Of a stretch of 64,000 nt of DNA, positions 1-64,000 are shown one piece after another. Origin of the DNA: Tribonema minus (taxonomy: Eukaryota > Sar > Xanthophyceae > Tribonematales > Tribonemataceae). Made by a program: the position numbers and the translations under genes. Where the stretch lies: NCBI GenBank assembly GCA_017506865.1, contig JAFCMP010000069.1:1-64000 (forward strand), given 5' to 3'. How positions within the stretch are numbered: the stretch's first letter is position 1; each line of letters begins with the position of its first letter. Below the pieces are notes generated by a model. The model had not been told where the DNA came from. It saw only the letters and a program-made list of their open reading frames with translations, and did not search any database.

Positions 1-94
1 CGCCAGCGCTCTGAAGACCTGCGGCGTAGGCATTTAACGTGCGGCCTCATCCGCGGCGCCTGCGCGTCGGCGGCATCGCCAGGCGCGCGGGTGT

Positions 95-1466
95 TTGGGA
101 GCTAACAGTGGTCCGCGGGCGTGCGCGGCGACTCGCGCCATCTCGGTCCTATGCGGGTGGACGGCACGGAGTAGCGCTGCGGCTGCTGGGCCTGACAATC
201 TGACAGCGTGCCCGTCCTGCTTGCGACGGCACTTCACGCGCCCGGGTCAGCAGTGCCGGGCAACGCGCTGCGCGCACACCACGCTCCCCGCGGCCTGCAC
301 CACGCCAGCCGCCGCCACTGGCACAGCCGCCGGTGCCCCTGCGGTAGCCACGGCTGCAGCCGCCGCGGCGGCAGCCGCCGCGACGCAGCGTGCGCCCACC
401 GGCGCCGCCGCCTCGCACCCCCCAGCGCCGGCGGCGACCGGCGCCGCCGCGACGGACGCTGCCGCCGCCTCGACGCCCGCGCTGGCGAGCGCGTCGCCGG
501 GCGCCTCGCCGCCGCCGCCGGGGCCGACGCGGACCCTGCGCAGCTGGGCCAGGAGCAGCGCATTCAGCAGCTGCAGGGGGGCATCCTGGAGGGGAGGACC
601 GCGCGGAAGGGGCTGCAGCAGCAGGTCAAGGCACTGACAAAGCTGCTGGCAGCCTCCGAGGCGGGAAAGCGGGCTGCTGAGGCCGATCGCGACCGGTCTC
701 TGGCAGAGCAAGTTCGTGCGGAGCGGCTGGCGGCGCAGCAACGGAGCCTGCGCGAAGGAGAGCAGGTGCGCAACGCTGCGGCGACCGATCGACTCGAGGC
801 GCAGCTGACAGCGGAAGCGGCGCGCGCTGCGAGCGTGGCGGTGCCGGCGGCGGACGCCGCCGGCGCGGTGGCCACCACGCCCGTGGCGGGAGACCTTGAG
901 GCTAGCTCTGCAGCGGCTGGCGCTGCGGCGGCGGTGGCGGCGGACGGGGCAACGGCGGCGGCGCGGCGGCGGCAGGCGCGGCGGCGGCGGGCGCGCCGCC
1001 GCCTGCTGTAGGCGCTGCCAGCGCGGCAGCGGCAGCGGCCGCAAGCGCGGCAGCGGACCCCGCGGTGGCACTGGAGGCAGCGGCGGCGCCGCGGCAGCCG
1101 CCGCGCTCTTGCTCACGCGGGCGCTCGCGGTGTCGGCGCGCATCGTCGCCAGCGGCTCGGCACGGCAGCGACTGCAGCGCCTCCCCCTCGCGCAGTAGGC
1201 AGCCCCCCATGCCTGCCAGTGACAGCAGCGCGCTTATGTCCGACAGTGGCACACCCCGCGCCAGCCGCAAGCGCACGGCTGCTGAGCGCACGCCGGGCTC
1301 GGCGGCGGAACCCCCCGCTGCACGCTCCGCGCGCGGGCTGCCCCAAGGTCAGTCCGCCGCCGACCGCTTCCTCTCCACCTCGACGGCCCAGCCGCCGGCA
1401 TCGGAGGGAGGCGGCGGCGCCTCGGCCTGTAAGCCGCCGGTGCGGCGCTCCCCTCATCCACCGTAA
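95..1466 (+). pseudogene. Retrotransposon ORF1 (zinc-finger-like and coiled-coil), frame-disrupted
   Basis: Three overlapping reading frames together look like one ORF1 protein. The first (from 95) has a cysteine/histidine cluster starting CPSCLRRHF, followed by an Ala-rich linker. Near 490-530 the coherent frame shifts to one encoding a Gln/Glu/Arg/Leu-rich coiled coil (about 530-830). Near 940-970, inside a GCG run, it shifts again to a frame running Ala/Pro-rich, then Ser/Arg/Pro-rich to the stop TAA at 1464-1466. ORF1 proteins of non-LTR elements bind RNA, and a CC-H-type cluster with a coiled coil suits that role. The two shifts lie in GC-triplet runs, so they could be real indels or sequencing errors. 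The start is uncertain and may precede base 95 or the window. Confidence 0.6.
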
Positions 1467-4400
1467 TGATGTCTGACTCTACTTCAGGGGGAGCCGCACC
1501 GGCGGCCATTGCGGCAGCTGCTGCTGCAGCAGCGGCTGCCGCGGCGGGCATAGACCCTGCGCAGCCTGAGGCAGTGCAGGCGCCCGCTCAGCCTGCAACA
1601 GCTGCCATCTATCCGCGCTGCCCTTTATATGACACTGGCTGCCTCTTTCGGGTGCCAGTGCCCAAACCGCGCCTCCGCCGGAACGGGGAGGCGAACACGC
1701 TCACGGCGCAGACGTCGGCGTCGCTGGCGCTGGCGCGCCGCATCGCCACGACGCTGGCGGATCACCAGCGCCGCGAGCATCCGAATGTGCCTGCCGACTT
1801 TCTCGCGCGTATGCAGGCGGTCGACGATGAGTGTTTGACTCTCCACCGAGCCGGCGCGGGCACCTACTACGCCGTGGAACCCGAGCTGCTACTCTGCGCA
1901 TGCGCCTCGTGCGGCGAGCCAGGGTGCGTGCGCACGAAATTGCACCAGCGCGACCACCTGTACAAGTCCCGGGGGGCGGCCGCAACGCAGCGGCCACACG
2001 GGCCCCGCGTCGCGCCTCTGCCCCCCATCCTCCCCCTCTCTACAGCCAGCGGCGGCGCGCGCGGCCCCGGCGCCCGCGCAGCTGCCGCTGTGGCTGCGGC
2101 AGGGCCAACATGGCGCAGCGCGCTTCCGCTCTGGACGCTGGCGCCGCTCTCGCCCGCGCGCGCAGCGCTTGACGACCTCTCCTTTGACTATGTTCTGCAG
2201 CAGCAACTGGTGGTCGGCCGCCGCATTCGCCTGGAGCACCGCTCGGACTTCACAGCCGCCTTGACGGCCACGCTGGCGGGCCTCCGGGAAGCGCAGACGG
2301 CGGTAGCGCAGGCACACGGGGTTGAGGCAGCGGCACAGGCGTCCGCCACAGCCGGTGCATGGTGCAAGCTGCTGCATCTGCTGCCGTGCCTGCTGCTTGT
2401 ACCCGACGGCTCCCTGCCGCGGGCGCACCGTTTTGCGGCCTTCGTGGCAGGCGACCTGGACCTGCTCACGCGCACAGCGCTGGCCTTCTGCCGCCGCGGC
2501 GCCGCCCGTGCGTGCACGCGCCGCGCTAGGTCTATGACGGAGGCGGCGGCGGCAGTGCGGGAACGCGCGGCGGCGACGGCGCGGCAGCCGGGCGGCGTCG
2601 GGCGCGCCGCGCGGCTGCTGGCGGAGGGTGCTGACACATCTGCCCCCCGCGACTCTGCTACCTTGCATAAACTGCAGGCTAAACACCCAGCTGGCGATGC
2701 GTCTGCGAAGCTGGATGCCGCGGCATCGCGGGCGCGCAGCTTGGTGGCGGCGGCGGCGCTGGCGGCGCCGGCACCACTCAACTGCGCTTCATTCACGGCG
2801 GACGGGCTACGCGAGGCCATCCTCGCCGCCAACCCTGGCTCGGCCGCCGGTCCCTCTGGGCTGCGCAACTCCCACCTCCAGCAGTGCGTCCGGCACACGG
2901 CGCACACGTCGGGGCGCACGGTTGACTGGCTCCTTGAGCTGCTGGCGTGGCTGGGTACCGCGGTGTACTCCACCCCCGCCGCGCTGCCCGCCCCCTTTTG
3001 GCGCCTTCACGCGGCCGCGCGCCTCAGCGCTGTGGGCGAGAAGGCGCGCCCCATCGCGTGCGGCGACACCATCCGCCGCCTGTTCGCCCGCACCTTCTGC
3101 ACGGACACCCGGGACCGCGTCTCCGCGCTGCTGGAACCAATTGGCCAGTTTGGGGTCGGCGCGCGGGGGGGCGCAGAGAGAGTGGCGCTCATGGCGCAGC
3201 TCACGCATGAGTGCGGCGGCGTGCTCCTTGCCATTGACGGCAGTAATGCCTTCAACGCGCTGTCGCGCTCGGCAGTCCTCACCGCGGTGGCCGAGCATCT
3301 GCCTGGCCTGTACGGCTACGTCGAGCACATCTACGGCCCCGGCCGGGCCCCTTGGCTACAATTTGGCCTAGATGGGCACGCCGACGCCGCCATCATCCTC
3401 TCCCAACAGGGCGTGCAGCAGGGCGACCCATTGGGGCCGCTGCTGTTCGCGCTGGCACTGCGCGGCACCATGGTGGCTGCCCGCGCCAAGTTCCCGCAAC
3501 TGGCGCTTCCGGGCTACCTCGATGACCTCACCATCATGACGCCCAGCTGTGACGCGCCGGTGCTCGACCACGTTGGCCGCGCGTTCTGCTTCATACAACA
3601 GGCGCTGAGCGAGCTCAACATTCAGGTCAACGTCACGAAATGCGCGGCGGTGGTGCCGGCCTCAGGCGGCGCCCGCGAGCGCGCCGCCGCCGTCTTTGCC
3701 GCCGCCAATGTCCCCGTACCAGTATGTGACGACGGCATCACGCTGATGGGGGTGCCGGTCGGCACCGAGGGCTTCGTGCGCGCGCAAGTGGCGGCGACCC
3801 TTCGTGCCCCCGGCACCGACCGCCTGGTTGCGGAGCTTGTGCAGATGGAGGATGTGCAGGCTGCCTTCTCCATTCTGCGTCTTGCCGTCCCCGCCCGCGC
3901 AGGGCATGTCTCGCGCAATACAGCGCCATCCCTCACGCACGAGGAGCTACGGCGCTTCGACGCCATCACGCTAGCGGCCGTGGCCGCGCTGGCGCAGGAG
4001 CCATCGGCGGGTCTTACGCCGCCGGCCCACCAGCGCGCGCCGGCGGCGGGTGACGATTGCCGCGGCCCGCCGGCGGTTTCGGCGGCGGCGGCGCCGCCCT
4101 CTCTGTGGGCGGCGGCAGTGGCATGGGTACGCGGCGCCGACTGGGGTGGCGAGGCCCCAGTGACGCTACCAGCACATCAGCAGGTACGCGTGCATCTGCG
4201 GCTGGGGAGTGGTGGCTTTGGCGTGCTGGGCGCGGCGCCCCGTGCATGTGCCGCATTTGCTGCACGTTCCCTCGAGTGCATGGGGCCGGCACTGGCGGCA
4301 TTTCCAGTCGCGGCACGCAGCCGCGTCCTAGAGCATGCCCGCTATGGCTTCACCTTCACCCAGATAGCTACCTGCCTGCAGCAGCTGCGCAGCGGCAGCG

Positions 4401-5632
4401 ATGAGGCTGCAGCGGCCCTCGCACTGCTCCTGCCCACGGTCTGGTACCAGGACTGGCGCCAGGACGACGGCGCATGGCGGGCGCTGCGCGATCTGCTGCA
4501 ACGGGCAGGCGGAGCTGCGGGGCCGGGCATGCGGACTCGCGCCGGCGCGCGCCGCGCTGCTGCGCCAGCGGTGGCGCGCGAGCCAGGCTCTGCCCAGGCC
4601 CCGCCGGCCGCCGTGCTGCCGCGGCGTCAAGCGGCGCTATCACGGGTGCTAGACGCAGCGCTCGCCGCCACGCAGCTGCGTCGGCTTGAAGCAGCAAATG
4701 CGTTGGAAGCAGTCGCGGCGTGGCGCAGCGGCGCCTCTAAGGGGGCCATGGGTTTCTTGGCGCAATTGCCGAGCACTGACCCAGCGGAGACCATGTCCCC
4801 GCCGGAATTCCGCGAGACGCTGCGGCGCCACCTGGGCGTGGAGCGCCCCGCCCCCGCTGCGGCGCGGTGCCCCAAGTGCCATAGACCAGTGGACTCGGGT
4901 GCCCACCTGCGCCGCTGCACACAAGGGCTTAACGTCACGCGACACAACTTGCTCGCAGACGCGCTCTTTCAGCTGCTCAAGCAGGTGGCCCACCTCCGCG
5001 GTCTCGACCGGGACACCCTTGCCCCCTTCCGCCGCTACGCGGCGCGCCACGGGTTCAACAAGTTCATGGACATCGTCTTTGGCAGCAACCAGGTCTGCCT
5101 TCCAGTCCCTAAAGTGCAGCCGAGCGCCGACGCGGTAGCAGCAGGCCGGTGCACTAAACTGCGCGGCGGCTTTGAAGTAGCTTGTTGCATAGACGTCACC
5201 ATACGTGACAGCTCATGCCCCTCCCGCCTCCGTCAGGCTCAGGGGGGCGCGCGCGATGTGCAGCGCGTGCTTGAATCGGCTTCGCAGGAAAAGATAGACA
5301 CATACGTAGTCTCAGGGGCCCTGGACCCCACTACACACACCCTATTTTCCGCAGCCTTTGACCACTTCGGCGCTATGTCACGCGACACCCAAGCGCTGCT
5401 ACACGCACTCGCCGAGCAGAGCTCGCAGGGCAGCTACAATCTCGCGCAGCGCGTTGCCTTCTGGCGCCGCCGCACCTCCCTCGCGCTACAGCGCGCGCTC
5501 ACACGTGTCGTGATCGACAACTGGAACGCAGTCATTGCCCCTGATGGCGACGTCAGCGCTTACCGCCGCATCGCACTGTTGCAAGTGCCGCGGCCCTCGC
5601 CGGCCAGCGCCGAACCGCCGGCTCCTCCGTAG
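1466..5632 (+). CDS. Retrotransposon ORF2: reverse transcriptase and restriction-like endonuclease
   Basis: An uninterrupted 1388-codon ORF. The N-terminal part has a Cys/His cluster (RCPLYDTGC, later DHQRREH), possibly a CCHH DNA-binding finger as in R2. The reverse transcriptase occupies the middle: motif A LLAIDGSNAFN near residue 587, motif B QQGVQQGDPLGPLLF near 646, and the catalytic YLDD near 683. Near residue 1134 lies a CCHC-type knuckle (CPKCHRPVDSGAHLRRC), followed by RHN, DIVFGSN (about 1201), CIDVTI (about 1241) and EKIDTY. This is the arrangement of the PD-(D/E)XK endonuclease of R2-like elements. Its ATG at 1466 overlaps the ORF1 stop (TAATG), which suggests translation by termination-reinitiation. 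The same domains occur in element 2 at 9.4-12.4 kb, but the proteins are clearly diverged. Confidence 0.9.
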   Translation: MMSDSTSGGAAPAAIAAAAAAAAAAAAGIDPAQPEAVQAPAQPATAAIYPRCPLYDTGCLFRVPVPKPRLRRNGEANTLTAQTSASLALARRIATTLADHQRREHPNVPADFLARMQAVDDECLTLHRAGAGTYYAVEPELLLCACASCGEPGCVRTKLHQRDHLYKSRGAAATQRPHGPRVAPLPPILPLSTASGGARGPGARAAAAVAAAGPTWRSALPLWTLAPLSPARAALDDLSFDYVLQQQLVVGRRIRLEHRSDFTAALTATLAGLREAQTAVAQAHGVEAAAQASATAGAWCKLLHLLPCLLLVPDGSLPRAHRFAAFVAGDLDLLTRTALAFCRRGAARACTRRARSMTEAAAAVRERAAATARQPGGVGRAARLLAEGADTSAPRDSATLHKLQAKHPAGDASAKLDAAASRARSLVAAAALAAPAPLNCASFTADGLREAILAANPGSAAGPSGLRNSHLQQCVRHTAHTSGRTVDWLLELLAWLGTAVYSTPAALPAPFWRLHAAARLSAVGEKARPIACGDTIRRLFARTFCTDTRDRVSALLEPIGQFGVGARGGAERVALMAQLTHECGGVLLAIDGSNAFNALSRSAVLTAVAEHLPGLYGYVEHIYGPGRAPWLQFGLDGHADAAIILSQQGVQQGDPLGPLLFALALRGTMVAARAKFPQLALPGYLDDLTIMTPSCDAPVLDHVGRAFCFIQQALSELNIQVNVTKCAAVVPASGGARERAAAVFAAANVPVPVCDDGITLMGVPVGTEGFVRAQVAATLRAPGTDRLVAELVQMEDVQAAFSILRLAVPARAGHVSRNTAPSLTHEELRRFDAITLAAVAALAQEPSAGLTPPAHQRAPAAGDDCRGPPAVSAAAAPPSLWAAAVAWVRGADWGGEAPVTLPAHQQVRVHLRLGSGGFGVLGAAPRACAAFAARSLECMGPALAAFPVAARSRVLEHARYGFTFTQIATCLQQLRSGSDEAAAALALLLPTVWYQDWRQDDGAWRALRDLLQRAGGAAGPGMRTRAGARRAAAPAVAREPGSAQAPPAAVLPRRQAALSRVLDAALAATQLRRLEAANALEAVAAWRSGASKGAMGFLAQLPSTDPAETMSPPEFRETLRRHLGVERPAPAAARCPKCHRPVDSGAHLRRCTQGLNVTRHNLLADALFQLLKQVAHLRGLDRDTLAPFRRYAARHGFNKFMDIVFGSNQVCLPVPKVQPSADAVAAGRCTKLRGGFEVACCIDVTIRDSSCPSRLRQAQGGARDVQRVLESASQEKIDTYVVSGALDPTTHTLFSAAFDHFGAMSRDTQALLHALAEQSSQGSYNLAQRVAFWRRRTSLALQRALTRVVIDNWNAVIAPDGDVSAYRRIALLQVPRPSPASAEPPAPP

Positions 5633-8130
5633 ATTTAGTTATTGCAAGCCCGATTTATCGTGCGCGCAGCCCATGCGGTCCAGGACATAATATACAACTT
5701 CAACAAAAAACAGTTCGCAACTTGATCTCCACTCACACACATGGCGCCGATGAGCCGCACAAGGCGAGGGAATCAACGCAGTTGGCTCACAATTTCAAAG
5801 CTCAGTTATCCGCTTTGACACCAGGGCTGGTACTGTCTCTATGGATTTTCATCATTGTGCTGCACATCAATTACCTATCGCGAGCCCGCTTTTGTTGACT
5901 GCAGTGATGCCTAGTCCTGAATCTGAAGCAGCAGGCAAATGGGCATGCCGCTTGGCCTAGCTAGGGGTTAAAGTTACTTGGGTGATAATCATAGGACAGC
6001 TCGATTGTCAATCGCCTTGATATTCAACATGTTTGCAATCTCAACTACCCATGTACACCTGCATTTACCTTCTTGTGCACTAGGTTGCAAGTTTGTCTGG
6101 CCTGCGCTTGCACATTAGATGGAACCCTGCCAGCTGTTGCAAGTTGTACGGCCCTTTGATTGCCAGTCAGTGATGCACCAGTCTGAGATGTCAGGCCAAT
6201 GCCAATGTCGATGCTACCACAGTGCACCACACGCGGGCAGAACGTGAACTCACAACCAGTTGCCGTATTGCGCAAGGCGGTCAGCTCACCCGGCAGCAGC
6301 TGTTCCAGACTCTTTGGGAGTGCACAGGGCTTCGACTCGGAGTCAAGTGGATGCATCATGAGTGCACTCACCAGCGAGCGCCTCGAGGCGCTTAGGGTGA
6401 GCTGCTTGTTCCTGAGCAGACGTCGCCTCTCACGCCTTCCCTTACGTACGTACACATTTTGCTTGATCAACATCAATTGATGAATCAGCATTGATGCTTG
6501 AGATGTACGCTTCATCGTTGTCAATTTGACATGTGCCAGGCCATGCCGCACGTTCGCATGCCGTGAGTCTCAAAGCCAATGCAACTATACTGCCATATAT
6601 CCGGAGCATGCGCATGCAGAGAGCACAGAGTTTCCAAGGTTTTGCACCAGAAGAACCTCCCCCCCCAATCTCAGCCGCACGCCCGAGAACACTCCACGTT
6701 CAACCGTTCAAGCCTCAATTGGCTGGGTACCTGCTGGTGGCGGCGTGCGATGCGCGGTGCTCCTGAAGAAGAAGAAGAAGGTGAGTTATAACCCCCCTTG
6801 TGTGTGCATGACTCGTTCTTGTGTTGACTCTAGTAGTGGCTGCTTGCTTTGCGCCGAGACCGTTGAGCATACGGCGTCTGAGGCCACCGTAAGGTCAATG
6901 AGTCAACAAGTGCGTTGGAGGACTGAAGGCGCGCGGAGCTGCAAGCGGTTGGCGAAAACGATACACAAACGTCAGGCTCTGCTGCAAAGCCTGGCGTACT
7001 ATGGGACCTTCCACACACACATTTTGTTGGGGTGCGTAATCGCCTGAGAGCTAGCGCTGCACGAGCTCTTTTCTTGTGCGATATTTCAGACAACATGTAG
7101 TGCCTCAATGCGCCACGTTGAAGTGCGCTGGCGTTTCTGCAACGGCTCATAGCAATTTAAAAGGCGTTCTATCCGGTACCGCCAATTTCGGGCGGCATCG
7201 TGTTTTGAGGTAGCACGCAACTTCATCTCAGCTGCAGTGTTTCCAGCACATGCGATGAAGTGGTAAGGTACTTGTTTAAGTTATGTGCAACAAGTGAAAT
7301 CATTTGTGCTACAACACTGGTGTGCAAGCTCAACACAACAGTTCAGTTTGTCTTCTTGGGGTGACCAGCCAAAATTCAATAGCACGCCACTGTCGTTAGC
7401 ACAAGACTTGCTCACGACCACTGCCGTTTTGAATCCGATGAGTCAACACGTTTGCGCTGCTCAAGTAGCTTAGTCGTTCAACGGTATCTCTGCAAGTGCG
7501 CACGCAATCATCACCGTACACTGTCAGCGCACACCTTAACCAAGTCTCGCGGCAGGGCGGTCTGGCCTTTTGTCACACAGCGCCCACCAGTGCAGCGGTC
7601 GTGTACTTCAACAACTAGCCACCATCTAGCCGATCAACTTCCAATGCTTTTGACGCAGTCAGTAGAAGGGCCTCTGTTGCCAAGACAGCATCATGCCACA
7701 GGTCACCCAGGTGATGTACATACCTACCTGGCTGATGTGCATATCCACCCCAGCTTTGTCGCCGGCGCGCCTGTGCGTGTAAAGTGCGCCAATCAACACC
7801 TTATCAGAACTGCAAACTCCTGAACTTCAACCACAGTGCTCATACCGCCACTACTGTGGTACGATTGCTGTTGCCAGCAGCAGGCGTGCACGCATTACGG
7901 GATCAGAACATCAACTTTATGAAAGCATCATGCATTAAAGCCCTAGCGCCGGCAACCCTGCACACGTTGATATTTACATGCGCGCTGCATGTTGAAATCT
8001 TGTTGCCCCACAGCATGCTGCGGACGCAACTGCCGCTCACCCGCCAGGCCGACACTTTAGCTGCGCTTTGAACCATGACTATGCCAGCAGCTCAACAGCG
8101 CTGCTTGTATGGTTCGCCATTCGTTTAAAA
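5633..8130. other. No gene recognised
   Basis: About 2.5 kb between retrotransposon ORF2 and the transporter gene. Open frames of 100-170 codons occur (minus 6045-6551; plus 6526-7047; plus 7452-7823), but none shows a known motif, clean splice sites or a convincing composition. The minus-strand 168-codon frame at 6045-6551 is the most protein-like, with a basic stretch (RKGRRERRRLLRNKQ), and could be a decayed mobile-element remnant. The first ~100 bases may contain the 3' untranslated region of element 1. Confidence 0.5.
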
Positions 8131-8375
8131 CACTTAGGATTAGGGTTCAGGGTTAGGGTACGCGGCACCTCGCGCTGCTCGCAAACCTCATCCCGTACTT
8201 CAACTTCCAACCCTCAAACCCCCTCCAGGCTGCGCAATGCCACGACAACGCCCTGCTACGCCTCACACATTGCGCCCTAACCCTAACAAACCCTGTCTGT
8301 GCTGCTGAGCACCGACATGACAACGCCCTGCACCTGACGTCTGACACCGCGCCCCTAACCCTAGCCCTAATAACG
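8131..8375. repeat. Degenerate interstitial telomere-like repeats (TTAGGG/CCCTAA)
   Basis: TTAGGG-type words run forward at about 8136-8160 (ATTAGGGTTCAGGGTTAGGG), and the complement runs at about 8275-8285 and 8354-8370 (CCCTAACCCTAG). Both orientations sit within 250 bases, just upstream of the first recognised transporter exon. The block around the CCCTAA words (8280-8400) is itself duplicated: GTGCTGCTGAGCA appears near 8300 and again near 8381. This is not a chromosome end, since coding sequence follows on both sides. Confidence 0.7.
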
Positions 8376-8403
8376 CCCCTCCGTGCTGCTGAGCAGCGCC
8401 ACG

Positions 8404-11400
8404 ATGACGGCGTGCAGAAAGCGTGCCGACAGCTGGGGGGACCACCGCGCCGGCAGCGGCAGCGCGGCGCTCAGCATGGACGCGGACCTGCACCGCCAGT
8501 TTGCGGGGCCGCGCTTCATCAGCAGGTGCGTGTGGGGGCAGCGCTCCGGTGGAGGGTATGTATGCTTTAAATGTTCGTGGGGCCGCCATGCATATCAGCA
8601 GGTGCATGCGGGGACTGCGCTCCATTGGTTGGTATGTATGTAATTATAAATGTTTGCGGGGCCGCGCTTGATCAGCAGATGCGTGCGGGGGCAGCGCTCC
8701 GATGGAGGGTGTGTATGATTGGAACATTTGTCAGCGCAATAAGAATTGGTATGTAGAAGTACATATGTTTGATTCAAGCATTTGCGGGGCCGCGCTTCAT
8801 CAGCAGATGCGAGCGGAAAGAGCGATCCGATGGTTGGTATGTGTGTTTCAGCTGTTTGCGGGGCCGCACGTCATTGGCAGGTGCGAGCGGAAACAGTGCT
8901 CCAAACGCTAGTATGAATGCTTGAAACGAGTCATATCACGGGGTGGGGGGGGCACGCCAACGGACAGTTTGTGCTCGGGCTTCAGAGAAGTGTCAGATGA
9001 CATGTGTGACTCTCCTGCGACTTGATGGGTTTGCGGGAATTGCCGCAACTGCGTCAAATGACATATGGGACTGCCCTGCTGCTTGTGAGGTCGCGGCAAG
9101 AGCCCAGGATTGGTATGTACGTGCATGAGGCCTCTCTCGGGGACGCCCACGGCAAATGAAACTTCATCTTTAAAGTCATCTGCTGAGCGTCGTCTGCCGC
9201 CTTCACGCCTGCTATCTCGCTGTGCACTGCTGCAGCCAGATGACCGTGAAAGAGGCTATTGCAAATGACTGGGCAACCGTCAAAACCTACTTCAAGAAGC
9301 AGATCTGCTGCATCTACAAACGGTGAGTGACGGAAGCGAGTGCAGCATGCTTTTGGGGGCTGGATTACGTATGGACTTGTATTTATAAAGGCCCAAGGGA
9401 GGCCGGGTTGCCTATGCAATCGAAAAGCTTGCGTCAACGAAGCAGCCTAGTCTGCGCTGTGCCCTAGGAGTTTGGATACCGGCGCCGCAACGCAGCCCAG
9501 CATTCGCGCTCCACGTGTGTATGCCATGACGCGCTCCGCCAACTCCCGCGCCAGCGATATGCTCAGCTCAATGTGGATCTGACGCTTAGCTAACCCGGCC
9601 TTGCGTAACACATCTGCCTTCCCCCCCCCTGAGCACAGTGCTGAGTGCATTGCCAACTCCTTAAACAAAAAGGCTTGTCTGCTTGCCCAGCCGTCCGTAC
9701 GACTCCTGCACGAATGGCACAAAAGCCCAAGATGACGTCAAGGTGCCGGTGTGGTGCTTGACCTTCGCGTCCTCCCCCACCCCAGCAGCATAGCCGTCCG
9801 TGTTCGAGGCATTTGTTTTGCCTGTCAGGTACGAGCTCGCTGTGGGCGCGCGCACACTTGTGTCTAGCACTATTCCCTTGTTACGGTATGCACTGCTAAA
9901 GTGCAGACACCCTGGGTCAATGACTGTGTCCGCCCGATACCCCGGTACCTTGAAGACGCTAGCGTCCTCATTGCGGACAATAGAGACATGGTGCTGTCTC
10001 AAGATGCGCTGTAGGCACCGCTTTTGGGCAGTGTGTGTCGCGTTGTGCCCCCGTATGTGCTGGCTGGGGCAGCTGATCGCATGCGTGGAGGTGGGCTCAC
10101 GTCACTGCACCGCCATGGGCACACCTCGCCCTGTATGCCCCACCCGTCTATAAAGATCGCAACCAAAATCATCGTGGCTGCTGCCATACTGGACATGGGC
10201 GCCGCACCCGGGCGGTCATTGGCAGCGGGTGGCACGCTCATCCACGCCATTGCCCCGGACGCACGCTGGCTGCGCAGCTGCGCCAGGACCCGCGCGCTAG
10301 CCTGTTGGCGGCGGCGGCTGGTGTCACGCGAGTCACCAATAAGTGTAGCCTGCGTCGGCTTGCCCACGGCACCAGCCGAGGCAGCCTCTAGGTCCTCCAC
10401 CAGGCAGTCCTCGTATTGACGTCGAAGAACATTTGAAAGGCCGGCTTGTAGTCCGTGCGTGAAGTGACCGCGCCGGCGGCGGGGCACTACCTTCCTGCAG
10501 ATCTCGTCAGCATAGGCCTCCCAGTCGTCGTCGTCGTCCTCCTGCCCGCCGCTGCAGCTGCTTTCTTCCGCGCTAGTTTGTGTTTTAGCGGGCGTGGAAG
10601 AGGCAGCCGCGGCAGCGGCTTGAGGGCCAGGTACGGTCGCCGCCGCAGCGGCCGCCTCGGCGCCAGGCACAATGCCGTGGGTGTGTGGGGCTGGCTCAGT
10701 GGTCCCCGTCTCCGTGACGGCAGTTGCGGCGTAGATCGCTTGCACCGCAGTGGGGAGCGTCGACGCTGCGGCCGTCGTATCTGCTGCCCACCGTAGCAAC
10801 GATGCTGGGAGCTGCTCGGCCACAGCTGTGCGTGATTTTTCGCCGCCATCAGCTGTCAGCGCTCGCGTAGAGCGTCGCACGGCCTCGATGATTGGCGGCA
10901 GTCCCTGGTCCTCGCGTATTGCGCATGAGTGCTGCGCGAACCAGGTGACTGCGCCGTGTTCGTCAGTGCCGAGCCTCAGGGCCCCTGCTGCCACAGTGGC
11001 ATGAATTATTGCAGGCCGCAGTGTTGTGCATGCCTGGGCCGTGTATGCGGCTGGTGCCAGTAGCCCCAAAAGCGGCATGCCCAGACCGCCTCGTCGCTCC
11101 GGCAACCGTGACGCCCGCAGTGGCACTGCGATGTCCGTGAGTTCTGGCGGGCCCAAGCGCGGCAATACCAGCACGCTGCCACTGCTGGCTACCTCATTGT
11201 CACCAGCAGTGCAGGCGGCCAGCAGGTGTGACTTCATGACTGCCGCGGTAGCGCAGCCGTGCAGGTGCAGCATGCCTTCAAGCGTCCATGCACAGAACCC
11301 GTCAAATGCGTGCAGCCATGTCTCACTCAAAGCCGTGTCAACGACCCGAGCTAAGAAGCCCATGCGCTTCGTCAGTGACCTGCGCAGAATGAACTGTGCT

Positions 11401-14400
11401 GCCTGTAGGTGATGCCGCGCTTTTCCAGCTAGCTGCCACGACAATTGCCATGTCCCTGCGTCAACAAGATGCTTGCTCATGGCAGCATGCACATAGGCTG
11501 GGTGCCCTACCGGTACCCCGACCGACGTAAAGCCCTGACTGGATTCTGGCATGGTGGCGTCCACAAACGGTATGTCAAGGGCGCGCAGGCGTGCTCTGGC
11601 CGCTTCATCAAACACTGTGCCGCGCATGGCGATGGCCAGCGACTTGTCTGGTCGAACGCGTAGGCCCCTTGCCGCAAGCCGACGGATCACCTCTGCCACC
11701 CCAGCGGCCGCTGCATCGTCGAAGTAGGCAGCTTGCAGCACGTTGAGGTCATCCAGGAAAGCGCAGTGCGGGGCTGGCGGTTCCGCTGTGCTGTGGCCGT
11801 AGGCCGGCATACTGCCGGGCGTCGCATTCACTCCATCAGGGTAGAAGAGTAGGAAGGCCGCTGCCACTGCAAAGTACAGCGGCCCTAGAGGGTCCCCTTG
11901 CTGGCACCCTAGGTGGGAGCAGATAATGCGAGCTTCACCGTTCACCTCCACTCGCATCTCTGGGGCAGTGTCACCACAGTATACGGACTCAAAGTGCGGG
12001 AGCAGCTCCGGACAGAAGAGCATAAGACCCCGCACAATGGCGGCGCGATCCACACTGTTAAATGCGTTCTCACAGTCCAGCTGGGTTGTGGTGCCATACA
12101 GCTCGTGCCACACGCGCGTGCGCGCTGCCACATGCTCGACGCCAGACCGGTATCCTACGCCAAACTGCGACATGGAGGCCAGCAGCCCCGATATTTTGCC
12201 CTTGACACTCCGTGCCGCTGTGGACCCGAGGAGTCTGCGCCACACACTGGAGCAGGCGATCGGACGCCGCTTCTGTCCTATGCCTGAGAGGGCCGCGGCG
12301 CGGAGAAGCCGTTGCGATTGCTCCGGCAGCAGTTCGGGCTCAACACATGTGCGTGTATTGCTCTAAATGTTGATGTGTCATCTTTTTCCGACCAACTCCT
12401 GCAACGCCTCAGCGCATTTGCTCCTGTTGACAATGCTGAGGCGGAACTCATCAATGACTGCCTGTTTTGTTGTGAGCGACAGTGCACAGCCGCCTGCCTT
12501 GTCAACCGACCTACCATGCGCTGCTCGCCTCGACATTGCCTCTGAGCTTCACTCCGCGCTGGATGTCTGCAGCGACAACTGAAACGAAGGCCGTGCCGCC
12601 ACCACTGCTCGCCAGCCTTCCGCAGCTTAGGTTGCTGCACACCTACTGTATGTTGCTTGCTTGACAGACCTCTGAGCTCCGCTCCGCACAGGGCAGCACA
12701 ACGATCGTCATGCGGCCCTCACTGCTTGCCTGCCTTCCGCACTGCAGTGCTCCGTAGCCTACAGGGTCTCTGCATACCTACCGTATGCTGCTTGACTCAA
12801 CAGGGCGCATGTTCAGTACGCCGCAGCGATGGCTGCGCAGCCCTTGCTTGCTGACTGCGTGGCTTTCGCGCTGCAGTACTCGCAGCCTCCATGGTTACTT
12901 TGACTACCTACCAAATGCTGCTTAACGCATCAAGGACTATAACATTCCTGGTGACTGCATGCCTTCCTGGTACGGCAGCGCACCACAGTTGAAGTTGTAT
13001 TCGTTTCACACGTTTGCTGACATTTGTCATCAATTCACAAGGCCTTCGAGGTTCACTCGGTGCGGCCAAGCCCTTCCGGCTCCCACTGTCTGCCTGCAAT
13101 CCCTCAGCTGCTGTGCATAACAGTCCCGGTGGTTGACTGCATACCTACGGTATGCTGCTTAACGCACCAGGGCCTCCGAGGTTCACTCAGCTCGGGACGT
13201 CGCAGCATTGGCCGCGCAGCCCTTCCCTATCGTCAAGACCATTGCCGGCTACAAGAAGTCCTACATCTCACACGACGCGGGTGCGGGTGGCATCTGGTAC
13301 ATGAATTCATGAATGAATAAATGAAACAGTAACAGTGAAGTGCATGTCTGCAAACAGGCGTACGTCTCGCACGACGCGGGCGCAGGGCTGGTGGAGGGCA
13401 TCCTGAAGTCCCATCAGGGACATGAATTCATCAGTGAATGGTTGAGTAGTAAATTTGGGCCTGCAGGATGCGTGCACGAAGTTTGTGTGAGGCATCATTG
13501 ACACTTGAGCAGGTGCGCTACATGCATGCACGAATTCATGAATGTGTGTATTTGAGCTCGGAGGTTGCACGGCTGGTGTGGGGCAGGGTGCAGGGTCCTC
13601 TGCGTGAATTCAAGCATCGCCTGATTCATGAACTAGCACATTCATGAATGAGCTAATTTATGAATGAGCGGGCTTGCCCTTGAATGACATACGCACACCA
13701 CAGGTGGCGGGCGCTGTAAAGGTCGGTGTGAGAGAATGCGTGCATGACTTCGCAGCATTGAGGGGCTGCTGCTTGTGTGTGAATAATGTTGAACCACGTC
13801 CATAGCTGTCTGCGTGGCCTGTGTTGTGCTCTGCCACAGTTTGCGTGTTGTGCAGGCCTGTATCACGCCCCATTGGCCATCATGCTTGCACTTGCACAGT
13901 AGTGGACTGTCAACCCAATCCCTTGTCCCTTGAACAAAGAAATATGAAATCGCAACATACCCGTCTTACATGGATACCTACGGTATGGTGCGCCTCTGTG
14001 TTGCAGGCTTGGCGTACGCCTTGTTGGCCAACATGCCGGCACAATACGGGCTAGACACATCGCTCATGCCACCCTTCATCTACATGCTCATTGGGACTTG
14101 CTCCCAGATTAGCTTCGGCGTCACTGCCATCGAGGCGCTCTTTGTAAGTTGAAGTTTTGTTTAACATGAAATACAGTACTTCGTGCTCTTGTGAGTGACC
14201 AACTGCCCGCATACGTTCGTACTGCTGCTTTCAAGCGCCAAAAGCAACTGAGCGGATGGAATATATCGTGGTCAGCGTTTTGTGCCTCAGGTGCTGCAAG
14301 CGCATTTGCGCATCACGAGAGTCGCTTGAAGTTGTGCGCCGCCACGGACGACTCTCTCTTCCTGCAGAGAGCTAGACTAGCGACACCTTCCATCCATTGA

Positions 14401-14620
14401 CTCTAATCATCGCAGCCCAACGAACTCTCCCATGCAGGTACAAGCGCGACATGGGAACGTCAAAGGGCGATGCCGACTCCGAGAGCTACAACCAGACCAT
14501 CCACGCCGCCACGCTCCGGTTTGCCATCCTGGAACCGTTGCGCCGCCGCCTGGTCGACAGGGACAACGATGGCGTGCTGATGGAGATCATGACTGCGCAC
14601 CTTAGGCTCAAGCACAATCA
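8404..14620 (+). CDS. SLC26/SulP-type anion transporter, N-terminal exons (incomplete)
   Basis: Exons deduced from splice sites and phase. Exon 1 is 8404?-8525, ending QFAGPRFIS. Exon 2 is 9236-9322 (MTVKEAIANDWATVKTYFKK) and joins in phase. Exon 3 starts at 13171 after a CACCAG acceptor, again in phase, and encodes FPIVKTIAGYKKSYISHDAG. A partly duplicated exon at about 13355-13417 encodes AGLVEGILKSHQ. Exon 5 is 14008-14143 (GLAYALLANMPAQYGL, then PPFIYMLIGT and QISFGVTAIEALF), with donor GTAAGT. The run 'P.....Y....D..AGL......GLAYALLA..P..YGL......P..IY...GT..QIS.G' is the SulP signature covering the first transmembrane segments; these proteins carry sulfate and other anions. An exon-like block at 14437-14620 (ADSESYNQTIHAATLRFAI) may continue it, but phase demands a missing exon. 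No STAS domain was found, and the donor after SHQ is not GT, so the gene may be damaged. Confidence 0.6.
8499..8910 (+). repeat. Five-copy tandem array of the exon 1 / intron 1 junction of the transporter
   Basis: The end of exon 1 plus its donor (TTGCGGGGCCGCGCTTCATC then AGCAG|GTGCG, real junction at 8525/8526) recurs with decay downstream, with pseudo-junctions near 8599, 8677, 8805 and 8879. Each copy ends with a variant of GGTGGAGGGTATGTATG or TTGGTATGTATG. Spacing is about 74-78 bases, with one interval of about 128. Some copies keep AG|GTGCG and so remain potential donors; others have AGATGCG. Confidence 0.85.
9447..10002 (-). pseudogene. Element 2 endonuclease domain, frameshifted
   Basis: Two adjacent minus frames (10002-9661 and 9722-9447) form the C-terminal restriction-like endonuclease. 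Key elements are VPGYRADTVID and IVLDTSVRAP, resembling the RPD...DV pattern of R2 endonucleases, followed by AFVPFVQESYGRLGKQTS and a Leu/Ala/Arg-rich helix to the stop. The first frame ends at a TAA created by an extra T (GTTTAAGG here, GTTAAGG in the copy at 39.6 kb), which keeps one frame across this point. This copy is therefore inactivated by a single-base insertion next to a T-run. Domain order and context agree with element 1. Confidence 0.8.
9999..12245 (-). CDS. Element 2 reverse transcriptase frame
   Basis: A 748-codon open frame, with same-frame coding extending upstream to about 12360 (LLRAAALSGIGQKRRPIACS, matching LSAVGEKARPIACG of element 1). Reverse-transcriptase motifs are visible: motif A TTQLDCENAFNSV, motif B GCQQGDPLGPLYFAVA and catalytic AFLDDLNVL, with a Phe in place of the usual Tyr before the LDD. 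A Gly/Ala/Pro-rich and basic linker follows. The frame ends at 9999 in sequence that no longer looks coherent; the endonuclease continues in a different frame, so a frameshift or disruption near 10.0-10.1 kb separates the domains. Confidence 0.85.
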   Translation of the reverse strand: MWRRLLGSTAARSVKGKISGLLASMSQFGVGYRSGVEHVAARTRVWHELYGTTTQLDCENAFNSVDRAAIVRGLMLFCPELLPHFESVYCGDTAPEMRVEVNGEARIICSHLGCQQGDPLGPLYFAVAAAFLLFYPDGVNATPGSMPAYGHSTAEPPAPHCAFLDDLNVLQAAYFDDAAAAGVAEVIRRLAARGLRVRPDKSLAIAMRGTVFDEAARARLRALDIPFVDATMPESSQGFTSVGVPVGHPAYVHAAMSKHLVDAGTWQLSWQLAGKARHHLQAAQFILRRSLTKRMGFLARVVDTALSETWLHAFDGFCAWTLEGMLHLHGCATAAVMKSHLLAACTAGDNEVASSGSVLVLPRLGPPELTDIAVPLRASRLPERRGGLGMPLLGLLAPAAYTAQACTTLRPAIIHATVAAGALRLGTDEHGAVTWFAQHSCAIREDQGLPPIIEAVRRSTRALTADGGEKSRTAVAEQLPASLLRWAADTTAAASTLPTAVQAIYAATAVTETGTTEPAPHTHGIVPGAEAAAAAATVPGPQAAAAAASSTPAKTQTSAEESSCSGGQEDDDDDWEAYADEICRKVVPRRRRGHFTHGLQAGLSNVLRRQYEDCLVEDLEAASAGAVGKPTQATLIGDSRDTSRRRQQASARVLAQLRSQRASGAMAWMSVPPAANDRPGAAPMSSMAAATMILVAIFIDGWGIQGEVCPWRCSDVSPPPRMRSAAPASTYGGTTRHTLPKSGAYSAS
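12539..13170 (+). repeat. Array of intron-exon 3 acceptor junctions of the transporter
   Basis: Four or five diverged units of about 110-135 bases precede the real exon 3 start at 13171. Each holds a variant of CTACCGTATGCTGCTTAACG, an AG acceptor, then the first exon bases (CCTCCGAGGTTCACTCAGC at the real exon). Intron marks lie near 12643, 12779, 12907 and 13144; exon-start echoes lie near 12540, 12667, 12801, 13041 and the true one at 13171. Several copies also repeat the later exon stretch GCGCAGCCCTTCC (near 12836 and 13068). The array is thus built from the junction of the exon it precedes, and it separates element 2 from exon 3. Confidence 0.75.
13235..13665 (+). repeat. Partial exon duplication and GAATTCATGAATG repeats in the transporter
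   Basis: The exon 3 segment encoding SYISHDAGAG (near 13257) is followed about 120 bases later by a second version encoding AYVSHDAGAGLVEGILKSHQ (near 13355), each followed by ACATGAATTCAT. The first copy lacks about 20 bases present in the second; the second has GGGACATG where the first has TGGTACATG. A third, more decayed copy lies near 13560-13610 (GCTGGTGTGGGGCAGGGTGC then GTGAATTC). ATTCATGAATG words recur at about 13305, 13528, 13640 and 13660. Confidence 0.7.
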
Positions 14621-14699
14621 GGTATGGTGCTTCGCGGGACTCCGCTATTTAAATACATGGCGCCGCAGTGCATCTCGCTAGTGCATTCACGCTGCAGTC

Positions 14700-16164
14700 C
14701 ATAGCGTACATTCATGCGTACCCAATGTATTCATGCATCCTTGATGTGTGCCTTCTCATGCATTCTGCTGAGCAGCAGTGAGTCGCACGTGCGCTAGCAC
14801 CGGTAGAGGTGATGTTGAGCATGGGCAGACGAGATGTGGCGCTGGCACAGGTCATGAGCGCATGCCTTGATCTCGACCCCTGCGACGCGGCACACGCTGC
14901 GCGACTGCAGCATCGCTGCCCTGCTGCGCAAACCCCACACCACACCTTGACGCCGCACCTGCCGCCCGCCCCTCGTCCACAACCGCCGCCACGCGCACAG
15001 AGCCTGAGCGCTGCCGCCGACAGCGGCGCCCCCCGCTGCTGCCGTGCGCGCCTAAGGGCTGCTGCGCATGCTTGGCGCGGCGGGCGCCCTAGGCGGCGAG
15101 CGACCCGCAGTCGCTCGCGGCGACGCGCGCGGCGTCGGGCGCGCTGCCACCGCTGAGACTCCGTGAGTGTGCGGCGCCGCCGCTCGCGGGCCGCGCGACG
15201 ACGGTCGTCGCGCTGCGCATCGTGGACGATGAGGCGCAGGTAGCGTTGGACGCGGCGCGGCCGGCGGCGGCGGCGGCCGCAGCGGCGGCGGTGGCGGCGG
15301 TGGCGGGCGCCAGCGCTCAGTTAGAGCTGTGTGTGCTGCCGCTGCAGTGCCTGTCGCCGTTGATGCGACGGTGCTGCCGCCCAAGCTTGTGCGCTCTGCG
15401 CTGGGCGTGCTGCGCATGTGGTGCCTGTAACAGCGCCCGGCTGCTGCGCCAGCTGCCGCCGCCGGCAGTGCGGCTGCCGATGGAGGCAATGCCGCCGCCG
15501 CGGCAGCGACGCCAGAGATGCCGGCGGCAGCAACGACAGCAACGGAGCATCTTGCGCCAGCACTGGCGCTGCAGATGGTGCCGGCGGTGGCGCTCTGAGC
15601 TGCGTGCACCTCGCGCTCGCGCGCGCCGCTCGCACCCTGCCGCAGCACGCACCCGTCACCAGAGAGTTCCTGAGCGCCGATGGCGCTGCCGCTGCGCTCT
15701 TTGTCAAGGCAGCAAAGCCGGCCGATGCCGCCGGGGTGGACAACACAGGAGCTCTAAAGACGCGCCTCCAGGTTCTGACAGCAACATGCGGTGCTCGAGG
15801 CGCGGCAGAGCGCCGCGCACGCGCGGAATCGCTGCGCGTGCCGCCGCTGCGGCTCTGTTGCCGCTGCAGCATGCTGCGGGACGGCGCCGCCGCATGGCCG
15901 CGAGCCGGTGCCACAGACGCAGCGGCAGGCGCGGCAGACGGCGGCGCTGGTGCTGCTGCCAAAGCGGGCGACGGTATACAGTCTATCACTGTTTCGCTGT
16001 GTCACCGTGCTGAATCACGCGGCTCAGAAGCCACTGACAGACTGCGTGTCCAGATGTCCCAGTGGCTTCACACTCATTGGATCGATCCACGCAGTCTGAG
16101 GCTGGCAATTTTTACGGTCCAGCCGATGGCATATGTACGCTGCAACACTGATGATACTTTGTAG
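14700..16164 (+). other. GC-rich coding-like region of unknown identity
   Basis: Extremely GC-rich, Ala-rich frames on the plus strand between about 14850 and 15980. Coherent pieces occur in different frames: VVALRIVDDEAQVALDAARP (about 15200-15260), AVPVAVDATVLPPKLVRSAL (about 15340) and THPSPESS or APVTREFLSADGAAAALFVK (about 15640-15710). The last resembles helical-repeat (ARM-like) proteins, but this is weak. The pieces could be exons of an unrecognised gene, a continuation of the transporter locus, or decayed coding DNA with frameshifts. No catalytic motif, clear start or clean exon chain could be assembled. The longest single frame is 15418-16164. Confidence 0.3.
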
Positions 16165-17460
16165 TGCAGTAACTGCCAGCAATACGCTTCAAGTTGGCTT
16201 ATCTGCATTGATGCCATTTTCTTTGGCATTGGCACTTCAAGTTGTCTCGATTGTCTCAGGCATGTCAATATTCCACACGCTGCAGCCTAGCTCTCAGGAG
16301 GTGAGAAGCCCAGATGATTATACATACTTCGAAGTAGTATTATAAGTATACTAGAAGTAGTGTACTTGAAAGCATAATGAACGCTCGCTTAGATGAAGCG
16401 CAGATGATGTACCGCTGCTGAATTTTTGCTTTTACCAAAAAAAAGGAGCCCCCCATTTTTCTGCGTGGGTTCGATGAGGCGGCGAAGGGGCTTAAGGGGC
16501 TCAGACCGATGGTCTAGGCCTCTGCAATGCCCGCATCATCAACAACATATATGTAGATTGATTTGACTCGCTCAAGGCACAAAAATCTCACATTATCAAG
16601 AATGCGCTTTGAAGGCTGAAGAGATTATCGCATGCATTCACTTTTTCTTTGCAATTGAAGCTCTGACATTTGTGTGGCAGACAAGCACAAGAATCGATGC
16701 ACGCATTCACGTTGACATAGTGTATCACGTCATATTTGCATCATCGTGCGTTTATCACGTTGCGTTTAAATTGTCACGGCGTTGTGTGGTGTGGACTATC
16801 TGAGCAAAGCGCTGCTGCGTCAACAGAGGCTTACTATATGCCAAGCGTATGCACAAAGGCTGTGCAAAGTCCACACGTACAGTCACACCAGATCATTGAT
16901 GCGGCAGTGCTTCGCCCTCTTACAGTACCAATATGACACCAATGTTTGAACTCAGCCTCCAACAAGTGCCAGCATAGCAAGCTTACACCCTCAGTCGTGT
17001 CGCATACTTGATCACGACACCATCCCTGGTGCCACTTCAAAGTTCCCAACCTCAACAGCATGGCCTCCAGCCCCCCTGCCCCCGCTTCACACCCCTCAGC
17101 AGCGCCTCGCGGCACGCAGCATGTGCCCAGCGAGAACAGCGCATGTTGCTGGGGCGTCGACCCCCCTTGCGGAGCAGCGCTGCTGCCGCCCACTTGCTGA
17201 GCACTGCCCGTGACAGGCCACACCGCCCCTGTTGCCAGCAGCAGCAGCTGCAGCAGCACGGCAGCGCTCGGCAAGCGCGCCGCTTGCGCGCAAGATTGCC
17301 GAGCATGGTAGCGTGGCACGCGCATTGAGCGCTACCACAAGCCCAGGGGGGGCGCTGCTGAGGCAAGCAGGCAACTGAACAGTGACTGCGGGCCAGCAAG
17401 GAAGCGCGCACACATTATCAATCTTGCCTTAGCGGGTCGGCAGTGCGCAGCAACTTCATC
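16165..17460. other. No gene recognised; one minus ORF with a signal-like stretch
   Basis: Non-coding in appearance. The minus frame 17325-16834 (163 codons) has a hydrophobic stretch (AAVLLQLLLLATGAVWPV) after a short basic N-terminus and several cysteines further on, which could be a secreted protein. No family is recognised and the opposite strand is equally open, so I do not call it a gene. A short A-run lies near 16437. Confidence 0.3.
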
Positions 17461-17857
17461 TGGTGCTTTGCGATCGCGGCCTTCCAGGGCTGGAGAAACA
17501 GCTAGCTGGTGCAGCTCGGCAAACAGCAAAGGCGGTGCCAAGCGCCCGCATACAAAGGAGCAGAGCAAATTGTGCAACTGGCAACAGAGCAGGCGACGTT
17601 ACCACTGCAAGAAGTGCCGCGGTCCAGCAAGCATGGCACTCAGCATTACTTCTGTGAGTAATGTGGTGAAAAAGGAATCTGCCAGCACGGAAAGGAACGC
17701 AAGACGTGCAGGGCTTGTGATGGTGAGGCGTTTTGCGAGCATGATAAGCGACGCGCACAGCAGTTGCAAGGAGTGCGGCCCATACAAGCGCGGCATGCGC
17801 CGCGACCAATGCAGGGATAGTGGTGGCACGAGCTTGTGCGATCACGTGCGCTGAGCG
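17460..17857 (+). pseudogene. Decayed relative of the CxHG-repeat protein at 20 kb
   Basis: From about 17630 the plus strand encodes, with an in-frame stop and later frameshift, KHGTQHYFCE, then CGEKGICQHGKERKTC and ACDGEAFCEHDKRR. These match segment for segment the better-kept HGRQHYYC, CGGKGICEHGIERKTC and CGGSVFCEHGNRR at 20.5 kb. A tail in another frame reads GGTSLCDH. The TGA in HYFCE*CG and the loss of frame after DKRR mark it as a pseudogene. It lies about 2.9 kb from its relative in the same orientation, which suggests a local duplication. Confidence 0.65.
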
Positions 17858-18685
17858 TGTTTTTGGACACGAGGGGTACACGCAACTTGATTGAATGTTC
17901 TAAAATGCAAAACAAACACAGGGCCTGATCTTTTGAAGAGCAGGATCTGCAGCAGTGAATCTCTTGAAGTTCACTCCTGCTGAGCTATGAGTGCATGGAA
18001 ATAACAATCAATACTTAGAAGTAGGTGACACAGCACAAGGTTGCTTTACGCTCAAGCTGAGAGCGCAGGCGCGAGTACTGAGTAGCGCGCCCGCCGCCGC
18101 GCGAGGAACGCGCCCGCCGCCACTAAATTTGCAAATGAGCGCAGGCGTGAGTAACGTGCCCGCCGCCGAAAGAGCGCAGGCCAGGCACTGCAGGCGCAAG
18201 TGATGCAGCCGCCATAAATCATGATTGATGCTGTGTGTTGCGATGCCGCTGCTGCAACTTTAGCATAGGGGACGCGCGATGCTATGTACCACACCTTATT
18301 ATCAGGTTATAGGTGCACAGACATACAACCTTTTATTTTCGAATAAACCTTATTTTGAGATCTGTAATTACCCCACAGCATCACAGATTTAGATTTGGTG
18401 TGCTGCAGATCTGTTGCAAAAGACATTGTTGCACGGGGAGCCATAGCATTTGGCCATGTTAGTTAGAAGTGATTAACATTGCGCATTGAGACACTTTGTC
18501 ACAAGATTTTCGCATGAATCTGCAGTGCAAAAAGTTACGACGCTGTTGCGTGAGCTTTTGTCCGATCAAAGCTGTTGCGAACTCGCGTACTCCTCTGTAC
18601 AGTACAGTCCTCCCGCGGATGTACAGTTCATTCTCTAAAAAAAACTGGCGTTGGACAATTTATTTATAAATAAATAAATGCAGTA
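17858..18685. other. Intergenic; probable promoter side of the small ORF at 18.7 kb
   Basis: No coding signal. A short direct repeat, GCGCCCGCCGCCGCG with near copies, lies at 18085-18170. Close to its right end, TTTATTTATAAATAAATAAA (18658-18677) could act as a TATA-type core element for the ORF that follows, but this rests only on AT-richness and position. Confidence 0.35.
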
Positions 18686-18739
18686 GTGCACTCAGTGCAC
18701 TCAGTACAGTTTTGCCTGGTGGTGGCAAGAGGTAGAGAG

Positions 18740-19075
18740 ATGGTGGGATCACGTAAGGCACGTCAAACCCAGCAGCGTTCGCCACCAATGTCCCTCAAGC
18801 AGTTTTCGGACATCATGGATCCGCCGGCGCCGGAGGACGACCGCCAACAGCGTATAGCGAGGCGTGAGCATGATGCCGCCACTCGAGACATGATAAGGGA
18901 GGTGGAGGAGGACAACAGGCGGCTGCGAGCTGCCCTCGAGGAGCAATGCCGAAAGACGCAAGAGCAGTGCCGGAAGACGCAAGAATTAGAGGTGCACATC
19001 GCGCAGCAGAAGGTCACGGACGAACAGCAGGGAACGCCACGAAACCCCGAGGACGACCACAGGCAGCGAGGGTAG
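18740..19075 (+). CDS. Small coiled-coil protein (hypothetical)
   Basis: The open frame runs from 18686, but the first protein-like residues follow the ATG at 18740 (MVGSRKARQTQQRS); another candidate start is MSLKQFSDIMDPPAPEDD at 18788. The product is about 111 residues: a basic N-terminus, an acidic patch (DPPAPEDDRQQ), then a charged heptad-like helix with an internal duplication (EEQCRKTQEQCRKTQELEVH) and a polar C-terminus. It has no signal peptide or membrane segment. Codon composition is unlike the surrounding AT-rich DNA, and an AT-rich TATA-like stretch lies about 65 bases upstream. It could be a complete small gene or the last exon of a larger one. Function unknown. Confidence 0.4.
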   Translation: MVGSRKARQTQQRSPPMSLKQFSDIMDPPAPEDDRQQRIARREHDAATRDMIREVEEDNRRLRAALEEQCRKTQEQCRKTQELEVHIAQQKVTDEQQGTPRNPEDDHRQRG

Positions 19076-19940
19076 AGGTCAGCAAGCGAATGCCTTACAG
19101 CTTCCTTTTTGAGTTCCGTGTATGAGCAACAGGCCAGTCCATTCCGTTTACACGGATCGATTTCGTAATCGAAACTGTGTTTGTTTGCGTGTCCTGGCAT
19201 GTGTATTGTAGAGTACGTTGCCACATAGCCGTTTCATGATTACATCACACTGTACAGGAAAAGCAGGCAGATTCCGGCAGATCTGGTGCATGCCAACATG
19301 ACTGTAACAGTTATGTACGAGATGGTATCATGTCCTTCTTGCGGGGATTGGCTCGCCGCTGTCGCTGCCGCTTGTGCTCAGCCTTCATCCAGGCAGTGCA
19401 GGCATCACGGGGTATGTGCTTGTGTATTTACGCTAGAGCGCTGACTTCTGCGCTGCTTTGCACTCAGCTGCAGCAGCTGTTTGCGCTCCACAGCGAAACG
19501 TCGTCTGCGGTATGTCCACTCATCAGCACCGTTGATGATGTCCTGGCTGTTGTGGCCGCAGCGGCTGCTGTACACAGGGTGCAACTCAGCCAACAACCAA
19601 AAAAGAAACCGTTTTGGTTCCGTATTGCATTTTCACGGTTCCGTGTACCCGATCTTCAAACACGGTTTTGTGGGGATTTTTGTTTCGTTTTCCGCTTTGC
19701 TAGAACTGACGTTGGGAGTTGATTATGCTGCTTATACCACCATGCATACATGCATATAGGACGCACAGAAGCTTTCGTGTTTCATACAAAACGGGAAATC
19801 GGTTTCGTTTTTCATTCCGCTGCCGTTCTGTTGCGAATCTCTTGCAGACGGCCACAATCGCCAGCGCAGCGCAGCAGCGGCGTCAGCATGCCGTAGCCAC
19901 CATTCCTGCGTGCGCAGGCACAATACAGCGGCCGCCCACG
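19076..19940. other. No gene assigned; upstream region of the CxHG gene
   Basis: Plus ORF 19330-19722 (130 codons) is open but low in recognisable features (basic, Cys-containing N-terminus, then Phe/Arg-rich). The segment 19600-19830 is AT-rich with repeated GGTTCCGT and TTTTCGTTT-like words. A plausible acceptor (CTCTTGCAG) near 19850 could begin the first exon read as TATIASAAQQRRQHA in frame with the gene that follows. Confidence 0.3.
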
Positions 19941-20828
19941 ATGGTGGCGACAGAAGCAGCGCCACCACAGCTCGATGAAGCGCAGGCGGCGCACGGATAC
20001 GAACTTCAAGCCAGCTCGCAGCAGACGGCGGGCAGGCGGCGCATGGATCGCAGCAGAGGGCGCGCATGCGCATACGTCTCCAGCGACTCCAGCGAGCATG
20101 CCGAAGGCGCCAGTCATCCGTCAGACGCCGATGACGACGACGATGCACGCAATTACGCCTCGGAGTCCGACAGCAGCTTCGACGGCAGCCCAGCGAGAAA
20201 ACGCGCGCGCGGCGCCGGATCCAACGGCTCTCAGCGACGTGCGCCGACCGCACGCGGCGCATCGCGCTCGCGGCCTGCCAGCTCTGGAGGCGCAGCTGGT
20301 GCTTCAGAGGCGAGCAGCGCGGAGAGTGCCAAGCGCCCCAGCAAGAAGACGGAGCCCAACCAGAACAGGCATGGCAAGCACAAATCGTGCGACCACGGCA
20401 GGCGGCGTGACAGGTGCCTAGCATGCGGCGGTAGTGCCTTATGTGAACACTGCGTTTAACGCTACAGCTGCCCAAAGTGCCGCGGTAAATGAGTATGCGA
20501 GCACGGCAGGCAGCATTACTACTGTAAGCCGTGTGGTGGGAAAGGAATCTGCGAGCACGGGATAGAACGCAAGACGTGCAGGCCTTGTGGTGGTTCGGTG
20601 TTTTGCGAGCACGGCAATCGGCGCGGCTGCAAGTGCAAGGACTGTGGTGGGAAAGCCCAACCCAGAAGCGGCACGCGCCGCGACGCCAGTAGGGAGAGTG
20701 GTGGCACGGGCGGTGGGGTGGCCCAACACGAGAGCGGTGGGCGCCGCAACGACTGCGGGGACAGTGGTGGCACGCGCATTTGCACGCACGGCAGGCTGCG
20801 TAGTCGCTGCAACGAGTGCAACAAGTAA
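19941..20828 (+). pseudogene. CxHG-repeat (Cys/His-rich) protein gene with two in-frame stops
   Basis: From the ATG at 19941 one frame encodes an acidic/Ser-rich region (SSDSSEHAEGASHPSDADDD), a basic KRARGAG segment that may be a nuclear signal, then repeated Cys/His modules. Their pattern is about C-x-HG-x4-6-C-x2-CGG-x2-3-C-x-HG: CDHGRRRDRCLACGG, CEHGRQHYYCKPCGG, CEHGIERKTCRPCGG, CEHGNRRGCKCKDCGG and, after a degenerate stretch, CTHGRLRSRCNECNK. The spacing suggests metal binding. In my memory such C-x-HG repeats are common in algal stramenopile and haptophyte proteins of unknown function. TAA at 20457-20459 and TGA at about 20487-20489 interrupt the frame inside the modules, yet the frame is kept for another 340 bases. 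So this is a recent pseudogene, a truncated protein ending at 20459, or a case of readthrough. Confidence 0.65.
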
Positions 20829-22988
20829 TGAATTGAGCATGACGACAAGTAATTGATTAAGCACCGCGATGCGTGACGACATGCGCACTTCAGCATCGTG
20901 CTGTTCGCAATACATCATGGCTTTCCCGACTTCTGCCTGCTGTTTTGAGATTTCTTCTTCTGTGTGTGTTGCCTGTTCCAAGGTGCCGCCATCGCTCATG
21001 TTTGTTCCGATCGCCTCGCGCCTGCTTTGCTGCATGACATAGCCCACGAATGCTGCATTGGATTTGTCACATTTGCTGTGCCGCAGCCGCCTTAGCTGAA
21101 TCGCCCCCTTGGGCATCTGCATGCTGAGCGGGTCTTTATTGGTCTGTCTGAGCTTCGAGTGTCACAGTGTGAGTGGTGCTGAAAATTTGATGGACTCAGC
21201 AGACAATGCATATGATGGCTATGTTCATTTGCCAGAGCTGATGTTGATGCAAACGATGCACAAAAAATACCCTGAAACCCCCCATAAAGCATGAGGCATT
21301 ATTGCAGGTGTTGGCGCAGTTCTGTGATGATGCTCTCATGTTGCAAGTGGTTGGCTGAAAGCCTCAAGACACCTGGATCCGTGATCAACGCTGCAGTTTC
21401 AAGCAGCCAAGTGTGCATTGCAGCAGTCTGATGTACGGCATGAGAGGCGACGCCTGCACACAAACTTTGCGTATAATTGTCATTGAAGCGCCACCCATAC
21501 TGACTGCCGTGAACTCGTGTACTCCACTGTACAGTTCATGCTGCTCATCCCTGCGGGTTCGCCGCCAGGCTTGAAGCTGAGCGCTGCTGCATCCTGCTCT
21601 ACTGCACAAACGTCCGGGTTGCTGCTGCTCAGGCGCGTGCACACGCGATCTGGTGGTAGGCCTGTGGTAGAACGCAGCAATTTGCGCACGACATACGTCA
21701 AGCAGAGGCAACATTGGTCAAGCAGAAGCAGCAGATGGATACACGTGCGCTCTTCTTTGCTACTTCAGTAACAAGAAAGCACCTTATTCCTAAAGAGATG
21801 GGGGGGCGAGCGACCCAAGAAAGGCAGCCTCTTTTGTAAGTTGCGCTTGAAGCAAGTCAAACAGCATCACTGCCTGATTCTGAAACGAATGTGTGCATCA
21901 CCTCATGTTTTCTGTTGCAGATCATGTCATGTGCACGCTGCGGCATTACATTTGCATTGCTACTGAACCATGCTGCCACACGATAAGCACATTCAAAACC
22001 AGCACGCTCCAGTGATGCCAAAGCCAAAAGTGTTAGACGTTTGATGCAGCAAACAAGGCCGTTGCGCAAAATTGTGAGCGGAGACACTGAGCCCTCTTGC
22101 AGGCTGTGAAGCGTGGCCGCAGGCTTAAGACTGCAGAATCATAAGTGCTGCGCGCCAACATGATGCAAGCGGACAGCGCATCCTGTGCAGCAACACCGCA
22201 CGTGCTGTTGCTGGAGGGTGTTGCCGCTGGGAGCGGCAACAGAAGTCCAGCGTGCTGGTGAATGGTGATAGCGGTATGCGAACGTGTACGTACCCACCGC
22301 AAAGAACAGCAAGCGTGGCATCACCTTTGTGCGGTAGTGCGGTGACTTGCGCGTGCCATTACTTAAGAAGGCGCGCACCCTGAAGGGTCTCTCGCCTATA
22401 ATGAAAAGTATAATACGCCTGACACGGAGAGGCCATGTGCAACACGCGTGTTGGTTTGCTTGATTAGTTGCAGCAATGCTTTGGTTTGGCACTGCTGCTG
22501 GCGACTGTGTACTTGACGGCAATGACAGTGACGCTGCACATGAGACTAGAGTATATGCGGCCACAACGTGCTAGAGGAAATTATACTGCACACATCGAAC
22601 TGGCCACATGTGCAGATGAAGGCGTTTCTATGATAGTTTGGTGCACTGCGGGTGACACGCCGGTGCCAACGCACAGGATGCGTACAACTTGAGAACACAA
22701 CGCGAAAGTCTCAAGAATAGAGTTGGAACAGTGCTGTGAGTCCTGCTTCAAACTTGCATGTGCTTATTGAGTGTGCTCAATGGGCTTTGTGGATAGCATC
22801 CAATGCCTCGAATACAACCTGCTGGTGCTGCCCATGAGAAGTAGCTGTCATTAGAATACACGCACGACACATGTTGGTGAGCCGAGATTGGAGTGGGCAA
22901 GCCAAGGTTGGCGTCAGAAGACAAGGATAAGGAAGATAATGTGTGGCATCAGTGTACAAATTGTTGCTGCTGCAGCTTTTTGTTTGAT
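20829..22988. other. No gene recognised
   Basis: Frames here are short or shadowed. Minus frame 21122-20439 lies mostly antisense to the CxHG repeats and is not believed. Nothing with a domain signature, clear exon pair or RNA gene was seen. The saposin-like exon that begins upstream on the minus strand should continue into this region, but I could not identify its next exon. Confidence 0.4.
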
Positions 22989-23050
22989 TCAATGCTTGTC
23001 AGCAGCTTTCTGCACTGACATTATGGAGGATAATTGTTCACGTGGCTTAC

Positions 23051-23330
23051 CTCGCTGTATAAGCTGAGCAACATCCACCTTCATGGGCTCCAGATGATAG
23101 CATAGCTTCCTCTGCGCGCTGTTGAGAAAAGACTGCTGGCAGTACCTTAGTACGCAAGCGTCCATCGCCACACCAGTGTTGTGTAGGTCTCGTGACAGGA
23201 CACCGTGCAAGTGCTTGATGCCATCGATCACCCCAGTACACACGCGACACTGCACCTGCTCTGCTGCTGCCGCCGCCAGGCTGACAGCTGGCACCGCCAA
23301 AACGTATAAGATTACTTGAATTGCCGTCAT
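23051..23330 (-). CDS. Secreted saposin-like protein, first exon
   Basis: Minus-strand exon starting MTAIQVILYVLAVPAVSLAA at 23330. That is a classic signal peptide, cut after the Ala run, followed by EQVQCRVCTGVIDGIKHLHG, a region with DACVLRYCQQSF and then KLCYHLEPMKVDVAQLIQR. The Cys spacing (CxxC, later Cys residues, amphipathic helices) resembles a saposin-B domain, a small lipid-interacting fold in lysosomal or secreted proteins. A donor GTAAGC follows LIQR at 23050, leaving phase 1; unspliced, the frame ends at 22989. The next exon, expected to carry the last conserved Cys, was not found. A start nine codons further upstream is possible (MFRVARAPA), but the inner Met gives the better signal peptide. 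Confidence 0.5.
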
Positions 23331-23704
23331 GGCCGGCGCACGTGCGACGCGAAACAAATCTGAACATTAACGGATGTGAAGTTACAAGTGGAACTGATGT
23401 TGTTGACTCTCCCCATTTTTTTAACAGTTCATGCACCCCCATGCGGGGCCCGCTGTAACTGACAGCACAGCTTCTGAGTCACCTCTGTACTTCACCTCTG
23501 TACTTTAACCCTCTCGTACAGGGCGCCATTCAGTTGATGCAGATGCAGCGCCGTGTCAATCAACATCAGGATTCTGACGCGTCAGAATGGGTCTGTTGCC
23601 TGCGTTTTGCTAGAATGCACTCATGGACTTGTATTTTCTATGAAGAGGGCACATACCGTGTGTGTTCAGGGTTTTGTAAAACCTTCTATCCTATGCAGCG
23701 CCTC

Positions 23705-23765
23705 GGGTGAGGGTTAGGGTTACGGCTAAGGTTAGGGTTGAGGGTAGGCCTAGGGTTAGGACATC
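23705..23765 (+). repeat. Degenerate TTAGGG block
   Basis: About 55 bases of TTAGGG variants (GAGGGTTAGGGTTACGG, then AAGGTTAGGGTTGAGGG and CTAGGGTTAGG). Interstitial and flanked by single-copy DNA; probably a relic of telomere-repeat insertion at a healed break. Confidence 0.75.
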
Positions 23766-25277
23766 AGTACTGCACCCCAAAGCTTGACACCATGGTGGTC
23801 AACTGTGCAGTGCTGGTGCTTGGGGATAATTAGGTATCCCCAAGGCTGGTGACATGGTTGAGATAAAGGGCCATTTGGCTCTCCAGTTTTTCCCATACAG
23901 CACCAAGCACAAGAGGCTGTCAACATCTTGGCCAAGACTAAGACTTCAGCCCAGCACGGCGCATACGCACCAGTTGCAAGCACAGCATGATCAGAATTTG
24001 CTCCGAGGCTTTGGTGCCATCCTCAGAATTGCTACAGAAATGCCGCGGTGGCAATTGGGTGCTTGGCAGCATTAGGGCGCAGCAGCGGAAACTGCTTGAA
24101 GGTGCCGCAGCGGAGTATGCAAGCAGTATGCACATATCCTATACATATACTTCTATGTCACTGCCAGCCCTCTGGCATTAAAGCGCATGATACTAGCGCC
24201 GTATGTTCCGCTCTGTCAGCAGCGCTCACATGGCGTTCTCTTTGCAGGCAATGAATGACAGACATGGTTGAGTCTATGGAAGCGGACGGTCGGCAGTTGA
24301 AAAAGGGGCGGAACGCTGTTGGGCGATATCATTTGGGGGCGATTGTCAATGAGCATTCTGATAATTAACTGACAAGGTATTCACTCCGGAAGCAACCTTG
24401 ATGCAAATCATCTGGGCTTTTCACGCTCTGAGCGAGACTAAAAGTACACCGACCTACTTCAACTTTCATGACGATGGGCTCGGTCAGCTCGTTCGTCAAG
24501 CAGGCAACAGGCATCCGAGAATACCACGCACATCATGCAGCACAGAAGGGAGCAGATAAATGTGCAATTGGACCACAAGGCCAAGCTCTGGGTAGCATTG
24601 AAGACTGATCCATTCTTCGAGACACAAGCACGTTCGCCATGCAATGCTGTGCCCAAACCCATTACAAGCTGGTGCACCGCTCAAGGGGAAACGTCTGTGT
24701 GTGTTGCCTTTCGCATAGTCATGTTGTGCCATGACGAGAGGGTTTGTGTCGCAATGGCTAGCACATATGATGGGTCACTTGCGTCATGCGCGTGTGCCGC
24801 GCACGTTGCGGGCGGCCGCGCTTGCATGTACGTGAAGTATATCAACGCGTCTTCGATGAGAACTTCAAGCCTTGCGCTTCTTGCGGCCAGGCTCTTTGGC
24901 GTCCGCTGCAGCCTCCGCAGGCTCCGCCGCCTGAGCAATGCAACATCAAAGATTGCATGGTTAGCGCTGAGACGCGCTCTGGTTATCTTGCAGGTATCGA
25001 ACACTAGGGTGACACTCGCGCATTCACCATGCAGGCGCGTAAGCTGAAATGTTGCCAATGTGACCAAAACCTGCAAGCGGTGCCATAATGCACTGCCATT
25101 GAGTGCGTGAATCTTGCGGCCTGGCAGCAACTCATGGGCAAAGGCTTCCAAACAAAGGCCAACAGGATGGCCAATGAACACTCAACTTGACATGTGAGAT
25201 GAAAATGTGAGGCACCCGTGCATTGTGCATGTTTGCACCGCAAGAAACGGCGCAGCTGAGGCATTCACAACGCCACA
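23766..25277. other. Intergenic; no gene recognised
   Basis: Lies between the saposin-like exon and the 3' end of the peroxiredoxin gene. Plus frame 24535-25047 and minus frame 25181-24681 oppose each other and show no domain. A short segment encoding VYQRVFDENFKPCASCGQAL on plus (about 24835-24895) is protein-like but isolated. Confidence 0.35.
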
Positions 25278-28200
25278 TTACATGTTCGCCCTGCAACAAA
25301 TGAATGAGTCAGCTGTCGCATTCACAGCGCTGCGTACCTTCTCAGGCTTGGCAGGAGCTGCCTTTGCTCCCTTCTTGGCAGCTGCTGCTGCGGCGGGCGG
25401 GGCCGCAGCAGCGGCAGGCGCCTCCTCAACCCCCGCAAAATACTCCTGTCACCCATGCGGAATTGCGGGAGACGTCAACGTGAGATTGCCGAGTCCGTTC
25501 AACCTGCCCTCAATATGCTGCGCTCTCCTACACTGTGGGGAAGTAACTAGCATCAACCTGTGCCTGCGGGGGCGTCTGTGGAGTGAGGGTGCTCGATTGC
25601 CCCCCATGGCACGCTGCGGCAAAGTGCTGCTGAGAAGTTGAAGTTTGCAAGGGTGCCGCGCGCAGTTTCAGACATGCAAACCATGCGATGCACTGCCAAG
25701 AGGGCAGGCACATGCACATCCAGTCGTGCAATTCAAGTGTTACAGCTTAGTGGGCACCAAAACATCTGCCAGCGCGGCGCGCGGTGACATGTTCAGACGG
25801 TCGCTTATGGCATTCACATCGGGCGAGAAACATGGGGGCCCAAACATTCTTCCTTTTCTACACCAGCGTCGAAGGAAAATGACCTGGACTTTGCCTCGAA
25901 AAGAGGACGAATGATCGGGCGACGCAAGGGCCTTTCGAGACAAAAAGGTGCAGAACTGCTGAGGTTGGACCGCCGCAGGTGACGCCCCATGCGTTTTAAA
26001 TGGCATGCCCAATGCGTGTTATACGGCATTTTTGTTCTGACTCAAAGAGGCCACAGCATGAACTGCCCCCTTCCTGATTGAAACAGCCATAGTTGAAGTA
26101 TATGTGCATACCTTGCTGCCCGTAGGGTCGGCCTTCATGGACTTTTCGCCGGGCTTCCACCCTGCAGGGCACACCTCCCCGTGCTTGTCTGTGTACTGGA
26201 ACGCCTGCACCAGCCGGAGAGCCTGCGGCAGCAGTACACGCGGAAGTGTACCAAAGTGTACTACTTGGTGTAACATGCGCACTATGATTTTGGTTTACAT
26301 ACTTCAGGTACGACAGTATTTCGAGTACTGCAGTATTGAACACTGCAAGGATGCTCGCTGCCAGCTACGCTGTTGTTGCATGGGGGGCACACTTATAGCA
26401 GTGTGTTTACAGGCGGGCCCCCCGACTGATGCTTCAAAGCTGAACACAGCCTCAATGCACTACGTTAGCTCATGGGCATCTTGACATAGCCATTCTCTGA
26501 AGTGGATGTTCACAGCGTCCTCCTCCTTGAACAGTAACATGAGACTATAGCACGGCTGTAGCACAAATATTCTTTAATAACCCCGCAGCCATCCAAACAG
26601 TATGGCACACATTCTGCTGTAAGAGCGCGAACGACAAGTGTGCTGGTGGCGTACAAACATACCTCTTCGGCGTTGCGGCCCACGGGCAGGTCGTTGATGG
26701 TGATGTGACGGACGACCCCCTTGTCGCTGATGATGAACAGCCCCCTTAACGCTATCCCCTCGCCCTCAATGAGCACCCCATAGTCCTGCGGAACGCATAA
26801 CAACGAGACCCGGCACACAGATTGATCAGCGCTGTGGGCGGTTAAAGCAGACGCGTGCGCACAGATTTCATTTTTGTACAATGAAGTACCAGTCGTATTC
26901 CTCCAACTTCATCTTTGCACTCCCCCCTACACCGCTGCGGCTTGTAGACTCAGTGGAATCCGCTATATGGATGAGCGACGTGCAAACTTCAACTGTATGT
27001 TTGATGCTCTAGCAGGACAACATCGAGCGTGCTGCTACAGCCGACAGATGTTAATGGCCGGCATGTGCCTATTTGGGTTACAGTTACCAACATTTCCGCA
27101 CACACCCATGCGTCACCACATAATAGATCGCACTCCTACAATAAGTCTGGCCCGCTTGGGCACTTTTGAGTCCTCCAAGTCTCAGCCAGCTTGTGCGAAA
27201 TCAGGGTGGCACGCTCCGCTCTGAGGATGTGGGTTGTCATCGCCGCCAGCGCACCTGCTTTTCCACGTGACTGACAAGCGATGGGTAATAGTGAGCGGGG
27301 ACCAAAAGGAGTACCACTGAGCTCACTGAGCTGCTGTGAATGTTGCACGCTGTTGAAGTAGGCGACAGCATCGTGGTGCGTGCTTCGCGAGTGGATGCTG
27401 AAGTAATTTGTTGGCAACGGTCACCAAGAATGTGCATGGCAAGTTATACATTATATTGGGCTTGCTCACAGCGTTGAAAACAGGAAGTTATGTCCTGCAG
27501 CCACTTCACCTGCAGAATTGTTCAAGTATGTGACTGCCTGTGTGTGAACTGGAGGCAAACGCGAATGCCTGCAGTATGTGTTAACTGCAATAGTACGCTT
27601 GATACGCTCGACCATTGGCCAGTGGCGAGATCGACAATGCCTGAAACTTTCCCGCATCAGCGTTGAGCCTACCTTCACCACAATACTGCATGGAGTTCAC
27701 AGCTCACCTTGGAGACCCCCACACGAAGCCCTGGCAGGCGTCACCCTGGGGTGTGTACTCGCAGTACCTATGCCCCTTCACCCCGGCCCCTTTGTCAGGC
27801 ACAAAGGCACTAGGACTCCGTTTGCATATGTCGTGAGAGACATGGCAACAACGCTCTCCAAACTCTACATACCTGCGAGACTTTCAGCACGCGGTCCGCC
27901 TAAGTAGGCATGCTGACGGCGCCAATGACTTTCAGGCTACCAATGCGATGCGCGGGCAGCTACATGATACTACAAGGTAGCAAAGAGCATGCTCGCAGTA
28001 TACCCTAGCCTGATTTTCAAACATGGGCACTATGGCCCCGTTTGCATATGTGATGGGAGACGTGACAATGCAGGTCGCCCAGCGGCGTACATGTTGACCA
28101 TACTTACATACCTTCGAGACTTTCAGCGCGCGGTGCGCTAGGATGGGCATGTTGACGGCGCCAATGACTTTCAGGCCACCAACACCATGTGCTGGCATTT

Positions 28201-30600
28201 ACGTGTGTACCAAAGAGCATATGTGCAGTATGACTTCGGCCTGATGTTGAGGCACAAAGGCACTAGGGCTACGTTTTCACATGTGATGCCGCAAGCGCAC
28301 GTCACCCAGCGGTGCACATGTTTACCCTACATACCTACATACCTTAGAGACTTTTAGCGCGCGGTCCGCCAGGATGGGCATGTTGACGGCGCCTATACCC
28401 CCCTCCTTGCGCGGCTTCTCCACCCACGACAGGTGGCAGTACTCAGAGTCCGTACTGCATCCCACCAGCTGCGCAGGAATGAGCATGCACGGCAGTGAGG
28501 GGCAGATCGATCAGATCGGTGCAGATTCTGATGGTTGATTCTGGGGGAGGGGGGGGGCACTCGGTCGGTGTCGCAGCGCCTCAGCTGCGCAGGGGGCGTA
28601 GAGCAGCGTGCAAAAGTGAGGTGACTTCAACCGAGGCAGCCTGAGAAGTTGAAGTAGCCGTGATGCTACAGAGATGTGTTGCGTTGCAGCATTCTGTTAA
28701 AAGTGGCAGGTGCCAGTGCTCCAGGACTGTGCTGCAGCAGCAGCAGCTGCTGGTGCGTGGCTTCACGAGCAGTAACACAATCATCTTCGAGACATGGAAT
28801 GAAAGCGCAATTCCATTTAGTATTTGTGGTAAATATACGGTGCTGCTCGACAGGTCTTTAGCAAAGGGTGGCCATCCACCAAAGTGTGTGCTGCAGTTCA
28901 CCAGCTGCAGAGCGCGCGGAGAGGGCGATGAACAGGATGGTCGACCGTGTGCAACAAGCCATGGTAGCATGCTGCAACTTGCGGGCTGCACAGGGCGTGC
29001 AGAGCAGCGTGCACAAGACCGTCGAGCAATTGACCACACACCGAGCCAGTGCTCAAATTGAAGTTGATACCCAGTTGAAGATGACGAAGATGCAGTTGCA
29101 CTCCCAGTCGCGACGCGCACGATTACGGGCATACATACAAGCGGAAGCAGCAGCAGTGCGTGACGCCATGCGCCCTTGTTCTCTCCAGGAATACTGACTT
29201 GACGGAGGGCGCCGGGTGTACATCACTTAGGGTTAGGCCCTAACCCTAACCCTTGTCGGCCACGACCAGCGGCAAAGCACGCCCCCCGTTGTGAAACATG
29301 CGGCCGCCATTGAGCTTTGCGAGTTTACGCAAGCTGTGTGGCGCTACTTCACAGCAGCGCCGACCAGCACGCAGCGCAATACTGACAACGATACATGTAT
29401 GCGTCATGACTGTCGTCATTGCGTGACACAGACAATCTGGGGGTACATCTAAGGTAACATGGCCAGCCAATCGGGCGTCACGCTAGCCAGCACCACCAAA
29501 AGGCCGTACACACACACAAAAAGTACAATGGCCACGTACGCACTGACCTTGTGCACTACCGAAAAGAACCGTGGGCTGAAGCATGTCACATGTCTGGTGC
29601 AGTTTCATGAAAAACCGAATCAAAAGATTGTAGAGCTCTAGGTGACGAGGGATGGTTAGCCGCAAGTGCCTTCCACCAACATATACTTTAGTGGGCCATG
29701 ATGGACACTCACCTCACAGTCAACCTTCTTAAACTCCTCATAAGCCTCGCTGAACTGTATGATCTCCGTTGGACACACAAAGGTGTGGTCCAGGGGCCAG
29801 AAGAAGAGCACCAGGTACTTGCCCTTGTAGTCCTTTAGCGAGACCTGTGGCGTGCACAGAGCGTGACGGAAATGTTCACATACACTTTGTGAAGTGCACA
29901 CAGCGTGACGAAAATGGAAGTGTTCGCATACACTTTGTGTCATGATAGCCGCGCAAGACGCAACACCAGGCGCAGCACAGCACAGCCAGCCGCCTTTGCT
30001 GCTGCCTGCAGAACACCACATGCTCAGCAGAAAAGAAATAGACCATGTGCTCTCCCAGGCATAAGTTTATAAAGGAACATATGGCCTTCCTCGGCGTGTC
30101 GCAACGGTAGGTCCACGGAATGCGAGCAGATATATTCATCTATATAAGGAATATTGTAGCAGGATGAGCATCACAGCAGGCCTCACACATGCTGGATTTC
30201 TGCGCCAGCTCAGCATGCTCGCTGCACACCGGGTAGAGTACCACTGCGCACATAAACATCGCTGTTGCTTGCTGCAGCTTTGCTTCATGTCAGCATGCCA
30301 TGCACTGCACGAGCTGTGTGCTTCTTTTCAATCCATGTTCCGTGTTGCGGTGGTGGGCGACTTCGCTGGTGCACAAGCAGCAATCAGTTCATCCTGCCAA
30401 TTTGTCGGAGCTAGACTACCTTCATCGATACGGCACTGTCGATGTGCAGCCACCAGCAATGATAACATTGCCAGCCAGCAGGGGCACACCAGCACATTTT
30501 GCGCATCTTGATCAAACTGATCGCTTGCCTTTTTGAAGGTCTTGTCCGGCATGAGCGCATCTGCGGTGAAGTCGGGAGCTGCTTTGCCCACGGTCGCCAT
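25278..30600 (-). CDS. 2-Cys peroxiredoxin (six exons)
   Basis: Reduces hydrogen peroxide and organic peroxides using thioredoxin-type donors. Exons on the minus strand: 30600-30529 ([20 protein letters not shown]), 29844-29713, 28468-28343, 26785-26663, 26222-26112 and 25445-25278. All five introns are phase 0. The peroxidatic Cys lies in TFVCPTE (residue 48) and the resolving Cys in HGEVCPAGW (residue 169). Intact [12 protein letters not shown] (a GGLG variant) and a YF pair (190-191) match hyperoxidation-sensitive eukaryotic Prx. Intron 1 has a GC donor (AAG|GCAAGC). After YF comes an unusual Ala/Lys-rich tail ([20 protein letters not shown]); the frame then runs 19 more codons to a TAA at 25278, or a GTACGC donor at 25337 could lead to another exon. 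Length is about 224-243 residues against roughly 200 usual. No targeting peptide is evident, so it is probably cytosolic. Confidence 0.93.
25795..26020. repeat. Diverged dispersed repeat, copy A (Prx last intron)
   Basis: Shares a colinear series of words with 40440-40680: ATCGGGCGA, GGGGCCCAAAC, CCAGC(G/T)TCGAAG, AAA(A)TGACCTGGACTTT, TCGAGAC, AGGTGCAGAACTGCTGA or AGGCGCAGAACTGCTGA, GCGACGC and GTTTTAAATGG or GTTTTGAATGG. Both are about 220-240 bases long and in the same orientation. It is probably a short interspersed or decayed transposon fragment. It lies inside the intron between peroxiredoxin exons 5 and 6. Confidence 0.65.
27735..28400 (-). repeat. Three-copy array of the Prx exon 3 donor junction
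   Basis: The true exon 3 / intron junction at 28343/28342 (minus strand; exon end encodes [13 protein letters not shown]) is repeated twice further into the intron, with pseudo-donors at about 28110-28111 and 27871-27872, giving spacings of 231 and 239 bases. Each unit carries 60-70 bases of exon end (NMPILA-R-LKVS still readable in the nearer copy), the GT donor and about 160 bases of intron that include GTTTGCATATG or GTTTTCACATG. The pseudo-exons lack the 5' part of exon 3 (no GGIG motif), so using them would lose conserved residues. Confidence 0.88.
29224..29256. repeat. Head-to-head TTAGGG/CCCTAA block in Prx intron 2
   Basis: TTAGGGTTAGGCCCTAACCC joins a forward and a reverse telomere-like run at a GGCC centre. 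It lies inside a transcribed intron. Confidence 0.8.
29850..29945 (-). repeat. Two-copy repeat next to the Prx exon 2 acceptor
   Basis: GTGCAC-AGAGCGTGACGGAAATG...CATACACTTTGTG and a near copy with GTGCACACAGCGTGACGAAAATG...CATACACTTTGTG lie just upstream (minus sense) of exon 2. The repeat begins at the acceptor itself, whose complement reads CCTGTGGCGTGCAC. Unit length is about 45-50 bases. Confidence 0.7.
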
Positions 30601-31084
30601 GCTTATAGTCTTCGCTGGTCCCACTGCACCAGATCGCACCGCTGGGCTCTCACGCAAACGTGAGCAAAGATACGATTAAAAAAAATATTGTGTCCCTATT
30701 ATTCGAGTTCTAGATTCGCAAACCTTCTGAGCATGTTGGCAGTAACAGTTTTGCACATTCAACTATGCAATCTGTCTAGGTCACATTGCATCACGATTGA
30801 GGCCATTTCCCCCAATAGATGACGTTGCTGCGCATGCTGCGCAGGATATGACAAAATCTTGTCCCTATTACTCAAGTTCTGGATTCGCGAACCTTTCACT
30901 GTAATATGACATCAACTATGCAACCTCTAGTCACATTGCATCACAATGACGGCGGTGTCCCCGCCAAGTAGATGCAGTTGCAATGTTAAAGTCAGGCGCA
31001 ATACAACATTAAGGTTAACGCGTTTCGACGATCGGGGCCATGCGGTCCAGCTTCGTCGATGGACTGCATAGCCACACATGCACC
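30601..31084 (-). promoter_or_regulatory. Prx 5' region with a 169-bp tandem duplication
   Basis: Upstream of the peroxiredoxin start, a segment beginning TGTCCCTATTATTCGAGTTC at 30691 recurs at 30860. Shared words are TTCGCAAACCTT/TTCGCGAACCTT, CAACTATGCAA, TCACATTGCATCAC and CCAAGTAGATG/CCAATAGATG. Two copies of a promoter-proximal block could double factor-binding sites. No TATA box stands out, although an AT-rich run (ATTAAAAAAAATATTG) lies at about 30674-30690. Confidence 0.5.
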
Positions 31085-31941
31085 TCAGAGTAGTAGAATA
31101 AGCAGGAGCACAATAGACAACAGTTTCAATCTGGCAAACTTCACACCCAAACTACTGTGGTGATTGAAAGCGTACAAAAGTTGCAACGCTTGTAAGCGAC
31201 CGAAGAATCGTATGATGATTATTTGGAAGACGTGAGCAGAGAATTGGCCAAATTTGCATCCAACTATATGCCCTGTCATGACTGCAGCTACAGAGTACAA
31301 AAGCCGCCGTCGCGACTCTGTTGGAAGAAGACGTGAACGACAAGCAGCGTGGCCATGCATCCACACATACATAGGCACCACAAGCCCTTGAACTATTGAC
31401 CAACGTGTCTCTGCACATCCATGGATTTGGGTGATCACTCGAGTACAGAAATTTGCCAGCCGCTCAAGCTGATGGTTGTCCACCTTGCCTCAGGCGCATT
31501 CACAGCAGAGGCGCTGCAATGCGTGGGAAGATTTGCTACGGAATTTCCCATGTGCTTGACTGAGGCCTCACTGCTTTGAGCGTGCCCCTGGCGCAAGAGC
31601 ATGTGCCTCATTATCAAGTGAGTCATTGACCCTTCATGTGATTACATTACAGGGTAACAACAGGACTCTGGCAAGTCATGCTAGCAAAGCTGAGCGTTGC
31701 GTGGCATGGTGTGAACTAATGCACATTGTACCTGATCAGTGCCGGCATAGTGTTTTGCTACCAAACGCTGCAGCGGCACAACTGATACCTCTGGGAGGTG
31801 TTCTTTGCATGTTGCCATTATGCCACTGTACGCAATTAGAGTCTTGGCTTCATGGGCACTCAAGCCATCACTTTCTACCATTGGGAGCTCCAGCCACGGC
31901 AACTTGAAGACACGCACCCACCCTTTATTGATCCACTCCAA
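31085..31941 (-). other. Unidentified minus-strand ORFs, possibly a decayed mobile element
   Basis: Three consecutive minus frames (31941-31681, 31626-31435, 31483-31085) have protein-like composition. One contains WVRVFKLPWLELPMVESDG and PEVSVVPLQRLVAKHY; another contains NHQLERLANFCTRVITQIHG followed by AETRWSIVQGLVVPMYVW. The last has the flavour of hAT-type transposases, but I see no catalytic triad and cannot name it. Frame changes between the pieces suggest decay or unrecognised introns. Confidence 0.3.
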
Positions 31942-32254
31942 GAAAGTCCTCTAGCAGCATGCACCGGTGGTGGCCATGGCCGACGACTCGAATGCTGACG
32001 ATACATCATACAAGTCAAACCTCATTTGCGTGGTGGTAGTACGCTATGGAAGGCCTTACACAGCCGTGCTCTGCGTGAACACATGGACCAGGTTATGATG
32101 CAAAACTTCAAGCAGCGCACATGGCATGTCAGGCAGCTTGTCTTGGCACGCTTGCTGCACCGCACAGAAGCGCCGGGGGGAAAAAGTGAATGGAATACCT
32201 CAAAACCAGAAAGAAAAGAACATTTTTTGGTATTGGCACTGCACAACCATGGAA

Positions 32255-32480
32255 TGTGACAACAGGAAGGGGCTGTCACAGTGCACCCTGAGAGCCAGCT
32301 GAGTAATGTACATGTAGGCCCACATTGCTAATCAAAAGCTGCACCGAAGTACCGGTGATTGAATTAACCAGGAGATGTGTCAGTGACAACAGAAAGGGGC
32401 TGTGCACCCTAAGGGGCCAGCTGAGTAATGTACATGTAGGCCCACATTGCTAATCAAAAGCTGCACTGAAGTACTGGTAT
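32255..32480. repeat. Two-copy tandem repeat of about 118 bp
   Basis: ACAACAGGAAGGGGCTGT (32260) and ACAACAGAAAGGGGCTGT (about 32383) each precede an almost identical run: AGCCAGCTGAGTAATGTACA, then TGTAGGCCCACATTGCTAATC, AAAAGCTGCACYGAAGTAC. Mismatches are few, so the duplication is recent. No gene overlaps it. Confidence 0.85.
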
Positions 32481-32616
32481 TGTATACCGCTCACGGCACC
32501 ATCAAGTGGCGTCACGGCAATCTCAGTACGCACGTGATGGGGCACAGTAGACCCGCAAGTGGAATGAAGGCTGGGGGAGTGCGAGGGGGGGGGGGCGGGG
32601 GGGCGGGGGGGGCAAG

Positions 32617-32964
32617 ATGAGCACTGATGTGCTGCAAATCCAGCAGAGACTGGGTGACACCCACAAAAGTGTGGTGCTTGCCTCAAGGGCACACCCTGAG
32701 CTGTCCAATGCGACGGCTGCCTGCTGCCAGCACGCTGATGCTGCGGCTGTTAGTGCTACTGATCGCTGCTGCTGCGGCGGCGCGCCGGCTGCTGCTTGCA
32801 GCTGCATGCCGCCGCTGCGCATGCTGTTGCGGCAGCTGCAGCTGTGCAGCATTGCTGACTGGCAGCAATGGCAGCAAGCAACAGTATGTGGATTAATGAG
32901 GTGGTTCCTGTGCCGCTGGCCAGGGTTCCCGGCTCTACGCACCAATACTCAAAGGGAAATTTGA
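32617..32964 (+). CDS. Hypothetical Cys-rich ORF
   Basis: 115 codons from ATG 32617, just after a G-rich tract (32584-32613). The product starts MSTDVLQIQQRLGDTHKSVV, has a Cys/Ala-rich centre and ends polar. No domain is recognised. The opposite strand is also open (32945-32523), and GC content alone could explain both, so this is a weak call. Confidence 0.2.
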   Translation: MSTDVLQIQQRLGDTHKSVVLASRAHPELSNATAACCQHADAAAVSATDRCCCGGAPAAACSCMPPLRMLLRQLQLCSIADWQQWQQATVCGLMRWFLCRWPGFPALRTNTQREI

Positions 32965-33297
32965 CACGCCGCCAGCAACCAACGTCATGACGTGGGGCTG
33001 CACAGCATATCAGAGCAGCATGGGGTGACAATCGCAGGCACCCTCACATGCTCAAAGATGTAGAGGTACGTTCTACTTTGCTCCTCCTATCTGACTGAGC
33101 GTAGACGCGCAAAAATCAAACTGGCCCGGACATGGCCAGGACATGGACATGGCCAGGACATGTCCTGGCCATGGACACATCTTGGCCTGCCAGTGGCACT
33201 TATGCGTGTAGGCAACTATATGCCTGCTGCTGCTGCTGCGGCTGCTGCTGTTACTGCTCCTCCTGCTTATGTTGCTGCTCGGTCAGCATCCTCATCT

Positions 33298-35290
33298 TCA
33301 GCACTCTGCCATGTGCCTTGTGCTGCTGTTGCTGTCACTTGGGCTGCTGCGGTAACCCCTTTCAAGCATTGCGCTCACACTGCTGGCACCACCAGATCCC
33401 TCTGGCGACAGCGGCACCGGCGGCACTGCTGCACAGTGCGCGCAGCTGCCGCCATAGCCATAGCTGCTGTCTTCATTGCCGCAATCACGGCACCGACCGG
33501 CAAAGCCACCGAGCATCGCGCCGCCACCGCCGCCAACCCGCGGCGCCGCGCCTGCGGGGGCAGCGGCGGCGCTGGCAGCAGCGGCAGCGGCAGCGGCGGC
33601 GGCAGCGGCGGCGGTCTCCAACCCGTCGCGCACTGCCTCCTGCGCGGCAGCGATGGACTCGTGGAAGCCCTTCATGCGCACGGGCGAGGAGCGCCGCCTC
33701 AGGTCCTTGGCGTTGCACGTGTCGGTGAAGACGCGGCACGTGTGGCGGTACGCGGCGAGGCGTGACGCACCGCGGAAGGCGGCGTCCCACATGGCGCCGA
33801 GGGGGACGCGTGCGCGCAGCCCGCGCGTGCCGGGCGGCCTGCAGCAGCAGCGAGCAGCAGCAGCTTATTAACATCAAGATATTTCATAATTTCAAGTAAT
33901 AAAAATTTAATCAAACGTGTATTTTTAAGCAAAACTGAACTGGAATGTGGCGTCCTACATGGCGCCCAGCACCACGCGTGCGCACAACCCGCACGCCCTT
34001 GGCGGCCTGCCAGTGCGGAGCGGTGATGACAGTGAGTCATGGTGCGGTAAAGAGCGGAGGTGACTCAGAGGCGTGATGGAGCAGAAGACGTCTGGGAGAG
34101 TGAAGATGACTCTCCGCCATGGCGGCAGAGCTCAGCATGCAAAGAATCGCGTAGGGCATGGCGAGGCTTCCTGCACGACGCTGCGCGGCGTGCGCACCGT
34201 CAGCGTGCGGCGCATGCACGTCACCTCAGAGGCGTGCGCGCATTGCGCAGCTGGGCGTGACACGCATGAATGTGAGCTCACACATACTCTGGCGCGCTTC
34301 ACTCTAATCGAGCGGAGTTGGCGGACAAAGGCTTATTTTGCTGCACGTGATGGCACATCAGCGCATGCTGGCCGTGCGCCTGCTGCGGTCCTTAGAGACA
34401 TGCAGTGATTGTGTCCGTGTGTGCTGCAGCGCCAGGATAGGCACTTCCAAGAGTGCGGCACAAGTGGAGTGGGCACTTATAACAGGTGGCCCATGGGCAT
34501 GTGTTGTCCCAGAATGACCTCATAGCACCTTCAGAGGGCCGTTGATGAGTGTGAGCATGGTTGCAGCAACGCCAACACGATGTGATGGATGCCGAGGTGT
34601 GGGCCCCGCTCAGGGGTAAACTTTGAAATGACATCATCGCACAAGCTGCTGAGCGTCCAGTGACGCTTCACTCCGATTAAGCAGCCTGAGAGAAAAGCGC
34701 TCAAGGGGAGGGCTACATGCAACGGCTCGTATAGGGACACAATGATTCTACTGCGACAAGCAGAGCGCTGCCGCATGCTTTATGAGCACTGCAAGCATGT
34801 ACTACCACTTCATGTGGCATGATGCAGCAGACGGTCGCTCCCACCTGCTGAAGCAGTGGAAGATGATGTTGGAAGGGCTGGGCGCCTCGTCCGCCGCCGC
34901 GATGAACGCCTCTGCCTCCCTCACGGTGCGCCGCGTGTGCTGCTTGATGCCGTCCCAGTCCACGATGAGCACGCGCACGAGGCCCGCAACTTCCTTCAAT
35001 GTCAACTCCCCCTGTTGTCCATCCGTCGTCCCCCACAAGCCGAATGCCGGCAGCGGCCCCAGCGGCGGCGCCAGCGGCAGCGCCATGGGCGCTTCCGCAC
35101 CATGCCTGCCGCCGTTTGATGTAGTAGTTGAAGTGTCGGCAGATGAAGGTCGGGGGGGGTAACGCGAGGCAGGGCTTAGGGGGCTCCACGTTGTGCGCTT
35201 CGTTGGGCGCTGGCTCTGGGTGGGGGACAGACACGCCGAGCTGCGGGAGCGCTTGACCCCTGTAATGGTTTGCTGTGCCAGCTGCTGCAA
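33298..35290 (-). CDS. Two-exon protein of unknown function
   Basis: Exon A ends at 34845 (donor AGCAG|GTGGGA, phase 2). It encodes a Pro/Ser-rich start and then LTLKEVAGLVRVLIVDWDGI, KQHTRRTVREAEAFIAAADE and SNIIFHCFS. Its beginning is uncertain: the frame opens at 35290, a Met lies at 35084-35086 (MALPLAPPLGPLPAFG), and an upstream exon is possible. Exon B is 33838-33298, joining in phase after a CTGCTGCAG acceptor. It encodes RPPGTRGLRARVPLGAMWDA, AFRGASRLAAYRHTCRVFTD and RMKGFHESIAAAQEAVRDGL, then a poly-Ala stretch, a Gly/Cys segment (GRCRDCGNEDSS, CAHC) and a Ser-rich end. The AMWDAAFRGASRLAAYRHTCR block looks like a conserved domain, but I cannot name it. The matching phase at the splice supports a real gene. 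Confidence 0.6.
33951..34017 (-). repeat. Echo of the exon B acceptor junction
   Basis: About 65 bases inside the intron repeat the start of exon B with its acceptor: GCGTCCTACATGGCGCC, ACGCGTGCGCACAACCCGCA and GGCGGCCTGCCAG here, against GCGTCCCACATGGCGCC, ACGCGTGCGCGCAGCCCGCG and GGCGGCCTGCAGC at 33783-33844. The two copies lie about 170 bases apart. The echo keeps the GC-rich exon bases in an otherwise AT-rich intron, which makes it easy to see. Confidence 0.85.
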
Positions 35291-36186
35291 ATGCGCAGAG
35301 GGTGGTGAGCAAAGGGCGGAGAATGGGGGGAGGGGGGGGGAGAGGGGTCAGTGAGATGCAGTGCAACAGTAATTAATGGGGTTTAGGAGTGCTGTTACCT
35401 CTTTCAGAAGCCAGCATACTCTGTTTTCAATTGTCAAGCGGCACCTGTGGACTCACGCCTCGCGCCTATGCAGAAGGCGATCGAAGGCTGCATGCAGTAC
35501 AGTCACTCCAAGACTTAAGGCCGTTTTCATATTGTTGCATGCCAGAGGAGCGAATGACATTAGCACGCCACGGAGTGCCGATACGGGTTGCATTCAAGTT
35601 TCAATGCAGTGAAGGCTCAGAATAGACTTCGCTGTCAGAAACCGGTTCTGTAGGTACCTCCCTGTACCACATAGAACATGTAGAACTGCACTGCTTGCAA
35701 ACAAGCAGTGCACCCAAGAAAATGTACGGCAACAGTGGTGTATATTCCTGATGTTGATGGTGTGCTCAGGCAGCCATTGCAAAAGCAGCATCAGTACCGC
35801 ATAATATTCAAAGTTTATCTCATCACCATAGTGCACCAATTGAATGGATGCTTTGAAATTCATGTGCCATGCACTGAGCAAGTGCACTAGTAGGTCAACC
35901 TGCATGCCTATCAGTACACGTTTCGAAGGCTTAAACTATGATCACACATCTTCGTGCACAAGCTTCTCTCGAAGTTGAGTGGCACAAAATGCATTATAAT
36001 GTATCAGCAGGCCCTTGAGCAAGTTGACACAGCATCCTGAAACCGCGCTCCTCCGAGTCAGTGTTGTGGAGAAATCTTGACACACATGAGATCAATACCA
36101 TGACAACCAGTGGTCCGCGCACAGTCTCAAAATTTTGATGTAAACCAGGGCATATAGCATCATAAGTCACTGACAGCAGCACACCA

Positions 36187-37641
36187 TCAGGTTGCAAATC
36201 CCCACACAGCTCTGACCTTGGGTGCCGCAGCCACTGCCACAAGCTGCTTGCCCCCTGTCTCGGGGCCCTCAAAACCCTCGCACTGCCAGGGTCGGGTGCT
36301 GCTCGTTGTGCGCAGCGCAGCAATGCCCGCAGGTGCTCGCGCCGGCGCCTTTGACGTTGGCGGCGACGCCCTCTTGCCATCGCCGCCATCGCCAAGCAGC
36401 CTGGCCCCACATCTCTCCAAAGCTGCAAGCAGCGGCATCACATGCTCCGCCACAGCACTCTTGACGCTTTGAAGGCCCGGGGCGCCACACAGCTGCTGAC
36501 TCAGATGCGGGCGCTGGTAGGCGGCGTGTGCCGGCAGGATCGCGCGCCGCTGCATCGGCGCGCAGACGCTCAGCCTGCTGGATTCATCGGCTTGAGCACT
36601 GATGCGGCGGTGGTTGCTGCTGATGGTGTCGCCACTGCTGCTGCCAGTGCGCATCGCGGCCATCCCCATGTCGCCGCCCCAGTAGGCGGCGCGCTGTGCG
36701 CCATCTGATGAGCACTGCTGTGCACGCGCCGCCGCCATACTCGCCGCAGCCTCCCGCATGCCAGTGGGCGCCTCATCGGCATTGCACTCAAGGTAGCTGA
36801 TGGTGTAGCGTCTGTGGCCGGCGCTCAGGGCCAGTGGTGCTTGCGCTGGCAATGATGGTGACACCCTGCCCATGGCGGATGCGGCGGCAGCGGCTCGTGC
36901 CGCGTCGTCCTGCGCAACACCGACGCTGCCTCTGCTGCCGCCGTTGCCGTTATGCCGCTGGTAGCGCTGCAGCGCCGTATTCTGTGTCTCAACAGCCAGC
37001 AGCACATCGTTGAGCTGCTGCTGCAGCGTCTGCTGCGAGGCGGCCCATGCCGCTTCTGCTGCCTCGAATGCGGCGGCCAGACTATTGCGCTGGCGGGCGA
37101 CCGCAACCAGTTGCTGCCGAAGTATTGCCGTCTCCGCTACGGCGTTACTGCTGCTGCAGCTCTGGCCATGAACATCGCAGGACGCGGTCTGCGTGGCTCG
37201 CTCAGTAAACTCCAATTTGGAAGTTGAGCTGCAGAGCAGCGGCTGTAACTGTTGCGGCAGCTGCTGGTGTAGTGGAGATGCGCACTTCAAGTTGCTTGAA
37301 TGGCCGCCGCTGGCTGCATCATCCAGCGGAGCCCGCAATGGTGGCTCGCCCTTTGCAACACAGGAGCCGCCAGCACGCTGCGCAGACGCTGCACCAGTCT
37401 GAATGCTCATTGCATGCTCTGAGTCAGCGAACTTCACGCTTGCATCAGAGCCATGCGCTGCCTCTTGCGCTGGCTGTCGTTGACACATCAACTGGTGCGT
37501 TGAGTCTAAACCCAGTGATGCGTGTGCAGCTGTTACAGTCACTGTGGCAGCAGCTGCTGCAGCTGGTAGATTGCTGAGAGTCTCAGAGTGTGAGTCGGAC
37601 TCTGACACTGACTCAGCTTGAGTGTGGACTGTCCTCGGCAT
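36187..37641 (-). CDS. Coiled-coil, Ala/Gln/Ser-rich protein (hypothetical)
   Basis: A single 484-codon minus frame starting MPRTVHTQAESVSESDSHSE. The acidic/Ser-rich N-terminus is followed by low-complexity sequence. A convincing coiled coil lies at about residues 168-235: AETAILRQQLVAVARQRNSL and ASQQTLQQQLNDVLLAVETQ with Leu/Gln heptads. The C-terminal half is disordered with clusters such as RRYTISYLECNADEAP and HVMPLLAALERCGARLLGDG. There is no signal peptide, membrane span or enzyme motif. Length and sustained codon bias argue for a real exon; more exons may exist on either side. Function unknown, perhaps structural or centrosomal by analogy with coiled-coil proteins, but that is a guess. 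Confidence 0.6.
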   Translation of the reverse strand: MPRTVHTQAESVSESDSHSETLSNLPAAAAAATVTVTAAHASLGLDSTHQLMCQRQPAQEAAHGSDASVKFADSEHAMSIQTGAASAQRAGGSCVAKGEPPLRAPLDDAASGGHSSNLKCASPLHQQLPQQLQPLLCSSTSKLEFTERATQTASCDVHGQSCSSSNAVAETAILRQQLVAVARQRNSLAAAFEAAEAAWAASQQTLQQQLNDVLLAVETQNTALQRYQRHNGNGGSRGSVGVAQDDAARAAAAASAMGRVSPSLPAQAPLALSAGHRRYTISYLECNADEAPTGMREAAASMAAARAQQCSSDGAQRAAYWGGDMGMAAMRTGSSSGDTISSNHRRISAQADESSRLSVCAPMQRRAILPAHAAYQRPHLSQQLCGAPGLQSVKSAVAEHVMPLLAALERCGARLLGDGGDGKRASPPTSKAPARAPAGIAALRTTSSTRPWQCEGFEGPETGGKQLVAVAAAPKVRAVWGFAT

Positions 37642-39303
37642 CCGATCCTCAATCTGCCAGAGTACAGCAGCAGTGCAGAGTGATGTTTGGTGCAGATTCT
37701 GAAGTCATAGAGCAGCTGCTGCTGCAGCAAATTAATGCTGCAGCACATTACAGAGCACCATGACATGGTCAGTAACTTTACTCTGCAGTACCCGTACCCA
37801 CGATGACTGACAACACCCACATGCTTGACAAGCCGGTTCAAGCTTATGCCAACATGCATGTGGTGGCACTGAGTAGCTTCAAGCTGATCATACTGTGGCG
37901 ACGCGGCGTGCAACAGTTACTGTCAACTTTAAAAGCAAGCAAGTCTGAGCTGTGACAGTCACAGTCTGATTCGGAGCAACCCATAGACTAAGTGATGCAG
38001 TAGCTGCTGACAGTGTCTGTGAGTGGGACTGACAGTCTGGGACCCGTCTACCACGGTGACCAGACTGAGTGTCACATGGTATTATTTGATAGCACCAAGT
38101 GTGCAGTGAAAGCGAAATTTGTCTTCATGTTCCAAAATCAAGTTCAAGCTGGTGCAGCAGCCGAGTGTGATGGTTCCAGTAGGACTGCATTACTTGCATA
38201 AAAACTGTACGTCAATACATCAAATGCTCGAGCTTCTCAGACCGATTGTATGATTTGAATCATTCAAACTACAAATCTGAACAATATCATAATAGTAAAG
38301 TTTAACGTAGATCAACCAATTTACAGCTAGTAGTACTAACTGTCACAAGGTACTATCCATTTACCGACGCTCATTCGAATAAAACCCCAGACCCACAAGA
38401 CCGATTTGGAGTCTAAGATCCGAGACTTGGTAAGCCAACTGATCATTCGATTTACAGTTACTTGACTGACAGTGTACTGTACATTTACTGACGCTCGTAG
38501 TATCACCAATAATTTGAAACTCCAAACTTTGAACTTTGCACCCACTACGTCGTCGAGTACTACTAAGGGCCGTTCAGAATCTGTGCACTGCCAGGCGCTT
38601 TTTGCGTGAATTTGGGTGAAAAACATATGAAGACAGTGGCATGACATTGTTGCAGATGGATTCACAGCGCCCTTTCAAATTGGAGGGCCATGATGAACAA
38701 TTATGTGAGTGGATCGTCACGGTAAACCAGTCAATCAGACGTCACCGAACTTAGTAATATAGTAATGAGGTGCCTCGCAAGGCGTCACTCAGTGCGCGGA
38801 GACATGGCGAGAGTGGCTGTGCAGCGCCATGACTGCTAGACTATCAGTAAGTATAATACAATAGTACTGGCTTCGAGCTGCCGCTGCCAGTGCCTGCGCC
38901 ACGAGCGGCACGCTGAAAGGCCGTACCTGCGCTGGTCGTTAGCGTTCGCCGTATGTGAAACTAGTCTAAGAGCGCCGTACAGTCAGAATGCAGTGCACAA
39001 TGATTCACAGCTGGATTCACAGTGCAAAAGTAGCTGTGCAGAACGAGCTTATCAGCCTGTCAGTGAGTGTAAGTCTAAGACTCGGTATGCCGATTAAGTC
39101 TAGGACTACACTTACTAAAAGTACTGCAAACCACTTGTGACCAGGTTTTGAATTTACCCACTGCAGTACGATGATACCTACTAGCTACTAGTAGTACTAC
39201 AGACTGAGTACTACTCGTAGTACTATCACTACCTGGCAGTACTGTAACTTATTAATAACCTGTCAGTGAGCTACTCAGTACTACCAGTAGTCTACGAGCA
39301 GTA
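37642..39303. other. Gene-poor stretch with GTAC/AGTACT-rich DNA
   Basis: No gene recognised. Short words such as AGTACTAC, GTAGTACT and TCAGTGAGT recur densely at 38440-39300, including CTACTAGCTACTAGTAGTAC near 39180. These give many small palindromes centred on GTAC or AGTACT. The right edge is the 12-bp target duplication of the retrotransposon copy. Confidence 0.5.
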
Positions 39304-39315
39304 GTACCGTAACGC
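39304..39315. repeat. Target-site duplication, left copy
   Basis: GTACCGTAACGC directly precedes the 5'-truncated element 2 copy; the identical 12-mer follows it at 39934-39945. Confidence 0.9.
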
Positions 39316-39858
39316 GTCTCTATTGTCCGCAATGAGGACGCTAGCGTCTTCAAGGTACCGGGGTATCGGGCGGACACAGTCATTGACCCAGGGTGTCTGC
39401 ACTTTAGCAGTGCATACCGTAACAAGGGAATAGTGCTAGACACAAGTGTGCGCGCGCCCACAGCGAGCTCGTACCTGACAGGCAAAACAAATGCCTCGAA
39501 CACGGACGGCTATGCTGCTGGGGTGGGGGAGGACGCGAAGGTCAAGCACCACACCGGCACCTTGACGTCATCTTGGGCTTTTGTGCCATTCGTGCAGGAG
39601 TCGTACGGACGGCTGGGCAAGCAGACAAGCCTTTTTGTTAAGGAGTTGGCAATGCACTCAGCACTGTGCTCAGGGGGGGGGAAGGCAGATGTGTTACGCA
39701 AGGCCGGGTTAGCTAAGCGTCAGATCCTCATTGAGCTGAGCATATCGCTGGCGCGGGAGTTGGCGGAGCGCGTCATGGCATACACACGTGGAGCGCGAAT
39801 GCTGGGCTGTGTTGCGGCGCCGGTATCCAAACTCCTAGGGCACAGCGCAGACTAGGCT
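39316..39858 (+). pseudogene. Endonuclease fragment of element 2, open frame
   Basis: Read through from the truncation point, the frame is open to the stop TAG near 39853 and encodes RNEDASVFKVPGYRADTVID, IVLDTSVRAP, AFVPFVQESYGRLG and KELAMHSALCSGGGKADVL. It has no reverse transcriptase and no start of its own, so it is dead on arrival, but it preserves the undisturbed endonuclease C-terminus of the family. Confidence 0.8.
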
Positions 39859-39933
39859 GCTGCGTTGACGCAAGCTTTTCGATTGCATAGGCAACCCGGC
39901 CTCCCTTGGGCCTTTATAAATACAAGTCCATAC
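39316..39933 (+). mobile_element. 5'-truncated copy of retrotransposon element 2
   Basis: 618 bases matching the last part of element 2 (9368-9988, opposite orientation) almost base for base. By eye I found one substitution (ATCCTCATTG here, ATCCACATTG there) and the one-base T difference that breaks the frame in the 9.4 kb copy. It starts inside the endonuclease region (GTCTCTATTGTCCGC) and ends GGCCTTTATAAATACAAGTC then CATAC, flanked by a perfect 12-bp duplication. This is textbook 5' truncation from target-primed reverse transcription. It must derive from a master copy with the intact frame, not from the mutated 9.4 kb copy. Confidence 0.92.
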
Positions 39934-39945
39934 GTACCGTAACGC
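39934..39945. repeat. Target-site duplication, right copy
   Basis: GTACCGTAACGC, identical to 39304-39315. Confidence 0.9.
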
Positions 39946-40439
39946 CTTGTGCTAACAGGCTAACAATGATAATTGCTGCAGCAGCAGCTGAGCGCTTCAA
40001 AATCAGAATAAAAATATGCCTGGTATTTTCAAATTGGTCAGACCTAATGAAACTGCCAATGAGTGTTACAGTATGGCAGAGTTGTATTTACAATCTCCCA
40101 CTTGCCAGTGCCCTGGTCATTAAGTACATCCATGATAATAGGCCGCCGACACTCACTGACAGTATTAGACTATCAGTCTATCACTGTGACACTACCGTGA
40201 CAACACGACCTTGATGGACCACATTGTCAAGTAGTCATTATTAGTCCAGGACTTAGTCTTAGACTAGACTTCAAGTAACTATCAATATTATGATGATTCA
40301 AAAAGCCTTGACACTCTGTGCCGGTCTGTCAGGAAGTCTCCAACAATCGAACTTTATTTTAATTCACAAATGGCGGACTGTCGCTTTTGCAATATGCCCA
40401 ATGCAACATTTTCGAAAGCACTGCAACGACATGATTTCA

Positions 40440-40680
40440 ACACTTAGGCCGTCTTTCATGGCAATCAGATCGGGCGACCGAAATCGGGGCCCAAACGCCC
40501 AATTTAAATCCACGCCAGCTTCGAAGAAAAGTGACCTGGACTTTTGCGTGAAGATGAAGCAAACAGAACGGCTATGCGAATCGGGCACAGACTCTTCGAG
40601 ACGAACAGGCGCAGAACTGCTGACATTTGCATGGCGCAGGCTCAATGCGGCGACGCCCGATCCGTTTTGAATGGGACTTT
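40440..40680. repeat. Diverged dispersed repeat, copy B
   Basis: Colinear with 25795-26020 (see there). The minus frame over this copy reads CFIFTQKSRSLFFEAGVD and WAFGPRFRSPDLIAMKDG; the minus frame over copy A reads [18 protein letters not shown] and [11 protein letters not shown]. They may descend from a coding sequence, but neither frame is convincingly open. Confidence 0.6.
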
Positions 40681-40729
40681 TGTGCACCTGGTCCACAAAA
40701 GTCGGCCTAGGTGTTCAAAATTTACCTTG

Positions 40730-41620
40730 TTAGAAATACCTAAATAATAGAGTACTTCCAAAAACGCCACTACGATGCTAAACGTCACTGACGGAACAAA
40801 TATATATATTATATGATGTAACAAAATTCAATACATCATTATATCATATGATAATAACCTACTGATTACTGTAATACTATCATAATGGGTAACTTTGGAA
40901 GTTCAACTTATCTTCTTCCAACTCATTAACATCTGCGATAATTTTATATTGATCTTCAATCCTCAAGTATTTATTGTAATACATCTGATTCACTCCATTA
41001 TGATAATGAATCAGATATTATATATTATTAATAAGAGAACACACATTATAGAAATATAATCGTTGTCTTGCCTCATTGATTTATATCATCAAAATGACAT
41101 GTGATTTATTTGTATCGTATCAAGCGATATTCATATACGAACATAATATAAAAGGTAACATCAAGTATACTCGGGTTGTGCGAAACTCTTAGAACGCTAT
41201 CATTATCCCCGAAGAAAAAACTCAGTTAGTAAATTACATACTGAAGCTGTTAGCCGTATGTGATGAAAAGGTCACTGAATTTGAGGGATTTGAGCCTGAG
41301 GGACCGGAACGTGAAGTAATTGAGGGACAACCGTTACCGTAACGTGAACACAGGCGGGACGAGTTTGAGTGAGAAAGAGTAACTAGAGTAAAGTAGTAGA
41401 GTGAGCAACCCTCAAGGTCCTGAGTGGATTACTCGTACTTTACACAAATAGGCCAAGCCTGAACAAGTGCACACTCGTTACTCCCTCAAAAATGCAGCGA
41501 CGATCAGAGTGGCCACTCGTACTCTATCACAAAATACAGTTTGATATCGAGTTAGAGTGATCATTACTCGGTGGGTATGCAATTAGAGTAATTAACTCTG
41601 TCACTCTATCAACTAGAGTA
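40730..41620. other. AT-rich non-coding block
   Basis: Much lower GC than the window, with TATATATATTATATGATG and ATTATATCATATGATAATAA at 40800-40860, and words such as AGAGTA, ACTCTA and GAGTAAC repeated at 41350-41640. No frames of note. It could be a young non-coding insertion, a matrix-like region or an origin-like AT island; nothing in the sequence decides. Confidence 0.5.
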
Positions 41621-42371
41621 CTTGCTAGTCAACATTACTCACGCCGCGTGTCACACACCGCGACACTCGTTTAGTGTTGCATACTTTAAGTTTGCGGTGA
41701 AGTTGGCGTTTCACGCATACGCAGAGGGCAAGGGGGGGCGCAGTAGAGAACCAAGCGCTAGCACTAACAACAACCCGGATGCCAAACATGCTCCTGCTCT
41801 AAAGCCTTTGCCTGAGCCGAAGGCCAGCCCTGCATTGATCGTAGTCACTGTGGCTCCTGTCTGCATAGGACCCTGGTGATGTGCACTGGCAGCAGCGAAA
41901 CAGACGGGCAAGCGGCGCAGTGCGCTCCCCACTGGCGGCGTCCTCAACCTGGGTGCTCTAGATGCTGTCAGAGTGAAGATGGCGAAAAGGAATCCGGTAA
42001 AACTCTCGTCGCGGTCCCCAAGCCCTCTTGAAATCGGGATTATAGTCCAGCAAAGGGAAGACACGATGGTCTCAGCAGGCGGCGGCTGGTTGCCGCCGTC
42101 TGGCACTGTGCTGGTTCTCTGCAGCGATTATTACTAATAGTCTGTCTGCCTGTTGCACAACAATCATATAGTGTTACTCTAAGATGCTGAATTTGTTGTG
42201 TGGCTTGCGATAATCTAATGACATACGTTCAAAGTTTTCCATATAGCATGCTGCACGAATGCATGTTTGTCACTTATACGGAAACCCTGAGATCACTGCA
42301 GGGTATAACTTGAGCTGATTTTCTTGCACACTCTTCCAGTCGACTGTAGTGACTGTGGTAATTACGTTGAA
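41621..42371. other. No gene recognised
   Basis: Moderate-length opposed frames only (plus 41622-41879, minus 42106-41711). No domain or repeat seen. Confidence 0.4.
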
Positions 42372-42794
42372 CCGCTCCGCTCATCCGCGACCCTGAAACC
42401 CAAAAAGCAACCGAGCACTTATGCTATAGTGAAGTCAGTCAAGACACTCAAACTGTTGAAGTTTGACAATGGTAGATTCTTGGCCTCACTTAGACGCACC
42501 AGACGAGCTGTTGGTTGTTGAAGTTGAGACGGGTGGAGCCGTGCTATTGCACGCTGAGCAGTGATATGACAGTTGAAGTTGGCATGAAGTTGAAGTATGA
42601 ATATCACCGTTGAAGTACAATATCACATCAGGAACAACATCAACTTCAACAAGTGAGTAGTCAGCAGATGCCCCTGACATAGGGCTACAGCATGCCATTA
42701 CCCGACTTCAACACCTGTTCTGCCCTGGAGACTTTACTATAGCATAAGTGCTCGGTTGCTTTTTGAGTTTCAGGGTCGCGGATGAGCGGAGCGG
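42372..42794. mobile_element. Inverted-repeat (MITE-like) element
   Basis: Arms of about 63 bases face each other. The left arm (42372-42434) holds CCGCTCCGCTCATCCGCGAC, CCTGAAACCCAAAAAGCAAC and CGAGCACTTATGCTATAGTG. The right arm (42731-42794) is its complement with only a few mismatches. The 296-base centre has no ORF but is rich in GTTGAAGT/ACTTCAAC words. A third, unpaired arm lies at 45665-45740. Short non-coding DNA with long terminal inverted repeats suits a non-autonomous DNA transposon, though no target duplication is evident. Confidence 0.7.
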
Positions 42795-43034
42795 ATCCTC
42801 CTCGTTATCGTCTGCGTACTAGTAGTGCAATGTGCGCAAGAGTATATGTACTCTAACACGTAAACATTTTATGTACTATTATGTTACAGTAGTGTGTGTG
42901 TTCTAACATGTAGAGTACACTCTAGTGTACTAGAGTACTCACTGAGTAATTACTCGTATTCGACTCAAAAAGTGCCTGCCAACTGGAGTGCTACTCGTCG
43001 ACGAGCACTCTGCACAAAAATGCCAGGGGTTATC
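42795..43034. other. No gene recognised
   Basis: AT-rich with AGTACTC, GAGTAC and TGTGTTC words; nothing coding. Confidence 0.4.
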
Positions 43035-43262
43035 CCGACTCCACCCCCACCCCCGGAGTCGGCCAACGACGCGGACTCCGCTCCGACTCCGCTCCGGCCG
43101 GAGCGGAGTCGGAGTCGCTCGGCGTATCTCAGTGCTCCGCAGATTCGGAGTCGGAGTCGTACAGCGATGGGTGCCAGCTCCCCGGAGCGGACGGTCGGAG
43201 TCGTAGGCAAATGAGTCACAGCTCCGCGGAGCGGAGTCGGAGTCGTACAGATATTGAGGAGT
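43035..43262. repeat. GGAGTC/GACTCC simple-repeat block
   Basis: Repeated GGAGTC, GGAGCGGAGTCGGAGTCG and complements; AGCTCC-CGGAGCGG-CGGAGTCGTA recurs three times (about 43090-43250). A small outlier of the same word (CCGACTCCGAGTCGGAGTCG) lies at about 45500. Confidence 0.8.
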
Positions 43263-44338
43263 CGTGATAAAGTCGTGATAACCCCTGAAAAAATGCCCCT
43301 CTCAAAGTAGCACTCGACTACTCGAGTTCAAAGAGTAGAGTAATACTCGTACTCTAGTTACTCTACTCGTCCCGCCTGACAGTGTGAACGTGACACTGTT
43401 AGTCATGGCTCTGAAGCTTGAACTCATCTGCTTGACAATATCTGCTTAACTGCGACACCGGCAGGTTGTCAATGAGGTCCCCGGATCAGAGACTGTCTCG
43501 TCCCCGCAACAAACACGACTGCGTGTTGATTGATCAATGATCTTGATCGTTTAGACGGACCGGGTACTACCGTATTGCGCTCCGCGCGTACCTGATTCAT
43601 TAGGCTACATTTCAGGCTTAGCGCGCGCCCACATAGAACTCATCTTCATCATCATCTGTAGTGGCATGATAATCGTGCAAGGAAGAACGACTAGTAAGTC
43701 TTGTTGCTCACCTCTTGAATGAATTTTCTGAAGTCGAACAAGGCAGTCTCCGAGTGTTGACGCAGCGGCTGTGCTGACCGCGTGCTGCCGGTGCCCATTT
43801 GTTCACAGCGCGCATTCGCCTGCCTCGCGATGCAGTGCTCCATACCCGTCATGTGTATACTAAACACCCGATACTAAACACCCGCTTTTGAAAAGCGCAG
43901 CCGCTGCGCTGCGCAACAGTTGGCTGGTGATTGACCCAGAGACTTTGCTCGGGAGCCACTAAGAGCAGTTGCAGCTGCTGTTACTCTCTCGCACCCATCA
44001 TCACACACTGGTACACCGCTTCTTCGCCTTGCTGTCGCCTCGCTGACCTTGCTGCGGGATCTCCAATGTTGTCTGAAATAATAATGCATCGTCATTCGTT
44101 CGGTGCGGGCGGCGGCGGGCGCCGATCAGCAACGCCGAACAGCTGCTGTCCACTATCGGTGCAATAATAATTTGGATGACGGATGACGGATGACTGGACA
44201 AAACGATGACTGGACAAACCTGGACATGACAAACCTGGAACAACTGGGACCTGGACAACTACTGTAACAACTGCAACAACTGGTGCAAAACTGGTAATTT
44301 GGTTGGGGTGTGCAAGGTGCAATGGGTGATATTCAACG
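43263..44338. other. No gene recognised
   Basis: Opposed short frames only. At 44170-44290 the words CTGGACAA and GACTGGACA repeat (ATGACTGGACAAAACGATGA and similar), a small degenerate tandem. Confidence 0.4.
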
Positions 44339-44445
44339 TAGTACGGTAGTACGGTAGTACGGTAGTACGTATGGACTTGTATTTATAAAGGCCCAATTAC
44401 GGTAGTACTTATGATCTTGTATTTATAGCAGCCCCAAGGTGGGCT
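44339..44445 (-). mobile_element. Two ultra-short 3' ends of element 2 at GTAC repeats
   Basis: Four tandem ACGGTAGT units (44339-44365) lead directly into GTATGGACTTGTATTTATAA then AGGCCCAA (about 44366-44394). This is the complement of the last ~30 bases of element 2. ACGGTAGTAC then recurs and is followed by a second, related end (TTATGATCTTGTATTTATAG then CAGCCCCAAGG, about 44408-44440). They look like extremely 5'-truncated insertions of element 2 and a sister family next to each other. Confidence 0.7.
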
Positions 44446-45664
44446 TGATGCGTTGGATAAGATTGCAAAAAACTAAAATCGGACGGGCCCTTAGAGCCCT
44501 GCGTTGCAGGCTTGTAATAGACTCATGGGGGGCAGACACAGCGGCACCCAGTCTGAGCCACACCTATCGTAGCCGATGTCTCCATCTCTTGAGCGAAAAC
44601 GCCGGAGGACCGCGGTTATGCCTCTAGTATACATTTGGGCCAGAGGCGCCCGGTCCTCGATTCCTTGCCTAAGCACGCCGCTGACGTGCCTGGCCGAGGT
44701 TCTCTTTCTTGCGTGTTCAAGCAAACGATCTACAGTGTGCCCTGATGCTATCCGTATCCCCATGTTCCAATATCCCCTGCTGCTGCCCAAAGCCGTATCC
44801 TCACCACACGCGACTCCGCAGCTCCTGCTCACAGCCAGTATCTCCCATCCCCTTGCTGCCTGATGCACCCTCGCCACCATCAGCGCCACCGCGAGCGCTG
44901 CCGCACCTCTCGGTGCTAACGAGCACGGTAGTACAGTCTGTACGTCTGTGCGACGAGCAAGTTGTTATGGCGCCTAAGGATGTTTATTTATGATTAATTT
45001 ATTATTGATTATTGATATTGCTACCAATTAATATGCTACCATATTGCTACCGTAGTACCGGTAAGCACTGCTTGTCCTGATCGACAAGACATTATATATT
45101 TTTTTGATAACTTCGAGGAAGCTATTTGATGCGGAGTCCTTGGATGACAGTGATATGTTGGCAACAGGTTGAAAGAAATTATTGTGTGATTTGTGTTTTG
45201 GAGACACATAGACATTTTAGTGACTTCGAGTTGTTGTAATACTATATGCTTTGCTTTTGCTGCAGGCTTAGCCTGATCTGTTCAAGCGAATCGGATGACT
45301 TTACTACAAATTTGTTTGTCTTTTCAAAAAAGGTGATAAAATAAGGAGATTATTATTCATTTAATAAACAATAATTTAATAAATTGCCTGCATGCCTCTC
45401 AGAGGCTTTAAGTTAATGCTGATCAAGGTGCCGACAGACTACAGTAAATTACGTAATACTATTCCTAAGAGTTGAAATAAGAACTACCATTGGCAATTGT
45501 CCGACTCCGAGTCGGAGTCGCTCCTGGACCATGCCTATCATCGTGACGCCTCAAGGACCTGGTGCAGCAATGCCATGTGCATGCAATTATCTACTACAGT
45601 AACTGCTACTAGTAGTAGCTTCAACAGTTTGAGTGTGTTGACTGACCGTCCCGGTGACCTCACA
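44446..45664. other. No gene recognised
   Basis: Frames at 44439-44993 oppose each other without motifs. From 44990 the sequence is AT-rich (TTATTTATGATTAATTTATT) and non-coding. Confidence 0.4.
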
Positions 45665-45740
45665 ATAGCTTACTAAGTGCTTGGTTGCTTTTTGGGTTTC
45701 AGGGTCGCGGATGCCCCAGGGCCATTGGGCGGAGCGGATC
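45665..45740. repeat. Solo arm of the 42.4 kb inverted-repeat element
   Basis: ATAGCTTACTAAGTGCTTGG, TTGCTTTTTGGGTTTCAGGG and TCGCGGATG match the right arm at 42737-42785 with some mismatches, then GGGCGGAGCGGATC resumes the match after a short insertion (CCCCAGGGCCATT). Confidence 0.75.
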
Positions 45741-48102
45741 ACTGTGACTCACTGACAGGGTGAGATATCCCACAGGCAGGCCCTGGGCAGGGTTATGTTC
45801 AGCTTGTTAAACTTGGACTTGAACAATAACCTCAACTATAACTTTTGAAACTTCAGAATCTGCTGAATTTAATAGTATGTAGAACGGTAGTACAACTCCA
45901 AATTGGACTGAAGTTCAAAGTTTGTTAAGTACTACAGTAATACCTTAGTACGTCACTCAGTCTGGTGCTCTGAGGCAATGCTCATTTCGGAATCCTAGCG
46001 TTACGGTAGTACTTGAACACTGCTTCTTTATGAAATAATTAAATCAAATAATTTAATCTCGTACTTCTAATATCATATCATAAGTTAAACCTCCATATGA
46101 TGTTGAAATGCAGCAGCCTGCTGGTGAGGTTCAATTAGACTGTCTTCGCCAGTTTGAATTTTTACGTTCAACAAGTTCATGCTGGGAGTCACTTCCCGAT
46201 CTACTAGGTCCCATGTTTGTAGTTTAAATCTTATTTTGAAAGTCACCATGGCTGCAGCAGCTGAGCCATTCAGTCACTGGGTTTGGCAGTGCACATTATA
46301 TTGTGCATGATGATGCACGTCGTGGCACGCTTGAAAATCTTAATCCAACTGTCAGTGAGCAAGTTGTAGACGATCGCGGTGAGTTGTCAGCATGGTCATT
46401 GAATGATTTACCACGTAACAATAAACTCAGTCTCGCGAATTGCATACAGTAGAATATGTAGTATTACTTGGAAGTGAAAGTATATAATGACAAGAATGTA
46501 ATGAAAACAAATCAAAAGATTGTAATAATATCTCTGCTAAATTAAACTTTGATTTAGTCCCCGAGTACGAGTACCACCTGCAAGCTGATGCCAGCATTTC
46601 TGCTGCATCTTGCATCATATTAATGATTGTCACACCCTGCCACTGTGTGGCATGTGTCGTTGATTTTCATTGCATCGCTATGACGGACCGGGTCACAATA
46701 CAACATTTAATGATTTATATAACACTGGTACATACAAACTGTCAGCCACTGAGTACTGAGTGTACCCCTTTTTTCTGGACAGTCCAATAATAAAGTATCA
46801 CTAGCATTTTTCAATACAAGTGAGCACTTGGCACGTGACACTGTGCTGTAGTCAATCAGTGTACATTATTTATGTAGGCTCTCAGACTGGGGGACCCGGT
46901 TCAGTGCCAGAGCTCACTGAAAGGAAAGGCACACACTGGCAGTCTGACTCACTGTGTCACTACCAAACTGAGTGAATCTGGCACGACCTTTGAATGATTC
47001 GAGAGTCACTGTCCCAGATTGCAATGATTTTGAAGTCCGAGACTCTGGATCTGAGCCAGGCGCTGACACGCTGCCCCTGCAAGGGGGCCACTGGCACTGC
47101 AGGCTGGCAGCTGAGCGCTGACAGCTGTATGTTGTACACGCCATGTGCGCTGGCAACAACTCGTCAATGAGGGTTCAGTTCGACGACGTGTGGTACTACA
47201 AGAGCTGATAACGCAAACTTTGCTGGACCAGGTACCATCATGATAACGTCAGGCACTCAGTCTGCGTGGCACCAGCCGCATTAGCGCAACAAGCACAATG
47301 AGTCTTAGAGTGGCAGCCAATGCAGTGCCAAAACCGCTGGACCAGGTGCCGTGGCAAATGCGCCGTGATGCATTGTGTACGCGCCCACAGAAATCAGTAG
47401 CGCCGCTGTGCGATGCAAGCGACTCGGAGTCTTTCACTAAGTCTTCTTGCCATGTCTGACTCAGTGAGCATATGAAAGCTACAGGCAGCCGTCAGAGTAC
47501 TACTAGCGGTACGGTATTGCTGCAGTCCAGCCAGGTTTTCTTTGAGTCGCAAAGCACATTGCAATGTCATTCTCCATGCACGCTGTGATCCTCACAGTGC
47601 TCAAGCATATTTGGACACAACCCGACCTGCCATACTGCTGCAGTTGCTCCCGCACTGTGTGACACGCAAACCAGCGCGCTTGTTTGCAACCAACGTTGCG
47701 TTAGCTTAGCTGAACCAGCATTGATGCAGCGGTGACTGTTGATGCTCAACATTCAGTCTTGCTCACCTGCTCGATGAGCACCATGCAAGCCCTTAACGGT
47801 ACAGCACGATAATACCAGCAGGTGACTGACATGCCGCCGCCGACATGGCGACATGGATGTACTGCCGGTTTGAGCTGAGTCAGAGTCTGACGCAGCGACG
47901 GTGCCAAGTCAGCTGCAAAACTGCCAATACCCGGGCGCGCGGCAGTGCCCAGCCACTGGCAGCACGGCCAGTCAAGCAGGCGCAGCACTGCTCAGCTGGT
48001 GCCGCGCTGCTCGAGCTGTGCACTCAAGACTGCTGCTGCACAGCCTGAGGTGCACCGCCGTGCTGCCCGCTGGCAGCGCCGCATCACTGGCAGCCGCGCA
48101 GG
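45741..48102. other. Gene-poor, partly AT-rich stretch
   Basis: No gene recognised. Frames up to about 80 codons only, opposed on both strands. The first part (45.8-46.9 kb) is AT-rich; GC rises towards the CS-domain gene. Confidence 0.45.
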
Positions 48103-50557
48103 TCAGCCAATGTCGACCTCCGTGCGCTCCAACTTCAACTGCTTGACGCGCGCGCGGAACCCTTCCATGGCCTCGTCCCAGACTTTCTGACTGGCGCTTG
48201 CGCCCTTCGCATCGCGCCCCTCAATGGCCGCCATGTCTATGGTCGGGCCCCCCTTCACGGCGCCCTTCCACCACAGCGCCGCGCCGGCAATGGGGCTGTG
48301 CTTGCGGAGCGTCACCGTTATGGCGCGCGCTGGAGAACGTTCTGAGGACTGATCTGCTGTGGACACATCAGATTCCACCGCTGATTCTGGGGCTGGCCGT
48401 GCAGGCAGCCCCAGATCCTGGAGGACCCAGTCCACTGACTCCGGATCGTCCGGATCCAGCGCCACGGGATACGTGAGATCGCCTTCCAGCAGGATGGCGC
48501 CCTTGGCTGAGACCTGTGATGACAGAGTAACGGCAGAGGAACGGTCAGCGTCGAAGACGGCAATGACGTCGAGTTATTACGAGAGCTCGGCACGGTGCCG
48601 GCGAGGGTTTGTACACAGTAAGCCGATGTATTCAGGACAGAACAGTTTTCATGCCGTGCAACCGTCGGGGAGCGAGAATGGGCGTCAAAGATCACACTAG
48701 CAGTACATATTTTCTGGGAGGCGTTGATATGCAACTTTTCGATAGAGCTGGATGGAGCTATCGTACTGTAGCGCACAGCCGCGGGCAAGTACTGTCATTA
48801 TTGCACGCTGAGCAATGCGCAGCAGCGCACGTTGCGAAGGCCGGAGGACACCACTGTGACAGCATACAGCTGATGAAACGTGCCAGCGCATGGCTGCCAG
48901 AGCCAGAGCAAGGGGGTTGATGCAGGTCACAGCCTGAGGCGTCAGTCATGCCAGGTCAACACCGCCACCGTGTGACGTCAGAAAAGGGTGTTGCTGAAGC
49001 GGTTTGCGGGGCTGCACCTTTCCCAGTGGTAAAGTTACCATTGGGCATGGTCTGCTTTGTAGGACAAGTTGTCAAGTGCCATCACTGCCCCAGTGTAGAC
49101 AACACTAATGCGGCCTGGCTCTTGCCTTTCATCAAAGCTGTAACAATTGCTCCCTGATGCTCCTTGATGCTCCAACGTTCTGGTACAACATGAACCACGT
49201 TCTGCTCTTAAGGTCAGTGAAGTGATGCATTGTGTTTGAGTTGAATTTCCACAACTCTCTGAAGAGCGGGCCATAATACATTTGAGAAGTAGTGTCACCT
49301 TCAAGTGGTGGCCGAGGGGTGCTTGCGCAGCTAATGTTGGCGCGGAAGCGTCGCTAGTAACCTTCACCTCCACCTGCACAGCAAGTCAGCGATGCAGTAG
49401 AAGAGATATGAGCTGTCTCATGCTTGATCAGCCCTCATTAGGTCAAATCAGCAATTGATGCTGAGATACTGAATGATTGGGGCAGGCAATGCGTTGACGA
49501 CAAAAGCAAAGCACTGCACCGCGAATGTGTATGCTAATGTGGCATTCACCAGAGGATCAGTGCAGGATCAGCAATGTGCTGCGCACATAGTGAGTACCAT
49601 GGGAGATGGCGCAGGCGACGGCTGTCCACAGTAGTACAGACTAACGTACATGCAAGCGCGGCCTGATGATGTGTGACAAAACCGGCTTGTGGCTGAGTGC
49701 AGACGGGTGTGCACCTGGACTTGGCAACGGCTCAGCAAGCATGGATTTTGGAAAACACCATTATATCTCATGCTGCTTTTGTGCCACATGGCGATCACAA
49801 TTGTAGTTCTGAATGACGGTCTTCCAACTTGCAAATGCACCGGTGACTTGCGCCTTTGTGTGCGCCTGAAGCTTGTGGGGGGGTGAAGAAAGGAGGTCTG
49901 CATGCTTACACCGTGCAAAAGACTCTCTGTGCATGGTGTGAACAGTGGGCAGTGGCCTCCAAAACTCAGCGACGTCCAGGGTGAGGGTCGGCGTGCAGCG
50001 ACTTTTTCAACACCATACATGCTGCAGCCTGATACACTCAAAGTGCAACAGAACGTACCTCACTGGCGCGTGTGCCAGGCGGCGCCACAACTGTTATCGC
50101 CACGTCCCCCCTGCTCTGGCTCCAGAAGTAGGTGTACGCCCCGCAGTCATCCTGCACAGCGGCTCCATTCCTGGTAAGAGTCAGCAGCCTCGCTGGCTTG
50201 TCCGTCAGCGCTGCTCTTTTGCTGTCGTCCGCTCCCGGCGTTCCAGCTGATGAAGATGGCGCTTTGGCTGCTTGCGGCGCTGCGGCTGCTTCACTGGCTG
50301 CAAGGCGCTCCTCCTCAGGTGCGTCGCCCCCCCCCCAAGTGACGGATGTTGGGTTATCGAAGGCGGTCACCACGGGCTTGCTGCCTGCAACGCGCCATTT
50401 GACATGCAACATGAGCTGCAGATCGTGCATGCTGAAACTTAAAGTATCGATTCCGAACATCATGGTGGGAAGATCATCGTTGTAGCTCACCTCCTTCCTC
50501 GTCTTCTGAGTCACTCATGTCGGCCGCCATCTTGTCCCATTTGCTGTAGTCCACCAT
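48103..50557 (-). CDS. CS/NudC-domain protein (p23-like fold)
   Basis: Four exons on the minus strand: 50557-50491 (MVDYSKWDKMAADMSDSEDE), 50384-50059, 49373-49299 and 48513-48103, in phases 1, 0 and 0 with GTGAGC, GTACGT and GTGACA donors; 292 residues. After a disordered Ala/Glu/Ser linker, the CS domain reads YTYFWSQSRGDVAITVVAPP, then VEVKVTSDASAP...GHHLK, VSAKGAILLEGDLTYPVALD and ESVDWVLQDL. RAITVTLRKHSP and LWWKGAVKGGPTID follow, as in the CS domain and WW-(K)G..ID segment of NudC-family proteins, which act as Hsp90-linked co-chaperones and in dynein function. A Ser/Pro-rich insert splits the last strand. The C-terminus is a basic helix (FRARVKQLKLERTEVDIG). An N-terminal DYSKWDK start is familiar from NudC/CS proteins. 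Exact orthology is not assignable. Confidence 0.85.
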
Positions 50558-51066
50558 ACTCTGCAGAAGGCGCTGCCTGCTGCATGACTTCAAAATAAAC
50601 ACTGATTTCTCTTTTCCACAAACGCCTATTTACAACCTCCCAACGGCTAGGTGTATTGCCACTTTTTGTATTGCAAAAAAAAAAAATTGCAATTTGCAGC
50701 TGATGGCACGTATGGAGATTCATAGACTCGCCACGCTCTAGTGGCAGCCAGGTGGCAGCAGCATCTGGAAGGTAGGAGCGCGTCGGCTCGATGAACGCAA
50801 TCACAGCCAGCGCGGGTGTTCTGCTCGGGCGGCGCCAGCCTGCCAGAAATGTTTTCACGTAGCACTGATGCATGCTCAACTCAGCACAGACAATTCGTTA
50901 TATGCTCCACTAAAAGCTGTTTGCACCAAAGTCACCCAGTCTCGGCTTCTTCGCTAGATTGTTGAGGTTACGTTTTCAAAATTTGCGAACACAGCTTGGG
51001 CTTGTTGCATTTGGAACCATGTTCGATGCCTGATGGCACCTGATTGTTCTGCTGGCTGATGCAGGC
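50558..51066. promoter_or_regulatory. Divergent promoter region between the CS-domain and TBC genes
   Basis: The start codons of two well-supported genes on opposite strands are 509 bases apart, so this interval must hold both promoters and 5' leaders unless unseen 5' exons exist. It contains a 12-base A-run (about 50677-50688, AAAAAAAAAAAATTGC). No TATA box is obvious on either side. Confidence 0.5.
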
Positions 51067-54000
51067 ATGGCTGAAGAAGAGGAGCTGCGAGAGCAGCAGG
51101 CCCTGGACACCAGAGCAGCAGCAGCAAACCTCGAATCGATACCAGAAGCGAAAGCAGCACATCTTGTCGCAGCGTGTGTTGCAGTCGTGCAAGGCGTCGC
51201 TGACAGCGGAACCGAACCAGATGGGCGGGAAAGCAGCGGCAACAGCGTCACTGCTAGTGCGCAGGGGGCAGTGGCGGACAATACTGGCGCAGCGGCAGCT
51301 GACCAGCCGCGAGCCGCGCCAGCAGCTGACGCATCGCATCTCCCCGAAGGCGGCAGCGCTCTCACCGCAGCAGCAGCTGCAGCCCTGCACCAGCAACCCA
51401 CGGCACTTGCTCCCGCTATAAACCCACGCGATGCCGGAGTGCACGACCGCTCCCACGGCTGCGTGGACGCAGGCACCGCGCCGCTGAGGGCCGCGCCCTC
51501 CGAGGATGAGCTCTTCCGCGGCGTCTGGAGGCTCGACTCCGCGAGCCAGAGCGCGGGGCGCCTGCTGTCGGAGGAGCTGCACGAGCTGGGCGCCGACGCG
51601 GGGCGCGCCGTCGGCTCAGATGCGGCAGCGCTCAGTAGATACGGCGGCGCCAGCGGCTGCGTCGTCGTCACGCCGATCGGCCACGGCGGCTTCGTCGCCA
51701 CGCTCGGCGGCGCCGCCGCTGCAGCTGACGCGCGAGCAGTAGCGCTCGGCGACAGCGGCGGCGCGCCATACGGAGCCGCGCGCGCCGTCATCATGGACGA
51801 AGCGCCTGCCGGCGCAGATGACGAGGGCTGGGTGTTCATCTCGACGCGGGGAATTGTGTCGCCGCTGGGGCAGTCCTCGGGGGCAACGGCGTTCGAAGCG
51901 TCGCAGCGGCTGACGTGGCAGGCGTCGGAGGGGGGGGGGGCGCTGGGGTCGGGGGGGGGCGGGGCGGCGCCGATGCTGGGGGCGGCGGGCGCGGAGCGCG
52001 CGTTTTCGAAGACGGACCGCTACGGCATCTTCGTCACCAGCGAGAGGGCGGCGTCGCCGCGCGTGGTGCGTACGCTGAGCACTGCTTTGTCTGGTGTCTT
52101 GTTGTACTGCTGTATGGCCACTAACATGCCAACAGCGCCGGCAGCAGCAGCACCGCCCAGAAGCTAATGGCAGCGCTGGCAACTCTGCAAGGTCATGTGG
52201 TCGTGCGCAGGATGCTGCGACGCAGGCCGCGCACCAGCGCATGTACGGCGTTATACCGCAGGCAGCGTGATGTAGTGGCGGTTGTGTGGTGTCAGTGCGG
52301 ACGTTTCTGGCCACATGAATTGTGCTCTGTGTGCTGGGGGGGAGGGGGGGTTCTCGGTTTCACCTGTCAGTAGAGGCGTTGCGGCGAGGGACGATGCTCA
52401 ACGGTACATGGTGCTGCAGCTGCTCTACCGAGGCTGACCATGGCACACGGTGCTGACATTTTTCTACCTTCGGGTACAAAAAGGGTCGCTGGCATTTATG
52501 ACAAGTGTTGGATGCCAGAGCGGCCATGGATGTTGCAATCAAGTTGCTTCGCGACCACCGGGCTGACCTTCAGTAGGAGACTTGAGCCAGTCTGACTAAC
52601 ACTTTGCAGTTGTTCCTGCATTGTATAGTTGAAATCTGCATAGTTGAAATCTGCTGTTGACTTCCCTTGATATTATTGCCGATCATGGTTCCCTGGACTG
52701 CTTGATGGCACGGCTGCAGGGCGAATCTGAAGTATTACTGTCTTCAAGCTACGGGAAAGTCGACAAGAAGGGGAGGCACATGCCCACTCAGTCAACTGCT
52801 GAGTATGCATGGTGCATATGCGCGCAAACCTCTGCTCTAGGCCATTTTTCAGCAGCGTATTGCGATGGCGCCACCACCCTATTCACCATTTGCAGGGAAC
52901 CTGAGCGAAATTGGCCATTGCAAGTTCACCGTACGGGTGCGCAAATGGCACTCCCCCGCAAGGCACCATAGCGGCTGCTATGTGTTAAATGGCCGCAGTC
53001 ACTCGTTGTTGCTGACAGGGTTGATAGATACAGCGTACGCCGTATCAACCGTATGTACCGCATGAGCGTATACTTCAAGTATATGAGTCCCGCCAGGACG
53101 ATTATAGGGACCGCTGCTTGCAGCAGGCACAAGCACCGTATGTATTGGCTTCTCAGGGCTGTATACATACATCACTAACGTACACACGAAGACATGCTTC
53201 TAGATCTGACTGTGTACGTCAACCCCCTGCTTGCTGATCGTTGCTGCAGGGGGCCCCTGCGCAGGCAGTCAAGGCCAAGGACGACGAGAGGTCGCACAAG
53301 TGGCTGACGATGCGGGAGCACTGGGACGCGCTGGTGGGGAAGAAGGGCGGCGAGAAGCTGCTTAAAAAGAGGGCGCGGAAGGGGATTCCGGACACCGTCA
53401 GGGGGGAGATGTGGCAGGTGAAACCGCCCACTTTGCTTGGGTTGTGGAGAAGTATAGTTTTACGTGCATGTGTGCATGTATATTTCCAAGTACGTGGTGT
53501 GGCATCTGCTATAGTATGCAATCAACAAAGTGCATGCGTGTGGCTTTGTATGCGCATGCCCTGCAGACCCGCACGCTAAAAGTGGTCGCGTGCGTAGCTG
53601 TTTCTGTAGCCGGCGTGTGCGTCCGTGTGCCTATGTGTGTGCTCGCAAGTGCCGCTTCCATGCGCAGTGAAGGTACAGACTAGCGCCAGTGTTTTGTCCA
53701 CGGAGCTCTGTTATTGGTGTCATTTTAAAGTGACCAAGTGCATGACAAGAGCGCTTTACCTATGACCACTGCAAACCATTGAGCGCATAGACCAATGCAA
53801 TCATGATGCGGCCTCAGAATGCATTCCAGCAGGCCTCAGGGCCTAAACGCGCATGTACAGATATATTCACACACTGACATCTAACCCTAACCCTAACCCT
53901 AAGGCGTGTCACCACCAGCCTTCACCCGGCTAGGGCCCGTTGTGGCACTGTCACCTGCGCCATGTGGCTCTGAACTGACAACGTGCCGACTGCCCATGTG

Positions 54001-57000
54001 GCTCTGAACTGACAATGTCCCGTCTGCGCTTGCATGTCCCTAACGCCGGATATGCTCTCTCACAGCTGCTGTGCGGCAGCAAGACGCTCATGGCATGTTA
54101 CACGCACGCTGACAGAGGGGTGTAGGACCCCATGCAGCACTGTCAGTCGTGCCATGTGGCTTTTAAATGATCACGTCCCGTCTGCGCTTGCGTGTCCCTG
54201 ACGCTGGACGTGCTCTCTCTAAGCATGTACAGACCACACTTAGAGGAGTGTCACCACCAGAACTAAAGCCAACTAGACCCTCATGCAGCACTGTCACTCG
54301 CGCCATGTGGCTCTGAAGTGACATGCCAACTGCGTGCTTGCCACCAATGCCCTCTCTCGCAGCTGCTGTCCTGCATGTTACACGCACGCTGACAGAGGCG
54401 TGTCACAACCAGAAGTACAGCAGCCGGCTAGACCCTCCTTGCTGCACTGTGTGACGCGCCATGTCGCCACGAACTGACATGCCATCTGCGCTTGCGTGTC
54501 CCCAATGTTGTACGCTCTCTCGCGTCGCTCAGCTGCTGTGCGGCAGCAAGACGCTCATGGCCGCGCACCCCGGCGTGTACGACGCGCTGGTGGCGTCGCA
54601 CGTACAGGTCGACGGGCCCATCGAGGAGGACATCCCACGAACCATGTGCGTCACTTTTTGAAGTTCATCTTTGGTACTTCAAGAAGTATTTCATCACTTC
54701 TTTCCAATTTTTTTAAGGAGGACATCCCGCGAACCATGTGCGTCGCTTTTTGAAGTTTATCTTTGTTGTTTCATTTCTTTTTCCCATCAAGCAAGACAGT
54801 CCGCGCACCATGTACGTCACGTTTTGAAGACTATCTTTGTTATTTCATTACATTTTTCCAATCAAGGAAGACACTTCCGTGCACCATGTGCGTCAATGTT
54901 TGTTACCGACTATCTTTGTTGTTGAGATTTTCCAGCAAGAAATTTGTGCGTCTCCTTTCAAATTTTCAGCGCGCAGCAAGAGACCAGTAATATGGTCGAC
55001 TCTGCTCTCAGGTCGTCGTGTGCGCAAATCTGCCTACTGCCAGCGTCATCATCCGACTATAGCCACTCTGCATTCAGCAATTCGTAGCGCAGTCTTGCAG
55101 TGCCGCTGCCTTGCCATAGCGCAACTGAGGGCGGTGACGCCCCGCAGTCATGGGGCAGTGCTCAGTTGCAGTGCTGAGTTGAAGTAGACAAGTGTCGCCA
55201 TGCCAGTGTCTGTGCTAGAAGCCGTGCGCATGTAACGTGACGCTGGTGCTGTACTGCGCGTGTACTTCGCGTGTACATCTGTACGCCGCTTCTTCCCCAT
55301 GGCTGCCTGAGGCAACGTGGTGTGGGCTGTTGCCCACTAGCTTGTAGTTGTTCACTGTCAGAGGTAGTAGACAGCAGGGTGACCAAAGCAAACAGGAGAC
55401 CAACACTGTCCGTGCGCTGCTAGAATTGTATGTATTGCAGTCCGGCCACCAGCAAGTGTAAATTCCGTAACCTTCAGCGTGTAACGGCGATGAGACGACC
55501 ATGTAGCCGCCATCGTGCTCCACATGACCATTTCATGGAACCCTGCTTCTGTCGCACTGCGTGCCCGCAGGTTCGATCATGAGATGTTCTGCAACCACAG
55601 CCACTTTGAGGGGCACGGCAAACTGCGCCGCGTGTTGCTGGCCTTTGGCCGGCGCGACAGAGAGGTGCAGTACTGCCAGGCAAGTGATACATATATTCAG
55701 TCTACTTTAGACTTCACCCGAGTGCCTCGTGCTTGCCACCTGGCTTTGCGTAGGCGGCACAACGTTGCCTGGCATGAATATGCACACAATAGGTAAACTT
55801 CATGTAGAAGCACTGAAAGTACAATCAGCATATCAGCGCTCTGCAGCTTCGTGGCGCTGGTCAGTGGGGCAGGACCGCAGGGAGACAGATATTGTAGCAG
55901 CAGCCCATCAGCAGAAAAGTTGCTTGCGGCAGCGGCATCAAATAGTGTGTTGTGAATCGTGCTGTGGCTCAGTTAAGGACCCGGGGGGTGCTTTTTGAAC
56001 GAGTGACCCCAGCAGCAACTGCAGTTACTGTTCCCCTTGGTACTCAGGTACATTTGTGTACCTCCTCGTGTACAGTAGGTAGTTTCTCTTGTTCGGTTGT
56101 GCACGTCGTATTCAGCTGGGAGTGCTGATACTGGTCACTGCTGCTCCTTGTTGGCGTGCTGCTGCAGGGCATCAACTACATTGCAGCTCTGTTTCTGCTG
56201 TACATGACCGAAGAGGAAGCCTTCTGGCTGCTGGTGAGCTGAGCTGTGCCATTAAAAAACACACTTTTATTGAGCGCCTTGTGGGGTTTTTATCATATGT
56301 AGCATGCTGTCATGTTTGTTGCTGGTTCAGTGAACCCACCATGCCTCGTAGGTCTGTTGCACGCTCCTACTTCGCGTCCAGTCATTTGGAGTCTCTGATT
56401 AATCTTGCAGTGGAACAATGCTCATTCGGTCAGCACTCAACGCAGGCAGATCACATCGCAGCTCCACATGGAACACTGCTCGTTCGGTCACCACTCAACG
56501 CAGGCAGATCACATCGCAGACGGTACGCGACGTGCGGCGAGTGTCTGTGCCGCCGGTGATTATTGCTGATTTGCTTTTTACAGAGTTTGGGGGATGCCTT
56601 TACTGTAGCTGATGTTCAACATGGCGGTACTGTCTTGGAAGCGCAGACTTTACACGTAGGTACCGGCACTGCTCAAGAATAGCGCATGTAACGGTATTGG
56701 CGCGCGCCTAGTTTGTTGTGGACGTCTGCTTCGGCTGGCATGCCTGTGTCAGTGCTCAGTACGTCAGCGCTCACCTCTGTGGTGTAGTGCTGATGCAAGC
56801 ATGCAGATCTAATTATCGCATAAGCTCGTAAACTCACACCAGCTTGGTTACATGCTGAAGGTCAATTGCGTGGAGTCGTGAGCGACGTGCCTCGAGGACG
56901 TCCAAGGCTGCGTGTGCCGCACAACACGATCGCGACGAAGCGCAGCAGAAAGACGAGGCCGGTCATCAGCAGCTGGTGGAAGGGCAGCAGCCCGAGAAGG

Positions 57001-60000
57001 TGGAGGAGGGAATGGACGACCAGGAGAAGCAGCAGGAGAACCTTTACCGCCTGCTCGTGACCGGCCTCGTCTTTCTGCTGCGCTTTGTCGTGATCGTTTT
57101 GTGCGGCACACGCAGCCTTGGACGTCCTCGAGGCACGTCGCATGGCACCGCCAATGGGAGTAGTCGGAGCCATGTGTACTAAGCAAAGCACCGTTTGCGG
57201 GGACTCGCCGTCGTTGTGGTGTGGTTGTGGCAAGCCTGCGGGCGCAGGTTGGTCAATTAAGTTCAAACGGGATACCTCGTGTGGTGACGCCCCTAAGCAA
57301 GCCGTTTGACATCAACAAGACCCTGTATGAGTCAGGTGTCGCTGGCTGTAATCGGGCATTAGTTATCGCGTCTAGCAGTTGTAAAGTGCGATTCAAACTT
57401 AGAAGTAGCAAGATGTTGCGCTTCTGTGGTGCAGTAAACTTACACAAGTACTTCGTATTAATTCTCGCTCAAGGCGCGAAAAGCCCAGATGATGGTCTAA
57501 CTTGATGCTGCTGTACGGAATCTGCATGTCGTGTGACTTCTGAAATTGTCTCAACGACAACCACTCAAACGCCGCCGCCGCCAAATGGCATCTCAGGATC
57601 CTCCCCTGGTACTTTCCACAAGAGTCCAGCCTCCATTGCACCATACCTGTGAACACATCACAGAACTCAGTCGCACTCATATTATTGGTGCAGCGACTGC
57701 TAGATATAAGAGCGCTCGATGTAAGAGCGGTCACAGTATAAGAGCGGTCTGACGGCTGAACATGGATCTGGTCGATATAAGAGCAGAGAGCAGTTTGGTG
57801 GTGCTCGGGGCTGACCGCTCTTATATCGTGTCCACCAACCACTGGCTGCCTCACGAACGATGCCTGAACAGCGGATTCTGCGTGATACTCAACAACGCTT
57901 AAGCGCGTATCAATCAGTCACAGCGTAGCGCACGGTGCAGTTGCTTTCGGCTTAATTCGTAGCCAACTTCAACTGTTGGCAGACTAACCCTACTTAAATA
58001 CTTCAACCCCTATGTGTAGGCTAGGGTTAGCCTAGGGTTCGGGCTAACCCTACTCAAGCACAAGGACGATATAGGAGCGGTCACGGTGTAAGAGCGTTGA
58101 GGCTGGCGGGACGGACCCGCTCTTATATCGTAGCCCTCGCTGTAGCTGAGACGCTGATACAGCCCTGTGACACAATGCGGGTACTCACAGCCGGCGGCGG
58201 CCGCTCCTGTTGAGACGATAGGCAGAAACCAGTGGACAGGGCTGCCCCGTGTGGTGCACACCCATAGCCCATGGGATGCTGCATGCTTCTCACTTGATTC
58301 TTCAAATTTACACTTACTGGACTGTTGGTGTACCAAGTGCAGTATTGCCAGTCCAAGCACGTGAACCGAGTCGAAACCTGTGCCTCGATTCAAGTTACTG
58401 ACCTGGCATTGCTGCTACCATAAACACTGGCGCTCTTGCCCCAAGTTTTTTATTGCTGGACCGTTGGTGCGTACCAAGTGCAGTACTGCCAGTACCACGC
58501 ACGTGAACTTGAGTCCAAACTTGTTCTTTTAAACCTGTACTTGACGTCTTGGGTACCACATGGCGTCGCTGCTGTGATCATCACTGGCGCTCTTTCCCTG
58601 TTGTTTCTGTTTTCTCGCTGCCTCGCCCTTCCTTTAGGCATGCGTGATGCAGCGACCGCGCGCCCCGCTGCGGGAGCTGTTCCTTCCTGGCATGCTCAAG
58701 GCCAGAGAGGCAAGCAACCATTCACGCGACGTACTGCCTGACACATAGTGTATTGTTGGGCGCCGCATCAAGTCGCGTGTCTTGCAGTGGAGCACTGCTG
58801 CTCTACTTTAGCAGTGTCGACTCCTACCTGGCATGCTCAAGGCCAGAGAGGCAAGCCACCACTTGGCGCAACGCACTGCATGAAACAAACAAGTGGATTG
58901 TTGGGCGTCGCACCGCGCCGCAGCGTTCCTTGGCGGCTCTTGCAGTTGATCGCTGCTGTTCTACTTCAACGGTGTCTACTCCAAGCGTCAGTGAGAACGC
59001 GACGCGTGGTCTGGGCCCCTCGGCGCCTGTATGAGCATGCGCTACACACGCACACATTCTCTACTTTAAAGTACATCAAATTTGTGTGTGCCCCACGTTT
59101 ATGCGGTGTATGATCAGATGGAAGGTTCAGCATTCGTATTTGCATGCAGTGGGATGCATTACACGGGGGCTTGCTCATGGCTTATGTAACTGATCGCACT
59201 GGCTGACTGTAGTTGTCAAGTAGTAGGCTCAGGTTGCCCAGCATTGCAAGGTCAATGGACGGCCGATGCAATGCTGCTCGCTCTCGAGACTTGATGGAAG
59301 TACACTCATTTTTCTCTGCATGATGGACTGCCTGATGTTGAAGTTCGTACTAGTTTCGAATTGGCATCAATCGCAGTTTGCCAACGGTGCGTCACCACAG
59401 CTCGCTCAGCCTTCACGTGCCGTCAAACATGCTGTCTCGTGCATCGCTGCCGCAGCATACATCATAGCCACTTGACACACAGTGCATGACTCAGCAATCA
59501 CTCCCCTGCTGCCATCGTGTGCGTGCGCTCGTTTGTGCAGTTCCACTACGTGATGGACGGTCTGGCGTTGAAGTTCACGCCTCGCCTCCACAACCACCTG
59601 AAATCGAACGACATCGACCCCACTATGTACGCGCACCCGTGGTTCATGACGTGCTTTACGCAAGTGAGTGCCGTAAAAGGAATCAACCCTTTGGTGTACC
59701 CTGTACATAATACATAACACTCACACAGCAGCAGTTGCGTTCAGGCTGAATGAAGCACTTCGAAGTATGCATATTGAGAGCGCGCGGCTCAACATATGTT
59801 TAGGTTCAGAATGACATGATGAGGTTGGATCCTGCTAAGCACTGGCATGCCTCTTCATGCAGGATTGCACCCTGGTTCTCATTCAATTCTATGTAACAAC
59901 AATAATGCACCAGCCGCGAGTCTTGTGCGTGCTTGGGTCCCTTTGTTGCTCATCTCTGGCACGGTGGTGAGGTAGATGCTCTTAAGCTTTAAGCCTGGTG

Positions 60001-63000
60001 TGCTTCCTCCGCAGATTCATTGAAGATAGACTGTGACTGACTTAACAGATTTCAATGCATTGCCATGTGCTGCACCACACTTGTCACTTTCACGAGGACC
60101 CCTGAAACCTTGACTATTACCACTGTAACTATCAGCGCTGTGAGCAGCAAGTCCTGGGTGTACTGGCAAGCGTGCGCTGGCACATGCAGCTGACAATTAC
60201 TTCCACATGTGGAAGCTCAGCTCCTGTGCACCTTCGTTGCACCCTTGATGCGTCCTCGGCGTGCTGACATCGCTTTTGATGCCGCACTTGCTGCTTGTGC
60301 GTTGTGCAGTCCTTTCCGTACGACTTGGTAACCAGAGGTATGTCACGTCACGTCATGCCCGCTGCCGGTTGTTGCAGGGCTAGCTCGTGTCAGTGCGCAG
60401 GAGGTGTAACCGTGAACGTTGAACATGCTTGCAGTTGTTGAGGCAGTGATGGGGTATGTAGGGATGGTGTATGAAGCATCTACGTACCTGAGGAGCTCAC
60501 TAGACACCACTTCCGCTGCATACAATCCAGCTTCAACTGCATGCAATCCAGCTTCAGCAGGCCAGAGCCCAGGGGGCCCAATCATTATGGTTCAATGGTT
60601 TTGGTCAAGCGGCACCTTCGCAAGTTCTTGTGGACCTATGCATGTTGCACAAAGCACTGTAGCTCAAGCGCGCATCATTGGTGTATGAGGCATTCTTGTG
60701 AACCTACGCACGTTGCACAAAAGCACTGTAGCTCAAACGCGCATAATTGGTGTATGAGGCATCTGGCTGTCTGCACGGCAGTCTGCTCACCATACTGCCC
60801 ATGTGTGTTGTGTGCGCCAGATGGGCGCCAGTGGTCAGGTGCGATGATGCCGCAACTTCATATGTGAAGTGCGATGGTTGCCTGATGCGCGCTTGTATCC
60901 ATATTGCTCAGGTCTGTGCATGCGCTGTGCGCTGCTCTGATACTCGGCCGTCTTTTCAGTAGCTACCGTGTTGATGATGCTGTAGTGATGCAAATCTGAA
61001 GTGCAACCATAGTCTGATGCCCGTTGGTACCCATGATGTCCGTTTCTCTGCCCGCAGTCTGGGACATATTCTTGAAGGAAGACTGGAAGGTGAGCCAAAC
61101 GAGTGTTCATATTCTTGATCTTATACAAACCGCCGAATTGCTTAAACAAGCTTGCGATTTTGCACAAGCAGCAAGTGAAGAGGGAAAAACTGTTTTATTT
61201 GTAGTACAATGCCACACGCCCATTCTCGGGCTTTGTTCGAACCTTCAATGCACTGGTGCTGCAAGGATGTACAGTGCTTTGCGACTGAGTCGGCGCTGCA
61301 GCCAGCATAGCACGCCGTGGGGGGAAGGACAAGGAGAATGCATTGCGCAAGGTGACGTTCGTCATGCGACAGATTCTCACTGACTCAGGCATGTACTTGG
61401 CACTTGAGCGTGCAAAACGCGCGTCATGGCGTACACGTAGTGGTGGTGGGGGAGGGGGGGGGGGGGGGGGGGGGGGGGAGCATGCATTTGCAAGGTGGCG
61501 CTGACTTGGGCATGTCCTTGGCACTTGAAGTTGCCTGGCCCGTCACGGCGCACGCGCATCGAGCAGGAACGCTGGACCGTGTAGCAGTGGCAGTGTCAAA
61601 GAGCTGCTGGGGGTTAGAGCCACGCTTAACATGCGGCGTGCATTCAACTGCAGACACGCATTAGAAATCGGGCATCTCTAGGGGCTGTCGTCAATGATTC
61701 AGGACCCACGAGTGCAGGCAGACACCGCTGCTGAGGTGAGGAGCATTGTCAGTTCCAATGAAATTGATGTAGGCTCTGGTTACATGCAGTAAATGCGGTT
61801 TCAAGCATGTGTTGTTCAAAAGCAAGCATTCTGGGTCATCAACTAACTCAATTGTCTCTTTGCTTCAATTCCGCCCGCCACAGATCATGTATCGGGTCTG
61901 CCTGGCGCTGTTCAAATCCGTCGAAGACGAGGTGAGGTCCCTGTTGTACTTCAATGTTTTACTTCAATTGTTCAAAAGGGTTTTCAGACACAAACTCTGG
62001 TCGTCGGAATCATTTTGACGTTCACCACTACTCAGCCCCAGCAGCTCTCAGGGGCAAGAGCCTGGCTGAAACGCACCCCAGCTTTGCTCTTGACAGCCAG
62101 TCTCATTCCTCACGGTGTAATGCAGTGTTTGAGTGGCCATTGGCTCAGTAGCGCAAGTGTCTCTTTCGGTACACCTCTTCCCTCAGTGCCAGCCAGAGCC
62201 AGGGCAGGATGGCATAGATGTGGCACCTCAGCTGTTGGTGTCAAGCGTGTTGGTTCCAGTGTGATATCCCTTGATGAGTTTTTGATGCATCATTGCGCTT
62301 GATCAACCGTTCAGCTACGCGCGCAAGGCATGCTTGCCTTAGACTACAACCCGCTCATTCGCTACAGTGCTGCCGCCACTTCATCGCTCCTTGCCCTCTT
62401 TGGGTGGGCTGAAGCCTCGCCAAGTAAAGTGGCAGCAAAGAGCTTTTCCCCGGGTGCCATCGTTTCCGTCTGAAGACCACCATCACAGGCGTATGCAACT
62501 TCAGCTGCCAGGCATGCGCTCTCATTTCGTGAACTTACCTACATACTGTCCAGCAAAAGCCGAAGGTTGAATCCTGTGTGCTGTCAGCCCGAGCTTTCTC
62601 TCTGCCTTCTGCACATCGAGAGGCACGTCACACGCTGAACTTGAAGTCTGGATGTCTGCACACGTGCTCATCGGCGCCACAGGTGTGCGCTCTTGATCTG
62701 GAAAGGGCCAACATGGTGTTGCGCAAGCTGCCTGCAGCAGCTGACGCCTCCGTCATCATGGACCTGGCTCTGCGCATACCGTTGAAACACAAGTGAGCGT
62801 GCTCCCAAGTCGTGCTACAGTACATGCACACTTTGGGGCAATGTTACAAAACGGTGGTTGTTGCAACTCAAGCGCTTGCATCTCTGGGCAGACGCTGCAT
62901 CGATTTGCAACTTGAAGGCCACGCCAGCGCTGCTGCGTGCTTGCCACAGAGTTCCTTGAAGAGCAAAGTGCGTGCTTTTCATTGGACCATTGGACATGCT

Positions 63001-63564
63001 ACTGCTTGCTGGATGAAAAAAATTTGGCATAGCGCTAAATGCGACAAATCTTGCCAGCTGTACACAGCATGAAATGGTGGCAGGTGTTGAAGTCAGGTAC
63101 TTGTTGGGCCAGGCATTGGGTGCCGGACACACAGCGACTCTGTGCTGTTTGAATGACGTCATGGTTCGCTGTTGTCGCCTTTGGATGGCGTCATGCTTCG
63201 CTGTTGTCGTCTACTTGTATGTCCATGACACGACTCCTATTTTTCGCGTTGTACTCGTCCAACAGCGCAACCTTGATGTGCACAAAAGTGTTGCACTCGT
63301 GCGTTGGGACATGCAGCACTTCATAGATAGCCATGGTCTGATGCCGCCAAAATTCCATTGGCTGGCGCAGACGATGGCATTTTGATGCGCAGCGTTGTTA
63401 TTCATACACACCAAGGTATGTACCACGTGAGTATACAGTTTCGCGTGCGCTGACGTCAGCTTTCGCACCCGCGTCTGCTCGCTCGCAGGCACATTGAGAA
63501 GCGCGTTGCCAAGTTCTACGAGCAGTTGAACGCGCCGGCCGCCGCTACGACGACGGCACGGTAA
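51067..63564 (+). CDS. TBC-domain Rab GTPase-activating protein (about 13 exons)
   Basis: Activates GTP hydrolysis by Rab proteins in membrane traffic. Exons: 51067-52065, 53250-53417, 54533-54645, 55571-55679, 56168-56233, 58653-58709, 59541-59663, 60310-60337, 61058-61089, 61884-61931, about 62315-62365 (end unresolved), 62683-62792 and 63489-63564; all resolved joins keep phase. Residues 1-333 are Ala-rich, with a GCVVVTPIGHGGFVATLGG segment and FSKTDRYGIFVTSERAASPR. The TBC domain follows: KGIPDTVRGEMWQ; IEEDIPRT with the arginine finger (about R425); VQYCQ with the glutamine finger (about Q463); GINYIAALFLLYMTEEEAFW; LFLPGML; HLKSNDIDPTMYAHPWFMTC; SFPYDLVTRVWDIFLKEDWK; IMYRVCLALFKSVEDE. 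The C-terminus is a helix, HIEKRVAKFYEQL. Introns after exons 4 and 6 have GC donors (CAG|GCAAGT and GAG|GCAAGC). Length is about 660 residues. Confidence 0.9.
53881..53905. repeat. Perfect CCCTAA run in TBC intron 2
   Basis: CTAACCCTAACCCTAACCCT: three and a half perfect telomere-like units inside the intron. Confidence 0.85.
53945..54532 (+). repeat. Four-unit array echoing the TBC exon 3 acceptor
   Basis: Units of about 150-157 bases start near 53995, 54152, 54302 and 54457 with variants of GCCATGTGGCTCTGAACTGA, continue with GTCTGCGCTTGCGTGTCCC, and end at CTCTCTCGCAG-like acceptors. The last unit leads into the real exon 3 (54533). In the first unit, CAGCTGCTGTGCGGCAGCAA then GACGCTCATGGC at about 54064-54094 is a perfect 32-base copy of acceptor plus exon 3 start. 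The third unit keeps GCAGCTGCTGTCCTG (about 54360). Confidence 0.88.
54620..54990 (+). repeat. Four-copy array of the TBC exon 3 donor junction
   Basis: The exon 3 end and donor (GAGGACATCCCACGAACCAT|GTGCGTC; junction 54645/54646) recur three times, with ACCATGTGCG-type junctions at about 54733, 54807 and 54883, at spacings of 92, 74 and 76 bases. Each copy continues with TTTTTGAAGTT(T/C)ATCTTTG and a T-rich tail. Copies 2 and 4 still have a GTGCGTC donor; copy 3 has GTACGTC. Exon 3 is thus flanked by junction arrays on both sides. Confidence 0.9.
56408..56525 (+). repeat. Two-copy 57-bp tandem repeat in TBC intron 5
   Basis: GTGGAACAATGCTCATTCGG, TCAGCACTCAACGCAGGCAG and ATCACATCGCAG are repeated almost exactly starting near 56468 (ATGGAACACTGCTCGTTCGG, then TCACCACTCAACG...). 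Only a few differences. Confidence 0.88.
56882..57141. repeat. Large inverted repeat (91-bp arms) in TBC intron 5
   Basis: Left arm 56882-56972 and right arm 57051-57141 are reverse complements with about five or six mismatches; the spacer is 78 bases. Arm ends read GCGACGTGCCTCGAGGACGT and its complement. Because of the symmetry, both strands encode nearly the same hydrophobic peptide (TGLVFLLRFVVIVLCGTRSL on plus, TGLVFLLRFVAIVLCGTRSL on minus). In RNA this would be a long hairpin within the intron. Confidence 0.9.
57701..58134. repeat. ATATAAGAGCGGTC direct and inverted repeats, two clusters
   Basis: Cluster 1 (57701-57830) has GATATAAGAGCG, GTAAGAGCGGTCAC, GTATAAGAGCGGTCTGAC, CGATATAAGAGC and the inverted GACCGCTCTTATATCG. 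Cluster 2 (58065-58134) has CGATATAGGAGCGGTCAC, GTGTAAGAGCG and the inverted CCGCTCTTATATCG. Each cluster can fold as a hairpin with CGATATAAGAGCGGTC ends. They resemble two copies of a small foldback element. Confidence 0.75.
58012..58056. repeat. TTAGGG/CTAACCC mixed block in TBC intron 5
   Basis: GGCTAGGGTTAGCCTAGGGT followed by GGGCTAACCC, telomere-like in both orientations, between the two hairpin clusters. Confidence 0.7.
58305..58605 (+). repeat. Two-copy intronic repeat before TBC exon 6
   Basis: GTTGGTGTACCAAGTGCAGT then ATTGCCAGTCCAAGCACGTG (58325) recurs as GTTGGTGCGTACCAAGTGCA, then CTGCCAGTACCACGCACGTG (58462). AACACTGGCGCTCTTGCCCC (58424) recurs as ATCACTGGCGCTCTTTCCCT (58580). 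The unit is about 140-155 bases. GTGCAGTACTGCCAG within it equals the end of exon 4. Confidence 0.75.
58690..58995 (+). repeat. Array of the TBC exon 6 GC-donor junction
   Basis: CCTGGCATGCTCAAGGCCAG then AGAG|GCAAGC, the exon 6 end with its GC donor (58709/58710), is repeated at 58827-58856 with pseudo-donor at 58851. The following intron words (TGTTGGGCG(C/T)CGCA, TCTTGCAGT, CTGCT(G)TTCTACTT-AGC or CAACGGTGTC) recur again up to about 58990. Spacing is about 141 bases; a third unit lacks the exon part. Confidence 0.88.
59308..59350 (+). repeat. Echo of the TBC exon 7 start
   Basis: TGATGGACTGCCTGATGTTGAAGTTCG (59320-59346) mirrors TGATGGACGGTCTGGCGTTGAAGTTCA of exon 7 (59551-59577), about 231 bases downstream. 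Translated, MMDCLMLKF echoes VMDGLALKF. Confidence 0.7.
60605..60770 (+). repeat. Two-copy 78-bp tandem repeat in TBC intron 8
   Basis: TTCTTGTGGACCTATGCATG, TTGCACAAAGCACTGTAGCT, CAAGCGCGCATCATTGGTGT and ATGAGGCA are followed at once by a near-identical second copy (TTCTTGTGAACCTACGCACG...). Few mismatches. Confidence 0.88.
61349..61556 (+). repeat. Direct repeat flanking a long G-tract in TBC intron 9
   Basis: CAAGGTGACG...GACTCAGGCATGTACTTGGC then ACTTGA (61349-61410) and CAAGGTGGCG...GACTTGGGCATGTCCTTGGC then ACTTGA (61490-61530) flank an almost pure G run (about 61447-61478). G-runs also occur at 32587-32613 and 35325-35341. The tract is prone to slippage and G-quadruplex formation. Confidence 0.7.
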
Positions 63565-64000
63565 AGCAACGCCGCCGCTAATGCGCGCGCAGGCTAGATC
63601 GCACAGCACGGCATCCTCAGTGCTCAACCCGCCTCGTTGTCCATGCCGCCATTTACGTCGCCTCCGTCGTCAGCACACACGTTGGATTTGTGTCAATGAG
63701 ATTGTGATCCCAGTTTCTTGGGGTGTTGGGTGGCTGCTTTGCTCTCTCAGATTTGATCATGTGCTTGTCGCATGTAATGACACAACAGGCAGAATAGCAG
63801 GGTAGTGCGAGCGCGCATCGGTGATGGCAGCTTGCCCACGCGCCAGCATTGCCTGTACAAATCCATGCAGGCATCTGGGGCAGCACATGATATGTTCCAG
63901 GTCGATTTATAGCATGATCAAGACAGCCTGACGCCCCACTGCTGTGAGTGCTTCAGCAGACAACACAAGCTACACATTGGGTGTACGACATGCAGACCAT
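63565..64000. other. Downstream of TBC; no gene recognised
   Basis: Presumed 3' region of the TBC gene and intergenic DNA. Frames on both strands are short and without motifs. Confidence 0.5.

What the first reader, a model, noticed from the sequence alone, without database searches (positions are those of the whole stretch)
8499..58995. Junction echoes: introns seeded with tandem copies of their own exon-intron boundaries
In at least five genes, introns contain decayed copies of the adjacent exon edge plus splice site: donor arrays (transporter exon 1 x5, Prx exon 3 x3, TBC exon 3 x4, TBC exon 6 x2) and acceptor arrays (transporter exon 3 x4-5, TBC exon 3 x2-3, unknown gene exon B x2, TBC exon 7 x2). 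The copies always straddle the splice junction instead of lying at random. Tandem duplication across an exon edge is known as a route of intron gain, but repeated, bilateral use across neighbouring genes is not something I know described. It could be a local intron-growth process tied to splicing or R-loops, or a reservoir of alternative splice sites.
Basis: partly seen in the sequence, partly recalled or inferred. Interest (0 to 1): 0.88.

Follow-up and report, generated by a model that had tools for sequence, protein, structure and literature searches.

The report
Introns growing by exon-edge copies
In a yellow-green-alga-like genome, many introns carry decaying copies of the very edge of the neighbouring exon together with its splice site, which suggests that introns here grow largely by local duplications centred on their borders.

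Summary
The echoes are real. 'Always' is wrong: TBC introns 5 and 8 hold three arrays away from any junction. The window belongs to a 158 Mb genome whose TBC protein is closest to yellow-green algae. In 79 homology-defined introns of nine dynein heavy-chain genes elsewhere in it, 47 of 55 arrays cross a splice junction, at 23 of 79 donors and 25 of 79 acceptors. With exons removed before detection, 28 of 37 arrays belong to a junction-crossing repeat, against 12 expected from uniform placement. A neutral simulation gives 43% and 28%. Outside dynein genes the bias is not significant (6 of 11). The echoes decay as free intron sequence, so no reserve of splice sites is being kept. Best reading: recurrent local duplications of about 60-180 bp, concentrated at exon borders, lengthen introns. 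What causes the concentration is not shown. A new variant of a known process.

The parts
8499..8926 (+). Donor array x5 of sulfate-transporter exon 1; the real junction is 8525|8526; copies at 8499-8575, 8573-8654, 8652-8720, 8781-8856, 8854-8926 (unit about 75 bp, 27 exon bases)
   Evidence: TRF; self-blast; alignment. The gene name comes from a Sulfate_transp match of later exons; that exon 1 belongs to that gene is read from order and frame, not from a spliced alignment
12538..13224 (+). Decayed array upstream of sulfate-transporter exon 3 acceptor (13219|13220), mostly intronic, reaching about 5 nt into the exon
28343..28468 (-). Peroxiredoxin exon 3 (donor after 28343)
   Evidence: spliced alignment; AhpC-TSA domain of the assembled protein
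27797..28396 (-). Donor array x3 of Prx exon 3, unit about 231-240 bp; echoes 28074-28165 and 27865-27926
33774..34010 (-). Acceptor array x2 of an unidentified minus-strand gene (real edge within 33774-33842, echo 33942-34010)
   Evidence: exon not confirmed by homology
54533..54645 (+). TBC exon 3
   Evidence: RabGAP-TBC domain of the spliced protein
53902..54561 (+). Acceptor array of TBC exon 3 (junction 54532|54533); exon-bearing echo 54020-54094, intron-only copy 54178-54219
54617..54923 (+). Donor array x4 of TBC exon 3 (junction 54645|54646); echoes 54716-54773, 54783-54847, 54858-54902
58681..58982 (+). Donor array x2 of TBC exon 6 (GC donor, junction 58709|58710); echo 58822-58912
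59321..59346 (+). Weak echo of TBC exon 7 (26 nt, 85%)
56411..56519 (+). Counter-example: two-copy array inside TBC intron 5, no junction
58314..58524 (+). Counter-example: two-copy array inside TBC intron 5, no junction
60625..60762 (+). Counter-example: 69-bp two-copy array inside TBC intron 8, no junction

Best explanation
Introns of this alga lengthen by recurrent local direct duplication of stretches of about 60-180 bp that contain an exon-intron border (typically 25-105 nt of exon edge, the splice site, and some tens of nt of intron). Because the outermost border goes on being used, the protein is unchanged, the duplication is tolerated and can fix, and the inner copies become intron and decay freely. 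Fixed duplications are concentrated at borders more than random placement predicts; the likeliest reason is a higher duplication rate at exon edges, trimmed by selection against duplications that reach far into exons. Shown: the copies, their position, their free decay, and the excess over neutral models in the dynein genes. Inferred: that the outer site is the one spliced, that the excess is mutational, and that its cause lies in chromatin, base-composition steps or transcription.
For: In 79 introns accepted by homology filters (93 rejected), 47 of 55 arrays cross or copy across a junction, donors and acceptors about equally (22 D, 24 A, 1 both). Exons masked: 28 of 37 cross against 12.3 expected. 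With introns collapsed to one unit per array: 28 of 37 against 14.8, and 47 of 55 against 33.8 with doubled visibility granted to crossers. Neutral forward simulation: 229 of 533 and 122 of 434, Fisher P = 9e-10 and 1.4e-8. Leaving out any one of the eight array-bearing dynein genes keeps P < 1e-5 against a crossing rate of 0.48; one array per intron gives 38 of 43. The divergence pattern shows free decay. Introns with arrays are longer (median 783 against 517, P = 0.016). Shuffle control 0 arrays; arrays wholly within exons 0 in 32,274 exon bases.
Against: Outside dynein genes (17 introns of TBC, Prx and part of a Prp8-like gene) only 6 of 11 arrays cross, no excess over 0.48 (P = 0.45). At the loosest threshold the full-context excess weakens to 53 of 69 against 42.8 (P = 0.003). 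In two dynein genes (C537m, C61m; ten introns) no array crosses. The simulation was run with a few settings only and was not fitted to this genome. No RNA data and no second species. In 30 of 55 arrays the aligned parts of neighbouring copies are more than 10 nt apart, and a test of whether the spacer is decayed tandem sequence or foreign filler was ambiguous, so strict tandem duplication is not proven for all.
Confidence: 0.6

Rival explanations
1. No targeting: duplications strike anywhere. Those inside exons are purged, those across a border are seen for about twice as long because the exon copy is conserved, the outermost intron is protected from deletion, and many introns were short when the duplications happened, so most duplications crossed a border by necessity.
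For: Each ingredient is plausible and some are seen: exon columns diverge about half as fast as intron columns; the eight most array-filled introns collapse to 130-225 nt, or to the script's floor of 80, once arrays are reduced to one unit; non-dynein genes show no significant excess.
Against: Simulation with purging, frozen exons and edge protection gives 33-48% crossing (19-34% with exons masked) over six settings against 85% and 76% observed; the collapsed-intron null is also exceeded. The 36 of 79 introns without any array have a median of 517 nt, so introns are not generally short when free of detectable arrays.
Confidence: 0.3
2. Functional echoes: the copies are kept as alternative or back-up splice sites or decoys that regulate splicing.
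For: Echo donors are GT or GC in 35 of 36 aligned pairs. The copies sit where a decoy would act.
Against: Dinucleotides identical to the real site in 31 of 36 and 36 of 42 pairs, about what free decay at 8-10% per site gives (estimate mine); third codon positions and intron columns diverge about twice as fast as positions 1 and 2, with no extra conservation; unit length shows no preference for multiples of three (15, 20, 20 for remainder 0, 1, 2).
Confidence: 0.05
3. The introns themselves were born by tandem duplication of an exon piece holding AGGT (the classical model).
For: Same raw material: tandem duplication at exon sequence (PMC3443670, passages read).
Against: The AGGT model makes an intron whose start copies the downstream exon start and whose end copies the upstream exon end; here copies contain exon edge plus splice site plus the same intron flank, so an intron already existed when they arose.
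Confidence: 0.03
4. Assembly or gene-model artefact.
For: Single assembly, unnamed, no reads seen; gene models rest on homology only.
Against: Best-hit identities between copies are 69-97%, which mis-assembly of one sequence does not produce; the pattern recurs in seven of nine dynein genes, a Prp8-like gene, TBC, Prx and a sulfate transporter; the best dynein model reads as one long open protein (C113m: 20 exons, no stop).
Confidence: 0.02

Closest known systems
[quoted passage not shown] reviewed in PMC3443670, passages read; Gao & Lynch 2009 and Hellsten 2011 known only from citations there and recall)
   Same: Local tandem duplication inside a gene involving exon sequence and splice signals, tolerated because splicing removes the extra copy.
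   Different: There it creates a new intron from exon sequence; here an existing intron is lengthened, repeatedly, from both ends.
Potato RdRp duplication crossing an intron-exon boundary (PMC4974935, passages read)
   Same: One duplication that crosses an intron-exon boundary and copies intron end plus exon start.
   Different: A single recent case that created a new intron; here 48 of 158 junctions of 79 introns carry copies, at donors and acceptors alike, with no new intron inferred.
Intron sliding and tandem duplication in Drosophila (PMC2891723, passages read)
   Same: Duplicated splice-site-like sequence near intron borders.
   Different: Concerns new intron positions and AGGY proto-splice sites within coding sequence, not border-containing arrays in existing introns.
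Introners (PMC9860276, search listing with start of abstract only)
   Same: A process that adds intron sequence across a genome.
   Different: Introners are dispersed copies of one element; each echo array here copies its own local exon edge. Dispersed hits cover 3.2% of the bases of the 79 introns among 269 kb held.
Long introns of brown algae (Ectocarpus autosomal median 524 bp; PMC12477816, passages read)
   Same: Unusually long introns in a relative; 673 bp median in the 79 dynein introns here.
   Different: The passages seen treat transposons and tandem repeats in general; whether echoes occur in Ectocarpus was not tested here.

Membership tests
[quoted passage not shown]
   55 direct arrays against 2 inverted matches and 0 in shuffles; 25 of 55 with neighbouring copies within 10 nt or overlapping
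[quoted passage not shown]
   Copies carry the splice site with both its flanks, so the intron is older than the copies; intron presence in relatives not tested
[quoted passage not shown]
   Units straddle a junction rather than lying inside an exon; arrays wholly within exons 0 in 32,274 bases
Introners / transposon-derived introns | Same sequence dispersed over many introns | tested here: not met
   17 of 79 introns have any dispersed hit in 269 kb held, 3.2% of intron bases; the whole genome was not searched
Functional alternative splice sites | Echo sites conserved above neutral decay | tested here: not met
Functional alternative splice sites | Use in transcripts | not testable with these tools
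   No RNA data
Junction-targeted duplication (this proposal) | Arrays cross junctions more often than neutral models allow | tested here: met
   Dynein introns; not significant in the 17 other introns
Junction-targeted duplication (this proposal) | Raised duplication rate at borders before selection | not testable with these tools
   Needs mutation-accumulation or population data

The most novel reading that the evidence does not exclude
Exon-intron borders are duplication hot spots in this lineage, and border-centred duplication is the main engine that turned short introns into the long introns of yellow-green (and perhaps brown) algae: introns grow inward from both ends, and their interiors are largely decayed echoes of their own exons.
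Probability: 0.35. Interest if true: 0.85.

Novelty: new variant of a known kind. Interest (0 to 1): 0.7.

Why it matters
How introns get long without transposons is poorly explained. Here the process can be read in the sequence: 38 of 79 introns of conserved genes carry copies of their own borders (23 at the donor, 25 at the acceptor, 10 at both), each marked by an exon edge whose reading frame tells which copy is real and how freely the other decayed. That makes intron growth measurable event by event, and makes the question of whether exon borders are fragile sites for duplication directly testable. It also warns annotators: the copies look like exon ends with good splice sites.

Tried and rejected
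Donor-pattern search of the genome (GTAAGTNNNNGTAAGT): 13 hits against 84 for the reversed control, uninformative. Junction-anchored identity by gapped alignment was unreliable because free end gaps shortened the alignments; replaced by column counts. Transposon filler as the source of intron length: little dispersed similarity, though only 269 kb could be compared. Spacer test for non-tandem copies, on 13 of the 25 arrays with an 11-100 nt gap (those whose closest pair crosses a junction): global comparison found z above 3 in 0 of 13, but local comparison found p of at most 0.015 in 6 of 13, and simulated pure tandem duplications also gave such gaps in 30 of 150, mostly with low z, so no conclusion. 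Rejected: functional splice reserve, AGGT intron birth, assembly error (see rivals). Literature: ten searches, judged by the titles and abstract starts listed, showed no paper on border-containing arrays as a genome-wide route of intron growth; the library lacks most subscription papers, and Gao & Lynch 2009 was not held. PMC3488318 was looked at by passages and added nothing on this point.

Rows dropped: 93 of 172 dynein introns were excluded by identity, gap, length and donor filters that do not look at repeats; an earlier look at hand-chosen introns included some that the filter later removed. The sulfate-transporter and unidentified-gene arrays are in no statistical count because their exons were not fully modelled. 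Searches count aligned pairs, several per array, not independent events.
Full report
WHERE IT COMES FROM. The window is contig 69, bases 1-64000, of a 158.18 Mb assembly in 554 contigs. The spliced TBC protein of the window (nine exons) has its best relatives in Tribonema minus (64% over 99%), Heterococcus DN1 (72% over 78%) and brown algae, so the organism is most likely a yellow-green alga (inference).

THE OBSERVATION. A self-alignment of the window and alignments of each named edge confirm donor arrays at a sulfate-transporter exon 1 (x5), Prx exon 3 (x3), TBC exon 3 (x4) and TBC exon 6 (x2), and acceptor arrays at TBC exon 3 and at an unidentified minus-strand exon (x2). The gene names rest on Pfam matches (Sulfate_transp 4e-10, AhpC-TSA 1e-40, RabGAP-TBC 1e-45). 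The TBC exon 7 echo is one 26-nt match, and the transporter exon 3 array barely enters the exon. TBC introns 5 and 8 hold three arrays away from junctions, so 'always' is wrong.

IS IT LOCAL? No. I looked for a set of introns that had nothing to do with the finding. A Pfam search for the dynein motor domain AAA_6 gave 59 matches in the genome, and 16 stretches of 10 kb around nine dynein heavy-chain genes were fetched. Exons were placed by spliced alignment to dynein proteins of other organisms, and 79 of 172 introns passed filters on identity, reading continuity, length and donor. Donors: 73 GT, 6 GC; acceptors 75 CAG, 3 GAG, 1 TAG; median length 673. In these introns plus up to 150 nt of exon on each side, 55 local direct arrays were found at E below 1e-6: 22 donor, 24 acceptor, 1 both, 8 internal. 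43 of 79 introns have at least one array; 38 have a junction array, ten of them at both ends. Controls: shuffled sequence 0 arrays, inverted matches 2, arrays wholly inside exons 0 in 32,274 bases. The repeat unit is 62-182 bp in 51 of 55 arrays and longer in four.

IS THE POSITION SPECIAL? Border-crossing pairs are easier to see, because one copy of the exon part is held by selection. I therefore removed the exons before detection: 37 arrays remain, 28 of them crossing a junction when viewed in context, against 12.3 expected from uniform placement (maximum 24 in 200,000 draws). Introns may also have been shorter when hit. Collapsing every array to one unit gives 14.8 expected against 28, and for all 55 arrays 33.8 expected against 47 even if border-crossers are granted twice the visibility; thresholds from 1e-3 to 1e-20 keep the excess, weakest 53 of 69 against 42.8, P = 0.003. 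A forward simulation with substitutions, duplications, deletions forbidden at exon edges and frozen exons gives 33-48% crossing (19-34% with exons masked) in six settings, and in a larger run with one setting 229 of 533 and 122 of 434, against 47 of 55 and 28 of 37. No single gene drives this; the best array of each intron gives 38 of 43. Against it: in 17 introns of TBC, Prx and part of a Prp8-like gene (PROCN domain), 6 of 11 arrays cross, not an excess, although two of the five others begin within 3 nt of the donor; and two dynein genes with ten introns have no crossing array.

HOW THE COPIES BEHAVE. In 78 aligned pairs (several per array, so not independent) the exon part of echo and exon differs by 7.7, 8.6 and 15.3% at codon positions 1, 2 and 3, the intron part by 19%, with indels at 1.8% and 8.6% of columns. 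This is what one expects if the real exon is under coding constraint and the echo is under none. Echo donors keep the same dinucleotide in 31 of 36 pairs, acceptors in 36 of 42. Unit length modulo 3 is 15, 20, 20. So there is no sign that the echoes are kept as splice sites or exons. The exon part of junction-crossing hits has median 52.5 nt and maximum 105 (46 values), shorter than in the simulation (median 70; P = 5e-4); one further array (C113p at 11964) has an exon-only copy reaching 119 nt into the exon. The shortness fits selection against duplications that carry much exon, because then the inner site would compete (inference).

HOW IT MOST LIKELY WORKS. A stretch spanning a border is duplicated. 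At a donor the upstream copy, at an acceptor the downstream copy, goes on being spliced (inferred from homology, not RNA); the inner copies become intron. Repeats allow further gain (up to about seven units). Introns with arrays are longer (783 against 517), and removing extra units takes the median from 673 to 510. In some introns almost all sequence is array (C113m at 1101: 98%; C522m at 12255: 94%, at E below 1e-3), leaving an ancestral intron of about 160-200 nt. Why borders are favoured is open. The exon-intron step in G+C (65.6 to 54.0%), nucleosome placement and transcription are candidates; none was tested. In 30 of 55 arrays there is a gap of more than 10 nt between the aligned parts of neighbouring copies, and whether it is decayed repeat or filler from break repair could not be decided.

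KNOWN OR NEW. Tandem duplication is an accepted route of intron gain (PMC3443670, passages), and one potato duplication crosses an intron-exon boundary (PMC4974935, passages). Those cases make new introns. Border-containing arrays as a recurrent means of lengthening existing introns in many genes did not appear in the listings of ten searches. Ectocarpus introns are unusually long (median 524 bp on autosomes; PMC12477816, passages); whether echoes contribute there is untested.

Noticed in passing
window 9366-12362 (-) and 39316-39936: A 787-aa open frame with a reverse-transcriptase domain (RVT_1, 3e-8) lies downstream of transporter exon 2, apparently inside the gene; the stretch 9366-9987 has a 99.4% identical inverted copy at 39316-39936, so the element probably moved recently.
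   Followed up: partly
window 1433-5629 (+): A 1399-aa open frame in a region of 65-75% G+C also matches RVT_1 (1.4e-8), a second retroelement candidate.
   Followed up: partly
window 56882-57141: A 260-bp stretch inside TBC intron 5 that matches its own reverse complement (78% over its length), perhaps a foldback element; it may help explain why that intron is 2.4 kb long.
   Followed up: no
window 55680, 58710, 30528; dynein introns: GC donors are common: 6 of 79 accepted dynein introns, TBC exons 4 and 6, Prx exon 1. The Tribonema relative P0001 carries extra residues exactly after the TBC exon 4 edge, which looks like a missed intron in that annotation.
   Followed up: partly
window 8136-8420, 23699-23760, 29225-29252, 53880-53903, 57985-58050: Short interstitial runs of TTAGGG/CCCTAA-like repeats scattered through the window (read by eye; one).
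   Followed up: no
window 17596-20783: Two diverged stretches (73%) that by eye encode cysteine-rich repeats; the open frame 19710-20456 has no Pfam match.
   Followed up: no
P0043: A protein labelled as contamination in a sturgeon genome is the best-scoring dynein guide for five of the nine dynein genes.
   Followed up: no
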